DNA of 64,000 nt, taken from assembly GCF_026625145.1 (NCBI RefSeq), contig NZ_CP113088.1, positions 1,054,001-1,118,000 of the forward strand, written 5' to 3'. Every line of letters starts with the position of its first letter. Position 1 is the stretch's first letter. Source of the DNA: Lacinutrix neustonica (GTDB lineage: Bacteria > Bacteroidota > Bacteroidia > Flavobacteriales > Flavobacteriaceae). A program made the position numbers and the translations under genes. Positions 1 to 64,000 of the stretch are shown here, piece after piece. The notes under the pieces were generated by a model. It was not told the origin of the DNA. It searched no databases and saw only the letters and a list, made by a program, of their open reading frames with translations.

Positions 1-335
1 TCCTTAAAGAAGTCATTTTTGCATTCATTTTCCATAATTAAATTTTCTTTTGGTTTATAATACATGCAAGTTATGTCTAGAATATAAAATTTATTGCAGG
101 AAAAAACTTGTTTTTAAAAAGACATAACACCAAATTAAAAAGGGTGGTTTACCCTTAAAAAAAACAAGAAAATGAATGGGGTTATTGTAGTAGATTTTTG
201 GTATTTTCATTATTTTTAATATGACCAATTTTAATCTGTTTTTTGGAGAACAGAAAAAGACTATTAAATCCTTCAAAAGCCCCCATTTTGTAAATATTAA
301 TATTCTAAACCACTGCATTTAAAGCTAAAACAAAC
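1..335. other. Intergenic stretch before the first gene
   Basis: I see no supported gene here. The only long reading frame (minus strand, 91-318) is low complexity, rich in F, K and L, and looks like an AT-rich shadow. The DNA presumably holds the promoter of the amidohydrolase starting at 336, but I could not fix a clear TAnnTTTG box. Confidence 0.5.
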
Positions 336-1146
336 ATGATCATAGACGTACACACCCATATTAACAATTACCATGAAGACCGCGTTGTTTCACTAGAAGA
401 TTGCCTTAATAACCTTACTGAGAATATGGCACAAAACAAGGTGAATTATTCACTGGTGTTGTCTTCTTATAAAGTTAATGAACACCGTCCCAGTACCCGC
501 CAAGTTGTAGAAGCTATTAAAGGGCGTCATAATTTAGGCGTTGTTGCTGGTGTTAGTTATTTACATTACGACCACAGAGATGTTAGAGAAATAAGTGAAT
601 ATCCGGAACAAGGTTTAATAAAGGGTTTGAAATTTTATCCTGGTTACGAACCCTTTTACCCAAACGATATTCGGTTTAAACTCATGTATGAAATGGCCAT
701 AGAGTACGACGTACCTGTCATGTTTCATTCTGGAGATACTTATGCGCCTACTGGCAAAGTAAAATACTCTCATCCGTTACACATTGACGATTTGGCAGTA
801 GATTATCCGAGACCTAAAAATAGTGATTTGCCACATTGGAAACCCTTGGATTAAAGACTGTATGGAAGTGGTGTACAAAAACAAAAATGTCTATGCTGAT
901 ATTTCGGGATTGGTTTTAGGCAATTTTTCTGAAAAATTTGAACGCTACATGAAAAAAGAAATCGAAGAAATGATTACTTATGCTGGTGATCCAAATTATC
1001 TATTATATGGCACAGATTGGCCCATTTCTAATATGGAGTCTTATTTAAAATTCATGAATCAATTAGAATTAGCAGATGAAAAAAAAGAATTAATTCTCCG
1101 GAAAAATGCGGCTGAGGTTTTTAAAATTGATGTTAAGACGCTTTAA
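336..1146 (+). CDS. Amidohydrolase family 2 metal-dependent hydrolase (frame broken at 807)
   Basis: Predicted cytoplasmic TIM-barrel hydrolase of the amidohydrolase-2 (PF04909) group, about 269 residues once the frame is restored. The N-terminal metal motif DVHTH is at residues 4-8, an internal KFYPGY strand near residue 110, MFHSGD near 130, CHIGNP after the break and the C-terminal YGTDWP aspartate motif near 226. As read the frame shifts at 807-812, where CCGAGA replaces the expected CCGGA; restoring it gives DYP-D-LKIVICHIG. The 811-nt span minus one base is divisible by three. Substrate is unknown; the family includes decarboxylases and lactonases. It stands alone upstream of a SnoaL-like remnant. 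Confidence 0.85.
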
Positions 1147-1248
1147 TGTGTATTACAATACAGCGAGCGTAAGCCATCTAAACCGTTTGTATCTGTTAGT
1201 TTTCAAAAATTTGTTAGCGTTATAGTTTAACTCATAAAATATAAAATT

Positions 1249-1591
1249 ATGGAAACCAAGGCTATAGATCAAAAACGGAAACAAAAGTGCCCTAAAGGTA
1301 AAACCTAGAGTGTATTAAAAAAATTTATGCAGAAAATGTAATAGCCTGGTGTGCCTGGAGAGATAATCACAGGCATGCAAAATGTTTGGAATAAAGGTAA
1401 GGAATGGTTAGGAAGTGTGCATTCAAGCTCTGTTTCTGAACCCCTAATAGCCGGTGATTTTTTTACTTCAAAAATGAATTTCGATTGCACTTTTAAAGAA
1501 GGAGGCAGGCAAAAAATAAAAGAAGTTGGCGTCTATAAATTTAAAGACGGCAAAAATTACCAGTGAGCAGTATTTTTATACTATGAAATAA
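1249..1591 (+). pseudogene. SnoaL/NTF2-like small protein, frame broken in several places
   Basis: The C-terminal part, read from 1351, contains VSEPLIAGDFF and VGVYKFKDGK, typical of SnoaL-like (NTF2 fold) proteins that end GKI-SEQYFY. The ending appears if one A is removed from the A5 run near 1556. Upstream, the start METKAIDQK at 1249 joins to KNLECIKKIYAENVIA if one A is added near 1305. A further break near 1345-1350 could not be assigned to a motif. It may be a functional gene hit by sequencing error or a real pseudogene. The usual family length is about 115 residues, which fits the whole span. Function unknown. Confidence 0.5.
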
Positions 1592-1623
1592 AGTTAACTG
1601 TATCTATTAATACTTTATAGCAT

Positions 1624-1657
1624 AAAAAAAGCTTCCATTAAAACGGAAGCTTTTTTT
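1624..1657. terminator. Bidirectional hairpin terminator
   Basis: Perfect stem AAAAAAAGCTTCC / GGAAGCTTTTTTT around an 8-base loop. It sits between the rightward SnoaL-like gene and the leftward murA, so it can stop transcription from both sides. Confidence 0.85.
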
Positions 1658-1681
1658 ATGCTTTACGTAAAAGACTTAAAT

Positions 1682-3001
1682 TTAGTTTCCTTCTACTCGT
1701 TCTATCTTGGCTCCTATACGTTGTAAACGTTCTACAATGTGCTGATACCCGCGATCGATTTGTTCGATATTATGGATTTTAGAGGTTCCTTTTGCTGATA
1801 ATGCAGCAATCAATAATGAAATACCGGCTCTAATATCCGGAGAGGTCATTGTGGTGGCTTTTAGTTGTGATTTAAAATCATGTCCTATAATGGTCGCCCT
1901 ATGTGGGTCGCACAAAATAATTTTTGCGCCCATATCGATCACCTTATCTACAAAGAATAATCGACTTTCAAACATTTTTTGGTGTACCAAAACTTCTCCT
2001 CCGGCTTGTGTAGCGACTACTAGGACGATACTCAGTAAATCCGGTGTAAAACCAGGCCAAGGGGCATCAGCAATCGTTAAAATAGAACCATCAATGTAGT
2101 TTTGTATTTCGTAACCCTGTTTATGCTCTCGGAATGAAAATATCATCTCCACGTCTTTCTAAAGTAATTCCCAGTTTTCTGAATACATCTCGGTATTTGT
2201 CCTAAATCGTCCCAACTCACATTTTTAATAGTGAGTTCACTCTTGGTCATTGCAGCAAGACCAATCCAACTTCCAATTTCAATCATGTCCGGAAGCATGG
2301 TGTGCTCTGTTCCACCTAAGTGGTCAACACCCTCAATGGTTAATAGATTAGAACCCACGCCAGATATTTTTGCGCCCATGCGATTCAGCATTTTACATAA
2401 CTGCTGTAAGTAGGGTTCGCAAGCGGCATTGTAAATCGTTGTTTTTCCTTCTGCCAAAACAGCAGCCATAACAATATTTGCTGTTCCAGTAACAGATGCT
2501 TCATCCAAAAGCATGTCTGCTCCTTTTAATTTTTCAGCCTCTACACCATAAAAATAATCTTCACGATTGTATCTAAATTTTGCGCCCAAATTAATAAAGC
2601 CCTCAAAATGAGTATCTAAACGACGACGTCCAATTTTATCACCTCCTGGTTTAGGGATGTACCCTTTTCCAAAACGTGCTAATAGTGGGCCAACAATCAT
2701 GATAGAGCCACGTAAACCGCGTCCTTCTTCTTTAAATAGTGCGGATTCTAAATATTTTAAATTAAGGTCGTCTGCTTGAAAAGTAAACGTTCCTTCTTTT
2801 ATTTTATCAACTTTAACTCCTAAATTCTTTAACAGAAGAATCAATTTATTGATATCTATAATATCTCGGAATATTATTGATAGTAACCTTTTCAGAGGTC
2901 AGCAATACAGCACACAAAATTTGTAATGCTTCGTTTTTAGCGCCTTGAGGCTGTATTTCACCTTTTAGCTGGTGACCGCCTTCAATAATAAATGTACCCA
3001 T
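1682..3001 (-). CDS. murA: UDP-N-acetylglucosamine 1-carboxyvinyltransferase MurA (three frame breaks)
   Basis: Catalyses the first committed step of peptidoglycan precursor synthesis: transfer of enolpyruvate from PEP to UDP-GlcNAc in the cytoplasm. The restored protein is about 438 residues, normal for MurA, with an EPSP-synthase-like repeat fold, the [12 protein letters not shown] active-site loop near residue 120, [15 protein letters not shown] and QAGGEVLVH. The usual loop cysteine is aspartate here. As read the frame breaks at 2127-2132, 2188-2193 and 2864-2869; each is TCTCGG on the plus strand in place of TCCGG, and removing one base at each makes the span exactly 439 codons. The start ATG at 3001 gives [20 protein letters not shown]. 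It lies 8 bases downstream of the DUF4290 gene, so the two are probably cotranscribed. Confidence 0.95.
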
Positions 3002-3009
3002 TTGCTATT

Positions 3010-3671
3010 TTAATATCGTTTTTTGTTGCGATTAGACGTATTGGATTTATTTTGAGATCCTTTTTTGTTCGAGTGTGTATTGGTATATTTTTTCTTATTA
3101 CTGCTTTTTAACAAACTTGTAGAATCTGTTAACTCTTCTTCAGAGTTTTTAAGATTGAGCTCCCCATTAGACAATTCAAATAAATGATTAAAAATCACAC
3201 TGTCTTCCACGGTATCTTTGTTCCAATTTAAGAAACATTTTTTCATGTGGTTGGCAATAGTATATATCAAAGCTTCTTTCAAATCACCATCTTCCCAAGA
3301 AATGGCGACATCAATCATGGTCTTGATATTATTTCCGTAGAAGCGATACTTTGGGAAATTTTGAGGGTATTCTAAAGTTTCAGGTCTTTCTTCTAAAAGT
3401 TCTTTAGATGGCATTCCATAAGGAGAATCGGCATCCAACTCAAATTTAGACATGATAAATAACTGATCCCAAAGTTTGTGCTGAAAATCGGGCACATCAC
3501 GCAAGTGAGGTTGTAAATTTCCCATGACCGAAATAATGGCTTTAGCTACTTTACTGCGTTCTTCTTTAGTCTCTTGCTTAATAGCAAAATTTACCATTTT
3601 TTGAACGTGTCTTCCGTATTCGGAATGATTAAATGCTCACGCTCTGTATTGTATTCTATGTCGTCTATCAA
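3010..3671 (-). CDS. DUF4290 family protein
   Basis: Conserved Bacteroidota protein of unknown function, about 220 residues. The body from MVNFAIKQETKEER reads openly from 3597. The conserved start, roughly IDDIEYNTEREHLIIPEYGRHVQK, appears upstream after adding one base at 3619-3625, where TTCGGAA replaces TTCCGGAA. I placed the start at a TTG at 3671; with the added base the span is 221 codons. The C-terminal 40 residues are a basic low-complexity tail (K, N, S, T rich). It precedes murA by 8 bases in the same direction, a common arrangement in Flavobacteriia, which suggests a cell-envelope or growth link but gives no function. Confidence 0.8.
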
Positions 3672-3850
3672 AATAAAAATGTGTAGAATTAATGTATTGC
3701 ATTGAAGATTCTAATGCTTGGGCAAAATACAAAAAGTTTAATGCATAACGTTATAATTACAAAGAAATTGCGCCAAAAAGCAGAAATATTTAGTCGTCAA
3801 GCCTTTACCTTTGCCTTTTTATCATTTATAATAAAGCCTTAACTTATAAT

Positions 3851-4144
3851 TTATAAGGAAATAACACCCTCTATTTTTGTGGCTACTTCTTTGTACTTGT
3901 CAATCACAGCGTCCGGATTTTTTAGCCGTACATTTATGGATACGCTCGTGTATTTACCGTTACTAGATTCTTTTGTGTTTATTACCGCTCCTAAATGGTT
4001 GAAAATAGCTTCAATTTCAGAAATTTTTTCCGCATCAGAAGTAACAATAAATTTATATAAGTATTCGGTTGGCCATAGTGCCGTATCTTGCAATTGCTCT
4101 TTTAGCTTCTTATAAAATTCATCTGGATTTTGTTTCTCACTCAT
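3851..4144 (-). CDS. DUF493 (YbeD-like) small protein
   Basis: About 97 residues with the ferredoxin-like pattern of the DUF493/YbeD family: FYKKLKEQLQ, YLYKFIVTSD near residue 30 and YTSVSINVRL near 65. I chose ATG at 4144 (MSEKQNPDEF) rather than the one three codons upstream because it gives the usual family start. Function unknown. It is divergent from the ATPase gene at 4236, and the 90-base gap should hold both promoters. Confidence 0.85.
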   Translation of the reverse strand: MSEKQNPDEFYKKLKEQLQDTALWPTEYLYKFIVTSDAEKISEIEAIFNHLGAVINTKESSNGKYTSVSINVRLKNPDAVIDKYKEVATKIEGVISL

Positions 4145-4235
4145 AAGTCTCAAATATGTTACAAAGATAAGTTATCCTTTGTATTTTTTTTATACCTTTT
4201 AAATTACGAATTTTACAGCTAAAATTATACCATAA

Positions 4236-4779
4236 TTGAATACAAAAACAATTGTCATAACCGGAGGTCCTGGCACAGGGAAATCATCACTAATAAATGA
4301 GTTAACAAAAAGAGGGTTTACTTGCTTTGAAGAAATTTCGCGAGAAATCATCATTAAAGCCAAAGCAGAAGGCATAGAACAGCTTTTTTTAACAGACCCC
4401 ATAAAGTTTAGTGAATTACTTTTAGACGGAAGAATTAAGCAATTCAAAGAAGCGAACGCCAGTAACAATGAATTTGTGTTTTTAGATCGTGGGATTCCGA
4501 GATGTACCTGCATATATGGATTATAAAGGCACCACTTATGCCGATTTTTTCAAGCACGCTTGTACAGAACATGTTTATGATTCCATCTTTATATTGGCGC
4601 CTTGGCAAGATATTTTTACCAGTGACAATGAACGCTATGAAAATTTCGATCAGGCTATAGAAATTCATGAAAAACTTCTAGAGACCTACACTAAGTATGG
4701 TTACAACTTAAGAGATGTTCCTTTTGGTTCTATTAAAGCTAGAACAGATTACATCATCGATGTTGTAAAAGCATTGTAA
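4236..4779 (+). CDS. AAA-type P-loop ATPase (AAA_28 family; frame broken at 4497)
   Basis: Small cytoplasmic ATPase of about 180 residues. The Walker A motif TGGPGTGKSS is at residues 8-17 and a Walker B-like FVFLDRGIPD near 80-89. After the restored junction it continues VPAYMDYKGTTYADF and YNLRDVPFGSIKARTDYI. The start is TTG at 4236. The frame shifts at 4497-4502, CCGAGA for CCGGA; the span minus one base is 181 codons. Similar proteins occur throughout Flavobacteriia and lie near recQ here; the family has distant similarity to nucleotide kinases, but the substrate is unknown. Confidence 0.8.
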
Positions 4780-4875
4780 AACGTAATTAAATTCGAAATG
4801 ACAAATCTAAATAATTTATTATCGTTATGTAAAGCCAACATACCGAATGCGTCATTTAGACGGTAATGAGCAGTA

Positions 4876-6777
4876 ATGAAACACCCTGTAGACATATTAG
4901 AACGGTATTGGAAATTCACCTCCTTTAAACCACTACAAGAAACGATTATCCAATCGGTTTTAGCTGGAGAAGACACCTTTGCTCTTTTACCCACTGGCGG
5001 TGGTAAATCCCTGTGTTTTCAAATTCCAGCCTTAGTGAAAGAAGGCATTTGCATTGTCGTTTCCCCTTTAGTGGCACTTATGAAAAACCAGGTGCAGGCC
5101 TTACAAGATAAAGGCATAAAGGCCATGGCTTTAACGAGTGGTATTTCATATTCACAGCTAGACACTCTTTTAGATAATTGCATTTATGGGAATTATAAAT
5201 TTTTGTATTTATCTCCCGAACGATTGCAACAAGATATTGTTCAAGACCGCATACGACAGATGAATGTTAATCTTATTGCAGTAGATGAAGCCCATTGTAT
5301 TAGCCAATGGGGAAATGATTTTAGACCAAGCTATAAAAACATTACAAAGCTACGCGAGTTACAACCTACCGTCAATGTTATTGCTTTAACCGCAAGTGCC
5401 ACGCCAACAGTCGTAGATGACATTATTATCGAACTCGATTTTATTAGTCCAAAAGTATTTAAACAGTCTTTTTTTCGACCGAATTTAGCCTATATGGTTT
5501 TTCATGAAGAAGATAAATATTTCCGACTCGAGGCGATTTTAAAAAAAAATCCGGCCGCTTCAATTGTCTATGTTCGAAACAGAAAAGCCACACTAGAAGT
5601 GAGTCGGTTTCTTGAAGGCAAAGGCTTCACTTCGACGTATTATCATGGCGGCCTAACCAACAAAGAAAAGGATGCTGCACTCGATAACTGGATGCAAAAC
5701 AGAACGCAAATCATGGTAGCGACTAATGCCTTTGGAATGGGAATAGACAAACCGGATGTAAAAACAGTAGTCCATTTAAACTTACCGGAAAGTATGGAAA
5801 GCTATTTTCAAGAGGCTGGCCGTGCAGGTAGAAATGGCAATAAAGCATTTGCTGTTATTCTAAAAAATAACTCCGATGAAATTCTAGTGAAAAATCAGTT
5901 TTTAAATGTGCTGCCTAGTGTTGATTTTATAAAGATCACTTACAGAAAACTAAGCAGTTATTTCCAAATACCTTACGGAGAAGGTGTTGATGACACTTTC
6001 GATTTTAACTTTAATGAATTCTGTAAAATTTATAAATTCAATACCCTTTTAGCCTACAATGCGCTACTATTACTCGACAGAACAAGTGTAATTACCTTAT
6101 CAAAACAATTCAACCAAAGAACCATCGTTCAATTTGCGGTAAGTAATGCCGCTCTTTTTAATTACCTAGAGACACACGCTGAGAGTAACACGGTGGTAAA
6201 AGCTATTTTAAGGACCTATGGTGGTGTTTTTGAACAGGAAACTAAAATCAACACCTCTTTGGTCGCCGAGAAAGCCTCAGTGAATGAAAACGTTGTTTTT
6301 GCTGTGCTTAAACAATTAGAGAAAGGGGCGATCATTACACTTAAAAATGCGAAGACCGATGCTCAAATAACCTATTTACAACCGAGAGAAGATGACAACA
6401 CCATTAATAGAATTTCTACTATTATAAAACAGCAGAATGTTTTAAAAGAGAAGCAAGTGCATTCGATCTTAAGCTATATAAATAATGACACCCTTTGTAA
6501 AAGTCTACAACTCCTCTCCTATTTTGGCGAAAAAGAAGTGACTGCATGTGGGGTTTGTTCTGTTTGTCTAAGTAGGAAACCCATAAAAACCATCGATCCC
6601 AAAATAATTACTAGAAAAATCATTGAAGCCCTAGAGACCGAGCATTTATCCTCCCGAGAGTTATTTAAACGGCTCAACTTTACTGAAACACAAATAAATA
6701 ACACATTAAAAGCGTTATTAGAACAAGAAATAATAAAAATCACTCACACGAACACTTACAAATTAGCACATATCTAA
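4876..6777 (+). CDS. recQ: RecQ-type ATP-dependent DNA helicase
   Basis: 3'-5' DNA helicase, 633 residues, intact frame. The Walker A motif LLPTGGGKS is at residues 37-45, the DEAH box at 137-140 followed by CISQWGNDFRPSY, the motif III SATPT, and the helicase C motifs TNAFGMGIDKPDV and QEAGRAGRNG. A zinc-binding cysteine set (CGVCSVC with an upstream Cys) is near residue 560, followed by a winged-helix-like tail; I see no HRDC domain. Several CCGGA sites in this gene are undamaged. Its TAA overlaps the ATG of fmt (TAATG), so the two are translationally coupled. The role is replication-fork repair. Confidence 0.95.
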   Translation: MKHPVDILERYWKFTSFKPLQETIIQSVLAGEDTFALLPTGGGKSLCFQIPALVKEGICIVVSPLVALMKNQVQALQDKGIKAMALTSGISYSQLDTLLDNCIYGNYKFLYLSPERLQQDIVQDRIRQMNVNLIAVDEAHCISQWGNDFRPSYKNITKLRELQPTVNVIALTASATPTVVDDIIIELDFISPKVFKQSFFRPNLAYMVFHEEDKYFRLEAILKKNPAASIVYVRNRKATLEVSRFLEGKGFTSTYYHGGLTNKEKDAALDNWMQNRTQIMVATNAFGMGIDKPDVKTVVHLNLPESMESYFQEAGRAGRNGNKAFAVILKNNSDEILVKNQFLNVLPSVDFIKITYRKLSSYFQIPYGEGVDDTFDFNFNEFCKIYKFNTLLAYNALLLLDRTSVITLSKQFNQRTIVQFAVSNAALFNYLETHAESNTVVKAILRTYGGVFEQETKINTSLVAEKASVNENVVFAVLKQLEKGAIITLKNAKTDAQITYLQPREDDNTINRISTIIKQQNVLKEKQVHSILSYINNDTLCKSLQLLSYFGEKEVTACGVCSVCLSRKPIKTIDPKIITRKIIEALETEHLSSRELFKRLNFTETQINNTLKALLEQEIIKITHTNTYKLAHI

Positions 6778-7733
6778 TGACTAAAAAAAAGATTTACGTA
6801 TTGTTTTTATGGGCACGCCGGATTTTGCTGTCACTACGTTGCAAACACTTATAGAAAACAACTATACTATTGTTGGTGTCATTACGGCACCTGACAAGCC
6901 TGCAGGTCGTGGCCGTAAACTTAACAAAAGTGCCGTAAAGACATTTGCTGAAGCACACCAACTAAATATTTTACAGCCCACTAATCTTAAAGCTGACGAT
7001 TTTTTAAAAGAATTAAAGGCCCTTGATGCCAATTTGCAAATCGTGGTTGCATTTAGAATGTTACCAAAAGCCGTGTGGCAAATGCCTGAATACGGCACCT
7101 TTAATCTTCATGCGTCTCTTTTACCAAACTACCGTGGGGCAGCTCCAATAAATTGGGCCATAATTAATGGAGAAACAAAAACAGGAGTTTCTACATTCTT
7201 TATCGATGAAAAAATTGATACTGGCGCTATGATTCTTCAAGAAGAACAACCCATTGCAGCCAATGAGAATGCAGGAAGTCTTCACGACACCCTTATGATG
7301 CTTGGTAGCAAACTAGTATTAAAGACGGTAAAACTCATTGAAAACGGTGCGGTCGACACCATACCGCAACCGAGAGGATGCCATTAGCAAAACGGCCTAT
7401 AAGCTAAATACGGAAAATTGTAAAATTGATTGGACGGCCTCTATGGATACCATATATAACAAAATTAGAGGTCTAAGCCCATATCCAGCGGCCTGGAGCA
7501 CCCTTTATAATGGGGATGCTATATTGGATGTAAAGATTTATACCTCAGAAAAAGAAAAAATAGCGCATGATTATGAAATAGGCCAAATTATTTCAACGAA
7601 AAAAGAAACTAAAGTCGCTGTAAAGGAGGGGTTTATAAAAATTACGGAGATAAAACTCCCTGGAAAACGCAGTATGGATATAAAATCACTTTTAAATGGT
7701 TACCATTTTGAAACGGATGCAAAAATGGCGTAA
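6777..7733 (+). CDS. fmt: Methionyl-tRNA formyltransferase (two frame breaks)
   Basis: Formylates the amino group of methionyl-tRNA for initiation. The formyltransferase core has RIVFMGTPDFAV at the start, GVITAPDKPAGRGRK and FNLHASLLPNYRGAAPINWAI (motif NxHxSLLPxxRG); the C-terminal OB-like tRNA-binding domain has IRGLSPYPAAWSTL. The N-terminus needs one A added to the A8 run near 6783-6790, giving MTKKKDLRIVFMG, and the frame shifts again at 7370-7375, CCGAGA for CCGGA. The two errors cancel, leaving 319 codons. It overlaps the recQ stop codon by one base. Confidence 0.93.
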
Positions 7734-7837
7734 AGCCTTATCAACAGTGATAAAGTTGAAAAACCCTAAAAAACCACCTCCTTTATTAACAAATGCTTCA
7801 AGTTATCAACAAATTTGGGTATTTCCCTTGCTATTAC

Positions 7838-7867
7838 TTGCATAGTAGCATAATCCGTATAAATTTG
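7838..7867 (+). promoter_or_regulatory. Bacteroidota-type promoter of the HU gene
   Basis: TTG at 7838-7840, a 19-base spacer, then TAAATTTG at 7860-7867, matching the TTTG / TAnnTTTG consensus of Bacteroidota housekeeping sigma. The leader of about 55 bases is A/T rich with no Shine-Dalgarno sequence. Confidence 0.7.
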
Positions 7868-7926
7868 TAGAGGATTTAACAAAAATATTGTTTACCAACT
7901 ATTTATTAATAATTAAAATTTAAATT

Positions 7927-8199
7927 ATGAACAAAACAGATTTAATCGATGCTATGGCAGAACACGCAGGAATTACTAAAGCAGCTTCAAAAAAAGCTTT
8001 AGAATGTGCGTTAATTGAAATTGAAGGCGCTTTACAAAAAGGTGACAGAGTTTCATTAGTAGGATTCGGTTCTTGGTCAGTTTCTAAAAGAGCTGCAAGA
8101 GATGGAAGAAACCCACAAACTGGAAAAACAATCAAAATCAAAGCGAAGAACGTTGTTAAGTTTAAAGCTGGATCTGATTTATCAAGTGCTGTAAACTAA
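7927..8199 (+). CDS. hup: HU family DNA-binding protein
   Basis: Nucleoid protein of 90 residues that binds and bends DNA as a dimer. It shows MNKTDLIDAMAEHAGITKA, the DNA-binding arm RAARDGRNPQTGKTIKI and the terminal VKFKAGSDL. Intact. It has its own promoter just upstream and a strong terminator just after, so it is a single-gene transcription unit. Confidence 0.95.
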   Translation: MNKTDLIDAMAEHAGITKAASKKALECALIEIEGALQKGDRVSLVGFGSWSVSKRAARDGRNPQTGKTIKIKAKNVVKFKAGSDLSSAVN

Positions 8200-8222
8200 T
8201 TATTTACAACATTATATCATTT

Positions 8223-8262
8223 AAAAGCCTTCTCACGAAGTTTCGTGAGAAGGCTTTTTTTT
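8223..8262 (+). terminator. Rho-independent terminator of the HU gene
   Basis: Stem AAAAGCCTTCTCACGAA paired with TTCGTGAGAAGGCTTTT and followed by a T run. It lies 23 bases after the HU stop codon. Confidence 0.9.
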
Positions 8263-8336
8263 GTATATTAACCTATGTAAACGTTGTATATTTAATAAAT
8301 AAACTTTACATTTAGTAAGATTAATTCCTTTTTAAT

Positions 8337-8897
8337 ATGATTTTGACCAAACCAAAAAAAGGGGATTTGTTAATTGCAGAACCATCAATAATTGGAGATT
8401 TATCTTTTAATCGGTCCATTGTTTTATTAACAAATCACTCAGAAGAAGGCTCTATTGGTTTTATACTTAATAAGCCATTAGATTACACTATAAATGATTT
8501 AATTCCTGAGATAAATGCGGCGTTCAAAGTGTATAATGGCGGCCCGGTAGAGCAAGACAATCTTTATTTTATACATAAAGTACCCGAATTGATACCGAAT
8601 AGCATAGAAATTTCATTGGGTATTTTTTGGGGCGGTGATTTCAGTGTGGTATCAAAATTAATAGTTGAAGAAAAAATAAATGAGAAAGATATCAAGTTCT
8701 TTTTGGGGTACTCTGGATGGGACATCAATCAATTAGAAGAAGAACTCAAGTCTAATGCCTGGGTAGTTACCAAAAACGTATATAAAAATACCATTATTGA
8801 AAAAGACTACGAATTTTTTTGGAAAGAAAAAATGATAGAATTGGGTGGCGATTATAGTATTTGGTCTAACGCCCCTGAAAATCCCAGCTACAATTAA
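8337..8897 (+). CDS. YqgE/AlgH family protein (DUF179)
   Basis: 186 residues, intact. Family signatures are KGDLLIAEPSIIGDLSFNRSIVLL at the N-terminus, GSIGFILNKPL at about 42-52, YNGGPVEQDNLYFIH near 70 and FFLGYSGWDINQLE near 125. YqgE is cytoplasmic and of uncertain biochemical role; Pseudomonas AlgH influences alginate gene expression. It is convergent with the aminotransferase gene, whose end overlaps it by 4 bases. Confidence 0.92.
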   Translation: MILTKPKKGDLLIAEPSIIGDLSFNRSIVLLTNHSEEGSIGFILNKPLDYTINDLIPEINAAFKVYNGGPVEQDNLYFIHKVPELIPNSIEISLGIFWGGDFSVVSKLIVEEKINEKDIKFFLGYSGWDINQLEEELKSNAWVVTKNVYKNTIIEKDYEFFWKEKMIELGGDYSIWSNAPENPSYN

Positions 8898-9736
8898 GAC
8901 AATCTTATCTTCACATTTAATTTTTGAAGCAACATTTTAGAAGTAGCATTTGAAAATGTTTTTTTTCTGTATTTTGTTATCGGCTGAATGCCTTGGATAA
9001 CATTAGTCACAAATAATTCATCTGCTTTTTGAAGCTCAAAGGCAGAGATTGATGTTTCCTCAACAACATATTCTGGTAGTAATTTTAAAATTTCTAGAAT
9101 TTGCTTTCTCATAATTCCCTTTAAACAACCATCCGTCAAAGGTGGCGTTTTAATGACATTTCCTTTCACCAGGAATACATTCCCATTTAATGCTTCAATC
9201 ACATTCTTATTGGTATTCAATACCAAACAGTTATCTAAATCATTTTCTTTTGCATAAATACTCCCCAATACGTTTAACGCTTTATTATTTGTTTTAAGCG
9301 TTGATAATAAGCTTGGGGACATGTAAAAATCTTTATATAAATCCACCTCGTAATGGCTTTCATCTAACAAATAGAAATCATGACCAATGGGTTTCGCCGT
9401 AATTACAAAGCTTATGTCGTGGGTTGTAGGAGCATACAAGCCCCCTTCATTTCTGTGTACACTAATTTTAACGCGCGTAGAGGTACGCTGTAAATCATTA
9501 GCTTCAATGGTTTTTAGCACTTCCTCTTCAAGAAATTCCATGGTAAAACTCATAGGGATTTCCATGCGCATGATGCGCATAGACGCCATGAGTCTAAAAT
9601 AATGATCTTCCCAAAATAATAGCTTCCCATAGGATACTTTTATAGTTTCAAATAAAGCATCTCCATAGGCATAACCTCTGTTAGTAACACTTAACGTTTT
9701 CACCTGTTCACTTAAAGTTCCGTTGTCATTAATCAT
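8894..9736 (-). CDS. Class IV PLP aminotransferase (4-amino-4-deoxychorismate lyase / branched-chain aminotransferase-like)
   Basis: 280 residues, fold-type IV PLP enzyme, intact. The pattern NRGYAYGDALFETIKV is at 19-34, the probable PLP lysine lies in LKTNNKAL near 165, and EALNGNVFLV with GCLKGIMRKQILE follows. This arrangement fits PabC (4-aminobenzoate for folate) better than IlvE, but the two are hard to separate by eye. The start codon at 9736 follows directly after a hairpin and T run (9737-9764), so expression may depend on transcription through that structure. Confidence 0.85.
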   Translation of the reverse strand: MINDNGTLSEQVKTLSVTNRGYAYGDALFETIKVSYGKLLFWEDHYFRLMASMRIMRMEIPMSFTMEFLEEEVLKTIEANDLQRTSTRVKISVHRNEGGLYAPTTHDISFVITAKPIGHDFYLLDESHYEVDLYKDFYMSPSLLSTLKTNNKALNVLGSIYAKENDLDNCLVLNTNKNVIEALNGNVFLVKGNVIKTPPLTDGCLKGIMRKQILEILKLLPEYVVEETSISAFELQKADELFVTNVIQGIQPITKYRKKTFSNATSKMLLQKLNVKIRLS

Positions 9737-9764
9737 AAAAAAAAGTCCTGAATTTCTTCAGGAC
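9737..9764 (-). terminator. Terminator/attenuator-like hairpin abutting the aminotransferase start codon
   Basis: On the minus strand GTCCTGAA, a GAAA loop, TTCAGGAC, then eight T residues, and the next base is the ATG at 9736. It can end the transcript of the START-like gene. Because it leaves no room for a promoter before the aminotransferase, it may act as an attenuator. Confidence 0.75.
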
Positions 9765-9791
9765 AAATATAAGTTTAAAATATAAAATTCA

Positions 9792-10179
9792 TTATGCAGA
9801 ACCCAATACTTGTTTTAAATCTGAAATTTGATTTTCCCACAGCATTTTTGCTTCATCCACTTCACCTTCTTCAGCAAAATCGGTTATCATGATAGACACG
9901 TCTTTAGTAATTTCGTCAACCTGTATTCTTATTTCAAAATAATAGGGATCCTCTTCATCTACTAACCATTTAAATTTAATGCGCTCACCACTCTTTTTAG
10001 TAATAAGTTTTGCTGACTCTTCTGATCCATCCCAAATGAATTTAAAAAGCTCTCCTCGCGAATTTACATTGTCTGCAAACCATTCAGATAAACCGAGACG
10101 GTGTCGAGATATATTGATATAGCAATTGCGGAGAAGCGTGAATAGGAAATTCTAGTTCGTATTTTAATTTTTCGTCCAT
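9792..10179 (-). CDS. START-like / SRPBCC domain protein (frame broken at 10093)
   Basis: About 128 residues after restoration. The N-terminus reads MDEKLKYELEFPIHASPQLL, then YQYISTPSGLSEWFADNV, FKFIWDGSEESAKLI and FKWLVDEEDPYYFEIRI, the pattern of the Bacteroidota START-like/SRPBCC domain, a helix-grip fold with a hydrophobic pocket; the ligand is unknown. As read a stop follows TPSRFI because CCGAGA (plus strand 10093-10098) replaces CCGGA; the span minus one base is 129 codons. It lies upstream of the aminotransferase gene in the same direction, separated by the hairpin at 9737-9764. Confidence 0.8.
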
Positions 10180-10480
10180 TTGTTGGTTTATTATAATAAT
10201 ATTTTGTCCAATATATAACATTAATTAGTGTTAAAAAAATTAATATCAAAAAGTGAAAATCTATATTAATGTCACGATAAAAAAATAAGGGTTACATATT
10301 CTATTTATCACTTCGAACCTACGCTATTTCAGACAATCAGGCCTATAATTTCTGTTTATAAATTCCATTGACGCCTCTTAAATAATGCTATTCAAGTTCT
10401 GTTTTTTTATGAGACCATTGAGATTAAAATCTACAATGACACCTCAAAAACTTGGAGTTTAAATTTAACTCGATTTTTTA
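10180..10480. other. Gene-free stretch before the tRNA
   Basis: No reading frame or convincing hairpin that I can support. It separates the START-like gene (leftward) from the tRNA (rightward) and must hold the START-like promoter. Confidence 0.5.
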
Positions 10481-10511
10481 TTTGTACTAACTATAATTGT
10501 TTATATATTTG
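10481..10511 (+). promoter_or_regulatory. tRNA promoter of TTTG / TAnnTTTG type
   Basis: TTTG at 10481-10484, 19-base spacer, TATATTTG at 10504-10511. A start about 7 bases later would leave a leader of roughly 9 bases before the tRNA. Confidence 0.75.
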
Positions 10512-10526
10512 CACACTCAAAATTAT

Positions 10527-10600
10527 GGCGAGGTAGCTCAGTTGGTTAGAGCGTTGGATTCATAACCTGGAGGTCACGGGATCGTGCCCCGTTCTCGCTA
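10527..10600 (+). tRNA. tRNA-Met (anticodon CAT)
   Basis: 74-nt cloverleaf: acceptor GGCGAGG paired with TCTCGCT, D arm with AGCTCAGTTGGTTAGAGC, anticodon loop TTCATAA, T-arm ACGGG/CCCGT, no encoded CCA. CAT could be elongator Met or the tRNA-Ile2 precursor; the closing pairs resemble elongator Met of Bacteroidota. Oddities: the anticodon stem as read (TTGGA / CCTGG) relies on G-T wobble, whereas CCCAG, containing CCAGA, would pair properly; the T loop starts ATC rather than TTC; and pair 7-66 is G-T. Confidence 0.85.
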
Positions 10601-10610
10601 CAAAGACCAT

Positions 10611-10643
10611 TAAAAGTCAGAACTTAGGTTCCGGCTTTTTTTT
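10611..10643 (+). terminator. tRNA terminator with a damaged left arm
   Basis: Right arm GTTCCGGC followed by eight T. The left arm reads GTCAGAAC at 10616-10623, but restoring CCGGA to give GTCCGGAAC makes a near-perfect stem with the right arm. This non-coding lesion therefore matches the same motif seen in the broken genes. Confidence 0.75.
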
Positions 10644-11198
10644 GTCTAGATAATCCATTGAGGGAACAAATAAGAGCTACACTTCAAATCACAGTAAGTA
10701 AAACACTAAAAACCAGATTGCAAAGTGCTTTTTTATTTAATTGTGAAACTGGGTAATAAATAAGTACCAGCAAATCTATCCTTTTTTTCTAAACAAAAAG
10801 GCAGATGTATTACAACGAATAAACGTTGAATACTTGCTAGTCTTAACGAAGGTTTATCTTTGAACTAAAAAAAGCGCCACATATTAACGAAGTAAAGCTA
10901 TGTTATAAAAAATGCTCCCAAACAGTGTCAAACCTTTACCCTGCTAAAGTTTCGATGCTTTATTATAAAAGTATCACAGTTTTTTTTCAATAAACACAGG
11001 ATATACAATGGTTAATAGTTCTTTTTTGAGTTTATATAATCAATGGCTACTATTCTATTTACTTTACCTAGCGGAACCTGGTGTACAATTATACCTTTCT
11101 TTAAAAATATAAGCGCAAGAACACCTGTCTTCAAACTATCGAAAAATTCTCAAATGATTGACAGTCAAACCACAAATTTTCATGTTTATATCCTGTTC
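10644..11198. other. Gene-free stretch after the tRNA
   Basis: AT-rich with scattered stops in all frames. No integrase, attachment-site repeat of the tRNA end, or CDS could be supported, although the position downstream of a tRNA is a typical integration site. Confidence 0.4.
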
Positions 11199-11383
11199 TT
11201 AATTATAATTTTTTCGTAATCCTTCCCGCATTAATTTAAACGAATGGTGTCTTTTAATCAATTCGTATTCATCTCTCGAGATTTAGAATTCGCTATAAAG
11301 TTTGATGTTTTTACAAATTGTTTAGAAAAAACTTTACCAACTCTTGCGAACTGCTTTACGGGATTTTTAGGCTTCTGTTCCAT
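11199..11383 (-). CDS. Small basic hypothetical protein, 60 residues, hidden by a double lesion
   Basis: From ATG at 11383 the frame reads MEQKPKNPVKQFARVGKVF and continues to NSKS, where the as-read DNA has TCTCGAGA at 11274-11281. Collapsing this to TCCGGA joins it to GDEYELIKRHHSFKLMREG and ends LRKNYN with TAA at 11199. The restored length is exactly 61 codons. It is strongly basic with no membrane segment. I do not recognise a family. The clean restoration of a full frame by the same motif rule seen elsewhere is the main evidence that it is real. Confidence 0.55.
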
Positions 11384-11745
11384 AGATTTAATAGTGCTGG
11401 TTCTTTTTTTAACAAATATATAAACCAATAAGAATGCGTTTATTATACAATTTATTCAATTTGTTGTAAGATTTTTCACTTGTGGAACAAAACATCTATT
11501 AATGAACATCTTTGGTATTAAAAACATACATGAATATCTAATTTTACCGGACAAGTGTTATATCATGACCTAAGCGTAAAGAATTACAAACGTCACACTT
11601 ACTATTGTAATTAGACTGTTAGCACCAATAGTTCAAGGCATGTACTATTGAAGCGCTCTATAAACGGATCAAAAAGGCAAACCGCGTTGGTGCCCTTAAA
11701 ATAGCAATGCATAAATAAATTCAAACTTGAGAAATACCCATTGGG
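11384..11745. other. Gene-free stretch downstream of the CheB/CheR kinase gene
   Basis: No supported gene or hairpin. AT-rich sequence between the end of the large kinase gene and the start of the 60-residue protein. Confidence 0.4.
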
Positions 11746-14700
11746 TTATGCCTCTTTACTCATAGGAAAATAAAGGATAAAGCTTGCTCCTTTTCCTTTT
11801 TCACTTTCTACATCTATATACCCACCATGTAAGTCCATAATACGTTTACATATCGCTAAGCCAATTCCCGTTCCAGTATAATCACTAGAAGAATTTAATC
11901 TTTTAAAGGGTTTAAAAATATAATTTTTTTTGTCTACATCTAAACCAATACCATTGTCTTTAAAAACGATCTTTTTGAAATGAAACTTTTTATTTGCATT
12001 AAAGCGCTTTGGAACTGATTCACCTTCTACTTCAGATACCGTAATATCAATAATGGGTTTCTTTTTATTAAATTTAACCCCATTCTTAATTAAATTAGAA
12101 AACAGCTGATATATTCTAATTTGAATCCCGTTTACCGTACCTAGATCTTCTGCTTTTATAGTAACCTCTTGTTCTTCTATCATTATTGTGAGATCAGACA
12201 ATACTTGATTGAGGGTATCATCTAAAACCACTTTTTCAGATTGAATACTATTATTTTCAATCCTACTATATTCTAAAATATTATCTATTAAATCCGTCAT
12301 GCGTTGAGCGGAATGTTCAATTTTAGAAGCATAGGTTGGAATCGTATCAACATCAGTATCTTCGGAGACAATTAGAGAATTAAAAGTTCTTATTTTTCGT
12401 AAGGGCTCTTTTAAATCATGACTCGCCATGTAAGCAAACTCTTCCAGATTCATATTGAGCTTTATGAGCTCTTTATTCGCTTTAGTCACTTCCCTTGTAC
12501 GCTGGTTTACTTTTTCCTCTAAGGCTTCACTAAACGCCACTTGGTCTTGAATATTGGTATTCGACCCCAAGTAGCCTACAAAGTTATTATCTATGTCAAA
12601 TTTGGGAATGCCATGATTTAAAAACCATTGATAGGTACCATCGTGTTTTTTTACCCGATATTTTACAGAGTATGGGATTCTTTTTTCAAAGGCCTCCATA
12701 TATATTCCCATTCCGCGCTCTTTATCTTCTGTATGAAGGAATTTCAACCAGTTATCTCCCAAATTATCTTCCAGTTTGCTATTTGTAAAATCTAGCCATG
12801 TTTTATTAATATACGTGCATTGTGCGTTTCTATCTGTTATCCGAGATAGTCATTGGTGTGGTATCTGCAATTTTTTTAAACCGTTCTTCGCTTTGTTTTA
12901 TTTTTTGCAATAACATTTTATCCTGAGTAATATCTAAAATCGTTGCAAAAGCCTTTCTCGCGTTTTTTTCCTCATCAAAAAGCACTCTACCAGTAACTCT
13001 CACGTATCTAATTCCCTCTTTAAGCATCAGCCTAACTTCGTGATTAATTTCACCTGTCTTCTTCGCTTGCTTCATATTCTTACTTCTACTCACTACATCA
13101 TCAGGATGCACTTTTTTAATAATATCAGCTTCCGTCACTTTCTTTTTTGGACTGAATTCAAGAAATTTATAAAGTGCTTCGTCAAAAATCATTTCATTGA
13201 CATCAAAATCATACTGAAAAAGAATTAAATTTGAGGCTTTTAAAGCTGTTTCAAGAATTAACTGACTTTGTTTTAATGACGTTATTTCTTGAGCCAAATA
13301 CAGTATTTTATCTTCATCTGAACCTGGTAATTTAAAAAGTACTGTTTTTATTTCATAGTAGCGATTGTTGTATTTTACCTGAATAGAACCTGGTTTGCCT
13401 TCGAGTGTTTCCATACAGAGTTTTTCTATACGTTTTGCCTCTTTTTTCGACGGGTTTATTCCTGGCATGTGCTTTCCAATAACCTCTGCAGCTTCAAATT
13501 CATCAACCCCTTGACCGGCCAAATACTCAATATTGAGCGCTTTATTTAAAATACCGACTGCTGCATCAGGTATGTTTTCTGCTATCGTTCTATAAATAAG
13601 TTCATTGTTTTGACTTATTTCTTTCTCTTCTTTAAGCTCTTGTTCTTTTTCAATCAATAAATCATTGGTGAGTCGAAGCTCCTGATTGGCCGTATTTAAT
13701 TCTTCGTTAGCAGACTGCAGTTCTTCATTACTCGTTTCCAGTTCTTCATTACTAGATTTTAATTCTTCATTCGAAGACTGAAGCTCTTCGTTTATGGTTT
13801 GCAATTCCTCATTAGTGGCCTCTAATTCTTCTGTAAAAATTTGAAGGTGCTCTTGGGTCGAGGTTAATTCATCTTCCAACTCTTTAATGCGAAGGTTAAC
13901 AAAATCTGAAGTTTCCAGTTTTTTTTGAAGCACTAATTGGCCTTCACTAGGTTCTACTTTTTCAAAAATAACCATGAAGTATTGTGTCTCACTTATTCTG
14001 TAAACTAAAGGAATCATCTTTATGCGTACATAGTGTAGTTGCTCATACAAATTGAATTTAACCACATGGCTCGTATGTGTAATATTGGTTTTCTTAACTT
14101 GAGCGAGCACAGCTTTAACTATAGTGGACAATTCAGGATTAACCATTTTATGAAGACTTACGTTCATGGTCCCTTGGCTAATCTCTAAATAAAGTCTTAG
14201 ACTACCATGTACTTCCTTTATTTCAGCATGCTCATTAATAATTACAAAGGGGCTATCGTATTTATAGTAGAGTGTTTCTTTGGCCACATCTACAATACTC
14301 ATATTACGAATATTGTTTTTCTTTTCCTCTTTTTTAATTTCTTGATTTCGAGTCCTAAGCTTGGAAAACTTTAACTGATAATTTAAAGATGCCTCAGCCT
14401 TTCTATATATTTTATCACCTACAACTTTAGAGAATAGATCTGCTGCCACACTCACACTTTCAGATTTTCCTAAAAACAAAAGGCCCTTAGGTTTTAAAGA
14501 GTAATGAAAAATTTGAAGCGTTTGTTTCTGTAAATTGTTATTAAAATAGATTAATAAATTTCTACAAACTACTAAATCAAGTTTTACAAACGGTGGGTCT
14601 GTTGTGATATCGTGTCTAGTAAATAAAATATGTTGTTTAATTTCTTTTTTTACCTCGTAATGCAGTTGATCTATTTTATCAAAATAGGTGCTTATAATTT

Positions 14701-15810
14701 CTGCAGGCACATTACCTAAAAGCTCTTTGTTATAAATGGCTTTTCTTCCAAAATTAATGGCACGCTCATCTATATCTGATGCAAAAATCTGTATGTGATA
14801 CTGGTTTACTTTTTTACCTAGTAATTCATATAATAATATCGCTATGGAATATGATTCTTCTCCAGTGGCACAACCCACACTCCACAGACGTATAGAATCT
14901 CCTGGCTCTTTATCTTCAAGCATGTCTGCAAGCTGTTTCCTTAAATGGTCAAAAGCATTCAAGTCACGAAAAAACTCGGTAACTCCAATCAACACAGAAT
15001 CAAAAAGATTGTCCAACTCTCTTGGATTAGATTTTATAAGCTCATAATAGTCTAGCATAGACCCAAGCTGAAGAGATGCTATTCTATGATTAATACGACG
15101 CATGATTGTCGTTGGTTTATACATTGAAAAATCTGTGCCTGATCGTTTTTCCAATAACTCGAAAATAGCATCTACAGAATTCGTTTTGGGAAGACTTGAA
15201 GCAATGGCTCGTGTATTGGTAATAAACTGAATAATATCATCGTACATTTGTTCTGCAGGCACAATCAAATCTACATGACCCGTATCTATGGCTGCCGATG
15301 GCATGTCGCGATGTTCTGCCGTTTCAGGAAGTTGAGCGATAGTAAAACCACCTAGCGCTCTAATAGCAGACATACCCTTTGACCCATCTTTTCCAAATCC
15401 CGACAATATGACGCCTATGGCCTTTTTAGCTTTATCTTTTGCTAAAGAACTAAAGAAATTATCTATAGATGGTGTAAAGGCATATTCGGAGACAAATCTT
15501 CCAGCACAAAGCTACTATTATAAATCCGAATTTGTTTATTTTGTGGCGTCACATAGACATTACCACTACTTAGCACCATGTTATCTTCAACCGAAACGAC
15601 GGGCCACTTGCAGCGCTTGTCTAATATAGGAGCTAACTGACTTTTATAATCTGGGCTTAAATGCATGACAATGACGATACAGATATCGGCACTTACTCCG
15701 TTAAAATTCTTTAGGAATTTAGTTAAAGCATCGAGACCACCAGCTGATGCACCCACTCCAACAACATACAAATCTGCTCTTCTTTGTGTTTCATTTTTTT
15801 TACCTACCAT
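11746..15810 (-). CDS. CheB-CheR-PAS hybrid sensor histidine kinase (two frame breaks)
   Basis: Multidomain signalling protein of about 1354 residues. Order: CheB methylesterase (GVGASAGGLDAL near 15-30, VMHLSPDYKSQL near 50), CheR methyltransferase (TIMRRINHRIA near 230, WSVGCATGEESYSIAI near 310), a coiled coil of repeated NEELQ/NEELK heptads at about 650-720, then PAS-type domains, HisKA with ASHDLKEPLRK (His near 1129), and HATPase with FSNLIKNGVKFN, FKDNGIGLD and GTGIGLAICKR. No membrane segment is visible. The frame breaks at 15485-15490 (TTCGGA for TTCCGGA) and at 12841-12846 (CCGAGA for CCAGA, giving the PAS residues TIW-ITDRNAQC). The errors cancel, 1355 codons. Its ATG directly follows the stop of the CheB-like gene. 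Confidence 0.92.
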
Positions 15811-16794
15811 CTAATCATTTAATTGTAAAGCGGACTTAATACTATTGATATGTTCTGAGACCTCTTCTATTTTATTATTATACGATTCTGCTAACGTCTT
15901 CATCCCCTTATTTTCATATTCAATGATCATGTTGTTCAACAATGTCTTTTTTTCTTCTAACGTTCTTATAGAAACCCATAGGGCTTCCTCTAGCGAAGCA
16001 TCTTGACTTTTCAATAGTGCTTCTTGAGTAAAAGCATGGCCCACATGACAACGATACCTCACTGGATTTGAGTTTTTCATTTTCCATAAGGGACCGCCGT
16101 ATGTTGCACAACTCATTGCTACTTTTTTACCCAACTTATCTTGTAAGCTAATCTGACTTTTAATGCGCATGGCAATATCATTTTCTCGAACAATATTAAT
16201 AGGCACGTTTTTGTCCTCAGGAAACTCTTCCTTAACGATCTTGCGTATAACCTCAGCCATGTTTTCCGGATTAACGACATAATCAATAGCTATAGTCTTA
16301 TGAGCAAACAAAGGCATACCACTGAACTCAGCTGTTTCCGGGTTTTCAATAACGGTCAACCCTCCACATTTTTGAATGGCATCTAAACCGTTAGTTCCAT
16401 CATTGAGTCTTCCTGTTAAAAGAATTCCAATACATCTATTTTGATACGCTACCGCGGCCGATCGAAAAAGCACATCGATAGAAGGTCTAAATAAATTTTC
16501 CCTAGGACCTTTTGATAACAAAATTTTATTATTACTAATAAAGAGGTGATGGTCCGGTTTCGCAAAATAGATGGTATCGACTTCTATTTGCATGCCGTTT
16601 TCTGCGTCAACCACAGTTAAATCAACATTTTTTTTTAGAATGGAGGCATAAGAATTTGTGGAATTGAAAGCACTATGTAAAACGACTAAAAAAGCCGCAT
16701 TCAAACCTGTTGGGATATCACAAAGGATTTTCTTTAATGCTCTATATCCCCCGGATGAAGCACCAATGACAAAGGTTCTAAAATTTTCAGCCAT
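15811..16794 (-). CDS. CheB-type methylesterase with C-terminal extension
   Basis: 327 residues, intact. The CheB esterase core shows the catalytic serine in VIGASSGGYRAL (residues 9-20), the histidine in VVLHSAF near 42 and LLTGRLNDGTNGLDAI near 125-140, where the aspartate is in the usual place. The C-terminal third has RYRCHVGHAFTQEALL and ALWVSIRTLEEKK, the extension seen in non-chemotaxis CheB proteins. There is no receiver domain. Its TAG abuts the ATG of the CheB-CheR kinase (TAGATG), so the two are translationally coupled and likely act together. No chemoreceptor or flagellar gene is nearby. Confidence 0.88.
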   Translation of the reverse strand: MAENFRTFVIGASSGGYRALKKILCDIPTGLNAAFLVVLHSAFNSTNSYASILKKNVDLTVVDAENGMQIEVDTIYFAKPDHHLFISNNKILLSKGPRENLFRPSIDVLFRSAAVAYQNRCIGILLTGRLNDGTNGLDAIQKCGGLTVIENPETAEFSGMPLFAHKTIAIDYVVNPENMAEVIRKIVKEEFPEDKNVPINIVRENDIAMRIKSQISLQDKLGKKVAMSCATYGGPLWKMKNSNPVRYRCHVGHAFTQEALLKSQDASLEEALWVSIRTLEEKKTLLNNMIIEYENKGMKTLAESYNNKIEEVSEHINSIKSALQLND

Positions 16795-16881
16795 TTTAAT
16801 TCAATTTATCCGACAGTAGGGAAATTAACTGTTTTTATAACTATCGATTAACGTTTTTCATTTTATTCTTATCTTTTTGAA

Positions 16882-17328
16882 CTAAAGTCTAAATAAAAAA
16901 TTATCCCTATTTAAAGTCGAATTTTGGTATTGCCAGTCTAAAGCTAATATTCGTTTTAACGCCTTTTTTAAATCATTAAAATCTGATGGTTTATTAAGAT
17001 AAATGTTTGCGCCTTCTAAAAAAGTCGCTTCGATATCTTTTTCTGAACAAGAGGTGGAGTAAATTATAACTGTAATATCTCTTAACCCAGGATCTTGTTT
17101 TATCTCTTTTAAACATTCTAATCCATCCATGTTAGGCATATTAAGATCTAAAAACAATAAATCTGGTCTTCGAATTGCTGGGTCTCTTATATAAGTGATT
17201 AGTTCAATGCCGCTTTTAAACATTTTTAATTGAGATGGTATACCAATGCGACTAATAGCCAATTCAAATAACGTTCTGTCATCATTATCGTCATCTACTA
17301 AAGCGATATTCAAGTTTTTCTCTATCAT
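16882..17328 (-). CDS. Single-domain response regulator (Rcp1-like receiver)
   Basis: 148 residues, receiver domain only, intact. The acidic pocket is ALVDDDNDDRTLF (residues 9-21), the phosphoacceptor aspartate lies in LLFLDLNMPNMDG near 60, the threonine/serine in IIYSTS and the lysine in YLNKP. It lies just upstream of the CheB-like gene on the same strand and is a likely phosphotransfer partner of the histidine kinase. Confidence 0.92.
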   Translation of the reverse strand: MIEKNLNIALVDDDNDDRTLFELAISRIGIPSQLKMFKSGIELITYIRDPAIRRPDLLFLDLNMPNMDGLECLKEIKQDPGLRDITVIIYSTSCSEKDIEATFLEGANIYLNKPSDFNDLKKALKRILALDWQYQNSTLNRDNFLFRL

Positions 17329-17362
17329 GTATTATTTTCTGCGAGTATGGTTAGTTTAGTAA

Positions 17363-17914
17363 TTATCCCGTGATATTTAATTGCTTTTTTAAATTTAAAA
17401 AATAAGAAGGACTAAATCCTGTGGTATTTTTAAATTGTTTTGATAAATGGGAGACACTGCTATAATTCAATTTATACGCAATCTCTGTTAAACTCAAATT
17501 TTGTTCTGTTAGCAATTCTTTGACGAAATCAATCTTCTTTAAAATTAAGAACTTTTCTATAGATATGTGAGCTGTTTCTGAAAAAATTCTTGATAAATAA
17601 CTATAGGTGTATGGCAGCTTCTCTTCTATATGAGCAGACACTTTCATGCTCTCATCGAAGGTATCAAGTCTTACAAGATTAGAAATGATCTCTTTAACCT
17701 TTTGTACGCGAATTAATTGTTGGTCACCTATAACCTCTATACCAGACGTATTCAATTCATGAAACAAAACAACTTTTTGTTCTTTATCTAAGTTTTGTAA
17801 TATTTCTATACCTCCGGGAGGATTTAATCTGTATACTACTCCTAATTGATCTAATTTCTCAATTAGAAGGTTTTTGCATATCAATTGCACATCAAATTTA
17901 ACCTGTATTTTCAT
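17363..17914 (-). CDS. AraC-family regulator with HMA-like N-terminal domain
   Basis: 183 residues. The C-terminal AraC/XylS helix-turn-helix pair contains NLSLTEIAYKLNYSSVSHLS and FKNTTGFSPSYF (about 140-175). The N-terminal 70 residues resemble the small metal-binding-like fold found in a group of Bacteroidota AraC proteins, but the paired cysteines of that fold are not kept (only one Cys, in LICKNLL). It lies 34 bases upstream of the receiver gene and is probably in the same operon, so it may be an output regulator. Confidence 0.8.
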   Translation of the reverse strand: MKIQVKFDVQLICKNLLIEKLDQLGVVYRLNPPGGIEILQNLDKEQKVVLFHELNTSGIEVIGDQQLIRVQKVKEIISNLVRLDTFDESMKVSAHIEEKLPYTYSYLSRIFSETAHISIEKFLILKKIDFVKELLTEQNLSLTEIAYKLNYSSVSHLSKQFKNTTGFSPSYFLNLKKQLNITG

Positions 17915-18313
17915 AATAGCCCGTTGAAAATTGTAATCTCTTTACAAGTTAAAATAATCCCCTTAAAATTTTAATTTTTACTAATAAAAATTCAATAATC
18001 AAGACACTTTTTCCTTATCCCTAACAGGAACAACCGTTTTAATTTCACCTACTTATAAAAGTACGAATGTTTTATAAGAGTTGTTTAATCTACAAAAATA
18101 GCCTATTAGCGTAAAAAAAACGGAATTATACAACCATTTAGCTTAATTGTATAAAACTTCGGAGTCGTTTTAATATAATTTTGACCCAATGGTTATTTTT
18201 GATATTAAACCATCTCTACTTTTTATTATTAAGAGATATGAAGTTAAAATTTATCTAACGCCTTTATGTTTAAAAAAACACATTAATTAATCAACAATAT
18301 TAAATCCCTCAAG
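17915..18313. other. Divergent intergenic region
   Basis: About 400 bases between the leftward AraC-like gene and the rightward small membrane protein. No CDS; it should contain the promoters of both units. I could not place a full TAnnTTTG promoter with confidence. Confidence 0.45.
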
Positions 18314-18488
18314 ATGTTAAAAATTCCAAATTTTATTCTCAAATCATATCTCGGTCACCTGGTGGGGAAGTTTACTTATAGTTGACAATTATCAATTTAT
18401 TAATTTTCTATTCCTTGTTACAAGTACTGCCACACTTCTTTTAGCAATCATTTTTCATCTAAAATCAAGTCGTAATTTAATAGAATAA
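18314..18488 (+). CDS. Small membrane protein, 57 residues, hidden by a frame break
   Basis: ATG at 18314 gives MLKIPNFILKSYL; as read the frame stops at the TGA of FTYS-stop. Correcting TCTCGG at 18349-18354 to TCTGG gives LVTWWGSLLIVDNYQF, then a hydrophobic segment ILFLVTSTATLLLAIIF-like at about residues 30-48, and a stop at 18486. The restored length is 58 codons. One or two membrane segments are likely. The TAA overlaps the ATG of the AraC gene (TAATG), so it is coupled to that regulator and may modulate it. I recognise no family. Confidence 0.6.
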
Positions 18489-19437
18489 TGAAAAAAACAG
18501 AGAGCTATAATACCCATACTTTTAATCGGCATGTGACTAAAATAGACAATGCCACAAACAAGAGTGTTTTTCAGATAAAAACTTCCAATGATTTTGTGTT
18601 CACCAATTTATCGTGTAATAGCAATTCAAATCGTGAAATATTAAATACGCTCTTAGCCAAGAAAGCAGTTCATTTTATATACCCTCGTAAACATAGTATT
18701 TCAATTAATCTTGAAGGAGAATCTTACAAGGCAATGGTTTGTCCTGCTAACAAAACCACTATTTTTAGCTATGAGACGTCAGTTAAAAATGTTTTGGATG
18801 TCACAGGTAATAAAGATCCGAAGTCTCCATTTTAAGTATGAGTTATCCATTCCTTAAAACTTTTGGAGTGGATACTACAGATGTTTTTTTAAATAATTTC
18901 CAACGCTCAAAATCTGGACACATGACCTATTTTCATGAATCTACCGGAGACAAAAGGATTTCACTAACGCTTAATAAGATTAAGAAATATTGGAATATTG
19001 AACAGGGTAATAATGTACTGGTCAAAGCTGCAATAGCAGAATTACAGTCTGTTTTTATGCAACAGTATTTAATTTTAAATAGTGATAACATTTTGAGTAA
19101 TCTTGAAATTCAGAAAATTAGTGAACTTCCTGGTATTATTATGGATCAATTAAACACCAATCTAACCTCAAAAATATTAGCTTCCCAAGTAGCTATTAAA
19201 ATAGACCGATTAGAGCTAGGGTGTGACATTATTTTTAAATGCAACTTGAGCGTCTTGATCGATGAGATAAAACTTGAGAATGTTGCAAACTTATTAATGA
19301 CTACAGATAATTCATTGGCTGAAATCGCTTACCAAAATGGGTATACCCAAAGAAGTTACTTGTACACCGTTTTTCTAAAACGATTTGGATGTAGTCCTTC
19401 AGAATACAAAAACAACTGCTTAAAAAAATTAGGATAA
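18488..19437 (+). CDS. AraC-family transcriptional regulator (frame broken at 18818)
   Basis: About 316 residues after joining two reading frames. The as-read stop after KDPKSPF vanishes when CCGAA at 18818-18822 is restored to CCGGAA, giving NKDPEVSILSMSYPFLKTFG; the span plus one base is 317 codons. The C-terminal DNA-binding part shows LASQVAIKIDRLELG, NSLAEIAYQNGYTQRSYL and FLKRFGCSPSEYK. The N-terminal 200 residues have no obvious cupin motif. Coupled by TAATG to the small membrane gene upstream. Confidence 0.85.
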
Positions 19438-19616
19438 TATTAGGTGAAAATTTATTTTGATCTTAGGTATTTATAAAATAACCTAGGCATTTAAAACCTT
19501 ATTTTCTTCGCTAGAATAACATTGTTCTTTTTTCATTTCAATTAGGTTCTTTAATGATTTATTTGAATCAATTTTTACTTAGAAATAGTATTAATTTGGT
19601 GTAAACATATAGCATT

Positions 19617-20336
19617 TTGTATTATACACTATCAAATAAATTTACTCTGCATTCCATTGAGAAAGCATTCAATATTCCGTTCAAATATCCCAACTTATAT
19701 AAGCCCAATCTCGTAATAAACGGATTAAATGAGGAAACGCTTTCTATAATTACTGTAGAAGATAAAACTAAAATATCTATTGGCATATGGGGAATGCTCC
19801 CTGAGCAATATACTGGGGACTGGGATAAATTTCAAAAAATTCAAAACACGCTAAATGTTACTCTCAAAGATATGAGTACTCAAAATATAGCAATCTCAGA
19901 TTATAAAAAATGTGTTATCATTGTCGGTGGCTTTTTTACCAGTTTTTTAAGGATGGGACAGATCTACACGTATTATGTACACCAAGGATTGGGAAAACCC
20001 TTTTTACTTGGTGGCATTTACAACACGCTAGACGACGGTTTTATGACCTGTTCTTTAGTGTTAACCCATGCGACCCCATTTATAAATAAAATTCAAACCC
20101 TAAACAACATGATGCCAGTAATTGTAGATACTTCACAACTGGAAAACTGGCTGGAAAACCATACTATATTTAACAAAAAAAAGGATGCCTCATATACTGA
20201 GCACCCTTTGTATGCACATACCATATCTAAAGAGTATTATGACAACAATCTTACATTTGATAAGGTATTGGAATCTAAACTATACGAAGGCCTTCCGAAC
20301 TATTTCGTTTCAAATAATTTATATAGCCCTATTTAA
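19617..20336 (+). CDS. SRAP/HMCES-like protein lacking the catalytic residues
   Basis: 239 residues, TTG start at 19617 giving MYYTLSN. The SOS-response-associated peptidase fold is suggested by the strands IGIWGMLP (57-62), CVIIVGGFF (99-107), KPFLLGGIYN (127-136) and MMPVIV (165-170) in the right order. Active SRAP proteins begin Met-Cys and keep a Glu in GFYEW and a His before RMP. Here Cys2 is absent, the Glu position reads FFTS and the His region reads LNNMMP. I infer a catalytically dead paralogue, perhaps a DNA-binding or regulatory derivative. Its stop overlaps by a few bases the end of the convergent 51-residue gene. Confidence 0.65.
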   Translation: MYYTLSNKFTLHSIEKAFNIPFKYPNLYKPNLVINGLNEETLSIITVEDKTKISIGIWGMLPEQYTGDWDKFQKIQNTLNVTLKDMSTQNIAISDYKKCVIIVGGFFTSFLRMGQIYTYYVHQGLGKPFLLGGIYNTLDDGFMTCSLVLTHATPFINKIQTLNNMMPVIVDTSQLENWLENHTIFNKKKDASYTEHPLYAHTISKEYYDNNLTFDKVLESKLYEGLPNYFVSNNLYSPI

Positions 20337-20488
20337 TCCTTTTGGCGCGCACCTCTTTTCTTAGGCGTATCGTCCTGTTTACCGTACTGATTATAATGCG
20401 CGTCTTTTAGAGGGCCTTTTTCATCGGTAGCATTTTGATGTAGTTTCTTTTCGTGTTTTGTTTTTGGGTTTTCTCTGTCTAATGCCAT
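20333..20488 (-). CDS. Small hydrophilic protein, 51 residues
   Basis: Reads MALDRENPKTKHEKKLHQ, then ATDEKGPLKDAHYNQYGKQ and DDTPKKRGARQKD. It is highly charged, with no hydrophobic core, and probably disordered. The family is not recognised. It is followed on the same strand by DUF892 and DUF3891 genes and KatE, so a stress role is possible. It overlaps the SRAP-like stop codon by 4 bases. Confidence 0.6.
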   Translation of the reverse strand: MALDRENPKTKHEKKLHQNATDEKGPLKDAHYNQYGKQDDTPKKRGARQKD

Positions 20489-20580
20489 AATTTTTTATTT
20501 TATTGTTATACGAATACTTAAGATCATGACTGTGTATTTACATACCAATCACGATCTTCTAAAAGTAATTAAAGTTTAAA

Positions 20581-21066
20581 CTAAGCCATCGCCTTTTCAT
20601 TCAATCGCCCTTGAGCTAACTTGTCTAATTTATTATCTGCATCATATTCTTCATCCAAGGTTTGTTGCAATTTTTTTGCAATGCTTGCATGACCCAGCTC
20701 CTTTGCAAAACGTACTGCTGTTCCATATCCTGAGATTTCATAATGCTCCACGCGTTGCGCTTCAGCAATTAATCCTACATCCATAACCTCTTTATCATTC
20801 ACTTCGTCCATAAAGCCTCCAGCTTCTTTTATAAGTCCTTCCATCGCTTTACATTTCTCCCCACCTGGTTTAATACTTAATTCTTTACAGATGTCTTCTA
20901 ACCGTGTTTTATGCGTTTTGGTTTCCTCTAAATGACTTTCAAATGCCTTTTTTAACTTAGAGTCTGTTGCTTTTTTTACCATTTTTGGTAACGCACTTAT
21001 TAATTGACTTTCTGCGCTGTATAAATCCTTTAATTGGTGCTCAAATAATTCTTGTAAATTTTTCAT
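20581..21066 (-). CDS. DUF892 ferritin-like protein (YciE/YciF family)
   Basis: 161 residues, intact. It shows LFEHQLKDLYSAESQLISALPKM, a repeated SHLEETKTHKTRLEDI segment, EAQRVEHYEISGYGTA and the C-terminal LDEEYDADNKLDKLA. The Glu and His residues of a ferritin-like diiron four-helix bundle are present (E in YSAESQ, E/H in LEETKTH, E/H in QRVEHYE). YciE/YciF proteins are induced by osmotic and general stress in enterobacteria. The neighbours (KatE, DUF3891) support a stress role. Confidence 0.9.
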   Translation of the reverse strand: MKNLQELFEHQLKDLYSAESQLISALPKMVKKATDSKLKKAFESHLEETKTHKTRLEDICKELSIKPGGEKCKAMEGLIKEAGGFMDEVNDKEVMDVGLIAEAQRVEHYEISGYGTAVRFAKELGHASIAKKLQQTLDEEYDADNKLDKLAQGRLNEKAMA

Positions 21067-21179
21067 AATTTTTTAAATTTTAAATGTTCCAAACTAAAAG
21101 TACAACATCAATTTAAAATCTATTAATCCTTTAAATAGCACTTTTAACCCAAAAAGATATTAAAGTAAAACAATGGAGA

Positions 21180-21919
21180 TCAGCTCTTTATTAAGGTCCA
21201 TTTTTTTAAAGCAGGACATGTATTCTCTAAAGCTTTTTCAAATACTTTAGAAGAATTAAAACTTGGGGTTTCAATAATTATTTCTTCAACTTCTGAATCA
21301 AAAGGACTCGTTTTAAAAATCCATGGACTTAGAATTAAAACACCATCATCATGCTTACTAATAAAATACTGCTTCTTGTTTATAGAGGTATTAATTTCTA
21401 AAAGACGTCCCGCATTCGGGGTTTCATCTTTACATAAGATTAAAGACAAGCGATCACAGAACCGCATAAACTCATAATAATCTCTACCTAAGGCATCCTC
21501 TATACCGTAAAGCTTTAACGTGTTGCGGCGTATTTTTTCTTCATTTAAAAAAAAGTGTCGATCTTTTTACTCTTGATGCGTAAGTTTGAATAAAGAAATT
21601 CTAAATGGTAAGACAGCAGTAACTTCACCCAACTCGATTTATTCTTAGCCGATTTTATTGCACGTGCCATGCGTTCAAGAATTTCATTAGTCGAAGTCGG
21701 GTTCTCTGTAAAATCTAGAGGCATGCCTAACTATGATAGGTATTTCTTTTCGGTAAAGTCAAGCTACCTATCATCGTGTTCCGTAATTGCTATTAACGTT
21801 TCAAACCAGGGCGCAGGCCGAAGTTCACTAACAATCTCATTGGCGATTTCACTAACTATTACCCCTTGAGTGGCATGATAAATAATGTGGAATCCTTTTA
21901 TAGACTTTGTTACAATCAT
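21180..21919 (-). pseudogene. DUF3891 protein with two in-frame TAG codons and one frame break
   Basis: ATG at 21919 reads MIVTKSIKGFHIIYHATQG, then FETLIAITEHDDR, TAG, LDFTEKKYLS, TAG, LGMPLDFTENP and so on to MRFCDRLSLILCKDE and KKWTLIKS. This matches the DUF3891 pattern EHDD-QLDF, where a Gln and an acidic residue would replace the TAGs. A T8 run at 21550-21557 needs a ninth T to keep frame; with it the span is 247 codons. The two TAG codons do not fit the CCRGA rule, so this may be a genuine pseudogene. The TAGs sit in a 10-base inverted repeat. Function of DUF3891 unknown. Confidence 0.65.
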
Positions 21920-22056
21920 GAGAGTGACACAGGACGGTCTGTACGATTGACATTTTGTTTACATAGTAAGTGACCCCTGTGAAGGGGCCTCTACTACTGC
22001 TGTTAATAATGTTCTCGCAGACCTATTGGTAACGCCTTTTCTAGTAAGGTTTATAG

Positions 22057-24189
22057 TTATACGGGTAATTTAGCGGCAAGGTCCATTCTTTCCCAATACC
22101 GGTGTTTAGCAATGGCATCAATAAAAGCCTTAGGTGTATCATTAATAAAGACAGCTTGATCATCTTTGTATTCCCACACAAAGGTTTCCTTCAGTAAATC
22201 TTCACCTTCATGGTCCACGGCTATCGCTTTACAATGTTTAAAAGCTTCATTAATAAACACCCTATATTTAGGGTCTTCTTTTAGCTTTTTAATTGATTTT
22301 TTACCACCGGGAATATAAAGAGCATCAAACAACACACTCTCGGTGGTCATGATTGCAGCATCTACCCTGTGCTTCATCCCTTCATCACACAAAATATGAC
22401 CCCCATGTGGTGCAATTATTTTTAATATGGCGCCTCCCTTTTCTAGAGGTCCTTTCATTTTTTTTAAATCTTGTATTGAAAATCCATCGGCAACCAATAC
22501 TGCAATTTGTCTCGTAGCTATGCTCTCAAATTTAGTGTGAGCCTGACTTAAAGTTGAATCACTTTCCGGATAATTTTTCTGCTTCGGCGGTTGTTGTTTT
22601 TTAATATCAGCATCGGCCCCAATAGCTTGATTTATTGGCTGACTTATATTTTTAGGAATATCGAGTCCCAAACCATGGGCTACTTTTTTTGCTAAATCTT
22701 GATTAATTTGAGAAATAAGCCACAACATGCGTTCTTTAATAGGTTCTTGGTTACATTTCCCCAATTCAAACGCATAAGCGTCGGCAACATGTTGTTTTTC
22801 CCATTTTTCTAAACTGCGATAAAACATAGCGGGTTGCGAAAAATGATCGTTAAAACTCTCGCTTCGCGATCTAATTTTTTTGGCATCAATACGTTCTTCG
22901 TAGGATGTAAATGCCCCTTCAGCCATTTTTGCTAAATGCGGACACCCACCACTCAAGGAATTAGGAAAATAGGCCGTTTGCCCTTTAGGAATATCCATTT
23001 GCATGTGCCCATCGCGTTGGTTGTTGTGCGGCTCTCCAACAGGACGATTAATAGGAATTTGATGAAAATTAGGACTACCCAATCGGGATAGCTGAGTGTC
23101 TCTGTACGAGAATAAACGCCCTTGCAACAAAGGGTCGTTTGTAAAATCGATTCCTGGAACGATGTGTCCCGGCAAAAAGGCAACTTGTTCTGTTTCTGCA
23201 AAAAAGTTCTCGGGGTTTTTATTGAGTGTCATTTTACCAATAATCTGAACTGGCACCATCGCTTCGGGAATTAACTTCGTAGGATCAAGCAAATCAAATT
23301 CAAATTTATGCTCGTCTTCTTCAGGTACTACTTGAATGCCTAGTTCCCATTCAGGATATTGGCCTGCCTCGATAGCATCCCATAAATCACGTCTGTGAAA
23401 ATCAGAATCAGCGCCATTAATTTTTACTGCTTCCTCCCATGTTACCGAATGCACACCCAATTTTGGTTTCCAATGAAATTTCACAAAGTGTGATTCGCCT
23501 TGGTCATTAATCAACCTAAACGTATGTATTCCAAACCCTTCCATCATACGCAAACTTCGAGGAATCGCACGATCGCTCATCACCCGGATATGGTTGTGAA
23601 GCGTTTCTGTGGTATGGGATACAAAATCATAAAACGTGTCATGAGCAGAGGCCGCTTGTGGAATTTCTTTGTTGGGTTCCGGTTTCACGGCGTGAATTAA
23701 ATCCGGAAATTTCATAGCATCCTGAATAAAGAATATAGGCATGTTGTTTCCCACTAAATCCCAAGTCCCTTCTGCCGTATAAAATTTTACTGCAAACCCG
23801 CGTACGTCTCTTGCCAAATCAGGTGAACCCTTAGATCCCGCTACCGTAGAAAATCTTGCAAAGACAGGTGTAATACGTTGCGTATCTGTAAAAATACCTG
23901 CTTTACTGTATTGGTCTATGCTTTCGTAAAGTTCAAAATAGCCGTGTGCGGCACTGCCACGGGCATGAACAATACGTTCCGGAATACGTTCATGATCAAA
24001 ATGTGTGATTTTCTCCCGAAGTAAGAAATCTTCTAATAACGTAGAACCTCTTTCTCCTGATTTTAAAGAGTTATTGGTGTCATTGACTTTTAAATTTTGA
24101 TTGGTTGTTAACACTTTATTCTTAGCATCCTTCTCAAACTGTTTTAAATCTTTGATTTTTTGATTTTCGGTATTCGTTTTTTTAGCCAT
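22057..24189 (-). CDS. katE: Large-subunit monofunctional catalase (HPII type)
   Basis: Decomposes hydrogen peroxide in the cytoplasm. 710 residues, intact. Catalytic His in [15 protein letters not shown] near 80-95, Asn in [11 protein letters not shown] near 150, haem Tyr region [12 protein letters not shown] near 365. The C-terminal 170 residues after about 540 form the extra DJ-1/GATase-like domain of large catalases ([22 protein letters not shown]). Some CCGGA sites in this gene are undamaged. It follows the FAD-binding gene in the same direction with a 200-base gap, so it probably has its own promoter. Confidence 0.96.
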
Positions 24190-24390
24190 TGCCTACAGAA
24201 TTAAGAATTTGATTTATGCATAAAAAGTAAAATCTAAGTTCCTATTATTTTTTGAACCTGAATGACACAAAAAAATATTTTAATTGCTGAAAAAAATCAA
24301 TACTCCCATGATTTTTACTAGTAAAGTGAAAGTATCATAAGTAGCCTTACGATCTCTTTGTTAATTATCTTCACCTAATTTTTGGCAGTA

Positions 24391-26206
24391 TTATTCCTCT
24401 ATTTTATTATACATTTTTGAGAGGGTCTCGGGTGCTATTTCTTCATGATCGTGTATCGCGGCCGACAGCCATGAATGGACCATTATTTCACTAGTAGTAT
24501 TGCACGCTTGTAACCCATAGGAATAGGGTCTGAGACCAAAAGTGTGGGTGAAAGAAAGATCATGAATTCTAGGCTCTACCTCGCCTTTTTTGTTTATTAC
24601 GCGATAAGCGCCATCGACGTCAATACCCCCAAGATGTAAAAGCATGCCTTTATGTGTGGAAAGCAGATCTTTATCGTTCAACACCGATTTCCATTTGGAC
24701 ATATTCCCTCTTGATTCAAATGGAGCACAGGCCTTCCTCACATGACCTAAAGTCACCAGTGACTTAAAAGGGTAATCTTCCATTTGAATGTTATCCTTTC
24801 CGAGCAGTCAATAAACATGTTATACGTTTTATAGACAGGGTCCTCCTCACTTTTTGCAATTTCAACTTGGGTCTGCCCTTTATTTTCTTGAGTCTGAGTT
24901 ACAGTCACCCGTCCTGGTATTAGATTAATAATATTCGCATGATATAGTGCTAATAGAATTTGAGCAGAACTTATAGGTAATGCCGCTATCACATTCATTA
25001 AGAAGGGTAAAACTTCTTTTTTTAAGAAGAGATGATCTTCAGCAGACATCATTTCTGCATGAAAATTTAAACAAAACATCAAATCATCTAAGGTTTCCAT
25101 CCAATGTATAGGCTTCTTATTGTCAATAGAATCCTTAGCATGCACCAGTTCTTTTTGCATGCCCTTAAAAGAATCAATATATTCATGATTCTCAGCCATT
25201 TTATCGATAAACTGCTTAAACGTAATGTTTGGGTTGGACAACCATTTTTTTAATTTAGGGCTATTGTCTTTCTCAAAGGCACTTATTAATGCTGGACGAC
25301 AGATAACATTAAAAAAAGTCTCTATTTTTACAAATCCGTTCGGGTTGCGAAGGCCCAGCATTTGTTCACGATTCGTATAGCGATAAATTTCACGAAAAGG
25401 TTCTTCTTGCTCATACTGTAAATGAGGCAGCCAACCTTCTGCAGCATGTAAGGTTAATTTAAAGCCCTTGGCGTTTTCATGAAGTTGAAAGCGTAGTGCG
25501 TCCCCCTCGATTTTAAAAACACCATGCCGATGCGCTAAAGACGTCACCACATCAAAAGCACTTAAAGAAGCCCCTAAAATGCCAATCTCAAAATTATAGA
25601 ATTGCGATTGACGAGGTAGAATTTTTTTAATAGGCCACGGGGTTCCATAATAACCGTAACTGGTTGGTCTGTATTAAGGAAGTTATGCCCCGTCGCAATG
25701 ACTATTTTAGAGCATTTATAATCACCATTGTTAGCGACAACTTTCCCCGTATTACTTTTAATTTCAAGAAGAATATCGGTAACAGTACAATTCACCAATG
25801 CGTTAACACGAAACCCTTCAGCCTTAAGTTTCTTAATGATCACGTCGAACTGTGCATGAAAATAGTGGCCTAATGCCAGCCTACTATACACTTGTGAATC
25901 TTCAATAGGAAATGTAGTCACATTCCATTTTTTTAGCGACTCCTGATCTTGTTCCCGAAGCCATGAAGCAAGGGACTGTGGTAACTTTGGTATTTCTTCT
26001 GATGAGATATTAGATAAATTATAAATATCAGTCGTTTCTGGATTATAAGGCATCCCAAAGCCCATTTGCTTTCCTTTTTCAAAAATGGTAATGCTATTAA
26101 ACGTTTTAATGAGTCGACTGCTATTATCCAAAATATGTTTCAAACAATAAATAGCGGTGGCCCCAGATCCTATTATTGCCAAATCGCGTGTATCCATATT
26201 AACCAT
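24391..26206 (-). CDS. FAD-NAD(P)-binding oxidoreductase-like protein (two frame breaks)
   Basis: About 605 residues. The N-terminus has the dinucleotide motif LAIIGSGATAIYCLKHIL and MGFGMPYNPETTDIYNLSN, matching the FAD-NAD(P)-binding family PF13454 (HI0933/YdhS-like). The frame breaks near 25658-25664, where CTGG replaces TCCGG on the plus strand; restoration gives DQPDYGYYGTPWPIKK. It breaks again near 24798-24804, CCGAG for CCGGAG; restoration gives FIDCSGKDNIQMEDYP. Adding both bases gives 606 codons. I chose the ATG at 26206 (MVNMDTRDLAI). Substrate unknown; it lies next to KatE, consistent with a redox stress role. Confidence 0.85.
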
Positions 26207-26478
26207 TATTAAAAGTCTATACCTCAAGTCTCCCCCTTGGCAGATGATAAGCTGTCTTTTATATCTACAACAACTCTAATGTTTAAAACTGCAACAGTAA
26301 AATTCTTTAAAAAAAATGAGTTATTATGCCACACTCGCATTTATTTAGGTCTTTAAAAAATAGTATCAAGCACCTAATGAAGAGGTGAATAATAAGTTGT
26401 AATGCCAGGAAATACAGAGGTGTACAGATAAAACAAACTTGTATTTCATTCTAAGAACAGTCCATCACAGCTATTAAA

Positions 26479-26562
26479 ATGAGTACAGGAATGTCTAAGC
26501 ATAATGGTGCAGGGAATGGCTTTGATAGAGTTGCACGTAGGTCTCAAAAACAATTCGAATAA
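26479..26562 (+). CDS. Possible 27-residue peptide
   Basis: MSTGMSKHNGAGNGFDRV then ARRSQKQFE and TAA, inside a 470-base gap with no other gene. It is basic and glycine-rich, composition unlike random AT-rich DNA, but it is too short to recognise and may be chance. Confidence 0.25.
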   Translation: MSTGMSKHNGAGNGFDRVARRSQKQFE

Positions 26563-26627
26563 GAATCCTGCCGTTAAAAAAAGTTAGAGTAGTAACCTGT
26601 TCCTTTCGAGGGGCCACTAGTATCAAT

Positions 26628-26665
26628 AAAAAAAGCTGCTTACTTGTTGGTAAACAGCCTTTTTC
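26628..26665 (-). terminator. Terminator of hisS
   Basis: On the minus strand GGCTGTTTAC, a short loop, GTAAGCAGC and a run of T. It lies 20 bases after the hisS stop. Confidence 0.75.
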
Positions 26666-26684
26666 ATTTTATAAAAATACCTCT

Positions 26685-28065
26685 TTATTCTAATGCTTTT
26701 ATGAGGGCTTCTAAAGACACTTTAGACTGCTCACCAGATGCCATATGTTTTAAGGTATAGACCGAATTTTCCATTTCCTCATCCCCTACCAACACCACGA
26801 ATGGAATGTTACGCTTATTCGCATAATTCATTTGCTTTTTCATGTGCTTGCCATTGGTGATGCGATCTGGGTATAATTCGGCATGAATTCCAGCTTCACG
26901 CAACACTTTTACAGCCTTTAAACTGAATAAAGCCTCTTTGTCCCCAAAATTGATGAATAGCACCTCTGTACTCTTAGTTATGGTTTCGAAACAACCCTAA
27001 TTCTTCAAGAACCAAATAGATGCGATCTAAACCAAAACTAATGCCCACGCCACTCACATTTGGCAATCCAAAAATACCGGTTAAGTCGTCGTATCTTCCA
27101 CCGCCCCCAATGGATCCCATAGCCACACCTTCCGGTGCAGAAACTTCAAAAATAGCGCCTGTGTAGTAGTTAAGTCCGCGTGCTAAAGTAACATCTAACT
27201 GTAATTTTGCCGATGTTAAGCCCAGGGCTTGAATTGCTTTATTTATAAAATCTAGTTCTTCAATTCCTTTTTTTCCTTCTTCGGAAGTGCTTAAAATGGC
27301 GTTTAAACTTTCTATTTGAGACTCAAAATTGCCTGATAACGAAAACAATGGTTGCAGTTGGTCTATGCCATTTTGCGGAATTCCTTTACCCAACATTTCC
27401 TCTTTAACTTTCTCCTCGCCTATTTTATCTAGTTTATCTAAAGCGACCGTGAAGTCTATTAATTTATCACTGGCGCCAATCACTTCTGCAATACCCGATA
27501 ATATTTTTCGATTATTGATTTTAATCGTGGTGCCTTTTAATCCTAAAGCTGAAAAGACGTTATCATACAATTGCACAAACTCTACTTCCTGCCATAACGA
27601 GTCACTACCTACCACATCGGCATCACATTGATAGAATTCTCTAAAACGCCCTTTTTGCGGCCGGTCTGCCCGCCAAACGGGTTGCATTTGGTAACGCTTG
27701 AATGGGAACTCGATGTCGTTTTGATGTTGTACTACATAACGTGCAAAAGGCACGGTAAGATCGTAACGTAAGGCTTTTTCTGAGATTTGAGGCGTGATTT
27801 TTAGTGTGTTTTTATCTAAATAACTCTTGGTTTCCACTTTCGACAAATAATCACCACTATTCAAAATTTTAAAAATCAACCGGTCCCCTTCTTCACCATA
27901 TTTCCCCATTAAGGTTTCGGAATTTTCAAAACTTGGGGTTTCTATAGGTTGAAAACCAAAGGTTTCAAACTGCGCTTTTATGGTACTAAAAATATAATTA
28001 CGTTTTGCAACTTGCTCCGGATTAAAATCTCTAGTGCCTTTGGGTATGCTTGGTTTTTGTGCCAT
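26685..28065 (-). CDS. hisS: Histidyl-tRNA synthetase (frame broken at 26984)
   Basis: Charges tRNA-His. About 460 residues. Class II core with [10 protein letters not shown] at the start, motif 2 [27 protein letters not shown], the histidine motifs [15 protein letters not shown] and GGGGRYDDL, and motif 3 [13 protein letters not shown]. The C-terminal anticodon-binding domain ([11 protein letters not shown] to the end) is in another frame as read. The junction is TTTCGAAA at 26984-26991 instead of TTTCCGGAAA, a loss of two bases; restored, it reads [17 protein letters not shown] and the span is 461 codons. Confidence 0.95.
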
Positions 28066-28081
28066 GTGTATTCCTTTTAAA

Positions 28082-28322
28082 AAAGGGCTCTTTTTAATGA
28101 TTCTTATTTTGTTTCACTTCGACAAAGCGTGTCTTGAGCCTAGCCGAAAGACTCTGTGGGACAAAAATATATAATAATACACCGCATTGCGAGCTTTTCA
28201 TTAGAAAAAATTAGCCTGTACTAAGCGCAGTAGAAGTGTGGCAATCTCATGACCTGTTCCCAAATTAATAATTGAAATACTTTTTATGAGATTGCCGCGT
28301 CCTTCGTCCTCGCAATGACAGA
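28082..28322. repeat. Palindromic intergenic repeat element
   Basis: Nested inverted repeats: outer arms CATTGCGAG (near 28183) and CTCGCAATG (near 28310), inner arms GGCAATCTCAT and ATGAGATTGCC flanking about 40 AT-rich bases. A second motif, CTTCGACAAAGC...TAGCCGAAAG, lies just before. Sequences of this CATTGCGAGG/GGCAATCTC type recur between genes in many Bacteroidota genomes; I infer a REP/MITE-like repeat, but only one copy is in the window. Confidence 0.6.
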
Positions 28323-28329
28323 CTAATTA

Positions 28330-28798
28330 TTAATTTATAAGCTTAAATAAATACGCGTACAATTCTCCTTTTGTAATATTGGCGCCTTGCTGTATTAAAG
28401 TGAATTTATCTAAATGTTTATCGGTGCTATAGTCTTTTTTAGCTTGTACAAATTCAACAGCATCATCCATGAGATTGCTACGTAACCAATTAAAACCTTC
28501 GGTTGTAGTCAAATCGATGTCTGTAGTCACTTTCACTCCTATTAAATGCATGTGATCTTCATTTAAAGCAAACAAATGCATGTCTTTTGGCGACAAGTGT
28601 TCTAAATACTTGGCTTGATTTAATACCCCTTCCCAAACCAAATCACTAAACACATCTAATTCTTGTTCTGCAACGTCTCGGTGTATTGGTTTTTATATCC
28701 TGCCACTCGTCTGCACTAATGGTTTGCGAGGCTAAAAAATTAATAAATTCTTGGTGGAGTTCTTCAAATTGTTCTTTTGTAAGTCTAGAGTACTTCAT
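28330..28798 (-). CDS. DUF6495 family protein (frame broken at 28676)
   Basis: About 155 residues. Start MKYSRLTKEQFEELHQEF, continuing QTISADEWQDIKTNTPDVAE once TCTCGG at 28676-28681 is restored to TCCGG. The second part has LVWEGVLNQAKYLEHLSP and LFALNEDHMHLIGVKV. Corrected length 156 codons. Conserved uncharacterised Flavobacteriia protein, probably cytoplasmic. It is upstream of hisS in the same direction, separated by the palindromic repeat. Confidence 0.75.
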
Positions 28799-28834
28799 CG
28801 AAAAAAAATGTTTTCACTTCCTTTAAACGGAAGT

Positions 28835-29736
28835 CTATTTTTGTTTTGTAATATTTAATGCTTTTGCAACGGCAAAAGGTCTATCTGTAGCGAAAACATC
28901 TATACCTTTTTCTTGCCAAACCTTATACGTTATATCGCCTTTGGTCTCTGCCTGTTGGTCCAAATTTCCTAAAGTGCCCAAAATGGTTTTTATACCCTGG
29001 GACTGTACCTTATTATAAAATTCATTTGTTGATAAGCGGGTTCCTGTAAAGGCCAACATGTTTTCTGTTGGAATCTGTGATTGCATTAACCACTCCAGCT
29101 CCTCGTCATTTCTTGCGGAAACAGACAATAATAATTCGGCGCCAATGCGTATGCTTTTTTAGCCTGTTCCATATCGTATGTAATAATAATACAGTGGTCT
29201 TCAGCTTGTTCTTGACGAATAGCAGCAATAACCACCTGTACTTCCACACTGCGTTTAATATCTACCGTTAAAACAGCGTCATTCGCTATTGCCCATTTTA
29301 GAACGTCTGAAAACAAAGGAATTTTAAAAGACGTGACGTTCCCATAAGCATCTTTTAGATTGTAATTTTTTAATTGCTGGTAAGTAAACGCTGTTAATCT
29401 ACCTGCTCCTGTTGTGGTACGCTCTAAACTATTATCATGGAGCAATACTAATTGATGGTCTTTGGTCTTTGCCACATCAATTTCATAAATAGCTGGAATA
29501 CTATCATTAACATATTGTAAGGTTTCCAAACAGTTTTCCGGGTAGTTCTTAATGTTTTTTCCTCCCCGGTGTGCACTTATAATGGGCAGGACATCGGGTT
29601 GGTATTTAAAGGTATCAATTAACGCAGACCTTTTAATGGCTTGCGTGTTGGTTTCCGAAGACATTAAAGTCTTGGTAGACTCCTGCTTGCAAGACACCAT
29701 ACAAACAAGTAAAAGCAAAGAATATAAATACTTCAT
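28835..29736 (-). CDS. Glycerophosphodiester phosphodiesterase, lipoprotein (frame broken at 29136)
   Basis: Hydrolyses glycerophosphodiesters. About 300 residues. A lipoprotein signal MKYLYSLLLLVCMVSCKQ with Cys at 16 suggests export and lipidation. GDPD motifs are ISAHRGG near 53, PAIYEIDVAKTKD and LLHDNSLERTTTG. The frame breaks at 29136-29141, TTCGGC for TTCCGGC; restored, LAPELLLSVSARNDEELEW joins the second half, which ends in TDRPFAVAKAL. Corrected length 301 codons. Confidence 0.92.
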
Positions 29737-29785
29737 AAAATAGCGTTTTCTGCTCTAAAACTGTTGAGCGCGTAAAAAGTATGAA

Positions 29786-29822
29786 TTAAAAAAACCGTCT
29801 AGAAAATATCTAAACGGTTTTA
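29786..29822 (-). terminator. Terminator of the rpsF-rpsR-rplI operon
   Basis: On the minus strand AAAACCGTTTAG, loop, CTAGACGGTTTTTTT. It lies 20 bases after the rplI stop and before the GDPD gene. Confidence 0.85.
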
Positions 29823-29841
29823 AACTATTATAAATTTAAAA

Positions 29842-30303
29842 TTAAGCTTTAGCTACAACTTCAAATTCGATATCTGCAGATACTGCTCTGTGCAAACGCA
29901 CTGTTGCAGTGTATTGACCTAAACGCTTGATGTTTCCACCAGTAATAGATACAAATTTTTTGTCTACTGTTTGACCTTCTTCTCGGAAAGCTTCTACTAA
30001 ATCGGCTTTAGTAACAGATCCAAATAATTTATCTCCAGCTGAAGCGCCTTCGGTTGCTTTAGCAGCAATCTTAATGTCTAATTGTTTTAAAGCGTCCATT
30101 GTTTTGTTCGCTTCTTCAATTACTTTCTTGTCTTTATAAGCACGTTGCTTTAAGTTTTCAGCTAACACTTTCTTTGCAGAAGAGGTTGCTAACACAGCGT
30201 GACCTGTAGGAATTAAAAAGTTTCTACCATAACCGTTCTTAACCGTTACAACATCGTCTTTAAATCCTAAATTTTCAACGTCTTGTTTTAATATAAGTTC
30301 CAT
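29842..30303 (-). CDS. rplI: 50S ribosomal protein bL9
   Basis: 153 residues, intact. N-terminal MELILKQDVENLGFKDDVV followed by KNGYGRNFLIP, a central connecting helix rich in K and A, and the C-terminal domain ending VSADIEFEVVAKA. Third gene of the rpsF-rpsR-rplI operon, 13 bases after rpsR. Confidence 0.97.
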   Translation of the reverse strand: MELILKQDVENLGFKDDVVTVKNGYGRNFLIPTGHAVLATSSAKKVLAENLKQRAYKDKKVIEEANKTMDALKQLDIKIAAKATEGASAGDKLFGSVTKADLVEAFREEGQTVDKKFVSITGGNIKRLGQYTATVRLHRAVSADIEFEVVAKA

Positions 30304-30316
30304 TGTTATGATAATT

Positions 30317-30614
30317 TTATTTTAATAAATCTGTTACGTATGGTAATAACGCTAGGTGACGCGCTCTTTTTACTGCTACAGATACTTTTCTTTGATACTT
30401 TAAAGAGGTTCCTGTTAAACGTCTTGGTAAAATTTTACCTTGCTCGTTAATGAAACCTATTAACCAGTCTCGGATTTTTGTAATCGACATACTTGATTCC
30501 GCATTTTTTGAAACGACAATACTTTTTAGCTTTGTTCGTGTCAATATTTAAAGGCGTTAAATATCTAATTTCACCTTCTTTCTTTCCTTTTGCTTGTTGC
30601 TCTATAGATGCCAT
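30317..30614 (-). CDS. rpsR: 30S ribosomal protein bS18 (frame broken at 30468)
   Basis: About 98 residues. The start [20 protein letters not shown] at 30614 leads to [19 protein letters not shown]; as read the frame is lost at 30468-30473 (TCTCGG for TCCGG), and restoration gives [19 protein letters not shown]. Corrected length 99 codons. The paired cysteines in YCRFKKCG suggest a zinc-binding form. Because bS18 is essential in most bacteria, this lesion argues strongly that the break is not real. Confidence 0.97.
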
Positions 30615-30616
30615 AA

Positions 30617-30955
30617 TTACGCTTTTTGTTTAAGTTTAACTCTTCTTCTTTCTGCCCACGAGATCGCGTGCTTATCTAAAGCTACAGTTAAGTAACGCAT
30701 AAAACGCTCATCACGTCTAAACTCTACTTCTAAAGGATTGATGTGTTCACCATCTACGGTGTACTCAAACAAGTGGTAGAATCCACTTTTTTTGTTTTGA
30801 ATGGGATACGCTAATTTCTTTAAGCCCCAATCTTCTTTGGATATCATCTTTGCTCCTCTGCTAGTAAGAAATTCTTCGTATTTCTGTACTGTTTCCTTTA
30901 TCTGTGTTTCAGATAAAACGGGATTTAAGATGAAAACAGTTTCATAATGATTCAT
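30617..30955 (-). CDS. rpsF: 30S ribosomal protein bS6
   Basis: 112 residues, intact. MNHYETVFILNPVLSETQ, WGLKKLAYPIQNKKSGFYHL and RRDERFMRYLTVALDKHA are characteristic. First gene of the operon with rpsR (2-base gap) and rplI. Confidence 0.97.
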   Translation of the reverse strand: MNHYETVFILNPVLSETQIKETVQKYEEFLTSRGAKMISKEDWGLKKLAYPIQNKKSGFYHLFEYTVDGEHINPLEVEFRRDERFMRYLTVALDKHAISWAERRRVKLKQKA

Positions 30956-31164
30956 AAAAATCTATTTATTGTGTTAAAAATGAGTGCAAAAATAATTCTT
31001 TTTATTTACTCTCACAAATAGTTATCTATTAAATTCACTTCAATTATTAACCGCTCTTTACTTACTTAACGAAATGTTAAAATTTACATTTTAGCGATGT
31101 TTTTTGGTTTTCATCCGAATTTTTTGTAACATTGTCGATAAATAAACCCAAATATGCTAACGTT

Positions 31165-31859
31165 ATGACTCTAAATTGCGTAGTAGTTGATGATTCTGCA
31201 ATACAGCGACTTTCTATTGTAAAGTTGATTGAGAACAATAACTCTTTAAATTTAATTGCTGAATATAGCAGTGCTTTAGAAACAAAGAACGGCTTGAACA
31301 CACATAAGGTAGACCTTATCTTCTTAGATATTGAGATGCCTGTACTTAATGGTTTTGAACTATTAGATGTACTAAATAATAAACCTCAAATTATTTTTGT
31401 TACTGGCAAAACAGAATATGCGTTTAAAGCGTTTAACTATGATGCGACAGATTACTTACAAAAACCAATTACTCGAGACCGGTTTAATCAAGCAGTAGAG
31501 AAAGCTCTAGAACAACACAAGCTAAAACTTGACTTTAATGAAACTGAAGGGGAACATATTTTTGTAAAAAGCAACCTGAAGAAACGTAAAGTTTATGTTA
31601 AAGATATTAAATGGATTGAAGCGCTTGGTGACTACGTTAAATTAGTAACAGAAGACACCTCTTTAGTAGTTTTATCTACAATGAAAGCTTTTGAAAGCGA
31701 ATTGCCGAAGGTAAGTTTTTAAGAATACATAAGTCTTACATCGTGAATTTAGATAAAGTAGATCGTTTTAACAGTAAAAATGTTGAAGTTGGCGCGTATG
31801 AAATTCCTTTAAGTAGAAATAAGAAAACATTATTAGTAGATGCTTTAAATAATATATAA
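31165..31859 (+). CDS. LytTR-family response regulator (frame broken at 31705)
   Basis: About 231 residues. Receiver domain with CVVVDDSAIQRLSI at the start, phosphoacceptor Asp in LIFLDIEMPVLNGFE near 55 and the Lys in DYLQKPI near 105. A LytTR DNA-binding domain follows with IFVKSNLKKRKVYVKDIKWIE. The as-read stop follows LPKVSF; restoring CCGAA at 31705-31709 to CCGGAA gives LPEGKFLRIHKSYIVNLDKV and a proper end LLVDALNNI. Corrected length 232 codons. ATG at 31165 is preferred over the upstream TTG because it begins right before the receiver. No kinase gene is adjacent. Confidence 0.92.
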
Positions 31860-31903
31860 GCCGAAACTAGTTTACAATATAACCTACATACACCTCTCCC
31901 TTT

Positions 31904-31935
31904 AAATCCTGCTTTAATTAGCGGGATTTTTTTTT
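31904..31935 (+). terminator. Terminator after the LytTR regulator
   Basis: AAATCCTGCT, loop TTAATT, AGCGGGATTT and a T run, 45 bases after the regulator stop. Confidence 0.75.
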
Positions 31936-32032
31936 GGCAAACGTTGTTATTACAAGGCCATCGCGTCAAACAATTTAGGCCAATCTTTGCTAATAGAGTG
32001 CAACACACTTTATACTCAAAAGGCCCAAAACA

Positions 32033-34484
32033 CTAATAATTATCTACATTAATAATCACCCGGACGGCTCTAAAATCTTTTACAGCCTCAAAACTACTAT
32101 TTATTTTAGCGATGGCTTCTTTGGTTTTTCCTAAGGATTGAGTTTGCGGTATTTTTATTAACACATTTTTATGATATTGATTGCGAATTCTTGAAATGGG
32201 CGGAAATTCCGCCCCAAAATATTAGCTTTAAATACCTGTCGCAAAGACTTGGCAAACCAATCGCTAGCCAACTCTACTCTATTATAATCTTTATGTTTGA
32301 ACGTTATTTTAATCAAGCGGTAAAAGGGCGGATATTTAAAATTATAACGTTCTTGCAATTGCTCTTCAAACATCCCTTTATAGTCATTTGTAGAGACTTG
32401 CTGTACAATTTTATGATAGGGATTATAGGTTTGAATGAGCACTTTACCACGTTTCTCGGTTCTTCCCGCACGCCCTGACACCTGTAACATAAGCTGAAAA
32501 CTGCGTTCGTGTGCTCTAAAATCCGGAAAATTAAGCATATTATCGGCATTCATGATTCCAACCAGCTTTACGTTTCTAAAATCTAAACCTTTAGTTAGCA
32601 TTTGTGTACCCACCAAAATATCAATTTCCTGCTGCTCTAAAGCGGTGATGATTTTTTCATAACCATATTTACCTCGCGTCGTATCTAAATCCATACGCGC
32701 CACCTTATGCTCTGGAAACAATACTTTTGCTTCAGCTTCAATTTGCTCGGTACCAAAACCTTTAGAATCTAAACCTGGCGTACCACAAGCCATACATTTT
32801 TGAAGCATCGCAATAGTATAGCCACAATAATGACATCGTAGTTGGCTACGGTATTGGTGGTAGGTTAAACTCACATCACAATTAGGGCATTGTGGCGAAT
32901 GACCACAAGTATTGCACTCTACTATTGGGGAATACCCACGGCGGTTTTGAAATAAAATAACTTGGTGCCCGTCTTGTAAAGCGTCATTAATTTCACTAAC
33001 CAATCGGTCCGTAAAATGCCCTTTCATTAGCTTTTTTTCTGCTTTTCTACTAAGTCTACCAATTCAATTTCCGGCAGTTGCACATTGTTGTAACGCTTGT
33101 TTATTTCAACAAACCCATATTTATCCTCCTTAGCATTGTAGTACGATTCCAAGCTTGGTGTAGCACTTCCTAACAGTGTTTTTGCATTGTGTAAATGGGC
33201 CAACACGATTGCCGTATCTCGTGCATGATAGCGTGGTGCAGGATCAAATTGTTTAAAAGACTGCTCATGCTCTTCATCTACGATTATTAATCCTAAGTCC
33301 TGAAATGGTAAAAATATTGAGGAACGTGCCCCTAATACGATTCTCGCTTTAGCCGAATCATGAAGCACCTGATTATAAACCTCAACGCGCTCATGCGCCG
33401 AGTATTTGCTATGAAACACCGCCACTTGCTCTCCAAAATAGTTTTGCAGCCTCGTCACCAACTGTGTTGTTAATGCTATTTCCGGAAGCAAATACAACAC
33501 TTGGCGCCCTTCAGAAAGCACCTCTTCTATTAACTTGACATAAACTTCTGTTTTTCCGGAAGATGTAATACCATGTAATAAGGTGACATTTTGTGTTTTA
33601 AACGTGTCTTTTATTTGCTGAAGCGCTTCAATTTGATGGTCATTCAATTTTTTGGACGCTTCATTCTCTGCGCCATCATATTGTACCCGATCAGTTTGAA
33701 TGTGATATTCTTCTAGAATGTCTTTATCTATCAACGTCTTAACTATGGCAGAAGAACTTCCGCTTTGCTCAATAAGTTCTTTAACTTTTACAGGTTTTTT
33801 TGTTTTAGCAGAAATACTAAATAAAGTCATTACGACTTGTCGTTGCTTTTCAGCTCTGCTTAATGCTTTTAATAATTGCTGCAACCCCTGTTCTGAGGCA
33901 TAGGCTTCTTGCAGTTTTACATAGCGTACATATTTTGGCTTATACTTTTCGTAAATCTCCTCTTGCAGTAGTATGACTTCTTTTTCAATCAATCGCTTAA
34001 TTACAGGAAGTACATTTTTTTTATCCGGAATATTCGAAACATCCTGAATTTTAAGCGACGATTGATGTTGTAACGCCTCAAACACTAAAAACTCATCGTC
34101 TTTTAAATCCGCCTCATCAACAGTCATGTTAAGGTTTCGACTAATGAGTGTTTCGCTTTCTAAAATAAAAGCATTTGGTAAAGCGGCTCGCATAGCTTCA
34201 CCTACAGTACACATATAATACTTGGCAATCCAATACCGTAGTTCCAGTTGTGTTTTGGTAACTATGGGAGCGTCATCTAAGATCTGATGAATCTCCTTAG
34301 CGTCGTATACCAAAGGCGCTTCATTATGAATTTTCCCAACCAATCCTGTATAAATTTTTGTTTTCCCGAAAGGGACAGACACCCGCATGCCAACTTTCAA
34401 AAATTTAGACTCCGCTTCGGTAATACTATAAGTGAATAGTTTTTCTAGTGGAATGGGTAATATGACGTCTATAAAATGATTCAC
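32033..34484 (-). CDS. priA: Primosomal protein N' (replication restart helicase PriA; two frame breaks)
   Basis: Restarts stalled replication forks. About 817 residues. N-terminal MNHFIDVILPIPLEKLFTYS domain, Walker A HGITSSGKTEVY, DEEH box with IIVDEEHEQSFKQ, zinc-binding cysteines (CNTCGHSPQCPNCD and CHYCGY with CMACG), and GTQMLTKGLDF. The frame breaks at 33032-33038, where an A7 run should be A8 to join EKQKKKLMKGHF, and at 32208-32214, where one base of TTCCGGCC is lost; restored, LGPEFPPISRIRNQYHKNV leads to the normal end. Corrected length 818 codons. Confidence 0.95.
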
Positions 34485-34621
34485 TTTTAATTTTTAGAAG
34501 ATTAAATCGTTTAATAATTTTCTCAGTTCGATGTTCCCAGTAGCAGTCCTTCGTTTTATATATTGTAATTCCCGTACTTGGTTGCAATAAAACGACATGG
34601 GTTACTTATACAACATACTAT

Positions 34622-35051
34622 TTATTCTACAACCCGCTTCCAATACTGAGTTTGATAAAAGAAAGCAATATAGCCCCGCACTTGTAAAACATTTGAATCA
34701 TCTTCTTCCAGGGCTAAACGCAGTCTGTAGACTTTTCCGTCTTCGGGGTTCACTACGGTACCGTGTCGATAATAGTCCCCATCTTTTTGCATGTTTTTAA
34801 TGATGTCCGAGACCTAAAATAGGTTTGTTGTAGTCTTCACCTTCACAATTGATACAGGGTAAATCGCGTTTAGAAGCATCGAAAATTTCAATAATTTTTC
34901 CAAAAACTTCACCATCCCGCTTATAGATCTTAACTACTGATTTTACCTCACCGGTTTTGTCATCTATAGTTTTCCATTTCCCTAAGACCTCTTGAGAAAA
35001 TCCACTAATTGAAAATAATAGAAGTGTTATTATAATTAATCTATTCACCAT
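34622..35051 (-). CDS. DUF2147 secreted protein (frame broken at 34807)
   Basis: About 142 residues. Signal peptide MVNRLIIITLLLFSISGFSQ, then EVLGKWKTIDDKTGEVKSVV and LPCINCEGEDYNKPILGL, typical of DUF2147. As read it stops at LGLGHH; CCGAGA at 34807-34812 stands for CCAGA, and restoration gives ILGLDIIKNMQKDGDYYRHG, then VVNPEDGKVYRLRLAL and the end YWKRVVE. Corrected length 143 codons. Probably periplasmic; function unknown. Its start overlaps the end of the YihY-type gene by 11 bases. Confidence 0.88.
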
Positions 35052-36042
35052 TTTTATGTTCTCTTTTTAAACGCATTAAAGCCATATTTAACTCAAAGCC
35101 CAGTAATAAAATATTTGCATTTAACCACAAATAAAACAGGAGAATCAATAAAGCTCCTATGGAACCATAGAGTTCATTATAACTTGAAAAATACTTAATA
35201 TAAATACCAAATAAATATGAGGTAAGGATGATCAATAATGTTGTAAACACCGCCCCTATTGAAAAAAACCTTGCGTACCTACCTTCTTTTGTTCCCAAAT
35301 AGTACAATGTCGCTGTTGCTAAAAATGTGACGATTACAAAGAAACTATATTGTGCTACATTGGCCCAAAAATGTGTTTCACGATGTGTATCGATTCCAAA
35401 AGTCTCTAAAAAATCTAGTGTACCACCAACGACATAAATTTGAAAATACCCTAATACAGCTACGGTAATAATGAGTAGTAAAGACAGAATTAATGCGACA
35501 CCCATTGCAAAAAAATACTGTTTGAATACGTTACGCGTCAATTGCTCATGGTACGAACTTTCGAAACCTAAAAACAATGCGTAAACCCCATTAGTCATTA
35601 AAAAAATAGCCAAAAATAATACGGTAGACAAAAGGCCACTATTGGTATTTTTACCCTGTAAGGCTCTAAAGATATTATCTGAAAAGAAATCGGAAGTTGT
35701 TGGGGGTAATACTGATTTTAAAAATGTTAGAAAATCTTGTTCAAAGCCATCGATTGGAATGTTTGGTATGACAATAATAATAAACAATAAAAACGGGAAC
35801 AAAGCGGTAAAAAAACTATAGGCAATGGCACTCCCTCTGGTTGTTAGCGCCCCTTTAGCTAATCCTATAACATACAGCTCCATCAAATCGTAGAGTGACA
35901 GTCCTTCTAAACCTGGTAATTTTACTTTACTAAATAGCTTAATAAAAATATTAAGCACAGGAATTTTAAGGAGCTTATCTCTAAGTTGAATTTCAACGAT
36001 TTTCTCTTCTAAAACAATATTTTCTTCTAAAATTTCTGACAT
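35041..36042 (-). CDS. YihY/virulence factor BrkB family membrane protein
   Basis: 333 residues, intact. An N-terminal cytoplasmic segment is followed by about six hydrophobic helices, with SAIAYSFFTALFPFLLFII near 75-95, LFLAIFLMTNGVYALFLGF and the C-terminal LLILLFYLWLNANILLLGFE. The family was once called ribonuclease BN but is an inner-membrane protein of uncertain function. It starts 8 bases after nadC and overlaps the DUF2147 start, so the three form an operon. Confidence 0.92.
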   Translation of the reverse strand: MSEILEENIVLEEKIVEIQLRDKLLKIPVLNIFIKLFSKVKLPGLEGLSLYDLMELYVIGLAKGALTTRGSAIAYSFFTALFPFLLFIIIVIPNIPIDGFEQDFLTFLKSVLPPTTSDFFSDNIFRALQGKNTNSGLLSTVLFLAIFLMTNGVYALFLGFESSYHEQLTRNVFKQYFFAMGVALILSLLLIITVAVLGYFQIYVVGGTLDFLETFGIDTHRETHFWANVAQYSFFVIVTFLATATLYYLGTKEGRYARFFSIGAVFTTLLIILTSYLFGIYIKYFSSYNELYGSIGALLILLFYLWLNANILLLGFELNMALMRLKREHKNGE

Positions 36043-36050
36043 ACCAATTA

Positions 36051-36911
36051 CTAATCGACTGCTTTTAAGCTTAAATCTAAATTGTGAACAGAATGTGTTA
36101 AAGCACCCGAAGAAATATAGTCAACACCACACAAGGCATAGTCTCTTATGGTTTGTTCGTTGATACCTCCGAGCTTTCGGTTAAGCATTGGTTTCCAATA
36201 AGCGCCACTGCTTTTCGTGTGTCTTCGTAATTAAAATTATCTATTAAAATACGATACACACCCTCACTCTTTAGGATTTCCTTGATTTCATTTAAATCTC
36301 GAGCTTCTACAATTATTTTTAAATCGCGATTGGTCTCCTTTAAGTACTGTTTGGTTTTCTCTATGGCTTTGGTAATGCCGCCAGCAAAATCAATGTGATT
36401 GTCCTTAAGCATTATCATATCATACAAGGCAAAACGGTGGTTCTCTCCGCCTCCAATTTTCACTGCCCATTTTTCTAGAGCACGAATACCAGGCGTTGTT
36501 TTTCGGGTATCTAAAATTTTCGCACCCGTACCCTCTAATAAATCGACAAATTGTTTAGTTTTTGTTGCAATAGCACTCATACGCTGCATGGCATTAAGCA
36601 CGAGGCGTTCGGCTTTTAAAATAGATTGAGACGCCCCTGTAACATAAAAAACAATGTCTCCATAATTTACTTTGCTTCCATCTTCAATTAACACCTCCAT
36701 TTTCATTTCTCGGATCGACATAGGCAAACACTTGTTTAGCAAAGGCAACGCCGGCAATGATGCCCTCATCTTTTACCAAAAGTTTGGCTTTCCCTTGAGC
36801 AGAAGCAGGGATACAAGACAGGGAGCTGTGATCTCCATCACCAACATCTTCTCTTATAGCATTGGCTATTATTAATTCTATTTCTTTATCGAATTGGGCT
36901 TTGCTTATCAT
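36051..36911 (-). CDS. nadC: Nicotinate-nucleotide pyrophosphorylase (two frame breaks)
   Basis: Converts quinolinate and PRPP to nicotinate mononucleotide in NAD synthesis. About 286 residues. AIREDVGDGDHSSL near 16-30, ERLVLNAMQRMSAIAT, TRKTTPGIRALEKWAVKIGGG and LYDMIMLKDNHI are conserved. Breaks: TCTCGG at 36708-36713 for TCCGG (restored AYVDPEMKMEVLIEDG), and CCGAG near 36169-36173 for CCGGAG (restored LTESSGGINEQTIRDYALCG, then VDYISSGALTHSV). The +1 and -1 cancel, 287 codons. Confidence 0.95.
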
Positions 36912-36989
36912 TGAAAATTACTTTACTGCTAAAATAATGATTGAAAATCAAAATATTCAAATTTTCAAATTCCAAATTCCAAAAAGTTT

Positions 36990-36997
36990 TACCTTTG
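36990..36997 (+). promoter_or_regulatory. TAnnTTTG promoter box of rlmH, possibly leaderless
   Basis: TACCTTTG matches the -7 consensus and ends only 5 bases before the rlmH ATG at 37003. If used, transcription would start at about the A of the start codon. The upstream -33 box is weak. Confidence 0.55.
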
Positions 36998-37002
36998 GTA
37001 CC

Positions 37003-37477
37003 ATGACAATCAAACTTATTGCCATTGGCAAAACCGATAACAAACAGTTACAAGCGCTAATAGACGAGTATACAAAACGTTTAGGGTTTTATATCAAGTT
37101 TCAATTGGAAATTATTCCGAGACATTAAAAATGCTAAAAACTTAAGCGAAACGCAACAAAAGCAAAAGGAAGGTGAGCTCATTTTAGCCAAACGCTCCAA
37201 TACCGACGTTTTAATACTATTGGATGAAAACGGAAAACAACACGATTCTGTTGGCTTTTCCAACTACTTGCAAAAGCATATGAATTACGGAGTAAAACAA
37301 TTGGTTTTTGTTATTGGTGGCCCCTATGGCTTCTCACAAGAAGTCTACGAAAAAGCCCATGGTAAAATTTCTTTGTCTAAAATGACGTTCTCCCACCAAA
37401 TGGTGCGTTTATTTATTATTGAACAACTCTATCGTGGCTTTACCATTTTGAGGAATGAACCTTATCATCATAGGTGA
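37003..37477 (+). CDS. rlmH: 23S rRNA (pseudouridine-1915-N3) methyltransferase RlmH (frame broken at 37117)
   Basis: SPOUT-fold methyltransferase acting on 70S ribosomes. About 157 residues, normal length. MTIKLIAIGKTDNKQLQALI at the start; the SAM-binding knot FVIGGPYGFSQEVYEKA and SLSKMTFSHQMVRLFIIEQLYR; end FTILRNEPYHHR. The frame breaks at 37117-37122 (CCGAGA for CCGGA), restored EIIPDIKNAKNLSETQ; corrected length 158 codons. The 3' 210 bases are duplicated, diverged, at 38911-39119. This copy has the full 5' part and a normal end, so it is taken as the functional gene. Confidence 0.93.
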
Positions 37478-37478
37478 G

Positions 37479-38190
37479 TTATTGACATGAAAGGTTGATT
37501 TTTAGAACCTTATCAAATTTAGAATACCTTACCAATTTTTGTTCCCAAAGCTGTATTTCATCATGATGTTTGAATTTATGAAATTGATAACTAATAATTC
37601 CATTTGAATGTATTCCACTTTTATTCCACTGCTCCAATTCAAAAAAACTAGTGAAGTTAGGCGCTATTAAATTGCTGTTTTTTTCAATAACTATGAAATC
37701 ATTAAGTTTAAGATTCCTATTCTTTCTAAACTTTCTCTTATTAACCACAGCATACTTAACAGAAGGGTTATTATTAATTAAGGTGTCTTTTATTTTATGG
37801 TAGTCGAAATGAAAATTGTATTGATTCCTTCTAGTTTTAGATGCATAAAGATCTCTTATCACCTTTTCATAACCGCAATTAAAATCTAAAGTATCAGTCT
37901 TAAGCAAATCACTCTTAAGCATTGCCCCATTAGCTTTGAGCTTATAAAAATCATCAAAATAGACCTGTAATGAATCCTGTCTATACTCATATAATGTAAG
38001 ACTATAAGTATTGTTCTTAGAATTAATAAGCTTAAAATATTTACATGAATCTTCAGCACATTCACCTTCCGTACTTGAGTACTCTAAAAAATAATCAAAC
38101 TTATATAATTTTTCGTTTATAGGCTCTTGACTAAAACCTGAAAAAGAAAAAAGAAAAAAGAAAAACTAAAACCCCAAGTATTTTTTTCAT
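37479..38190 (-). CDS. Hypothetical secreted protein (frame broken in an A/T tract)
   Basis: About 236 residues after correction. ATG at 38190 gives MKKILGVLVFLFS, a signal-peptide core that runs into a tract of three T-rich runs (plus strand 38147-38165); one base must be removed there to continue SGFSQEPINEKLYKFDYF and on through CAEDSCKYFKLINSKN to the long frame starting MLKSDLLKTDT. A signal cleavage after FSQ is likely. The mature part is Lys/Asn/Phe rich, with two cysteines six apart. I recognise no family. It exists only in the first copy of the duplicated rlmH region. Confidence 0.6.
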
Positions 38191-38400
38191 TAAAATTATT
38201 TTTATGCTGAACAAAAATATAGTAATTACAAAACTTAAGCGTTCATTCTCAATATAATTTCTATTTCAAAATTACCGGAGTACAACTAAAATAATCCATT
38301 ACTCTCAATAAATAATTTTTCCAAGGACTTCCGCATGCATCCTTCAACCTCTTTACCGTGATTTTACTCCTTTAAGCAATGAGCCTACATTCTTACAAAT

Positions 38401-38806
38401 TTAATCAACGCTTACTTCTATCTGTCTAAATGGAAAAACATCTTTATTCATTAGATTATTAGTGAAATACATATTGTTAAGTATGCCTCCATCACAAGGT
38501 CTAGTTACCACAAATAAATCATACATAAACTCAACACTTACTATTCCTTGAAGCGTTGCCAAGAACTTGTATGAGTAAAAAGGTATCACTCTATCATTAT
38601 CTACTTTAATTATTACCAAAAAATCAAGATGTCTTATATACTCATTAATATCATGTAGAGGCGAATAGGATTTCAAGTCGTAATAATCTTCTACACTTTT
38701 TAACACACTAATCTCGTTTATAATATTGCCAACTGAGCTACGGTATTCTTTGAAAAACAAAACATATCAAAAGCCTTCTTCTATAATAGTAGTTTTATTT
38801 TGGACT
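38401..38806 (-). pseudogene. Decayed C-terminal fragment of prolyl oligopeptidase
   Basis: The frame 38401-38760 reads DYYDLKSYSPLHDINEYIRH, NDRVIPFYSYKFLATLQG and FPFRQIEVSVD, clearly paralogous to the end of the full gene at 39125 (FYNLKSYSPLHHINEDV and FLFSQLEVTID). The catalytic Asp region has lost GTDDD and the His region NGHGGALN reads RPCDGGILN. Homology continues in other frames to about 38806 and then stops. It lacks the propeller and the catalytic serine, so it is dead. Confidence 0.85.
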
Positions 38807-38910
38807 GGCTTACATTGGAACTACTCAGGGTATATGGAATTATTAGTTACTTTATTTTACGTATTCCGAAACTTCCTTTTTTTGGAAAGCTATTATAGCT
38901 AGACTGATGC

Positions 38911-39145
38911 ACTTGCAAAAGCATATGAATTCGGAGTAAAACAATTGGTTTTTTTTATAGGTGGCCCTTATGGCTTCTCACAAGAAGTCTACGACCAAGC
39001 TAAAGGCAAAATTTCCCTTTCAAAAATGACGTTCTCCCACCAAATGGTCCGTTTATTTTTCATTGAACAACTCTATCGCGGCTTTACCATTTTGAGGAAT
39101 GAACCTTATCATCACAGTGAAAAACTAATCGATAGTTACCTCTAA
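38911..39145 (+). pseudogene. 5'-truncated second copy of rlmH 3' end
   Basis: Begins inside rlmH at LQKHMNSGVKQLVFFIGG; the as-read TTCGGA at 38930-38935 stands for TTCCGGA. It runs through the SAM-binding knot and ends NEPYHHSEKLIDSYL, extending nine residues past the normal end and overlapping the 3' end of the convergent prolyl oligopeptidase gene by about 21 bases. It lacks the first two thirds and cannot be active alone. Confidence 0.8.
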
Positions 39146-41286
39146 TTGACTAAAGAGAAAAATATATTTAGTCATTAATTCATTTGTATAGTCCTCATTA
39201 TTAAGTGCACCTCCATGTCCATTTCCGTTTAAAAAAAACAAATGATACATAGACGCATCACTTCCTTTTTCCTGAAGGGTAGCTAAGAATTTATAGGAAT
39301 GAAAAGGAGGGACTCTATCGTCATCTGTACCAGTAATTAGCAAAAGATTAGGATATTTCACATCCTCATTAATATGATGTAAAGGTGAATATGATTTTAA
39401 ATTATAAAAGTCTTCTTCATTTTGTGGCACACCGAACTCGTTTACATTGGTCTTTACTGAGCCTACTGTATACTTTGAAAACCGAAGCATATCTAAAGCC
39501 CCTGCTTCAATAATTGCAGCTTTAAACAATTCGGCCTCACGGGTAAAAGCAGCTCCGACTAACATTCCACCATGTGAAGCTCCATTTATGGCTAACTTTT
39601 CTTTATTAGTATATTTTTGATTAGTAAGATATTCTGCGGCAGCTATAAAATCGTCAATCGCCGTTTGTTTATTTAATCTTCTACCAGCCTGACTCCAGGC
39701 ATTCCCTTTTGCCCCTCCTCCTCTAATGTTGGGAACGGCCATAATTCCACCATGCAACAACCACAAGGTCTGAGACTCATTAAACCTAGGGGTTACTGTT
39801 ATTCCATAACCTCCATACCCATACAATAATGTCGGATTATTACCATCCAACTTCGTATCTTTTAAACAGGTGATGTACATTGGAATTTCAGTGCCGTCCT
39901 TAGACTTATAATTTACATATCTCGTTTCTAAAGTTTCAACTTTATAAGGTACAGACAGTGTTTGAATAGGTTTGAAAGTTAAATCTAACAGAGACATTTG
40001 ATACCAAATATCTGGATGATAAAATGAAGACACACAAAAATCAGTATTTATCGCATTATCTTCACTCTCAGAAAAATAGTTTAGTTTTTTACCTTCCGGA
40101 AAATCTATTTTCCGCAATAGCTCACCATCTAAATCAAATATCAAAGCAACATTCTTTCCTTTATCACTATATATACAAGCTATTTTTTCTTTTCCTAACT
40201 TGTTTACATCTTGCAAAAGAATGTCATATTCGGGTATTAACTCAGAAACATCATTTAATTTAGTAATATCGGCTCTTAATACACGTCTATTTGGAGCTTC
40301 CCAATTGGTAATCAATATAACCCGATCACCAAATGTTTCTTCAATATCCACATGAATATTTTCAGAGTTTGGATACAGCAAAAAGTTGGATAAATAAAAA
40401 GATTCTGAATTTACATTGGCCACAGATAATGCTTTATATATTTTCCCTTTCACCGTATAAAAATGCTTAAAAAACAATTTATCATTTAATTTAAAATAGC
40501 TAAAGCGATTAGTTCCTGTCTCATCTGGATTACTGTACAATAATTTATCATCACCCTGGATATCCTCCAATTTATGATGATAAAATTTTTGCCCTGTAGC
40601 TTTATCTAATAGTTCTCTCCCATTTTTTGGTGCATCGTATGCATCATAGAAAACATCCTTACCATCCCATATTAAATTACTTGTAACTCTAATATTTCTT
40701 AAATTGTTTTCAAATTGCTTTCCTGTGATAAGATCATAGAAATAAACTTCTCTCCAATCACTACCATTATGAGACAGCTCGACAGCAATTAAATCATGAT
40801 CTTCATTCAAATAAGTATTACTAATAATTACATTATCTTCTATGTCCAACCTGTAATCCTTAATATAGACCAACCTTTTATAGTTTTTCATACCTCTTAC
40901 CCTATATACTAAATCAGAAGCACGATTTGAATTTGAAGATTTATATTTAAATTCGTATTTGGTTTTTAAACTATCTGCTCTTTCATTGTACAACTCAGAT
41001 TTTTCCGTTCTAACTCCACTGTACATGGTTGCAATCGGCTTCTAAGTTTCCAACTTTTTACATATTTTTTTTTCTGTCTCCTTGTCAGTTTTTCTTGTTT
41101 ATCTAACCAGTCAAGCAGCCTTGGGTCTTCAGGGTTTTCCATCCATTGATAAGGGTCTTTTATCGTTTCTCCAAAATAAGTGTCCTCGATAGAATCTTTT
41201 GGAGCTATAGGATATTCCTGTTTTTTTTGGGCAGAAGTAACAGAAATGAATCCTAAAATAAGTACTCCACTGATTAAACGCGTCAT
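39125..41286 (-). CDS. Prolyl oligopeptidase family serine peptidase (frame broken at 41033)
   Basis: Secreted S9A peptidase that cleaves short peptides after proline. About 720 residues. Signal peptide MTRLISGVLILGFISVTSAQ, then PIAPKDSIEDTYFGETIKDP and PYQWMENPEDPRLLDWL; beta-propeller domain; C-terminal hydrolase with Ser in NGASHGGMLV near 570, Asp in GTDDDRVPPFHS near 653 and His in NGHGGALN near 690. The frame breaks at 41033-41039 (ATCGGC for ATCCGGC), restored KLRSRIATMYSGVRTEK; corrected length 721 codons. The start at 41286 is chosen for the signal peptide. A decayed partial copy lies at 38401-38806. Confidence 0.93.
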
Positions 41287-41560
41287 GATATTCTTTTTAA
41301 ATTTGAATGGCGAAAATAATCCTATTTTTGATTTAAAACCGATAAATGCTGCAGGTTTTGCTAACATTCTATATTAATGAATAGCAACCACAAACCCAAT
41401 GGGTTTTATATTGATTAGAATCTTTAACACGAGCGTGTTTTTTCTTAAATGTGCAACATTACTAAAATAGAAGTCCGGTTTTAGTAATAAATGGCTTCAT
41501 CAATGTCATTCGTAAAACAGGCCATCCAACGGATAAAGTCAACACAATATGATCATAGCA

Positions 41561-43521
41561 CTATGGATTTAATATTTCATTCTCAATGGCGTCCACCAAA
41601 TCTCGAGGTGCATGACCCCGCTGATTGGATAGCACAGCAATGACTAAATCATCATCTCTATACACCCTTAAATGAGAAAGCGCCCCTATGTTACTGCCGC
41701 CATGCTCTGCCACCCTGCGACCATTTCGCGTTCTTATATCCCAGGCGATGCCATTGGTGGTATTCACATTCACAGGGTTCCATAACCGATTATCTCGTGT
41801 TGCTGCATTAATAATTTCGCCCGTTAAGTGCTTATATCCAAAACGCACCAGATCTACGGCATTACACTCTATACCTCCCCCTAACACCTTCCAGCTATTA
41901 TTAGCGTGAACCGCTAAAAGTCCAGTGTCAAAATAAGGTGTTGCCCGTTCATAATCAGCCTCTAAAAAAGCATTCTTAAACATAACCTTCATACTACTCA
42001 AACCGTACTGGTCTGCAATTTCTTCTTCTACCAATTGTGAGATTGGTCGATTGGTAACCGATTCTAACACCGCTCCAATAAAGGTAAAGGCATGGGTTGA
42101 ATAATTCCTTGAGCTTCCCATGGTGCAATTAGCGAGCGTAGGCGCATTCCATAGTTGCTGTGTTGCTGCTAAAGCAGTATTAAAATGAACGCCTATAGGC
42201 TCGGGCCCTGTGGAGTAATGCCACATACAACCCGTATGTGAAAATAATTGTTCAACGGTATGGGTGTGGCTATTCTCTCGGAATCGCTAAAAAATTAGTG
42301 GTGGGTTGCGTTAAGTCTAAGGACACCGCCGTCCCATCTTTCAATTGTCCTTCGGCTTCTAGTTTGGCCGCTAAAGTACCTCCAATCACTTTTGAAATAG
42401 AAGCGATAAGGTATACCGATTTGCCATGAGCCTTTTTGTTGGCCAACTTATCTGCTTCACCAAAACCTCTTTGATACACAACATTCCCGCCTTGAAGCAC
42501 GGCAACTGAAACACCTGCTATAGCATTATCGACTTGATATTGGTTGACTATTGCATTAATAGCCTCTTGCTTACTGTAGCGTGATCTAATGGTGTTATTC
42601 TCGGTCCACACCCCAGCATAGCGCTTGCCACTTGGCGTACTATAGCTCTCGAAGTCAATTAAACGGTAGCCCATATCATTATATAACCGCCAATAATTGG
42701 CATATTCGGTTTCTGTTCTATCTGTGCGAACCGCTGTTTTATGATTATAGGTGTTTTTTTCCCGAGATAGCCGCATATTTTTGTGTATTACCAACAGTAT
42801 ATGATTCAAAATCTATGACTTTGTAGCCACGATTACCAAAATCATCAATTTTTTCTTGATATTCTGTGCGCGTCATGCCTCTATATTCGGCCCATTCTAA
42901 ATTTGTAGGGTTCTCATACCATATCGCTGAAAACTTAAGATTTCCGAAATGTAATAAGCTTCTATATCTACCAAACGAAATCCCGCTGCTGATTTTTCTT
43001 CAAATAAATCACCAAATGCTGTTGATGATAAATCACGATGCGATGACCAACCGATACCTTCTTTATTTTCTTCCCAAATACCAGCATATCTCGGTATTGG
43101 AACCCTTTTGGTAACATTCTATATCTGTAGGCCGCCATCCCATGTTTTTATATTCTACCCATTTTTCATGATACCCCTCTGAGGTTAAGTCTCGCCACTC
43201 TGCCCAACCACGAGCATCAGTATTTTCTTCCCAAATCATGGCATACTTTGTTTCTAAACCGCTGGTATAGGCATCCACATCCTTAATAATCCATCCTTTG
43301 TCTTTATATTCTTGAAAATAAGCAGAAAACTGCTCACTCGTCAAATCACGTCGTGAACCCCATTGAAGTCCTGGTGGCGCAGTGGTTTCTTGAATGTCCT
43401 TTATAATTCCTTTTAAACTATTACAAGAAAAGACGCCACCTATAAATGCACATAAAAGAATCGTTTTTAATATCGAGAATCGTTTTATTTTAAACCTTTG
43501 TAAAGCTGTAATCGTGTTCAT
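41561..43521 (-). CDS. BTRD1-repeat serine beta-lactamase-like hydrolase (polyglycine-hydrolase-like; four frame breaks)
   Basis: About 652 residues. A lipoprotein-like signal with GGVFSC near 30-36, then five tandem repeats of about 50 residues at about 45-330 with the core YAxIWEEN (YAMIWEEN, YAGIWEEN, FSAIWYEN, YAAIWEKN, YAGVWTEN), the bacterial tandem repeat BTRD1 propeller. A serine hydrolase domain of the beta-lactamase/PBP class C type follows: SISKVIGG (SxxK) near 376, RNYST for the Tyr motif and AEHGGSNIGA for the HGG motif. Lesions: 43089 and 42762 (CCAGA as CCGAGA), 42944 (CCGGAA as CCGAA), 42276 (CCGGA as CCGAGA). Net +2, corrected 653 codons. Fungal polyglycine hydrolases share this architecture. 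Confidence 0.85.
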
Positions 43522-43687
43522 GATCTATTTTTTTTATGATAACAAAATTAATCTTAATTTAATGAGATAAATAAGGACTTCTCTCCCTATTAAATACGTG
43601 TTTTTCCCCTTTTAATTTTTTATCACAAATAAGGTATTAAAAACAGTAGTAACCTTTACTTTTGAATTACAATTAAAATTAAATCTT

Positions 43688-44263
43688 ATGCAACTCGTTT
43701 TCGCCACAAATAATCAAAACAAATTAAAAGAAGTGCAAAGCTTAATTCCAAAGAGTATAAAGTTGCTGAGTTTAAAAGACATTGGTTGTTTTGAAGACGT
43801 TCCTGAAACACAAGATACTATTGAAGGTAATGCCGTTCAAAAAGCAGCATTTATTAAAGCTCATTACGGCTATGATTGCTTTGCAGACGATACGGGTTTA
43901 GAAGTCGAAACATTACATGGAGAGCCAGGTGTTTTTAGTGCGCGGTATGCCGGTGAGCAACGCGATGCGAATGACAATATGGATTTGCTACTTAAAAAAC
44001 TAAACGATACCCATGATCGAAACGCACAGTTTAAAACAGTCATTGCTTTACACCTCAATGGAAAAACGGAAACCTTTACAGGCATTTGTAAAGGCGAGAT
44101 CACCAAAGAAAAAATAGGAGACCATGGGTTTGGTTACGATCCTATTTTTAAACCTACTCCTTATAAGGAAACCTTTGCTGAAATGGATTTAAAATTAAAA
44201 AACAAAATTGGACATCGTGGAAAAGCAGTGACACAATTAGTCCAATATTTAAACAATCTATAA
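43688..44263 (+). CDS. rdgB: Non-canonical purine NTP pyrophosphatase, RdgB/HAM1 family
   Basis: Hydrolyses ITP/XTP/dITP to keep them out of nucleic acids. 191 residues, intact. MQLVFATNNQNKLKEVQSLI, ETQDTIEGNAVQKAAF, CFADDTGLEVETLHGEPGVF and GFGYDPIFKP are diagnostic. Confidence 0.96.
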   Translation: MQLVFATNNQNKLKEVQSLIPKSIKLLSLKDIGCFEDVPETQDTIEGNAVQKAAFIKAHYGYDCFADDTGLEVETLHGEPGVFSARYAGEQRDANDNMDLLLKKLNDTHDRNAQFKTVIALHLNGKTETFTGICKGEITKEKIGDHGFGYDPIFKPTPYKETFAEMDLKLKNKIGHRGKAVTQLVQYLNNL

Positions 44264-44495
44264 CCATAAATAGGTAAAAGGAAAGGCAACAAGGAGATTG
44301 TGTTACTATTTATTGGCTCTTTAAGGATTCATCCTCTGATATCAATATGGAGAAGCCTCCTTTTTTCTACCCTAAAAGTCTAAAAAGTCATAGAAGATAG
44401 CGTGCTATATCGTTCAAATTATTAAAAATCAACAGATTAAAACCACTTCAAAATTAAAAAGAGTGTCACTTTCATGAGAATATCAAAATTAGTTG

Positions 44496-44503
44496 TACCT
44501 TTG
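44496..44503 (+). promoter_or_regulatory. TAnnTTTG promoter box of the DEAD-box helicase
   Basis: TACCTTTG, predicting transcription start near 44510 and a leader of about 130 bases. A -33 box is not clear. Confidence 0.55.
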
Positions 44504-44512
44504 CATCTTGAA

Positions 44513-44604
44513 AAACGCATATGCGTTATTTTACTCCTCAGAGAGAGGATGTGTTATTAGAAGTTTTAGGTTAAGTATGTTCAATGCGCTTCTAAATGTA
44601 ACAC
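44513..44604 (+). promoter_or_regulatory. Structured 5' leader of the DEAD-box helicase mRNA
   Basis: Three successive hairpins: the perfect palindrome AACGCATATGCGTT at 44513-44526; CCTC/GAGG near 44536-44548; and GTGTTA-AGAAG (44551-44561) pairing with CTTCT-TAACAC (44589-44604) across a 25-base loop. The position at the start of the predicted transcript suggests RNA-structure control, such as autoregulation by the helicase or cold response. This is inference. Confidence 0.5.
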
Positions 44605-44639
44605 CAAACATTTTACGACATTGAAATACATAACAAAGA

Positions 44640-46510
44640 ATGAGCACATTCCAAGATTTAGGTCTTAATGAAGATCTATTAAAAGGTATTACAGATTTAG
44701 GTTTCGAAACACCATCTGAAGTACAAGAAAAAGCAATCCCAATTTTATTAAACGAAGACACAGATTTAGTGGCTTTAGCGCAAACTGGAACCGGTAAAAC
44801 AGCCGCTTTTGGTTTCCCAATGTTACAAAAAATTGACATTGACAGTCGTACGACTCAAGGTCTTATTTTATCACCTACTCGTGAACTATGTTTACAAATT
44901 GCTAATGAAATGAAAGCTTACGGTAAATACTGTAAAGGCTTAAATGTAGTAGCAATATATGGTGGTTCTAGCATTACCGATCAAGCACGTGAGGTAAAAC
45001 GTGGGGCACAAATTATTGTGGCAACTCCTGGTCGTATGAAAGATATGATTAGCCGCAGATTGGTTGATATTACAAAAATTCAATATTCGGTTTTAGATGA
45101 AGCCGATGAGATGTTGAACATGGGCTTCAAGGAAGATATTACAGAAATTCTTTCCGGTACTCCCGAAGATAAAAATACATGGTTATTTTCTGCAACGATG
45201 CCTAAAGAAGTGGCAACCATTGCAAGAAAATTCATGAAAAGTCCGCAAGAAATTACGGTTGGTCATAAAAACGAGAGTACAGATAATGTTTCTCACGAAT
45301 ACTATTTAGTGAATGCTCGTGATCGCTACCAAGCGTTAAAGCGTTTAGCAGATGCGAATCCGAGATATCTTTTCGGTGATTTTTTGTCGTACCAAACGCG
45401 ATACACAAAAGGTTGCAGAAAACTTAATTGAAGATGGTTACAGTGCTGGAGCACTACACGGGGATTTGTCACAAAATCAACGTGATATCGTGATGAAGCA
45501 ATTTAGAAGCCGCCAAATACAAATGTTGGTTGCTACAGATGTTGCTGCTCGTGGTATTGATGTAGACGATATAACACACGTGATAAACTATCAATTAAGT
45601 GATGAAATAGAAACGTATACACACCGTTACGCAGAACAGGTCGTGCGGGTAAAACCGGGGTCTCTATGGTTATTGTTTCTAAAAGTGAAGTGCGTCGTTT
45701 AAAGAGCATTGAACGTATTATTAACAAGAAATTTGAGCTAAAAGAAATACCAAACGGTATGGAGATTTGCGAAGTACAGTTACTCTCATTAGCCAATAAG
45801 ATACATAATACAGAAATCAATCACGAAATTGATAAGTATTTAGAAGATATTAATACTTTGTTTGAAGACACTTCAAAAGATGAATTAATCAAGAAATTCT
45901 TCTCTGTAGAATTCACACGTTTCTTTAACTATTACCAAAAATCTAAAAACTTAAACGTTGCTGCCGGAGATTCGGTAGAGATAGCGGAAGAGATTCCGGT
46001 AGAGAATCTAGCGGAAGCGCTGCACGTTACTTTATCAACGTTGGTGAGAAAGATGGTTTCGACTGGATGAAATTAAAAGATTTCTTAAAAGAAGAATTGC
46101 AATTGGGTCGTGATGATGTCTTTAAAGTAGATTGTAAGGACACCTTCTCTTTCTTTAATACTGAAAAGGAACACCAAGAGAAAATACTGGCTTTCTTTAC
46201 AGACTATAAACACAACGGACGTTTTGTTAATGTAGAAATCACAGAAGACAAACCAAGTCGTGGTGGTCGAGGTCGTGGTGCAAGCGGTGGCGGAAGACGT
46301 AGAGATGGTGGTGGAGATAGAAACCGTGGTGACAGAAGATCAGCTGGTGGCGATAGACGACCAAGCGGAAGACGCAGTGAAGGCTCTAGCGACAAACGCC
46401 GTGGTGGTGATGACAGTCCTAAACCAAGATCAAGAAGAAGTGATGGTGGTGACAGAGACAAATCTGAATTTAAAACCACACACGCAACACCTAGACGTTC
46501 TAGAAGATAA
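44640..46510 (+). CDS. DEAD-box RNA helicase with RGG-rich tail (three frame breaks)
   Basis: ATP-dependent RNA helicase, about 623 residues, CsdA/DbpA-like. Q motif FETPSEVQEKAIP, Walker A AQTGTGKT, PTRELCLQIA, DEAD box VLDEADEML and SATMP; helicase C with RTKRDTQKVAENL, VATDVAARGIDV and the arginine finger HRSGRTGRAGKTG. A DbpA-like RNA-binding domain and a Gly/Arg/Asp-rich tail (about 520-623) follow. Lesions: 45360-45365 (CCGAGA for CCGGA); 45625-45634, where TTACGCAG stands for TTCCGGAAG and destroys the conserved RSGRTGR motif; and 46009-46016 (GCGGAAG for TCCGGAAG). Net -1, corrected 624 codons. Confidence 0.93.
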
Positions 46511-46613
46511 AACCACTTGATTTTAAATCATTTTGTTAATATTAAGTCAAAATGAGAACTATAAAAGTGCTAAATACAATTTGTTTAGTACTTTTATGGT
46601 TTAATATCCTATA

Positions 46614-47397
46614 ATGAAATACCTACTTACACTCGTATTACTATTCTCTATTACTGTCACCTTTTCACAGGACGACCAAATGGAGCAAAGAAATTATGTA
46701 GAAGGTATTATCATAGACTCGCAAACAGAGGGGCCTCTAGAGAGCGTGAATATTGTAAATCTTAATCAGGTAATTGGAACATCTACAAATGCCAATGGTG
46801 CATTTAATATTAAGGCAAAAGTTAACGACACCTTGCATTTAACCTATATTGGTTACAAGTCTATTAAAGTACGTGTAACGAATGACTGGATAAAATTTGG
46901 AAGCTCAAAAATTACACTAACCGAATTGGCTTTAGCCTTAGAAGAAGTTGTTGTAAACGATTTAAAACTCACTGGCTACCTTGAAATAGACATTCAACAG
47001 GTACAAGTAAACACCAATTATAGATATAGCATCTACTGGTTTAACCACCGGCTATGAAGCTGGAAACAACAAGTCTGCAGGTAGTATTAGTAAAGTGTTA
47101 GGCTCCATATTCAATCCCTTAGACTTTTTATACAATACGTTTAGCCGTAAAGGCAATGAGCTTAAAAAGCTTAAAAAAATGAAACAAGACGATGAGATTA
47201 GAAACCTTTTAGCGTCTCGTTTTGATCGTGAAACACTCATGGTTTTACTACAAGTTAATAAGGTAGATCTAGATGAAATTGTATCACAATGTAACTACTC
47301 TAAAGAATTTATTCAAAAGGCCAATGATCTTCAAATGTTGGATGCTATTAGTGAGTGTTACGAAGAATACAAAGTGTTAAGTCGCGATAGAAAATAA
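46614..47397 (+). CDS. Carboxypeptidase-like regulatory domain protein (frame broken at 47033)
   Basis: About 260 residues, exported. Signal peptide MKYLLTLVLLFSITVTFSQ, then a CarboxypepD_reg-like beta domain (YVEGIIIDSQTEGPLESVNI, LHLTYIGYKSIKVRV) as found at the N-terminus of TonB receptors, but here followed by a charged helical tail (NELKKLKKMKQDDEIRNLL). The frame breaks at 47033-47039, CTACTGG for CTCCGG; restored, YRYSISGLTTGYEAGNNKSA. Corrected length 261 codons. Probably periplasmic or outer-membrane associated; function unknown. Confidence 0.82.
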
Positions 47398-47470
47398 CTC
47401 TAAAGCACAGTTTCAACAACCTGTTTTCTATTTAAAAACATTTCCCTTTTAAATAAGTATTTTACTTGAA

Positions 47471-48130
47471 TTATATTTTGGTTTCGTGATAACGTGCAAT
47501 AATATCATCATAACTTTTAATGGTTTTCTTGCACCAATCCAGACGCTTTTCAAGTTTTTCGGCGGCTGTTAATTGCCAATGAATGTCTGTTTTCTTTAAT
47601 TTAGTTGTGACATGTTGTAAGATGATTGCGGCAGAGACCGAGATGTTTAAACTCTCTGTAAAACCAGCCATAGGAATCTTCAAAAACACATCTGCTGCTT
47701 TTATGACCTCTTCCGAAAGGCCCTCCGTTTCTCTCCCAAAGAAAAAACATGATTTTTTTGTCACATCAAAATCATGTAATTCGCAATCATTAGTGTGTGG
47801 CGTGGTCGCCACAATGCAGTAACCTTCTGCTTTCAATTGGTTTAAGCTATCTTTTACCGAGTGATAGCGATTTAAGTCTACCCATTTTTGTGCCCCCATT
47901 GCTATTTCCCGATCGATGCGTTTGCTATTGCGCTCTTCTACAATATTAACTTCTTGGATGCCAAAGACGTCACAACTACGAATAACAGCACTTGTATTAT
48001 GAAGCTGATACACATCTTCGGTCGCAACTGTAAAAAACTTGGTGCGCTGTTCTAATACGTGATGGAAACGCTGTAAGCGATTTGGCGTTAAAAAGGTTTC
48101 TAAATGTTCTAAGAGTTTAATATCTATCAT
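47471..48130 (-). CDS. TrmH/SpoU-family tRNA/rRNA 2'-O-methyltransferase
   Basis: About 219 residues, intact. The SPOUT fold is indicated by HNTSAVIRSCDVFGIQEV near 50-67, FFGRETEGLSEEV near 130 and the C-terminal IPMAGFTESLNISVSAAIIL motif. The protein resembles TrmH, which methylates G18 of tRNA. Start chosen at MIDIKLLEHLE (48130); an alternative ATG lies three codons upstream. Divergent from the sirtuin gene. Confidence 0.92.
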   Translation of the reverse strand: MIDIKLLEHLETFLTPNRLQRFHHVLEQRTKFFTVATEDVYQLHNTSAVIRSCDVFGIQEVNIVEERNSKRIDREIAMGAQKWVDLNRYHSVKDSLNQLKAEGYCIVATTPHTNDCELHDFDVTKKSCFFFGRETEGLSEEVIKAADVFLKIPMAGFTESLNISVSAAIILQHVTTKLKKTDIHWQLTAAEKLEKRLDWCKKTIKSYDDIIARYHETKI

Positions 48131-48161
48131 AGAATCCAAAATTAAAGATTATTTTTAAAGC

Positions 48162-48832
48162 ATGAAACATCTTGTTGTATTAACTGGCGCTGGAATGAGT
48201 GCCGAAAGTGGTTTAAAAACGTTTCGAGACGCTAATGGTTTATGGGAAGGCCATGAGGTGATGGCCGTGGCGTCACCGAAGGTTTTGCGGCCAATCCTGA
48301 ATTGGTTTTCGATTTTTATAATCAAAGACGCCAACAGCTATTAGAAGTAGAACCTAACAAAGCTCATATGGCGTTAGCAGATCTTGAAAACCATTTTAAA
48401 GTGACCATCATTACCCAAAATGTAGACGATTTACATGAGCGCGCTGGTAGTTCTAATGTCATTCATTTACATGGTGAATTATTAAAAGTACGCAGCATCC
48501 AAAACGACAAGGTACTGTTAGATTGGAAAAAAGACCTTAACTTAGGAGATTTAGATACCAATGGCCATCAATTACGCCCACACATCGTTTGGTTTGGTGA
48601 AGCCGTACCTTTAATAGATAAGGCGGTAGAGATTTGCCAAACGGCAGACCGATTACTTATCATTGGTACGTCGCTGCAAGTATATCCTGCAGCGAGTTTA
48701 ATGCATTATGTCCCGGACCATACACCCATGTATTTTATAGATCCCAATCCTTCTATTTCAAGCACAAAAAATCTAACCGTCATTGCTAAAACAGCAACAG
48801 AAGGTATTAATGAATTTATCTCCATTTTTTAA
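48162..48832 (+). CDS. cobB: Sir2-family NAD-dependent protein deacylase (frame broken at 48276)
   Basis: Removes acyl groups from lysines using NAD. About 223 residues, class III sirtuin. [17 protein letters not shown] at 6-22, [12 protein letters not shown] near 90, HLHGEL and [12 protein letters not shown]. The zinc-binding cysteine pairs seen in many sirtuins are absent: between HLHGEL and HIVWFGE there are none, as in several Bacteroidota CobB proteins. The frame breaks at 48276-48280 (CCGAA for CCGGAA), restored [17 protein letters not shown]; corrected 224 codons. The TAA overlaps the next ATG. Confidence 0.93.
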
Positions 48833-49764
48833 TGAAACAGGCACTTTTAGTTGTAATTACATTCATTTTTACTTCGTCCTACGCACAAGACATTGTGGAT
48901 TTTTCAAATAAAATGCTGGTTAAAGTAGACTTTAATAAACAAAGTGAATCGTTTTTAATTACAGACGATGGTGAACGTTCCTTTATCGTAGAAGCCAATA
49001 ATGTGTATAAATTAAAGTGTTCTGCTAATTATAAATTTCTTGGTTTGAGTATTAATTTTTCACCAAGCAGTACGCATGGAAACAACCAGTCTAAGTTTAG
49101 AAACATCCAATTACGTGTCTTTTTAAAACAATGGTTACAGACCTTTGAATACAGAAAAGTACAAGGGTTTTATCAAGAACGCACCAATATCAATACGACC
49201 CTAGCGGCATTTCCAAATTTAAAAACCACCAGCTTTACTGGTAGTACCTCTTATACATTAAACGATAATTTTTCTTTAAAACATTTAGTGGCCTTAAATG
49301 AATGGCAAAAAAGTAGTGCGGGCAGTTTAGTACCGACACTTAATTACGGTTTTAATCGATTGTCTGATGTTAACGAAACTGGGAAATACTTTCAAAATAA
49401 TTTTGACATTTCTATTTCACCCATGTATTATTACACGAGAACGATTAAAACAAATTATTTTGTCACCGGCGGTATAGCGCCTGCCTTAGGGATTCGGTTT
49501 TCAAATGAAAAATCAGAACACTCCAATGCGTCCTATTCCTTTGTAACCAAAGCTTTAAACTTTAAATTACAATTTGGGTATACCACTAACAGCATTAGTA
49601 CAGGTGCCGTATTTAATTTCGATTCCAGCGAAGCTAAAAAAGCTAGCGCTCGAAATTTTGTAAACGATAAGAGTTACGCTAGCCTATATTTTGGCTACCG
49701 GTTTGATCCACCTCCCTTTTTAAAACAAAGCTCGAAATGGGTAAAAGAACAGATTGATTTGTAA
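48832..49764 (+). CDS. DUF4421 outer-membrane-like protein
   Basis: 310 residues, intact. Signal peptide [19 protein letters not shown]; the rest is rich in alternating beta strands and ends in aromatic residues (YASLYFGYRF), consistent with an outer-membrane barrel. Bacteroidota family DUF4421, function unknown. Translationally coupled to the sirtuin by TAATG and convergent with the ABC-F gene, which ends one base later. Confidence 0.85.
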   Translation: MKQALLVVITFIFTSSYAQDIVDFSNKMLVKVDFNKQSESFLITDDGERSFIVEANNVYKLKCSANYKFLGLSINFSPSSTHGNNQSKFRNIQLRVFLKQWLQTFEYRKVQGFYQERTNINTTLAAFPNLKTTSFTGSTSYTLNDNFSLKHLVALNEWQKSSAGSLVPTLNYGFNRLSDVNETGKYFQNNFDISISPMYYYTRTIKTNYFVTGGIAPALGIRFSNEKSEHSNASYSFVTKALNFKLQFGYTTNSISTGAVFNFDSSEAKKASARNFVNDKSYASLYFGYRFDPPPFLKQSSKWVKEQIDL

Positions 49765-51402
49765 TTATTTCATTAAATCTATAGCTTTTAAACTATCGAT
49801 ACGGTTTCGTTCTAAAAAGGCATCAATGGTTTCAAAATGTTCAATAACGCGTTGGTCTTTAAACTCAAAGACTTTTTCTGAAAGCCCTTGTAAAAAATCA
49901 CGATCGTGAGAGACTAAAATTAAGGTACCATCAAAATCTAGTAGGGCTTCCTTAAGCACATCTTTAGATTTTAAATCCAAGTGATTGGTGGGCTCATCGA
50001 GAATCAACAAATTTACGGGCTCTAACAATAATTTCACCATCGCCAATCTGGTTTTTTTCTCCACCGAGACAACACCCCTACTTTTTTATCAATATCATCG
50101 CCTTTAAACATAAAACGGCCAAGAATATTTTTGATACCTGTTCTCACATCACCTTTTGCCACCTCATCAACGGTTTGAAATACCGTTAACTCATTATCTA
50201 ATAAAGCCGCTTGGTTTTGTGCAAAATAGCCCACTTGCACATTATGACCTAAACTACATTTTCCTTCAAAATCAATGTCTCCTAAAATAGATTTGATCAT
50301 AGTAGACTTCCCTTCTCCATTTCGTCCTACAAAACTCACCTTCTCCCCTCTTTTTATAGATAGGTTAGCATCCTTAAACACGACATGTTCATCGTATGTC
50401 TTGGTTAAATTCTCCACAGTCACAGGAAAATCTCCGAACGCTGTGCAGACGGGAAACGCAGTTTTAAAGCGGAAGTATCAACTTCATCGACTTCAATAAT
50501 TTCTAACTTTTCAAGCATACGTTCACGTGAGGTTACTTGGTTGGTTTTAGAATACGTCCCTTTAAAACGTTCAATGAATGTCATATTATCGGCAATAAAC
50601 TTTTGCTGTTCTTGATAGGCTTTAATTTGATGGATTCTTCGGTCCTCACGTAATTGTAGGTAATGGGAGTAGTTGGCTTTATAATCATAAATGCGCCCCA
50701 TAGTTACCTCAATGGTGCGATTAGTAATGTTATCAATAAAAGCACGATCATGAGAAATTACCATCACGGCATTGGCTTTATTTACTAAAAAGTCTTCTAA
50801 CCAAATCACCGATTCAATATCAATATGGTTTGTAGGCTCATCGAGTAAAATTAAATCGGTTTTTGTAATAGAATTTTTGCTAATTCTATCCGCATGCGCC
50901 AACCGCCACTAAATTCACTAGTCAGTCGTGTGAAATCCTCGGGTTTAAATCCTAACCCCTTAAGAGCCTTCTCCACTTCTGCTTCATAGTTAATATCGTC
51001 TAGAGCATAATAGCGATCCCCTAACTCTGAGACCTTTTCAATAATAGACATGTAGGCGTCACTCTCATAATCTGTTCGCGTTTCTAATTGTTTATTAAGC
51101 TGCGCCATCTCGTCTCTCATCTCGAAAACAGAGGCAAAGGCTTTAGACGCTTCTTCAACAACGGTACTATTATCTTGAGTTAATAAATGCTGTGGTAAAT
51201 AAGCAATCACCGTATCTTTAGGCCCATTCACTTTGCCTCGTGTCGCTTTTTGCTCGCCAGCAATAATTTTCATCATGGTCGATTTTCCAGCACCATTCTT
51301 ACCCATTAACGCAATCTTATCATTTTCATTAATCACGAAATTAACGTCTTTAAATAAGGTGGTGCCGCTAAATTCTACCGCTATATTATCTACTGTAATC
51401 AT
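49765..51402 (-). CDS. ABC-F family ATP-binding protein (three motif breaks and one homopolymer break)
   Basis: Soluble tandem ABC ATPase of about 545 residues, of the group that binds the ribosomal E site (EttA/Uup/YdiF type). First cassette Walker A GKNGAGKST, signature SGGWRMRIELAK, Walker B LILLDEPTNH; second cassette GRNGEGKST, signature restored as SGGEKTRLAM and LLILDEPTNH. A linker with YSKTNQVTSRERMLEKLE lies between. Lesions on the plus strand: 50064-50069 (CCGAGA for CCGGA) plus an extra T in the T7 run at about 50051; 50434-50438 (CCGAA for CCGGAA); 50854-50859 (AATCGG for AATCCGG). Net zero, 546 codons. Confidence 0.94.
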
Positions 51403-51512
51403 ATTATGCTTTTTGAAAGCGCGAAAGTACTAAAAAGAGAAACATTATTATTAATAGTATTTATTTTGTTGAAAATTATACGAACTTAGAACGCGAATAA
51501 AAAGCAACACGA

Positions 51513-51923
51513 ATGAAAGAAAAATTAAGACCTCTACAAATAATACATTTAGCATTATGCGCTGGATTGGTTTTAGTCTATATTTTTTTAGGCAATCTCT
51601 TGTCTATAGAATCTTTTAAACTTCCACAGATTGATGCTTTAGTTTTAATGTATCTCTTAATTCCCGCTCTCGCTATTGTAGTTAGCCGCTTTATGTTTAA
51701 AACAGCACTTAACAAAATAGATCCAGCATTATCTATGGATGAAAAATTAACACAATATCAAAGTGCATGCATTATAAGTTACGTTTTTATAGAAGTGGCC
51801 GCATTTTTAATTATTTTCTTAAAGCCGGAGCTACTACTTATCGGCGTCCTACTCATTATTTATTTGTTTTTAATAAGACCTACAGCAGATAAAATACATA
51901 CCGACTTAAATAACTTAACCTAA
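51513..51923 (+). CDS. Small integral membrane protein
   Basis: 136 residues with four predicted membrane segments (about 12-30, 43-62, 88-105, 108-126). No motif recognised. An A-rich leader and no Shine-Dalgarno sequence. Followed 36 bases later by the DUF1801 gene in the same direction. Confidence 0.75.
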   Translation: MKEKLRPLQIIHLALCAGLVLVYIFLGNLLSIESFKLPQIDALVLMYLLIPALAIVVSRFMFKTALNKIDPALSMDEKLTQYQSACIISYVFIEVAAFLIIFLKPELLLIGVLLIIYLFLIRPTADKIHTDLNNLT

Positions 51924-51959
51924 TACCGCAACAGATGTTAAATATAAACCCCCTTATAT

Positions 51960-52364
51960 ATGGCTAATGATATCGAAGAAATAAAGAAGCAGTTTAGTAA
52001 CATAAAAGATGAACAAAAAAAACAAGATTGTTTTCGTTTATTAGAATTAATGCAGGACCTAACAGGAGAGCCGCCCACGCTATGGAGAGGAAATATGATA
52101 GGTTTTGGCAAGTACCAATACACCAACGATAGTGGTAGCGAAGGTGAGTGGTTTCTCACTGGTTTCTGCCCTAGAAAACAAAACTTGGTGGTCTACATCA
52201 TCGCTGGATTTAAAAACTACAAGCCCCTTTTAAGTCAATTAGGAACCCATGAAACAGGGTCTTCTTGTCTTTATATTAAAAGTCTAGATACTATTAATAT
52301 AGAAGCATTGAGTGCCCTAATCACAGCATCGGTAATGCATATGAAAGCGAAACACAAATTGTAA
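51960..52364 (+). CDS. DUF1801 domain protein
   Basis: 134 residues, intact. KKQDCFRLLELMQDLTGEPP, LWRGNMIGFGKYQYTND, WFLTGFCPRKQNLVVYII and GSSCLYIKSLDTIN are typical of the YdhG/DUF1801 fold. Cytoplasmic, function unknown. Confidence 0.88.
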   Translation: MANDIEEIKKQFSNIKDEQKKQDCFRLLELMQDLTGEPPTLWRGNMIGFGKYQYTNDSGSEGEWFLTGFCPRKQNLVVYIIAGFKNYKPLLSQLGTHETGSSCLYIKSLDTINIEALSALITASVMHMKAKHKL

Positions 52365-52651
52365 TATCATGGGGTATAGAAACCTTTTTGAAAACGTTTG
52401 ACAAAGTATTATCCAGTTTTACCTATAAAAAATGACTTTTTAAATTTCAATAGCGATTCAATTGAAGAGATCGGTATAGCGAAAGAAAGCGCAAACATAG
52501 TTTTGGAGGATACGTAAAGTCCAGTGGACTAATTAAAGGTATTCATTTAAAGACAACTAATAGTAAACAAACAGTAAAACCTATTTAAAAAAATTCTGTT
52601 TTTAAAACATACTTTTCCCAACAATCTAATCCTCAATGTAAAAAGAAATAG
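52365..52651. other. Gene-free stretch
   Basis: No supported CDS or hairpin; AT-rich leader region before the DnaJ-KTSC promoter. Confidence 0.4.
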
Positions 52652-52659
52652 TACCTTTG
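52652..52659 (+). promoter_or_regulatory. TAnnTTTG promoter box of the DnaJ-KTSC gene
   Basis: TACCTTTG ending 28 bases before the ATG at 52688. Confidence 0.6.
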
Positions 52660-52687
52660 CACTCGATTTAAAAAAACACCTTTATTT

Positions 52688-53135
52688 ATGAAGCGTATTA
52701 ACGAGTACAAAAAACTATTTAATGTAGAGCAAGACATGACTTTAAAAAGCTTAAAGACGTCTTACCGTAATTTAGTTAAAGAATGGCATCCGAGATAAGT
52801 TTCAGGAAGGTGACGAGAAAGCGCATGAAGCCGAGTTAATGAGTCGTAAAGTGATTGATGGTTACCACTTTTTAGTAAGTATGGCACCGTAAACGATTGC
52901 TGCCAATAAAGAAGAATATGATACCACTATTAACAGTGCCATATTAGATTGGAAACATAAAGGCTTATTATTAGAGGTTACCTTTTTAGATGGTAATACT
53001 TATGAATATTTTGGAGTGAACAAAGCCTTATACATTAAGTTTTCACAAAGTGACAAACAAACCCGTTTTGGAAAACGTAGTATTTTCAATTCATTTCCAT
53101 ATAGAAAAATTAAGAAGCAAGAAGTTACTGCTTAA
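52688..53135 (+). CDS. DnaJ-domain protein fused to KTSC domain (two lesions)
   Basis: About 148 residues. A J-domain with YKKLFNVEQDMTLKSLKTSY and the HPD motif (WHPDKFQE, restored), followed by a C-terminal KTSC domain with GLLLEVTFLDGNTYEYFGV near 95-115. Lesions: 52790-52795 (CCGAGA for CCGGA, exactly across the HPD codons) and 52887-52892, where ACCGTAA makes a stop in place of ACCGGAA; restored MAPETIAANKEEYD. Corrected length 149 codons. HPD suggests stimulation of an Hsp70; the partner is unknown. Confidence 0.82.
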
Positions 53136-53153
53136 CTCAATGTTAGTCTATTT

Positions 53154-53196
53154 AAAAAAGAGCCAAAACGCTAGTTGTTTTGGCTCTTTCTTTTTT
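53154..53196 (+). terminator. Terminator after the DnaJ-KTSC gene
   Basis: AAAGAGCCAAAAC, loop, GTTTTGGCTCTTT then a T-rich run, 20 bases after the stop. Confidence 0.88.
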
Positions 53197-53212
53197 ATGC
53201 TTTTTAGCGCTT

Positions 53213-54455
53213 CTAGTCTTGTTTCTTATTCTTCTCCTCTATCCACTTACTCATAAACTTCGTGCTTTGCATGGTATGATGCATTAACATGCTCCCTGTA
53301 AAATTACTTTTCCTATGGGCAGCTATCCCTTTTTGAAGCAATTCTAATCGTTGTAAGAAATCGGCAACAAAGAGCTGCTTATCGAAACGGAGATTAATCA
53401 CTTGGATGCCATGCTTTTGTTTTCCTGTCCGAGAAAATTTTATTGGTGTACAATTCTATAGCCATATTGGCAAATACCATAGGATCATCTTCAATAAATC
53501 CGTTAGGCTCTAAAGCACCATACATCCCTTCTGCACCAATGCTTGTGGTTACACAAGGGATACCGTTTAACATCGCATCCACCAATTTCCCCTTTAACCC
53601 TGCACCATACCGTAAAGGCACCAAGCAAACTTTATGTTCTTGCATAACCGCATTGATGTCTTCAACAAAGCCCTTAATAAAAAAACCTTGACTTTTATCA
53701 TTCAATTGGCTCAATTTAGAAGATTCATAAGCGCCGTACACATGCATTTCGGCTTTGGGGAGTTTCTTTCTAATGGCTGGCCAAATAGAGGTCTTTAGAT
53801 ATTTAACGCCATCAACATTGGGGGCATGTAAAAAATTACCCACGGTAATAAAATGTTCCCGTTGTTTAAATCCTGGTAATGCTTTGTGCTCTTTTAAAGA
53901 TATGGCATTAAGTAAAAAAGGCAGATAGCATAATAAATGTTCATTAACATGAAACTGATGTTTTAAAATATCAATTTCTACTTCCGAAATGATAAGACTC
54001 AAGTCGCATCTATAGATACTCGCAATTTCACGTTTAGCCACATCATTGTAGAGGTAATTCGTATCAAAAACCGATTGATCATCTAACGCTTGTTTTCGAC
54101 CTTTTCTTAAACAATGTAGGTCTTCTGTATCCAATAAACGCAGGGCATCAGGACAGTGTTGCGCCACACGCCACCCAAATTGCTCTTCAATCATAAAGCG
54201 ATCGAAAAGCACCACATCGGGACAGATGCTTTTTAAAAACACGTCAAAACTAGGGGCATTTAATTGTATGGTTTCAATCGTAACCCCTATACTTTTTAAA
54301 TCGAAGGCGTTGTCACTTTTTGCACAAGCGGTTGCAAAAATAATGTCGTAATTTTTAGATTGAAACAGTGCTATTAGGTGCATCATTCGGCTTCCTGCAG
54401 CCGAGCTTTTAGGCTCGGGCGAGACAAAACCGATAATTAAAAGTTTTTTATTCAA
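53213..54455 (-). CDS. Glycosyltransferase, GT4-like (frame broken at 53429)
   Basis: About 413 residues, cytoplasmic face. N-terminal Rossmann domain IIGFVSPEPKSSAAGSRMMH with GSRMMHL, middle ITVGNFLHAPNVDGVKYL near 210, C-terminal HKVCLVPLRYGAGLKGKLVDAML and PCVTTSIGAEG, the donor-binding pattern of GT4/GT-B enzymes. The frame breaks at 53429-53434 (CCGAGA for CCAGA), restored NKIFWTGKQKHGIQVINLRF; corrected 414 codons. Sugar donor unknown; no other polysaccharide genes nearby. Confidence 0.85.
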
Positions 54456-54510
54456 AGGGAGCAGGTTGATGAGTTTTTAGAGTATTGTATATCGTCTATA
54501 TAATAAAAAA

Positions 54511-54983
54511 TTATTCCGGCCTTGGCGTTAAAGCATAACCTAATCTTACTTTATTGCCCCAATCTACAACTTGCTGGATTTGAACATCTGTTAAATTGGC
54601 ATCACTGTGTGTGTAGGTATAACTTGGCAAAGGCATCTCTTTTTCTTCAACTTCCTCTATAAGTTCTTCAAACTTATGATCCTTTTTCTTAATAGAATAA
54701 TTATCCCATAACGATACATTAAAATGTTTTTTACCATCATTAACATGTTCAGCCAACCAGTAATTTATTGGAGTAATCTTATTATACCAAGGATATGTCG
54801 TGTGATTACTGTGGCAATCAAAACATGTTTCTGTTAAAATTGCCTTTACGTCATCCGATGGTTTTGTTTCTGCTAAAAAAGCATTAACCGATTCCATCGA
54901 ACCGTCATTTTTTTCGGGCCAAAAAATTGAGCGATGAGAACAACCACCAGCAGCACCAAAAGAATTTTTTTTGCAATTTTCAT
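54511..54983 (-). CDS. Haem-binding domain protein with N-terminal anchor (frame broken near 54911)
   Basis: About 157 residues. ATG at 54983 begins MKIAKKIL, a hydrophobic anchor LVLLVVVLIAQFF; the mature part has the c-type haem motif CFDCHSNHTTYPWYNKITP near 55 and the YALTPRPE end of the haem-binding (DUF-type) family. The as-read anchor frame needs one T removed from a T5 run near 54956-54960 and two bases restored at 54908-54916 (CCGAAAAAA for CCGGAAAAAAA). Together these restore 158 codons. Probably periplasmic; electron-transfer role inferred. Confidence 0.8.
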
Positions 54984-55020
54984 TTCATTAAATTTAGAGT
55001 TTAAAAGTAATAAATATCTC

Positions 55021-55605
55021 GTGACTACCGAAGCCTTATATCAAGAATTAGATGATGTGAATCACTCTCGTGATAAGCGACTCTATTATGCAAACGTCGT
55101 CCTTGAAAACCCAGGGTTAATTCCAAAACTATTAGATATTCTGTTTATGGTAGATGACAAAAGATCATCAAAAGCGGCTTGGGTCTTGGAATACCTCTGT
55201 GACATCAATTTAGAAGCGATTATTCCATACTTAGATGTTTTTACAGAACACCTACATAAAGTACATTTGGATTCCGCACAACGTCCAGTAGCCAAGGTTT
55301 GCGAAAACTTAGCAAAAGCGTACTATGGCAAAGGAACTTCAAAACTAAAACAAGCGCTACTCCCAAAACATAAAGAAAAAATAATTGAAGCCTGTTTCGA
55401 TTGGATGTTAAACGATGCGAAGGTGGCCCCAAAAGCCTATAGCATGAACACGTTATTTTTATTAGGAAGCGAATACCATTGGATTCATCCTGAATTGATC
55501 GGGGTTTTAGAACGGGATTTCCATATGCAAAGCTGCGGGTACAAAGCACGTGCCGAGACCTATTTTGAAGCAGTTGAAAAACAAATAATAACGCTTAAAC
55601 CTTGA
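55021..55605 (+). CDS. Conserved hypothetical alpha-helical protein
   Basis: About 194 residues from a GTG start at 55021 (VTTEALYQELDDVNHSRDKR); an earlier ATG in the frame would overlap the divergent haem-protein start, so GTG is preferred. Helical, HEAT-like composition (SSKAAWVLEYLCDINLEAII). In Flavobacteriia genes of this type often precede purB, as here. No function assigned. Confidence 0.75.
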   Translation: MTTEALYQELDDVNHSRDKRLYYANVVLENPGLIPKLLDILFMVDDKRSSKAAWVLEYLCDINLEAIIPYLDVFTEHLHKVHLDSAQRPVAKVCENLAKAYYGKGTSKLKQALLPKHKEKIIEACFDWMLNDAKVAPKAYSMNTLFLLGSEYHWIHPELIGVLERDFHMQSCGYKARAETYFEAVEKQIITLKP

Positions 55606-55635
55606 CAATTCTAGTCCATTATAGTTAACGCACAA

Positions 55636-55770
55636 CTCTTCACCACTCACTTCTCACTTCTCACTTCTCACTACTTACTACTAACTTCTCACTACTAACT
55701 CCTCACTCATCCCTCACCGTTAATAACTGAATAAAACTTCTCACTTCTCACTTCCATCTTCTCACTTTCT
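55636..55770. repeat. Heptamer tandem repeat ACTTCTC
   Basis: A C/T-rich tract in which ACTTCTC (with variants ACTACT, AACTTCTC, ACTCCTC) repeats many times, interrupted by about 25 unique bases near 55712-55735 and resuming with CTTCTCACTTCTCAC. It fills most of the gap before purB. Possible slipped-strand locus. Confidence 0.8.
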
Positions 55771-55808
55771 TAGCTATCTTTACAGCTTTTAAAAAACCAA
55801 CACAAACT

Positions 55809-57153
55809 ATGTCATTAACACACTTAAATGCCATCTCACCTATTGATGGTCGTTATAGAAATAAAGTAGAAAAATTAACCCATTATTTTTCTGAAGAAGC
55901 ACTTATTAAGTACCGTGTTTTAGTAGAAATCGAATATTTTATTGCACTCTGCGAGCAGCCTTTACCACAATTACAAGGGGTAAACCCTTCTGTCTTTGAA
56001 GCGCTTCGTAAGATTTATAAAGACTTTAGTACGGCAGATGCACAAGCCATTAAAGACATCGAAAAAGTGACCAACCACGATGTAAAGGCGGTGGAATATT
56101 TTATAAAAGAACAGTTTGATAAACTAGACCTTAATGATTATAAAGAGTTTATTCACTTTGGATTAACCTCTCAAGATATTAACAATACAGCCATTCCTTT
56201 AAGCATTAAAGAAGCCATGAACGATGTTTATGTTCCTGGCTATTTTGAAGTTCTACAAAAATTGAAAGCATTAGCTGAAGAATGGAAAGACATCCCAATG
56301 CTAGCAAGAACGCATGGGCAACCAGCATCACCAACACGTTTAGGTAAAGAAATCCAAGTATTTGTAGTCCGTTTAGAAGAGCAGTTTAACTTGTTAAACG
56401 ACATACCGAGTGCTGCAAAATTTGGTGGTGCAACAGGAAATTTTAATGCCCATAAAGTCGCTTACCCTAAGATAGACTGGAGGGCTTTTGGAAGCACATT
56501 TGTTCAGGAAAAATTAGGTTTGCAACACTCCTTCCCCACGACACAAATTGAGCATTACGACCATTTGGCGGCCTTATTTGATTGCATGAAACGTATCAAT
56601 ACCATACTCATCGATTTAGATCGCGACATCTCGGACGTATGTGTCTATGGATTATTTTAAACAAAAAATAAAAGCGGGTGAAGTAGGTAGCTCTGCCATG
56701 CCTCATAAAGTAAACCCTATAGATTTTGAAAATTCCGAAGGTAATTTAGGGATGGCTAATGCTATTTTTGAACATTTATCGGCAAAGCTTCCCATCTCGC
56801 GTTTACAGCGCGATTTAACAGACAGTACGGTGTTGCGAAATGTAGGTGTCCCGTTTGGTCACACCTTAATCGGATTTCAATCCACTTTAAAAGGCTTAAG
56901 TAAATTATTACTAAACGAACCAAAGTTTGCTCAGGATTTAGAAAATAATTGGGCGGTTGTGGCCGAAGCCATCCGGACGATTTTACGTCGGGAAGCCTAT
57001 CCCAATCCTTATGAAGCATTAAAAGGATTAACCCGAACGAACGAAGCGATTACCAAAACATCCATTTCAAATTTTATTGATACTTTAGAAGTCAGTGAGG
57101 CTATCAAAACGGAATTGAAAGCCATTTCGCCAAGTAACTATACCGGTATATAA
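55809..57153 (+). CDS. purB: Adenylosuccinate lyase (frame broken at 56629)
   Basis: Two steps of purine synthesis: cleavage of SAICAR and adenylosuccinate, releasing fumarate. About 447 residues. AISPIDGRYRNKV at the start, FGLTSQDINNTAIPLS, MLARTHGQPASPT and the signature SSAMPHKVNPIDFENSEGNL. The frame breaks at 56629-56634 (TCTCGG; plus strand); restoring TCTGG gives the conserved Trp in DRDIWTYVSMDYFKQKI, so the true site is CCAGA on the minus strand. Corrected 448 codons. Essential in minimal medium, so the break is unlikely to be real. Confidence 0.96.
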
Positions 57154-57363
57154 ATAGATTTACAAATAAGAAGGAATCCTTTGCTCTAACAGTAATAGCA
57201 CAGCGCTTTTATAGCGGCAATGGCATTGATTTCTAAATTTAAAACAACCTATTGTTTTAGTTAGTTAAGGTCGTGTCTTTCTACTTCTGTTTATTATGTA
57301 TTTCTCAATTCAAGTGTAAAAATAAAGGCCTCTGAATTTGAGAAGAATAACAAGGTTTTAAAA

Positions 57364-57396
57364 TAAAAAAAGGACTGCGCCAACAGTCCTTTTTAC
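57364..57396. terminator. Bidirectional terminator between purB and the DUF4252 gene
   Basis: AAAAAAAGGACTG, loop CGCCAA, CAGTCCTTTTT; lies in a 260-base gap between convergent genes that otherwise shows nothing. Confidence 0.85.
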
Positions 57397-57412
57397 ATTA
57401 ACATATAAACCT

Positions 57413-57952
57413 TTAGTTAAAAAAGTTCATAATACTTTTTAGTTGGCTATTGTCTACATCTACTTTTTGCATGTTATTAATCATCATCATAACTTTTTCA
57501 GGATTAATGTCATCACCAATTATACGCGCAACACCAAAGCCTGTTTTTTGAGAACTCATCAACACCAAAATCTCATCTACAGCATCATCTGTACCAATAG
57601 AATTCACCTTGATTTTCATGCCACCCATACTAAAATCCATGAGCTCATTATACTTTTCATTTTTAAAAACACGTTTGGCTTTCTCTAATTCTTGCTTATA
57701 TTCCGTTTCATCTCCAGTAGCACGGTATCCCGTAAAACTAATTTTCTTAAGACTTTGAATGGTTTCTTTTTCTTCAGCAGACAACTCAGCACTTGAAAAA
57801 TCCATCAAATTAGCCGATAAATCCATTTGCTTATAATCGGGTAAATCTTGGTGTTCTACAAAATACGTTTGTACTGAGCCTTCATCTTTACAACTTACTA
57901 ATGCTAGTGACAATAAAAGACTAAAGACTATGGTTTTAATTACTGATTTCAT
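57413..57952 (-). CDS. DUF4252 lipoprotein
   Basis: 179 residues. Lipoprotein signal MKSVIKTIVFSLLLSLALVSCKDE with Cys at 21; mature part contains KKISFTGYRATGDETEY and a C-terminal MMMINNMQKVDVDNSQL. It is the last gene of a sigma factor / anti-sigma / DUF4252 / DUF4252 set, the usual Bacteroidota arrangement. Function unknown, envelope located. Confidence 0.88.
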   Translation of the reverse strand: MKSVIKTIVFSLLLSLALVSCKDEGSVQTYFVEHQDLPDYKQMDLSANLMDFSSAELSAEEKETIQSLKKISFTGYRATGDETEYKQELEKAKRVFKNEKYNELMDFSMGGMKIKVNSIGTDDAVDEILVLMSSQKTGFGVARIIGDDINPEKVMMMINNMQKVDVDNSQLKSIMNFFN

Positions 57953-58039
57953 GGGTTCTGTTTTTTTTTGCTGGTGTGATTAAGTAAAAAAGCCACACGA
58001 AACCTTTGGTTTAATATGGCCATTTCATTTAATTAAAAT

Positions 58040-58609
58040 TTACTTATTTTTCTTCTTATCTAACTCTTCACCACCTGGTAAATCGAATTTCTTAGTCAAT
58101 TTAGAAATTTGGTTTAAATCGATATCTCCTGTAAAAGAAATAACAACGGTTTCTAAACTTCTCTTTTTACCATTAATAGAAATATCATTGTCTTTCATTA
58201 CGGCGTCTAAGCCGTTAACAAACATTAAAAGTTCTGCAACGTGATCTTGATCTTTACCTTCCTTAACGTAAAACTTAACCACCATACCATTATCTTTAAC
58301 TTCCATTAATTCTTCTAAAGCACCGTAACGCCCACTAACCCATTTTTTAATATCGCTGGCTATCATTTTATTGTCTGTAGCCATCGTTTTAAAACTGGTA
58401 ATACTATTTACCATTTTCAAAAATTCTTGAGCATCTGCATCATCTGTTTCTATATCCATTTTAGCCAACATTTGAAACATCTTTGGTTTAATAGAGACGT
58501 AAGTTACATCGTCATTGCCGCTATACTTAGCAAAAATATCGCTTTGGGCCATTGCTGTTAATGGCATTAAAAGTATTGCGAATGCAAATACAATTAGAGA
58601 TTTTTTCAT
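58040..58609 (-). CDS. DUF4252 exported protein
   Basis: About 189 residues from MKKSLIVFAFAILLMPLTAM; I prefer this start because it gives a clean signal peptide ending AMAQS, although the frame is open for nine more codons upstream. SISSFKTM-like and VVISFTGDIDLNQISKL segments resemble the other DUF4252 protein, its paralogue downstream. Probably cotranscribed with the sigma and anti-sigma genes. Confidence 0.87.
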   Translation of the reverse strand: MKKSLIVFAFAILLMPLTAMAQSDIFAKYSGNDDVTYVSIKPKMFQMLAKMDIETDDADAQEFLKMVNSITSFKTMATDNKMIASDIKKWVSGRYGALEELMEVKDNGMVVKFYVKEGKDQDHVAELLMFVNGLDAVMKDNDISINGKKRSLETVVISFTGDIDLNQISKLTKKFDLPGGEELDKKKNK

Positions 58610-58762
58610 TCCGTTTAATTTATTTATTGTGTTCATTTTTTTAGTATTTATTTGTTATTAATTTGTAAAAATGAATTCGCGTTTTTATGTTCTTAAATAA
58701 GTATACACTTATCACTTTACGCTCGGTTCATTTTTTCTTGTTATAATTATTGTGTTTAGTTT

Positions 58763-59233
58763 CTATTTAAATATTCTACCCATGGGGTCATTCAATTCTT
58801 TTAAATAGTCAACTTGTGTGCCAGCTTTCCCTATAACGTCTAGGTAACTCACTTGCGAAACGCCCTTGTTTAATTGTTTTGAAACTAAAGCTAAAGCCGC
58901 TTTTGCGTTTTCATAATCTGCTCGATCTGCATCTGTTATTGTGACGCTGTCGTTAGCAAACGGATTAGAAAAGAAAATACTCACCATTAGAACCGCAACT
59001 GCTGCAACAGATAACCACTTATAGTTAAAACTTTTTTTAGTGTTTAGTGGTAGTTGTTTAGTAAATTGTTCTTGTTGGTTTACCAAAAAGTAATCAAACA
59101 TGGATTTATACACTTCTAGATGTGGCGCTACAGTTTCTTGCGAAAAATAGTCTTTTAACTGCTGCTCTTCCTTTAATGTGGTCTCTCCGTTCTCGTACTT
59201 TTCGAGTAATTGTTCTATATTATTTAACACCAT
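58763..59233 (-). CDS. Membrane anti-sigma-factor-like protein
   Basis: 156 residues. N-terminal cytoplasmic helices NIEQLLEKYENGETTLKEEQ resemble anti-sigma zinc-less ASD regions, then one membrane helix WLSVAAVAVLMVSIFFSNPF at about 76-95, then a short periplasmic part. Its ATG overlaps the 3' end of the sigma gene by 14 bases, so the two are coupled. Function inferred from context. Confidence 0.75.
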   Translation of the reverse strand: MVLNNIEQLLEKYENGETTLKEEQQLKDYFSQETVAPHLEVYKSMFDYFLVNQQEQFTKQLPLNTKKSFNYKWLSVAAVAVLMVSIFFSNPFANDSVTITDADRADYENAKAALALVSKQLNKGVSQVSYLDVIGKAGTQVDYLKELNDPMGRIFK

Positions 59234-59728
59234 AATTGTGTGTTTTAGTTAATTGTTCTCTTATTGTTTTTCTAGCTCTTGATAGCGTCACTCTTACTGC
59301 TGTTTCTGTCATGTCTAGCATTTTCGCGATCTCGCTAAAGTCGTACTGTTCAATATCTCTTAATTGTATTACTAACTTTTGCTGTTCGGCAAACCTTTCA
59401 TTATTCTGCCAACCCAGTGAAGACTATCGTTTACTTCTAACTGTTTTTGAAGCGCAACGCTGTGATCTTCGTAATTACTGTGTACAATTTTTAAATTTTG
59501 TGCCTGCTTCGATTTCAACTTATCATAACAAAAATTCTTTGTCATGGTCATAGAAAATGCTTCAACGTTTTTATAGTCTTTAATTTTCTTTTTATTATTC
59601 CAAAGCTTAATTAATATTTCTTGTGTGGCATCTTCTGCTTCTTCAGTAGACACTAACAATCTTTTTGCTAGCCGAAATACCTTATCCTTAAAAGGCAATA
59701 CTATATTTAAAAATTCTATTTGTGTCAT
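59220..59728 (-). CDS. ECF-type RNA polymerase sigma factor (frame broken at 59385)
   Basis: About 169 residues. Region 2 with DKVFRLAKRLLVSTEEAEDATQEILIKLW; region 4 with RDIEQYDFSEIAKMLDMTE and VRVTLSRARKTIREQL. As read it stops in GLPNSKS; TTCGGC at 59385-59390 (plus) stands for TTCCGGC, and restoration gives MKGLPEQQKLVIQLRDIEQY. Corrected length 170 codons. Without restoration the protein would lack the -35-binding region. Confidence 0.93.
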
Positions 59729-59859
59729 GGTTAGTATAAAACGTTAAAGTGGTTTTTATCGCTTTATGTTATTACGACGACCTACTTTCTATTTTGTTAC
59801 AAATAATTTTTAATTTATTAAAAAGTAACTACATTTAGAGTGAAAAAGAAAAGATTAAA

Positions 59860-61275
59860 ATGAAAAAATCCCCCAAAGCACTACTAGTATTACTACTCGC
59901 GTTGATTTCTTTAAGTTGTTTTGAAGACCGAGACGACACGCCTATAACCGTTACAGATATCAATGATTTTGTTTACCGTGGTATGGATGCCTATTACTTA
60001 TACCGCGACAGTGTTCCGGATTTGGCTGAAGACAAACAAAACAGCAGTAACTACTCTAATTACCTGGCCAGTTTCGATTCTCCCGAAACTTGTTTTGAAA
60101 GCCTAATTTACAACAGAAGTACCGCAGATCGCTTTAGTTGGATCACCAGTGATTATATTGCTCTAGAACAGCAGTTTAATGGTGTATCTAAAAATAATGG
60201 TATGGAATTCGGACTGGTACGATATACAGAAAATGGGAATGACCTATTTGGTTATGTACGCTACATCCTGCCCAATACAAGCGCTGAAAATGTGAATTTG
60301 AAGCGGGGTGATTTGTTTTATGCCGTTAATGATACCCCCTTAACCGTAAGTAACTGGAGAACGTTATTAAGACAAGACAGTTTTACACTCAATTTAGCGA
60401 GCTATAATGATAACGGTACGATTGACACGACTGACGATAGTATAGACCCGACAATAAACAAGGTCATGTTAACCAGCATACCCTACACAGAAAACCCTGT
60501 TTTTAAAACTAAAATTCTTCAGGTGGAAGGTGAAAACGTGGGCTATTTAATGTATAATGGTTTCACCTCTAATTTTGATACGGCTTTAAACGCAGCATTT
60601 GGTGAATTTCGAGCGAACAACGTGCAACATTTAGTGTTAGATTTACGATACAACCCTGGTGGCTCTGTAAATTCTTCAGCTATTATGGGAAGTTTAGTCA
60701 CAGGACAGTTTAATAATCAAGTGTATGCTAAATTAAATTATAACAGTATACAACAAGACAATAATTTTAACTATCTATTTGTTAATGAAGCCAATGGTGC
60801 CGCATTGAATAGTTTAGGCCTTAATAAGGTCTATGTTTTGGCAACAGGGTCCTCTGCCTCTGCCAGTGAAATGGTGATTAATAGCTTAAAGGCCTATATA
60901 CCAGTGATACACGTAGGAACGACTACCGTTGGAAAATCACAAGCTTCAATAACCCTGTATGATGCTCCTAATTTTACTAGAAATGAAGCAAACCCAAGAC
61001 ACACCTACGCCTTACAACCTTTAGTGGCCATCTCCGTAAATAAAGATAATGGTCAGGTTCCTATTGATGGAATAACACCAGATATCACCTTAGAAGAACG
61101 CATAAACAACCTAGGTGTTTTAGGCGATGAAAACGAGCCGCTATTAGCCGAAGCTTTGGCAGATATTGCAGCTACAAATAAATCTGTGCCTCAAAAAAGC
61201 GGAAAAACTATTGAAGCCATTTTTGACAGTAACGATTTGTTACCACATAAAAAAGAAATGTACATTGAACAATAA
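59860..61275 (+). CDS. S41 (tail-specific/C-terminal processing) peptidase lipoprotein
   Basis: 471 residues, intact. Lipoprotein signal MKKSPKALLVLLLALISLSCFE with Cys at 20. PDZ-like part around 130-175 (NLKRGDLFYAVNDTPLTV), S41 catalytic part with HLVLDLRYNPGGSVNSS near 255-275, the Ser in TGSSASASEMVINSL and the Lys in TTVGKSQA near 365. Exported serine protease; substrate unknown. Confidence 0.93.
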   Translation: MKKSPKALLVLLLALISLSCFEDRDDTPITVTDINDFVYRGMDAYYLYRDSVPDLAEDKQNSSNYSNYLASFDSPETCFESLIYNRSTADRFSWITSDYIALEQQFNGVSKNNGMEFGLVRYTENGNDLFGYVRYILPNTSAENVNLKRGDLFYAVNDTPLTVSNWRTLLRQDSFTLNLASYNDNGTIDTTDDSIDPTINKVMLTSIPYTENPVFKTKILQVEGENVGYLMYNGFTSNFDTALNAAFGEFRANNVQHLVLDLRYNPGGSVNSSAIMGSLVTGQFNNQVYAKLNYNSIQQDNNFNYLFVNEANGAALNSLGLNKVYVLATGSSASASEMVINSLKAYIPVIHVGTTTVGKSQASITLYDAPNFTRNEANPRHTYALQPLVAISVNKDNGQVPIDGITPDITLEERINNLGVLGDENEPLLAEALADIAATNKSVPQKSGKTIEAIFDSNDLLPHKKEMYIEQ

Positions 61276-61972
61276 GACCTATTTTAACTGGAGCTACGGC
61301 AAAGATTCTGCTTTAGCACTTTATTATTTACTACAAGATCCTAATTATACTATAGGCAAGTTAGTCACTTCTGTTAATACCCATTACAATCGTGTATCCA
61401 TGCATGGATTGCCCTTAGATTTATTAAAAGCGCAAACCAATGCCATTGGTATTCCATTACAAACCATTGATTTGCCGGAGCAACCCACTATGGAGGACTA
61501 CGAGAGGATAATGACCAAAGTGGTGAATAGTTTAAAAACGGAGGGTTTTTCACACGCTGTTTTTGGTGATATATTTTTGGAAGATTTAAAACGTTATCGT
61601 GAAGACAATCTATCTAAATTCAAAATAAAGACCTTGTTTCCGCTTTGGAAAAAAGACACGAACCACTTAATCAATGAATTTATAGACTTAGGCTTTAAAG
61701 CGGTGATTGTTTGTGCCAATGCCAAATATTTTTCTGAAGATTTTGTTGGGCAAACCATCACCAAAGAGCTCATTGAAAATTTACCAAAGGAAGTCGATGT
61801 CTGTGGCGAAAATGGCGAGTTTCACACGTTTTGTTATGATGGTCCCATTTTCAAAACCCCCATTCCCTTTTCTATCGGAGAAAAAGTATATCGAGAATAC
61901 AATGCCCCTAAAACGGAAGACTCCGTTTGTAATTCAGCAAAACGGGCTTTTGGTTTTGTGATTTGGTATTAA
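61266..61972 (+). CDS. PP-loop ATPase, ATP_bind_4 / diphthine-ammonia-ligase-like
   Basis: About 235 residues. The PP-loop motif SYGKDSALALYYL is at about 9-21; further HAVFGDIFLEDLKRYRED and CGENGEFHTFCYDGPIF, characteristic of PF01902 (Dph6/MJ0570 family). A TTG start at 61266 is chosen (MNNKTYFNWSYGKDS), overlapping the S41 stop by 10 bases; no ATG lies near the motif. In bacteria the substrate is unclear; some Bacteroidota members belong to cobalamin-related gene sets, which would suit the neighbouring TonB/propeller pair. That link is inference. Confidence 0.82.
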
Positions 61973-62004
61973 AATAAAAGCCTCTTTAAAAGAGGCTTTT
62001 ATTT
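61973..62004. terminator. Bidirectional terminator
   Basis: AATAAAAGCCTCTTT / AAGAGGCTTTTATTT near-perfect palindrome between the convergent PP-loop ATPase and propeller genes. Confidence 0.88.
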
Positions 62005-62024
62005 ATGTTAAAGAAAATGTTTTT

Positions 62025-63053
62025 TTAATTGAAATACACTTCCCCTGGAATGACACCTACAGTAATAACTTCCATTTCTGTATTAGTAGTTAAATCGAAT
62101 ACTTTTAAGGTCCCATTAGTTGAAAAATCTCCAGCATCAAGTCCATATAACAAACCATTTCTGACAGACATATCATAAAAACTAACATCTGTGAACTCAG
62201 GTATTGTCGGAAAATCTGTTGCTGTTTCATCCATTTTATATACTGAACCTCCTGCATATAAATACAGATTCCCACTATCAAAATTCAACTTAGAAGGAGA
62301 TGAAATTGAACTATCAAATGTTACTGTTTTATTGATAATATTGGAATTAGTATTGATCTCTATTAAATTTTCCGAAGACAAAACCCACAAATCATTGTTT
62401 GAATCCAGTTGTAAAGAATTTGGCGAATTCCCAACAGTTATACTATCTACTAATTCATCAGTTGCTGAATTAAATACATCTACCTTATTTCCATTACCAT
62501 ATATTCCTGTTGCTACATAGACCTTATTATTTACAGCAATAATTTCCTCTGGTAAGTAACTTGTAGCTATTGTATCAAGTATTGTGTTTGTACCTAAATC
62601 TACTACCAATAGAGCATCATCTGTTGTATCTGAATAATCTCCCCAAGCAGTAACATAACCTTTCCCATTGGAAATGGTCATATATCTTGGATTAATAACT
62701 CCTGTATTTATAGTCGCAATAGATTCAAAAGTATATCTATTCACTACTTCTATCTGATTTGATACATTTATTATTATATAAGCAAAATCTCCATTGAAAG
62801 CCATGCTTTGTGCCACAGTACCTAAACTTCTGCTATTTACATTAGAAAAAATATCATGTTCTATTGTTGTAAAATCATTTGATACGTATGAGACTGTTCC
62901 TACTCCTCCGGAAAAACTTCCTTCATGAGAAATTAAAATACCATTTTCATAAGCACCTAATGGCACAACTGCTGTTGAATCATCATCATTACTACAAGAG
63001 GTAAACGTTACAGCAATTACTAATGCTATTAAAGCTAAGTTGTTTAGTTTCAT
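62025..63053 (-). CDS. YncE/DUF5074-type beta-propeller surface lipoprotein
   Basis: 342 residues, intact. Lipoprotein signal MKLNNLALIALVIAVTFTSCSNDDDS, then repeated blades of the type VVDLGTNTILDTI, VFNSATDELVDSITVGNSP and VFDLTTNTEMEVITVG, a seven-bladed propeller pattern. The SxxDDD residues after the lipid cysteine fit a surface-export signal of Bacteroidota lipoproteins. In Bacteroides BtuG, a propeller of this kind, captures cobalamin for BtuB; the adjacent TonB receptor in the same direction makes a similar ligand-capture role plausible but unproven. Confidence 0.88.
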   Translation of the reverse strand: MKLNNLALIALVIAVTFTSCSNDDDSTAVVPLGAYENGILISHEGSFSGGVGTVSYVSNDFTTIEHDIFSNVNSRSLGTVAQSMAFNGDFAYIIINVSNQIEVVNRYTFESIATINTGVINPRYMTISNGKGYVTAWGDYSDTTDDALLVVDLGTNTILDTIATSYLPEEIIAVNNKVYVATGIYGNGNKVDVFNSATDELVDSITVGNSPNSLQLDSNNDLWVLSSENLIEINTNSNIINKTVTFDSSISSPSKLNFDSGNLYLYAGGSVYKMDETATDFPTIPEFTDVSFYDMSVRNGLLYGLDAGDFSTNGTLKVFDLTTNTEMEVITVGVIPGEVYFN

Positions 63054-63059
63054 TTTTTT

Positions 63060-64000
63060 TTAAAATTTAATGGTTGTTTGTATTTGAAAATTTCTATTGG
63101 GCATTGGTCGCAATGCTACGTTTTCGTAATATTTATTATAAATATTATTTACTTTAAAATCTAAATGGTAGTTCACTTTTCCTTTCATATTTAAAACATA
63201 ACTTAATCCTATATTCCCAATATCGTAGACCTCTAATTCATCTCTAGAAATTGTAAAAACCTCTCCAACGAATACATGCTGATAATACATAGAAAAAGCC
63301 TTATGGCTATAAGCAAAAGATAAATTACCTTTATGAAAAGGCACATAAATAAGTTGTTTACCAGTCATCTTATTTTCTGAAACTGTATAAGAATAGTTTC
63401 CCTTAAGTTCTAAATGCTGCTTATTAAACTGCTTTTGTAAGCTTAACTCTGCTTCTACGCCATAATTTTCGGTTTCAGCAATATTTACTGGGCTCCATAG
63501 ACCGAAACAGCATTTGGTCGCCACTGGATTAAGTCTTCCGTTGAAATATAGTAGGCATTCATCTTAAAATTTAAAAAACTAAATTGTAATTCTTGCCCAA
63601 AATCTATCTGATAGGAAGATTCCGGAACCAAATTCGGATTCCCGCCAGGTTGCCAAAACAAATCATTAAACGTGGGCACTCTGTAGTTCTTTGAAGCATT
63701 TAGTTTTAATATATAGGTTTTAGCTAATTCGAATTTTGAGTCTATGGAAAACACCATCGGACTATCGAATTGACTGGTAAAATCTTTTCTAATATTTAAG
63801 CCATAGCTTAGTTTTTTAGTCAGTTTATGACTTAATAGTCCCGATAGAGAAAAGACCTCTCTTTTAGGATCTCCAAAACTACCACCTTCACCAGTAATGG
63901 TATTATACTCAACAACAGATTGCACTTTTATTTGTTCAGATAATTGAAAATTTAAATCATGTTTTAGAATTAATGTATTTACTTTTCCGAAGGAAAAATT
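63060..64000 (-). CDS. TonB-dependent outer-membrane receptor, C-terminal part (partial; frame broken at 63495)
   Basis: The gene runs off the right edge; about 313 residues of the barrel are present. Strands such as YILKLNASKNYRVPTFNDL, FWQPGGNPNLVPESSYQID and the terminal NRNFQIQTTIKF are typical of BtuB/CirA-like receptors, including the conserved RxPTFxxLF-W block. The frame breaks at 63495-63501, CCATAGA for CCAGA (+2); restored, WRPNAVSVWSPVNIAETENYG. Six bases separate it from the propeller gene downstream. The substrate cannot be told from this part. Confidence 0.9.

What the first reader, a model, noticed from the sequence alone, without database searches (positions are those of the whole stretch)
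807..63501. Window-wide frame breaks at one 5-mer, CCRGA: footprint of an unknown DNA modification
I count 47 lesion sites. As-read forms are CCGAGA (+1) or CCGA (-1), with a few CCGTA, CCATAGA, CCAGTA or other variants, where frame and protein family require CCGGA or CCAGA. Examples of +1: 807, 4497, 7370, 37117, 45360, 50064, 52790, 2127, 2188, 2864, 30468, 36708. Examples of -1: 3619, 15485, 18818, 24798, 29136, 31705, 41033, 48276, 50434, 59385. In every affected gene where I did the arithmetic, correcting only these sites plus a few homopolymers gives a codon-multiple length. Hits include rpsR, murA, hisS, priA, purB and nadC, so the breaks cannot be real in a living cell. Many CCGGA sites are intact (605, 1097, 2294, 5753, 6821, 16752, 22572, 56973, 61473), so the error is partial. 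The best explanation is a modified CCRGA/TCYGG motif misread in long-read data.
Basis: partly seen in the sequence, partly recalled or inferred. Interest (0 to 1): 0.9.

Follow-up and report, generated by a model that had tools for sequence, protein, structure and literature searches.

The report
Methylated CCAGA misread across a genome
The genes in this stretch look broken because one five-letter DNA word, CCAGA, which is very probably methylated in this bacterium, seems to have been misread in sequencing; the finding is mainly a warning about a faulty public genome, not new biology.

Summary
The frame breaks are real features of the file, very probably not of the organism. The window lies in a 3.9 Mb single-contig genome, Flavobacteriaceae by its RecQ. 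Against relative G004 (83% DNA identity over recQ) one 5-mer stands out: CCAGA is about sixfold depleted, CCGGA 4.5-fold and CCGAGA threefold enriched. At 360 G004 CCAGA sites this genome keeps 37 and reads CCGGA 73, CCGAGA 34, CCGA 25, CCGTA 14. The motif is CCAGA, not CCRGA; only 5 of 225 aligned CCGGA are CCGGA in G004. The misread fraction is similar whatever the codon, and both 16S copies carry it, a form found in 1 of 395 genomes of the order, this one. About 84% of CCAGA sites are affected if G004's density applies. In the window, 33 frame changes hit 25 of 45 testable genes; 28 lie at CCGAGA/CCGA. Methylation-induced nanopore consensus error, a known phenomenon, is the best explanation; the platform was not seen. 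Candidate writers: a C5 methyltransferase beside an HNH nuclease (slightly favoured) or a Type IIG enzyme. Which one is unresolved.

The parts
807..812 (+). CCGAGA, +1 break in an amidohydrolase-family gene
   Evidence: gap vs G004, frame change, PF04909
2127..2132 (-). CCGAGA, +1 break in a murA-like gene (PF00275)
2188..2193 (-). CCGAGA, +1 break, same gene
2864..2869 (-). CCGAGA, +1 break, same gene; G004 has CCAGA
3619..3624 (-). CCGA, 1-nt gap; G004 has CCAGA
4497..4502 (+). CCGAGA, 1-nt insertion; G004 has CCAGA
6818..6822 (+).
7370..7375 (+). CCGAGA, +1 break in a formyltransferase gene (PF00551)
10093..10098 (+).
28676..28681 (-). CCGAGA, +1 break; G004 has CCAGA
29136..29139 (-). CCGA, -1 break; G004 has CCAGA
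30468..30473 (-). CCGAGA, +1 break; G004 has CCAGA
31705..31708 (+). CCGA, -1 break; G004 has CCCGA
34807..34812 (+). CCGAGA, +1 break
36169..36172 (+). CCGA, -1 break in a nadC-like gene (PF01729); G004 has CCAGA
36708..36713 (-). CCGAGA, +1 break, same gene; G004 has CCAGA
37117..37122 (+). CCGAGA, +1 break; G004 has CCTGA
42276..42281 (-). CCGAGA, +1 break
45360..45365 (+). CCGAGA, +1 break in a helicase gene (PF00271); G004 has CCTGA
45972..45975 (-). CCGA, -1 break, same G004 protein; G004 has CCAGA
48276..48279 (+). CCGA, -1 break at a Sir2-family gene; G004 has CCAGA
50064..50069 (+). CCGAGA, +1 break; G004 has CCAGA
50434..50437 (+). CCGA, -1 break; G004 has CCTGA
52790..52795 (+). CCGAGA, +1 break; G004 has CCAGA
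53429..53434 (+). CCGAGA, +1 break; G004 has CCAGA
54914..54917 (-). CCGA, -1 break; G004 has CCAGA
56629..56634 (-). CCGAGA, +1 break
59386..59389 (-). CCGA at a frame change in a sigma-70-like gene; the nucleotide alignment puts the nearest gap at 59399 instead
63502..63505 (+). CCGA, -1 break in a TonB-dependent receptor gene; G004 has CCAGA

Best explanation
The organism's DNA reads CCAGA at these places and its genes are intact. CCAGA is methylated nearly throughout the genome by a restriction-modification methyltransferase, and native DNA was sequenced on a nanopore without enough correction, so the consensus is wrong at about 84% of CCAGA sites. The modified word comes out as CCGGA most often (silent or missense) and as CCGAGA or CCGA less often; the last two break frames. 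SHOWN: the word affected, the outcomes, the effect in every sampled stretch, rough independence from codon, presence in both rRNA operons. INFERRED: that methylation and nanopore reading are the cause; that the three outcomes arise because calls disagree about the third base (G chosen, both G and A kept, neither kept); and the writer. For the writer I slightly prefer the C5 methyltransferase beside an HNH nuclease at G000:C1:2,244,100-2,246,706 (5mC), about 45%; the Type IIG enzyme at 850,025-853,069 (6mA) about 40%; something else 15%. These three split this explanation among themselves; they do not compete with it.
For: CCAGA 143 in 424 kb here against 534 in 260 kb of G004; CCGGA 544 against 73; CCGAGA 189 against 38. 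At 360 G004 CCAGA sites: 37 kept, 73 CCGGA, 34 CCGAGA, 25 CCGA, 14 CCGTA, rest other forms. With well-conserved flanks CCAGA and its complement have the highest 1-nt indel rate of 1016 5-mers (18.7%, median 0). TCTGG to TCCGG 73 against 1 in reverse, the strongest asymmetry (z 8.4); the next that does not overlap it is z 4.4. Misread/(misread+kept): Pro 0.77, Ser 0.81, Leu 0.71, Trp 0.85 (11 of 13), Arg 0.83, Gln 3 of 3. Both 16S copies read CCGGA before CTCCTACGGG, and a 23S site that is CCAGA in E. coli reads CCGGA in both copies; the 16S form occurs in 1 of 395 genomes. All 18 sampled 20-kb stretches are affected; seven short same-genus loci are not. Keeping depends mainly on the bases at -1, +1 and -2 (0 to 47% kept), as a pore's reading window could give; no position within 20 bases is near-fixed. 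Completeness 84.46 here, 99-100 in 10 of 12 same-genus genomes. Literature (passages or sections): Dcm motifs CCAGG/CCTGG made about 70% of consensus errors with then-current ONT basecallers in one K. pneumoniae benchmark; strain-specific ONT errors at GCTGG/CCAGC and GCAGC in Listeria; a 5mC methyltransferase for CCAGA in N. meningitidis.
Against: No reads, platform record or raw signal. Homopolymer lengths resemble the relative's (G/C runs of four are 383 against 276 in similar lengths), so there is no independent nanopore mark. In the Listeria study errors were mismatches and indels were not the source; here indels are common. The substitution form alone is rarer at some missense codons (2 of 22 Trp and 0 of 15 Gln against 37 of 114 Pro); traces much of this to neighbouring divergence (12 of 28 Trp sites read CCAAA) and to indel forms, but the Trp, Leu, Arg and Gln numbers are small. 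No methyltransferase is tied to CCAGA here: the plasmid stretches with the nearest C5 homologues show no CCAGA anomaly, and in 11 Type IIG homologues residues 660-920 match at only 26-74 of 260. Authentic CCGGA may be slightly affected (2 of 24 with a 1-nt indel). For one search I did not count how many of the 395 genomes hold a readable 16S at that place.
Confidence: 0.92

Rival explanations
1. A choice within the best explanation: the writer is the 1014-aa Type IIG restriction-methyltransferase (G000:C1:850025-853069), making 6mA on the CCAGA strand only; the bottom strand TCTGG has no adenine.
For: Unbroken frame, PADLOC Type IIG E=0, Pfam Eco57I and TaqI_C domains. In G004 the Eco57I family finds three hits, in frames of 555, 292 and 249 aa, none of Type IIG length. 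Recalled: such enzymes recognise short asymmetric words and often methylate one strand.
Against: 6mA-linked errors in one R10.4.1 study are described as A in place of G before 6mA (passage), the opposite direction. A loss near 84% seems high if one strand reads cleanly (inference). Homologues' presumed target regions are too different to transfer a specificity.
Confidence: 0.4
2. A choice within the best explanation: the writer is another enzyme, such as the small N6 methyltransferase in a conjugative-element-like cluster (3107537-3108220), the Type I system near 50 kb, or a non-methyl modification.
For: These genes are present; PF01555 is found in G000 and in 0 of G004, G010, G011.
Against: A Type I system needs a two-part site and no near-fixed second half shows within 20 bases. 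No DndC-like gene was found (the control rings in 5 of 14 genomes but none over the cut-off, so this is weak).
Confidence: 0.15
3. The changes are real in the DNA (hypermutation, or frameshifts tolerated by recoding at CCAGA).
For: The strings are in the assembly; the substitution form alone is rarer at Trp and Gln codons, as selection would make it.
Against: Counted with the indel forms, loss is similar at silent and missense sites and occurs in rRNA; 25 of 45 testable window genes change frame, including murA-like, formyltransferase and nadC-like genes.
Confidence: 0.03
4. Ordinary lineage difference: G000 simply avoids CCAGA and prefers CCGGA, with unrelated assembly noise.
For: G000 and G004 differ at about 17% of bases over recQ.
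Against: The change is strongly one-directional at one word, includes 1-nt indels and rRNA; seven other same-genus loci look like G004.
Confidence: 0.02

Closest known systems
Methylation-induced nanopore consensus errors (Dcm CCWGG; Listeria GCTGG/GCAGC; Klebsiella RACG/CGTY)
   Same: Errors tied to a short motif, strain-specific, surviving consensus (passages and sections)
   Different: Here the word is CCAGA, 18.7% of conserved-flank sites carry a 1-nt indel, and most sites are wrong
N. meningitidis NEIS0771, 5mC methyltransferase for CCAGA
   Same: Same target word; methylation supported by MspJI cleavage (passages)
   Different: Homology of the G000 C5 enzyme to NEIS0771 was not tested; I reached no Neisseria sequence of it
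Type IIG restriction-methyltransferases (PADLOC REase_MTase_IIG)
   Same: Domain make-up of the G000 enzyme
   Different: Its target is unknown; solved-structure matches cover only part of it

Membership tests
Methylation-induced nanopore misread | Errors concentrated at one short sequence motif | tested here: met
Methylation-induced nanopore misread | Errors independent of coding effect and present in rRNA | tested here: met
   small numbers for missense codons, and the substitution form alone is rarer there
Methylation-induced nanopore misread | Genome encodes a methyltransferase that modifies the motif | tested here: inconclusive
   several methyltransferases present, specificity unknown
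Methylation-induced nanopore misread | Data are nanopore; errors vanish in amplified or short-read data | not testable with these tools
   no reads or platform record
Type IIG restriction-methyltransferase | Nuclease, N6 methyltransferase and specificity domains in one chain | tested here: met
   PADLOC IIG; Eco57I, MmeI_N, TaqI_C; nuclease residues judged by eye only
Type IIG restriction-methyltransferase | Modifies CCAGA | not testable with these tools
   homologue target regions diverge
C5 cytosine methyltransferase R-M system | PF00145 domain plus adjacent nuclease | tested here: met
   PF00145 E=4.7e-85 with PF13391 HNH neighbour
C5 cytosine methyltransferase R-M system | Modifies CCAGA | not testable with these tools
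   (Neisseriaceae as centre) not accepted; plasmid stretches with C5 homologues show no anomaly

The most novel reading that the evidence does not exclude
CCAGA carries a mark that base-callers handle unusually badly, perhaps not plain 5mC or 6mA, written by one of this genome's uncharacterised R-M enzymes; and the writer's target can be read directly from errors frozen in a public assembly, so other methylomes could be mined from deposited genomes in the same way.
Probability: 0.08. Interest if true: 0.55.

Novelty: new member of a known kind. Interest (0 to 1): 0.3.

Why it matters
If G004's CCAGA density applies, about 84% of some 8,000 CCAGA sites in this public genome are wrong, which breaks genes, probably lowers its listed completeness and puts a likely false base in its 16S. 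It shows that a modified motif can be found from an assembly alone by comparison with a relative, and that substitution misreads, invisible to frame checks, outnumber either kind of frame break. It also gives two uncharacterised enzymes a definite candidate target to test.

Tried and rejected
CCRGA as the motif: rejected, CCGGA is mostly a product. A second misread motif: none comparable; TTGACA enrichment looked like ordinary divergence. Homopolymer errors as main cause: spectra broadly alike. Bipartite Type I site: no near-fixed position within 20 bases, with only weak signals at -7 and -12. Phosphorothioation: no DndC hit (weak control). CCAGA anomaly on plasmids with C5 homologues: none in 50 of 156 kb, 50 of 54 kb and a whole 17.7-kb record. 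Dcm-misread E. coli assemblies as a 5mC yardstick: 5,375 genomes match the 23S query, 60 rows were listed; identity alone picked out no candidate and I read no sequence, so how 5mC at CCAGG is misread was not compared. Papers: CCAGA + methylation motif + nanopore gave 0; CCAGA + REBASE gave two Neisseria papers; TCTGG + REBASE 0; other searches are. Papers seen only as passages: PMC11610573, PMC7973814, PMC7046676, PMC6591954, PMC6984161, PMC12016153; PMC10687267 as passages and two sections; no paper was read whole.
Full report
WHERE IT IS. The window is G000:C1:1054001-1118000 of a 3,905,328-base, single-contig genome. The best named matches to its RecQ protein are Lacinutrix sp. (71% identity) and Bizionia argentinensis (68%), so it is a Flavobacteriaceae bacterium; a marine habitat is my inference. 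The nearest held relative, G004, is 83% identical over that gene. The genome's listed completeness is 84.46; 10 of 12 same-genus genomes are at 99-100, the others at 89 and 78. A ribosomal protein gene outside the window (Ribosomal_S9) is also split into two matches; I did not look at what splits it.

The listed strings are present. Using proteins of the syntenic G004 region, 45 window genes could be tested; 25 change frame, at 33 places, 28 of which hold CCGAGA or CCGA against 18% in random segments, and 17 hold CCGAGA against 3.9%. Two of the 28 are weak (32934, 50857). The nucleotide alignment, covering 42,994 window bases, shows single-base gaps at 17 of the 22 quoted examples; at 9 of these 17 G004 has CCAGA, at the rest another form, CCTGA being the commonest. 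One more example is seen at protein level; four have no alignment. Gene families hit include a murA-like EPSP-synthase-family gene, a formyltransferase, a nadC-like gene and a helicase. rpsR, hisS and purB were not tested by me.

THE MOTIF IS CCAGA. In 424 kb of this genome CCAGA occurs 143 times on both strands; in 260 kb of G004, 534 times. CCGGA is 544 against 73, CCGAGA 189 against 38. At aligned sites, G004 CCAGA is kept in 37 of 360 and read CCGGA in 73, CCGAGA in 34, CCGA in 25, CCGTA in 14; I take most of the rest for ordinary divergence. Only 5 of 225 CCGGA of this genome are CCGGA in G004; 73 are CCAGA. In the other direction, 5 of 45 G004 CCGGA are kept, low but like other CpG-containing words. 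With well-conserved flanks CCAGA has the highest single-base indel rate of 1016 5-mers (18.7%; median 0), and TCTGG to TCCGG is the most one-sided substitution, 73 against 1. CCAGC, CCAGG, CCAAA and TCAGA are kept at 39-58%. All 18 sampled 20-kb stretches show the effect; seven short same-genus loci do not.

IT IS VERY PROBABLY NOT IN THE CELL'S DNA. The share of misread among misread-plus-kept sites is 0.71 to 1.00 whatever the residue (Pro 61 of 79, Ser 47 of 58, Leu 5 of 7, Trp 11 of 13, Arg 10 of 12, Gln 3 of 3). Against this, the substitution form alone is rarer at Trp (2 of 22) and Gln (0 of 15) than at Pro (37 of 114); traces much of that to sites no longer TCTGG/CCAGA in this lineage and to indel forms, but the numbers are small. 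Both 16S copies read ACACGGACCGGACTCCTACGGG, and both 23S copies read CCGGA where E. coli has CCAGA. The 16S form, or its +1 form, occurs in 1 of 395 genomes of the order, this one; I did not count how many have that stretch readable. Parts of the rRNA genes are masked in the held copy. A 23S TCCGG that E. coli shares is unchanged in both copies, and a 16S CCGGA that I recall as normal is unchanged in the one readable copy.

HOW THE ERROR ARISES (inferred). CCGGA, CCGAGA and CCGA are what a consensus gives when calls disagree on the third base: G chosen, both kept, or neither. Whether a site is kept depends mainly on the bases at -1, +1 and -2, from 0 of 47 (GCCAGAA) to 47% (ACCAGAT). That fits a pore's reading window better than an enzyme's preference. 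From the counts, about 84% of an estimated 8,000 sites are misread if G004's density applies. Nanopore as platform is inferred: motif-bound methylation errors are described for it (passages and sections), and I know of no other common platform that would do this.

WHO WRITES THE MARK. Methyltransferases found: a Type IIG enzyme of 1014 aa; a Type I system; a C5 methyltransferase with N-terminal HTH beside an HNH nuclease; and a small N6 enzyme in a conjugative-element-like cluster. PF02086 gave none. The list is only as complete as the five families searched. For the C5 enzyme: Dcm's word CCAGG shares CCAG with CCAGA and is a classic nanopore trouble spot, and a 5mC enzyme for CCAGA is reported in N. 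meningitidis. That HTH-fused C5 enzymes often recognise words beginning CC is recalled, not tested. It is matched over its full length in none of the 12 other genus genomes, and its nearest plasmid relatives (56-57% identity over residues 119-487) sit beside LlaJI-type nucleases in three of three records opened. For the Type IIG enzyme: asymmetric words are its usual target (recalled), but 6mA errors in one study run the other way. I put 45%, 40% and 15% on C5, Type IIG and other. Differences from G004 are weak evidence, because how G004 was sequenced is unknown.

VERDICT. A known kind of artefact with a word that my searches did not find in print as a nanopore misread, and an unusual share of indels; ordinary as biology, useful as a warning and as a route from assembly errors to a methylation motif.

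Noticed in passing
G000:C1:3098001-3118000 (L126, L127): A cluster with a small N6 methyltransferase (PF01555); neighbouring open frames look like conjugation proteins, a TIR-like protein and a HipA-like kinase by eye only.
   Followed up: partly
G000:C1:1467627-1468164 and 3644505-3645019: Both 16S copies carry a likely false base next to the conserved CTCCTACGGG word; parts of the rRNA genes are masked in the held copy.
   Followed up: yes
L150:2100-4706 (-): C5 methyltransferase beside an HNH nuclease here, while its three nearest plasmid relatives sit beside LlaJI-type nucleases: a possible exchange of partners.
   Followed up: partly
G000 against G004, sampled stretches: TTGACA is about twofold more frequent in G000; aligned sites suggest ordinary divergence, not a misread.
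   Followed up: partly
window 10527-10600: The only Rfam match in the window at gathering score, a tRNA gene.
   Followed up: no
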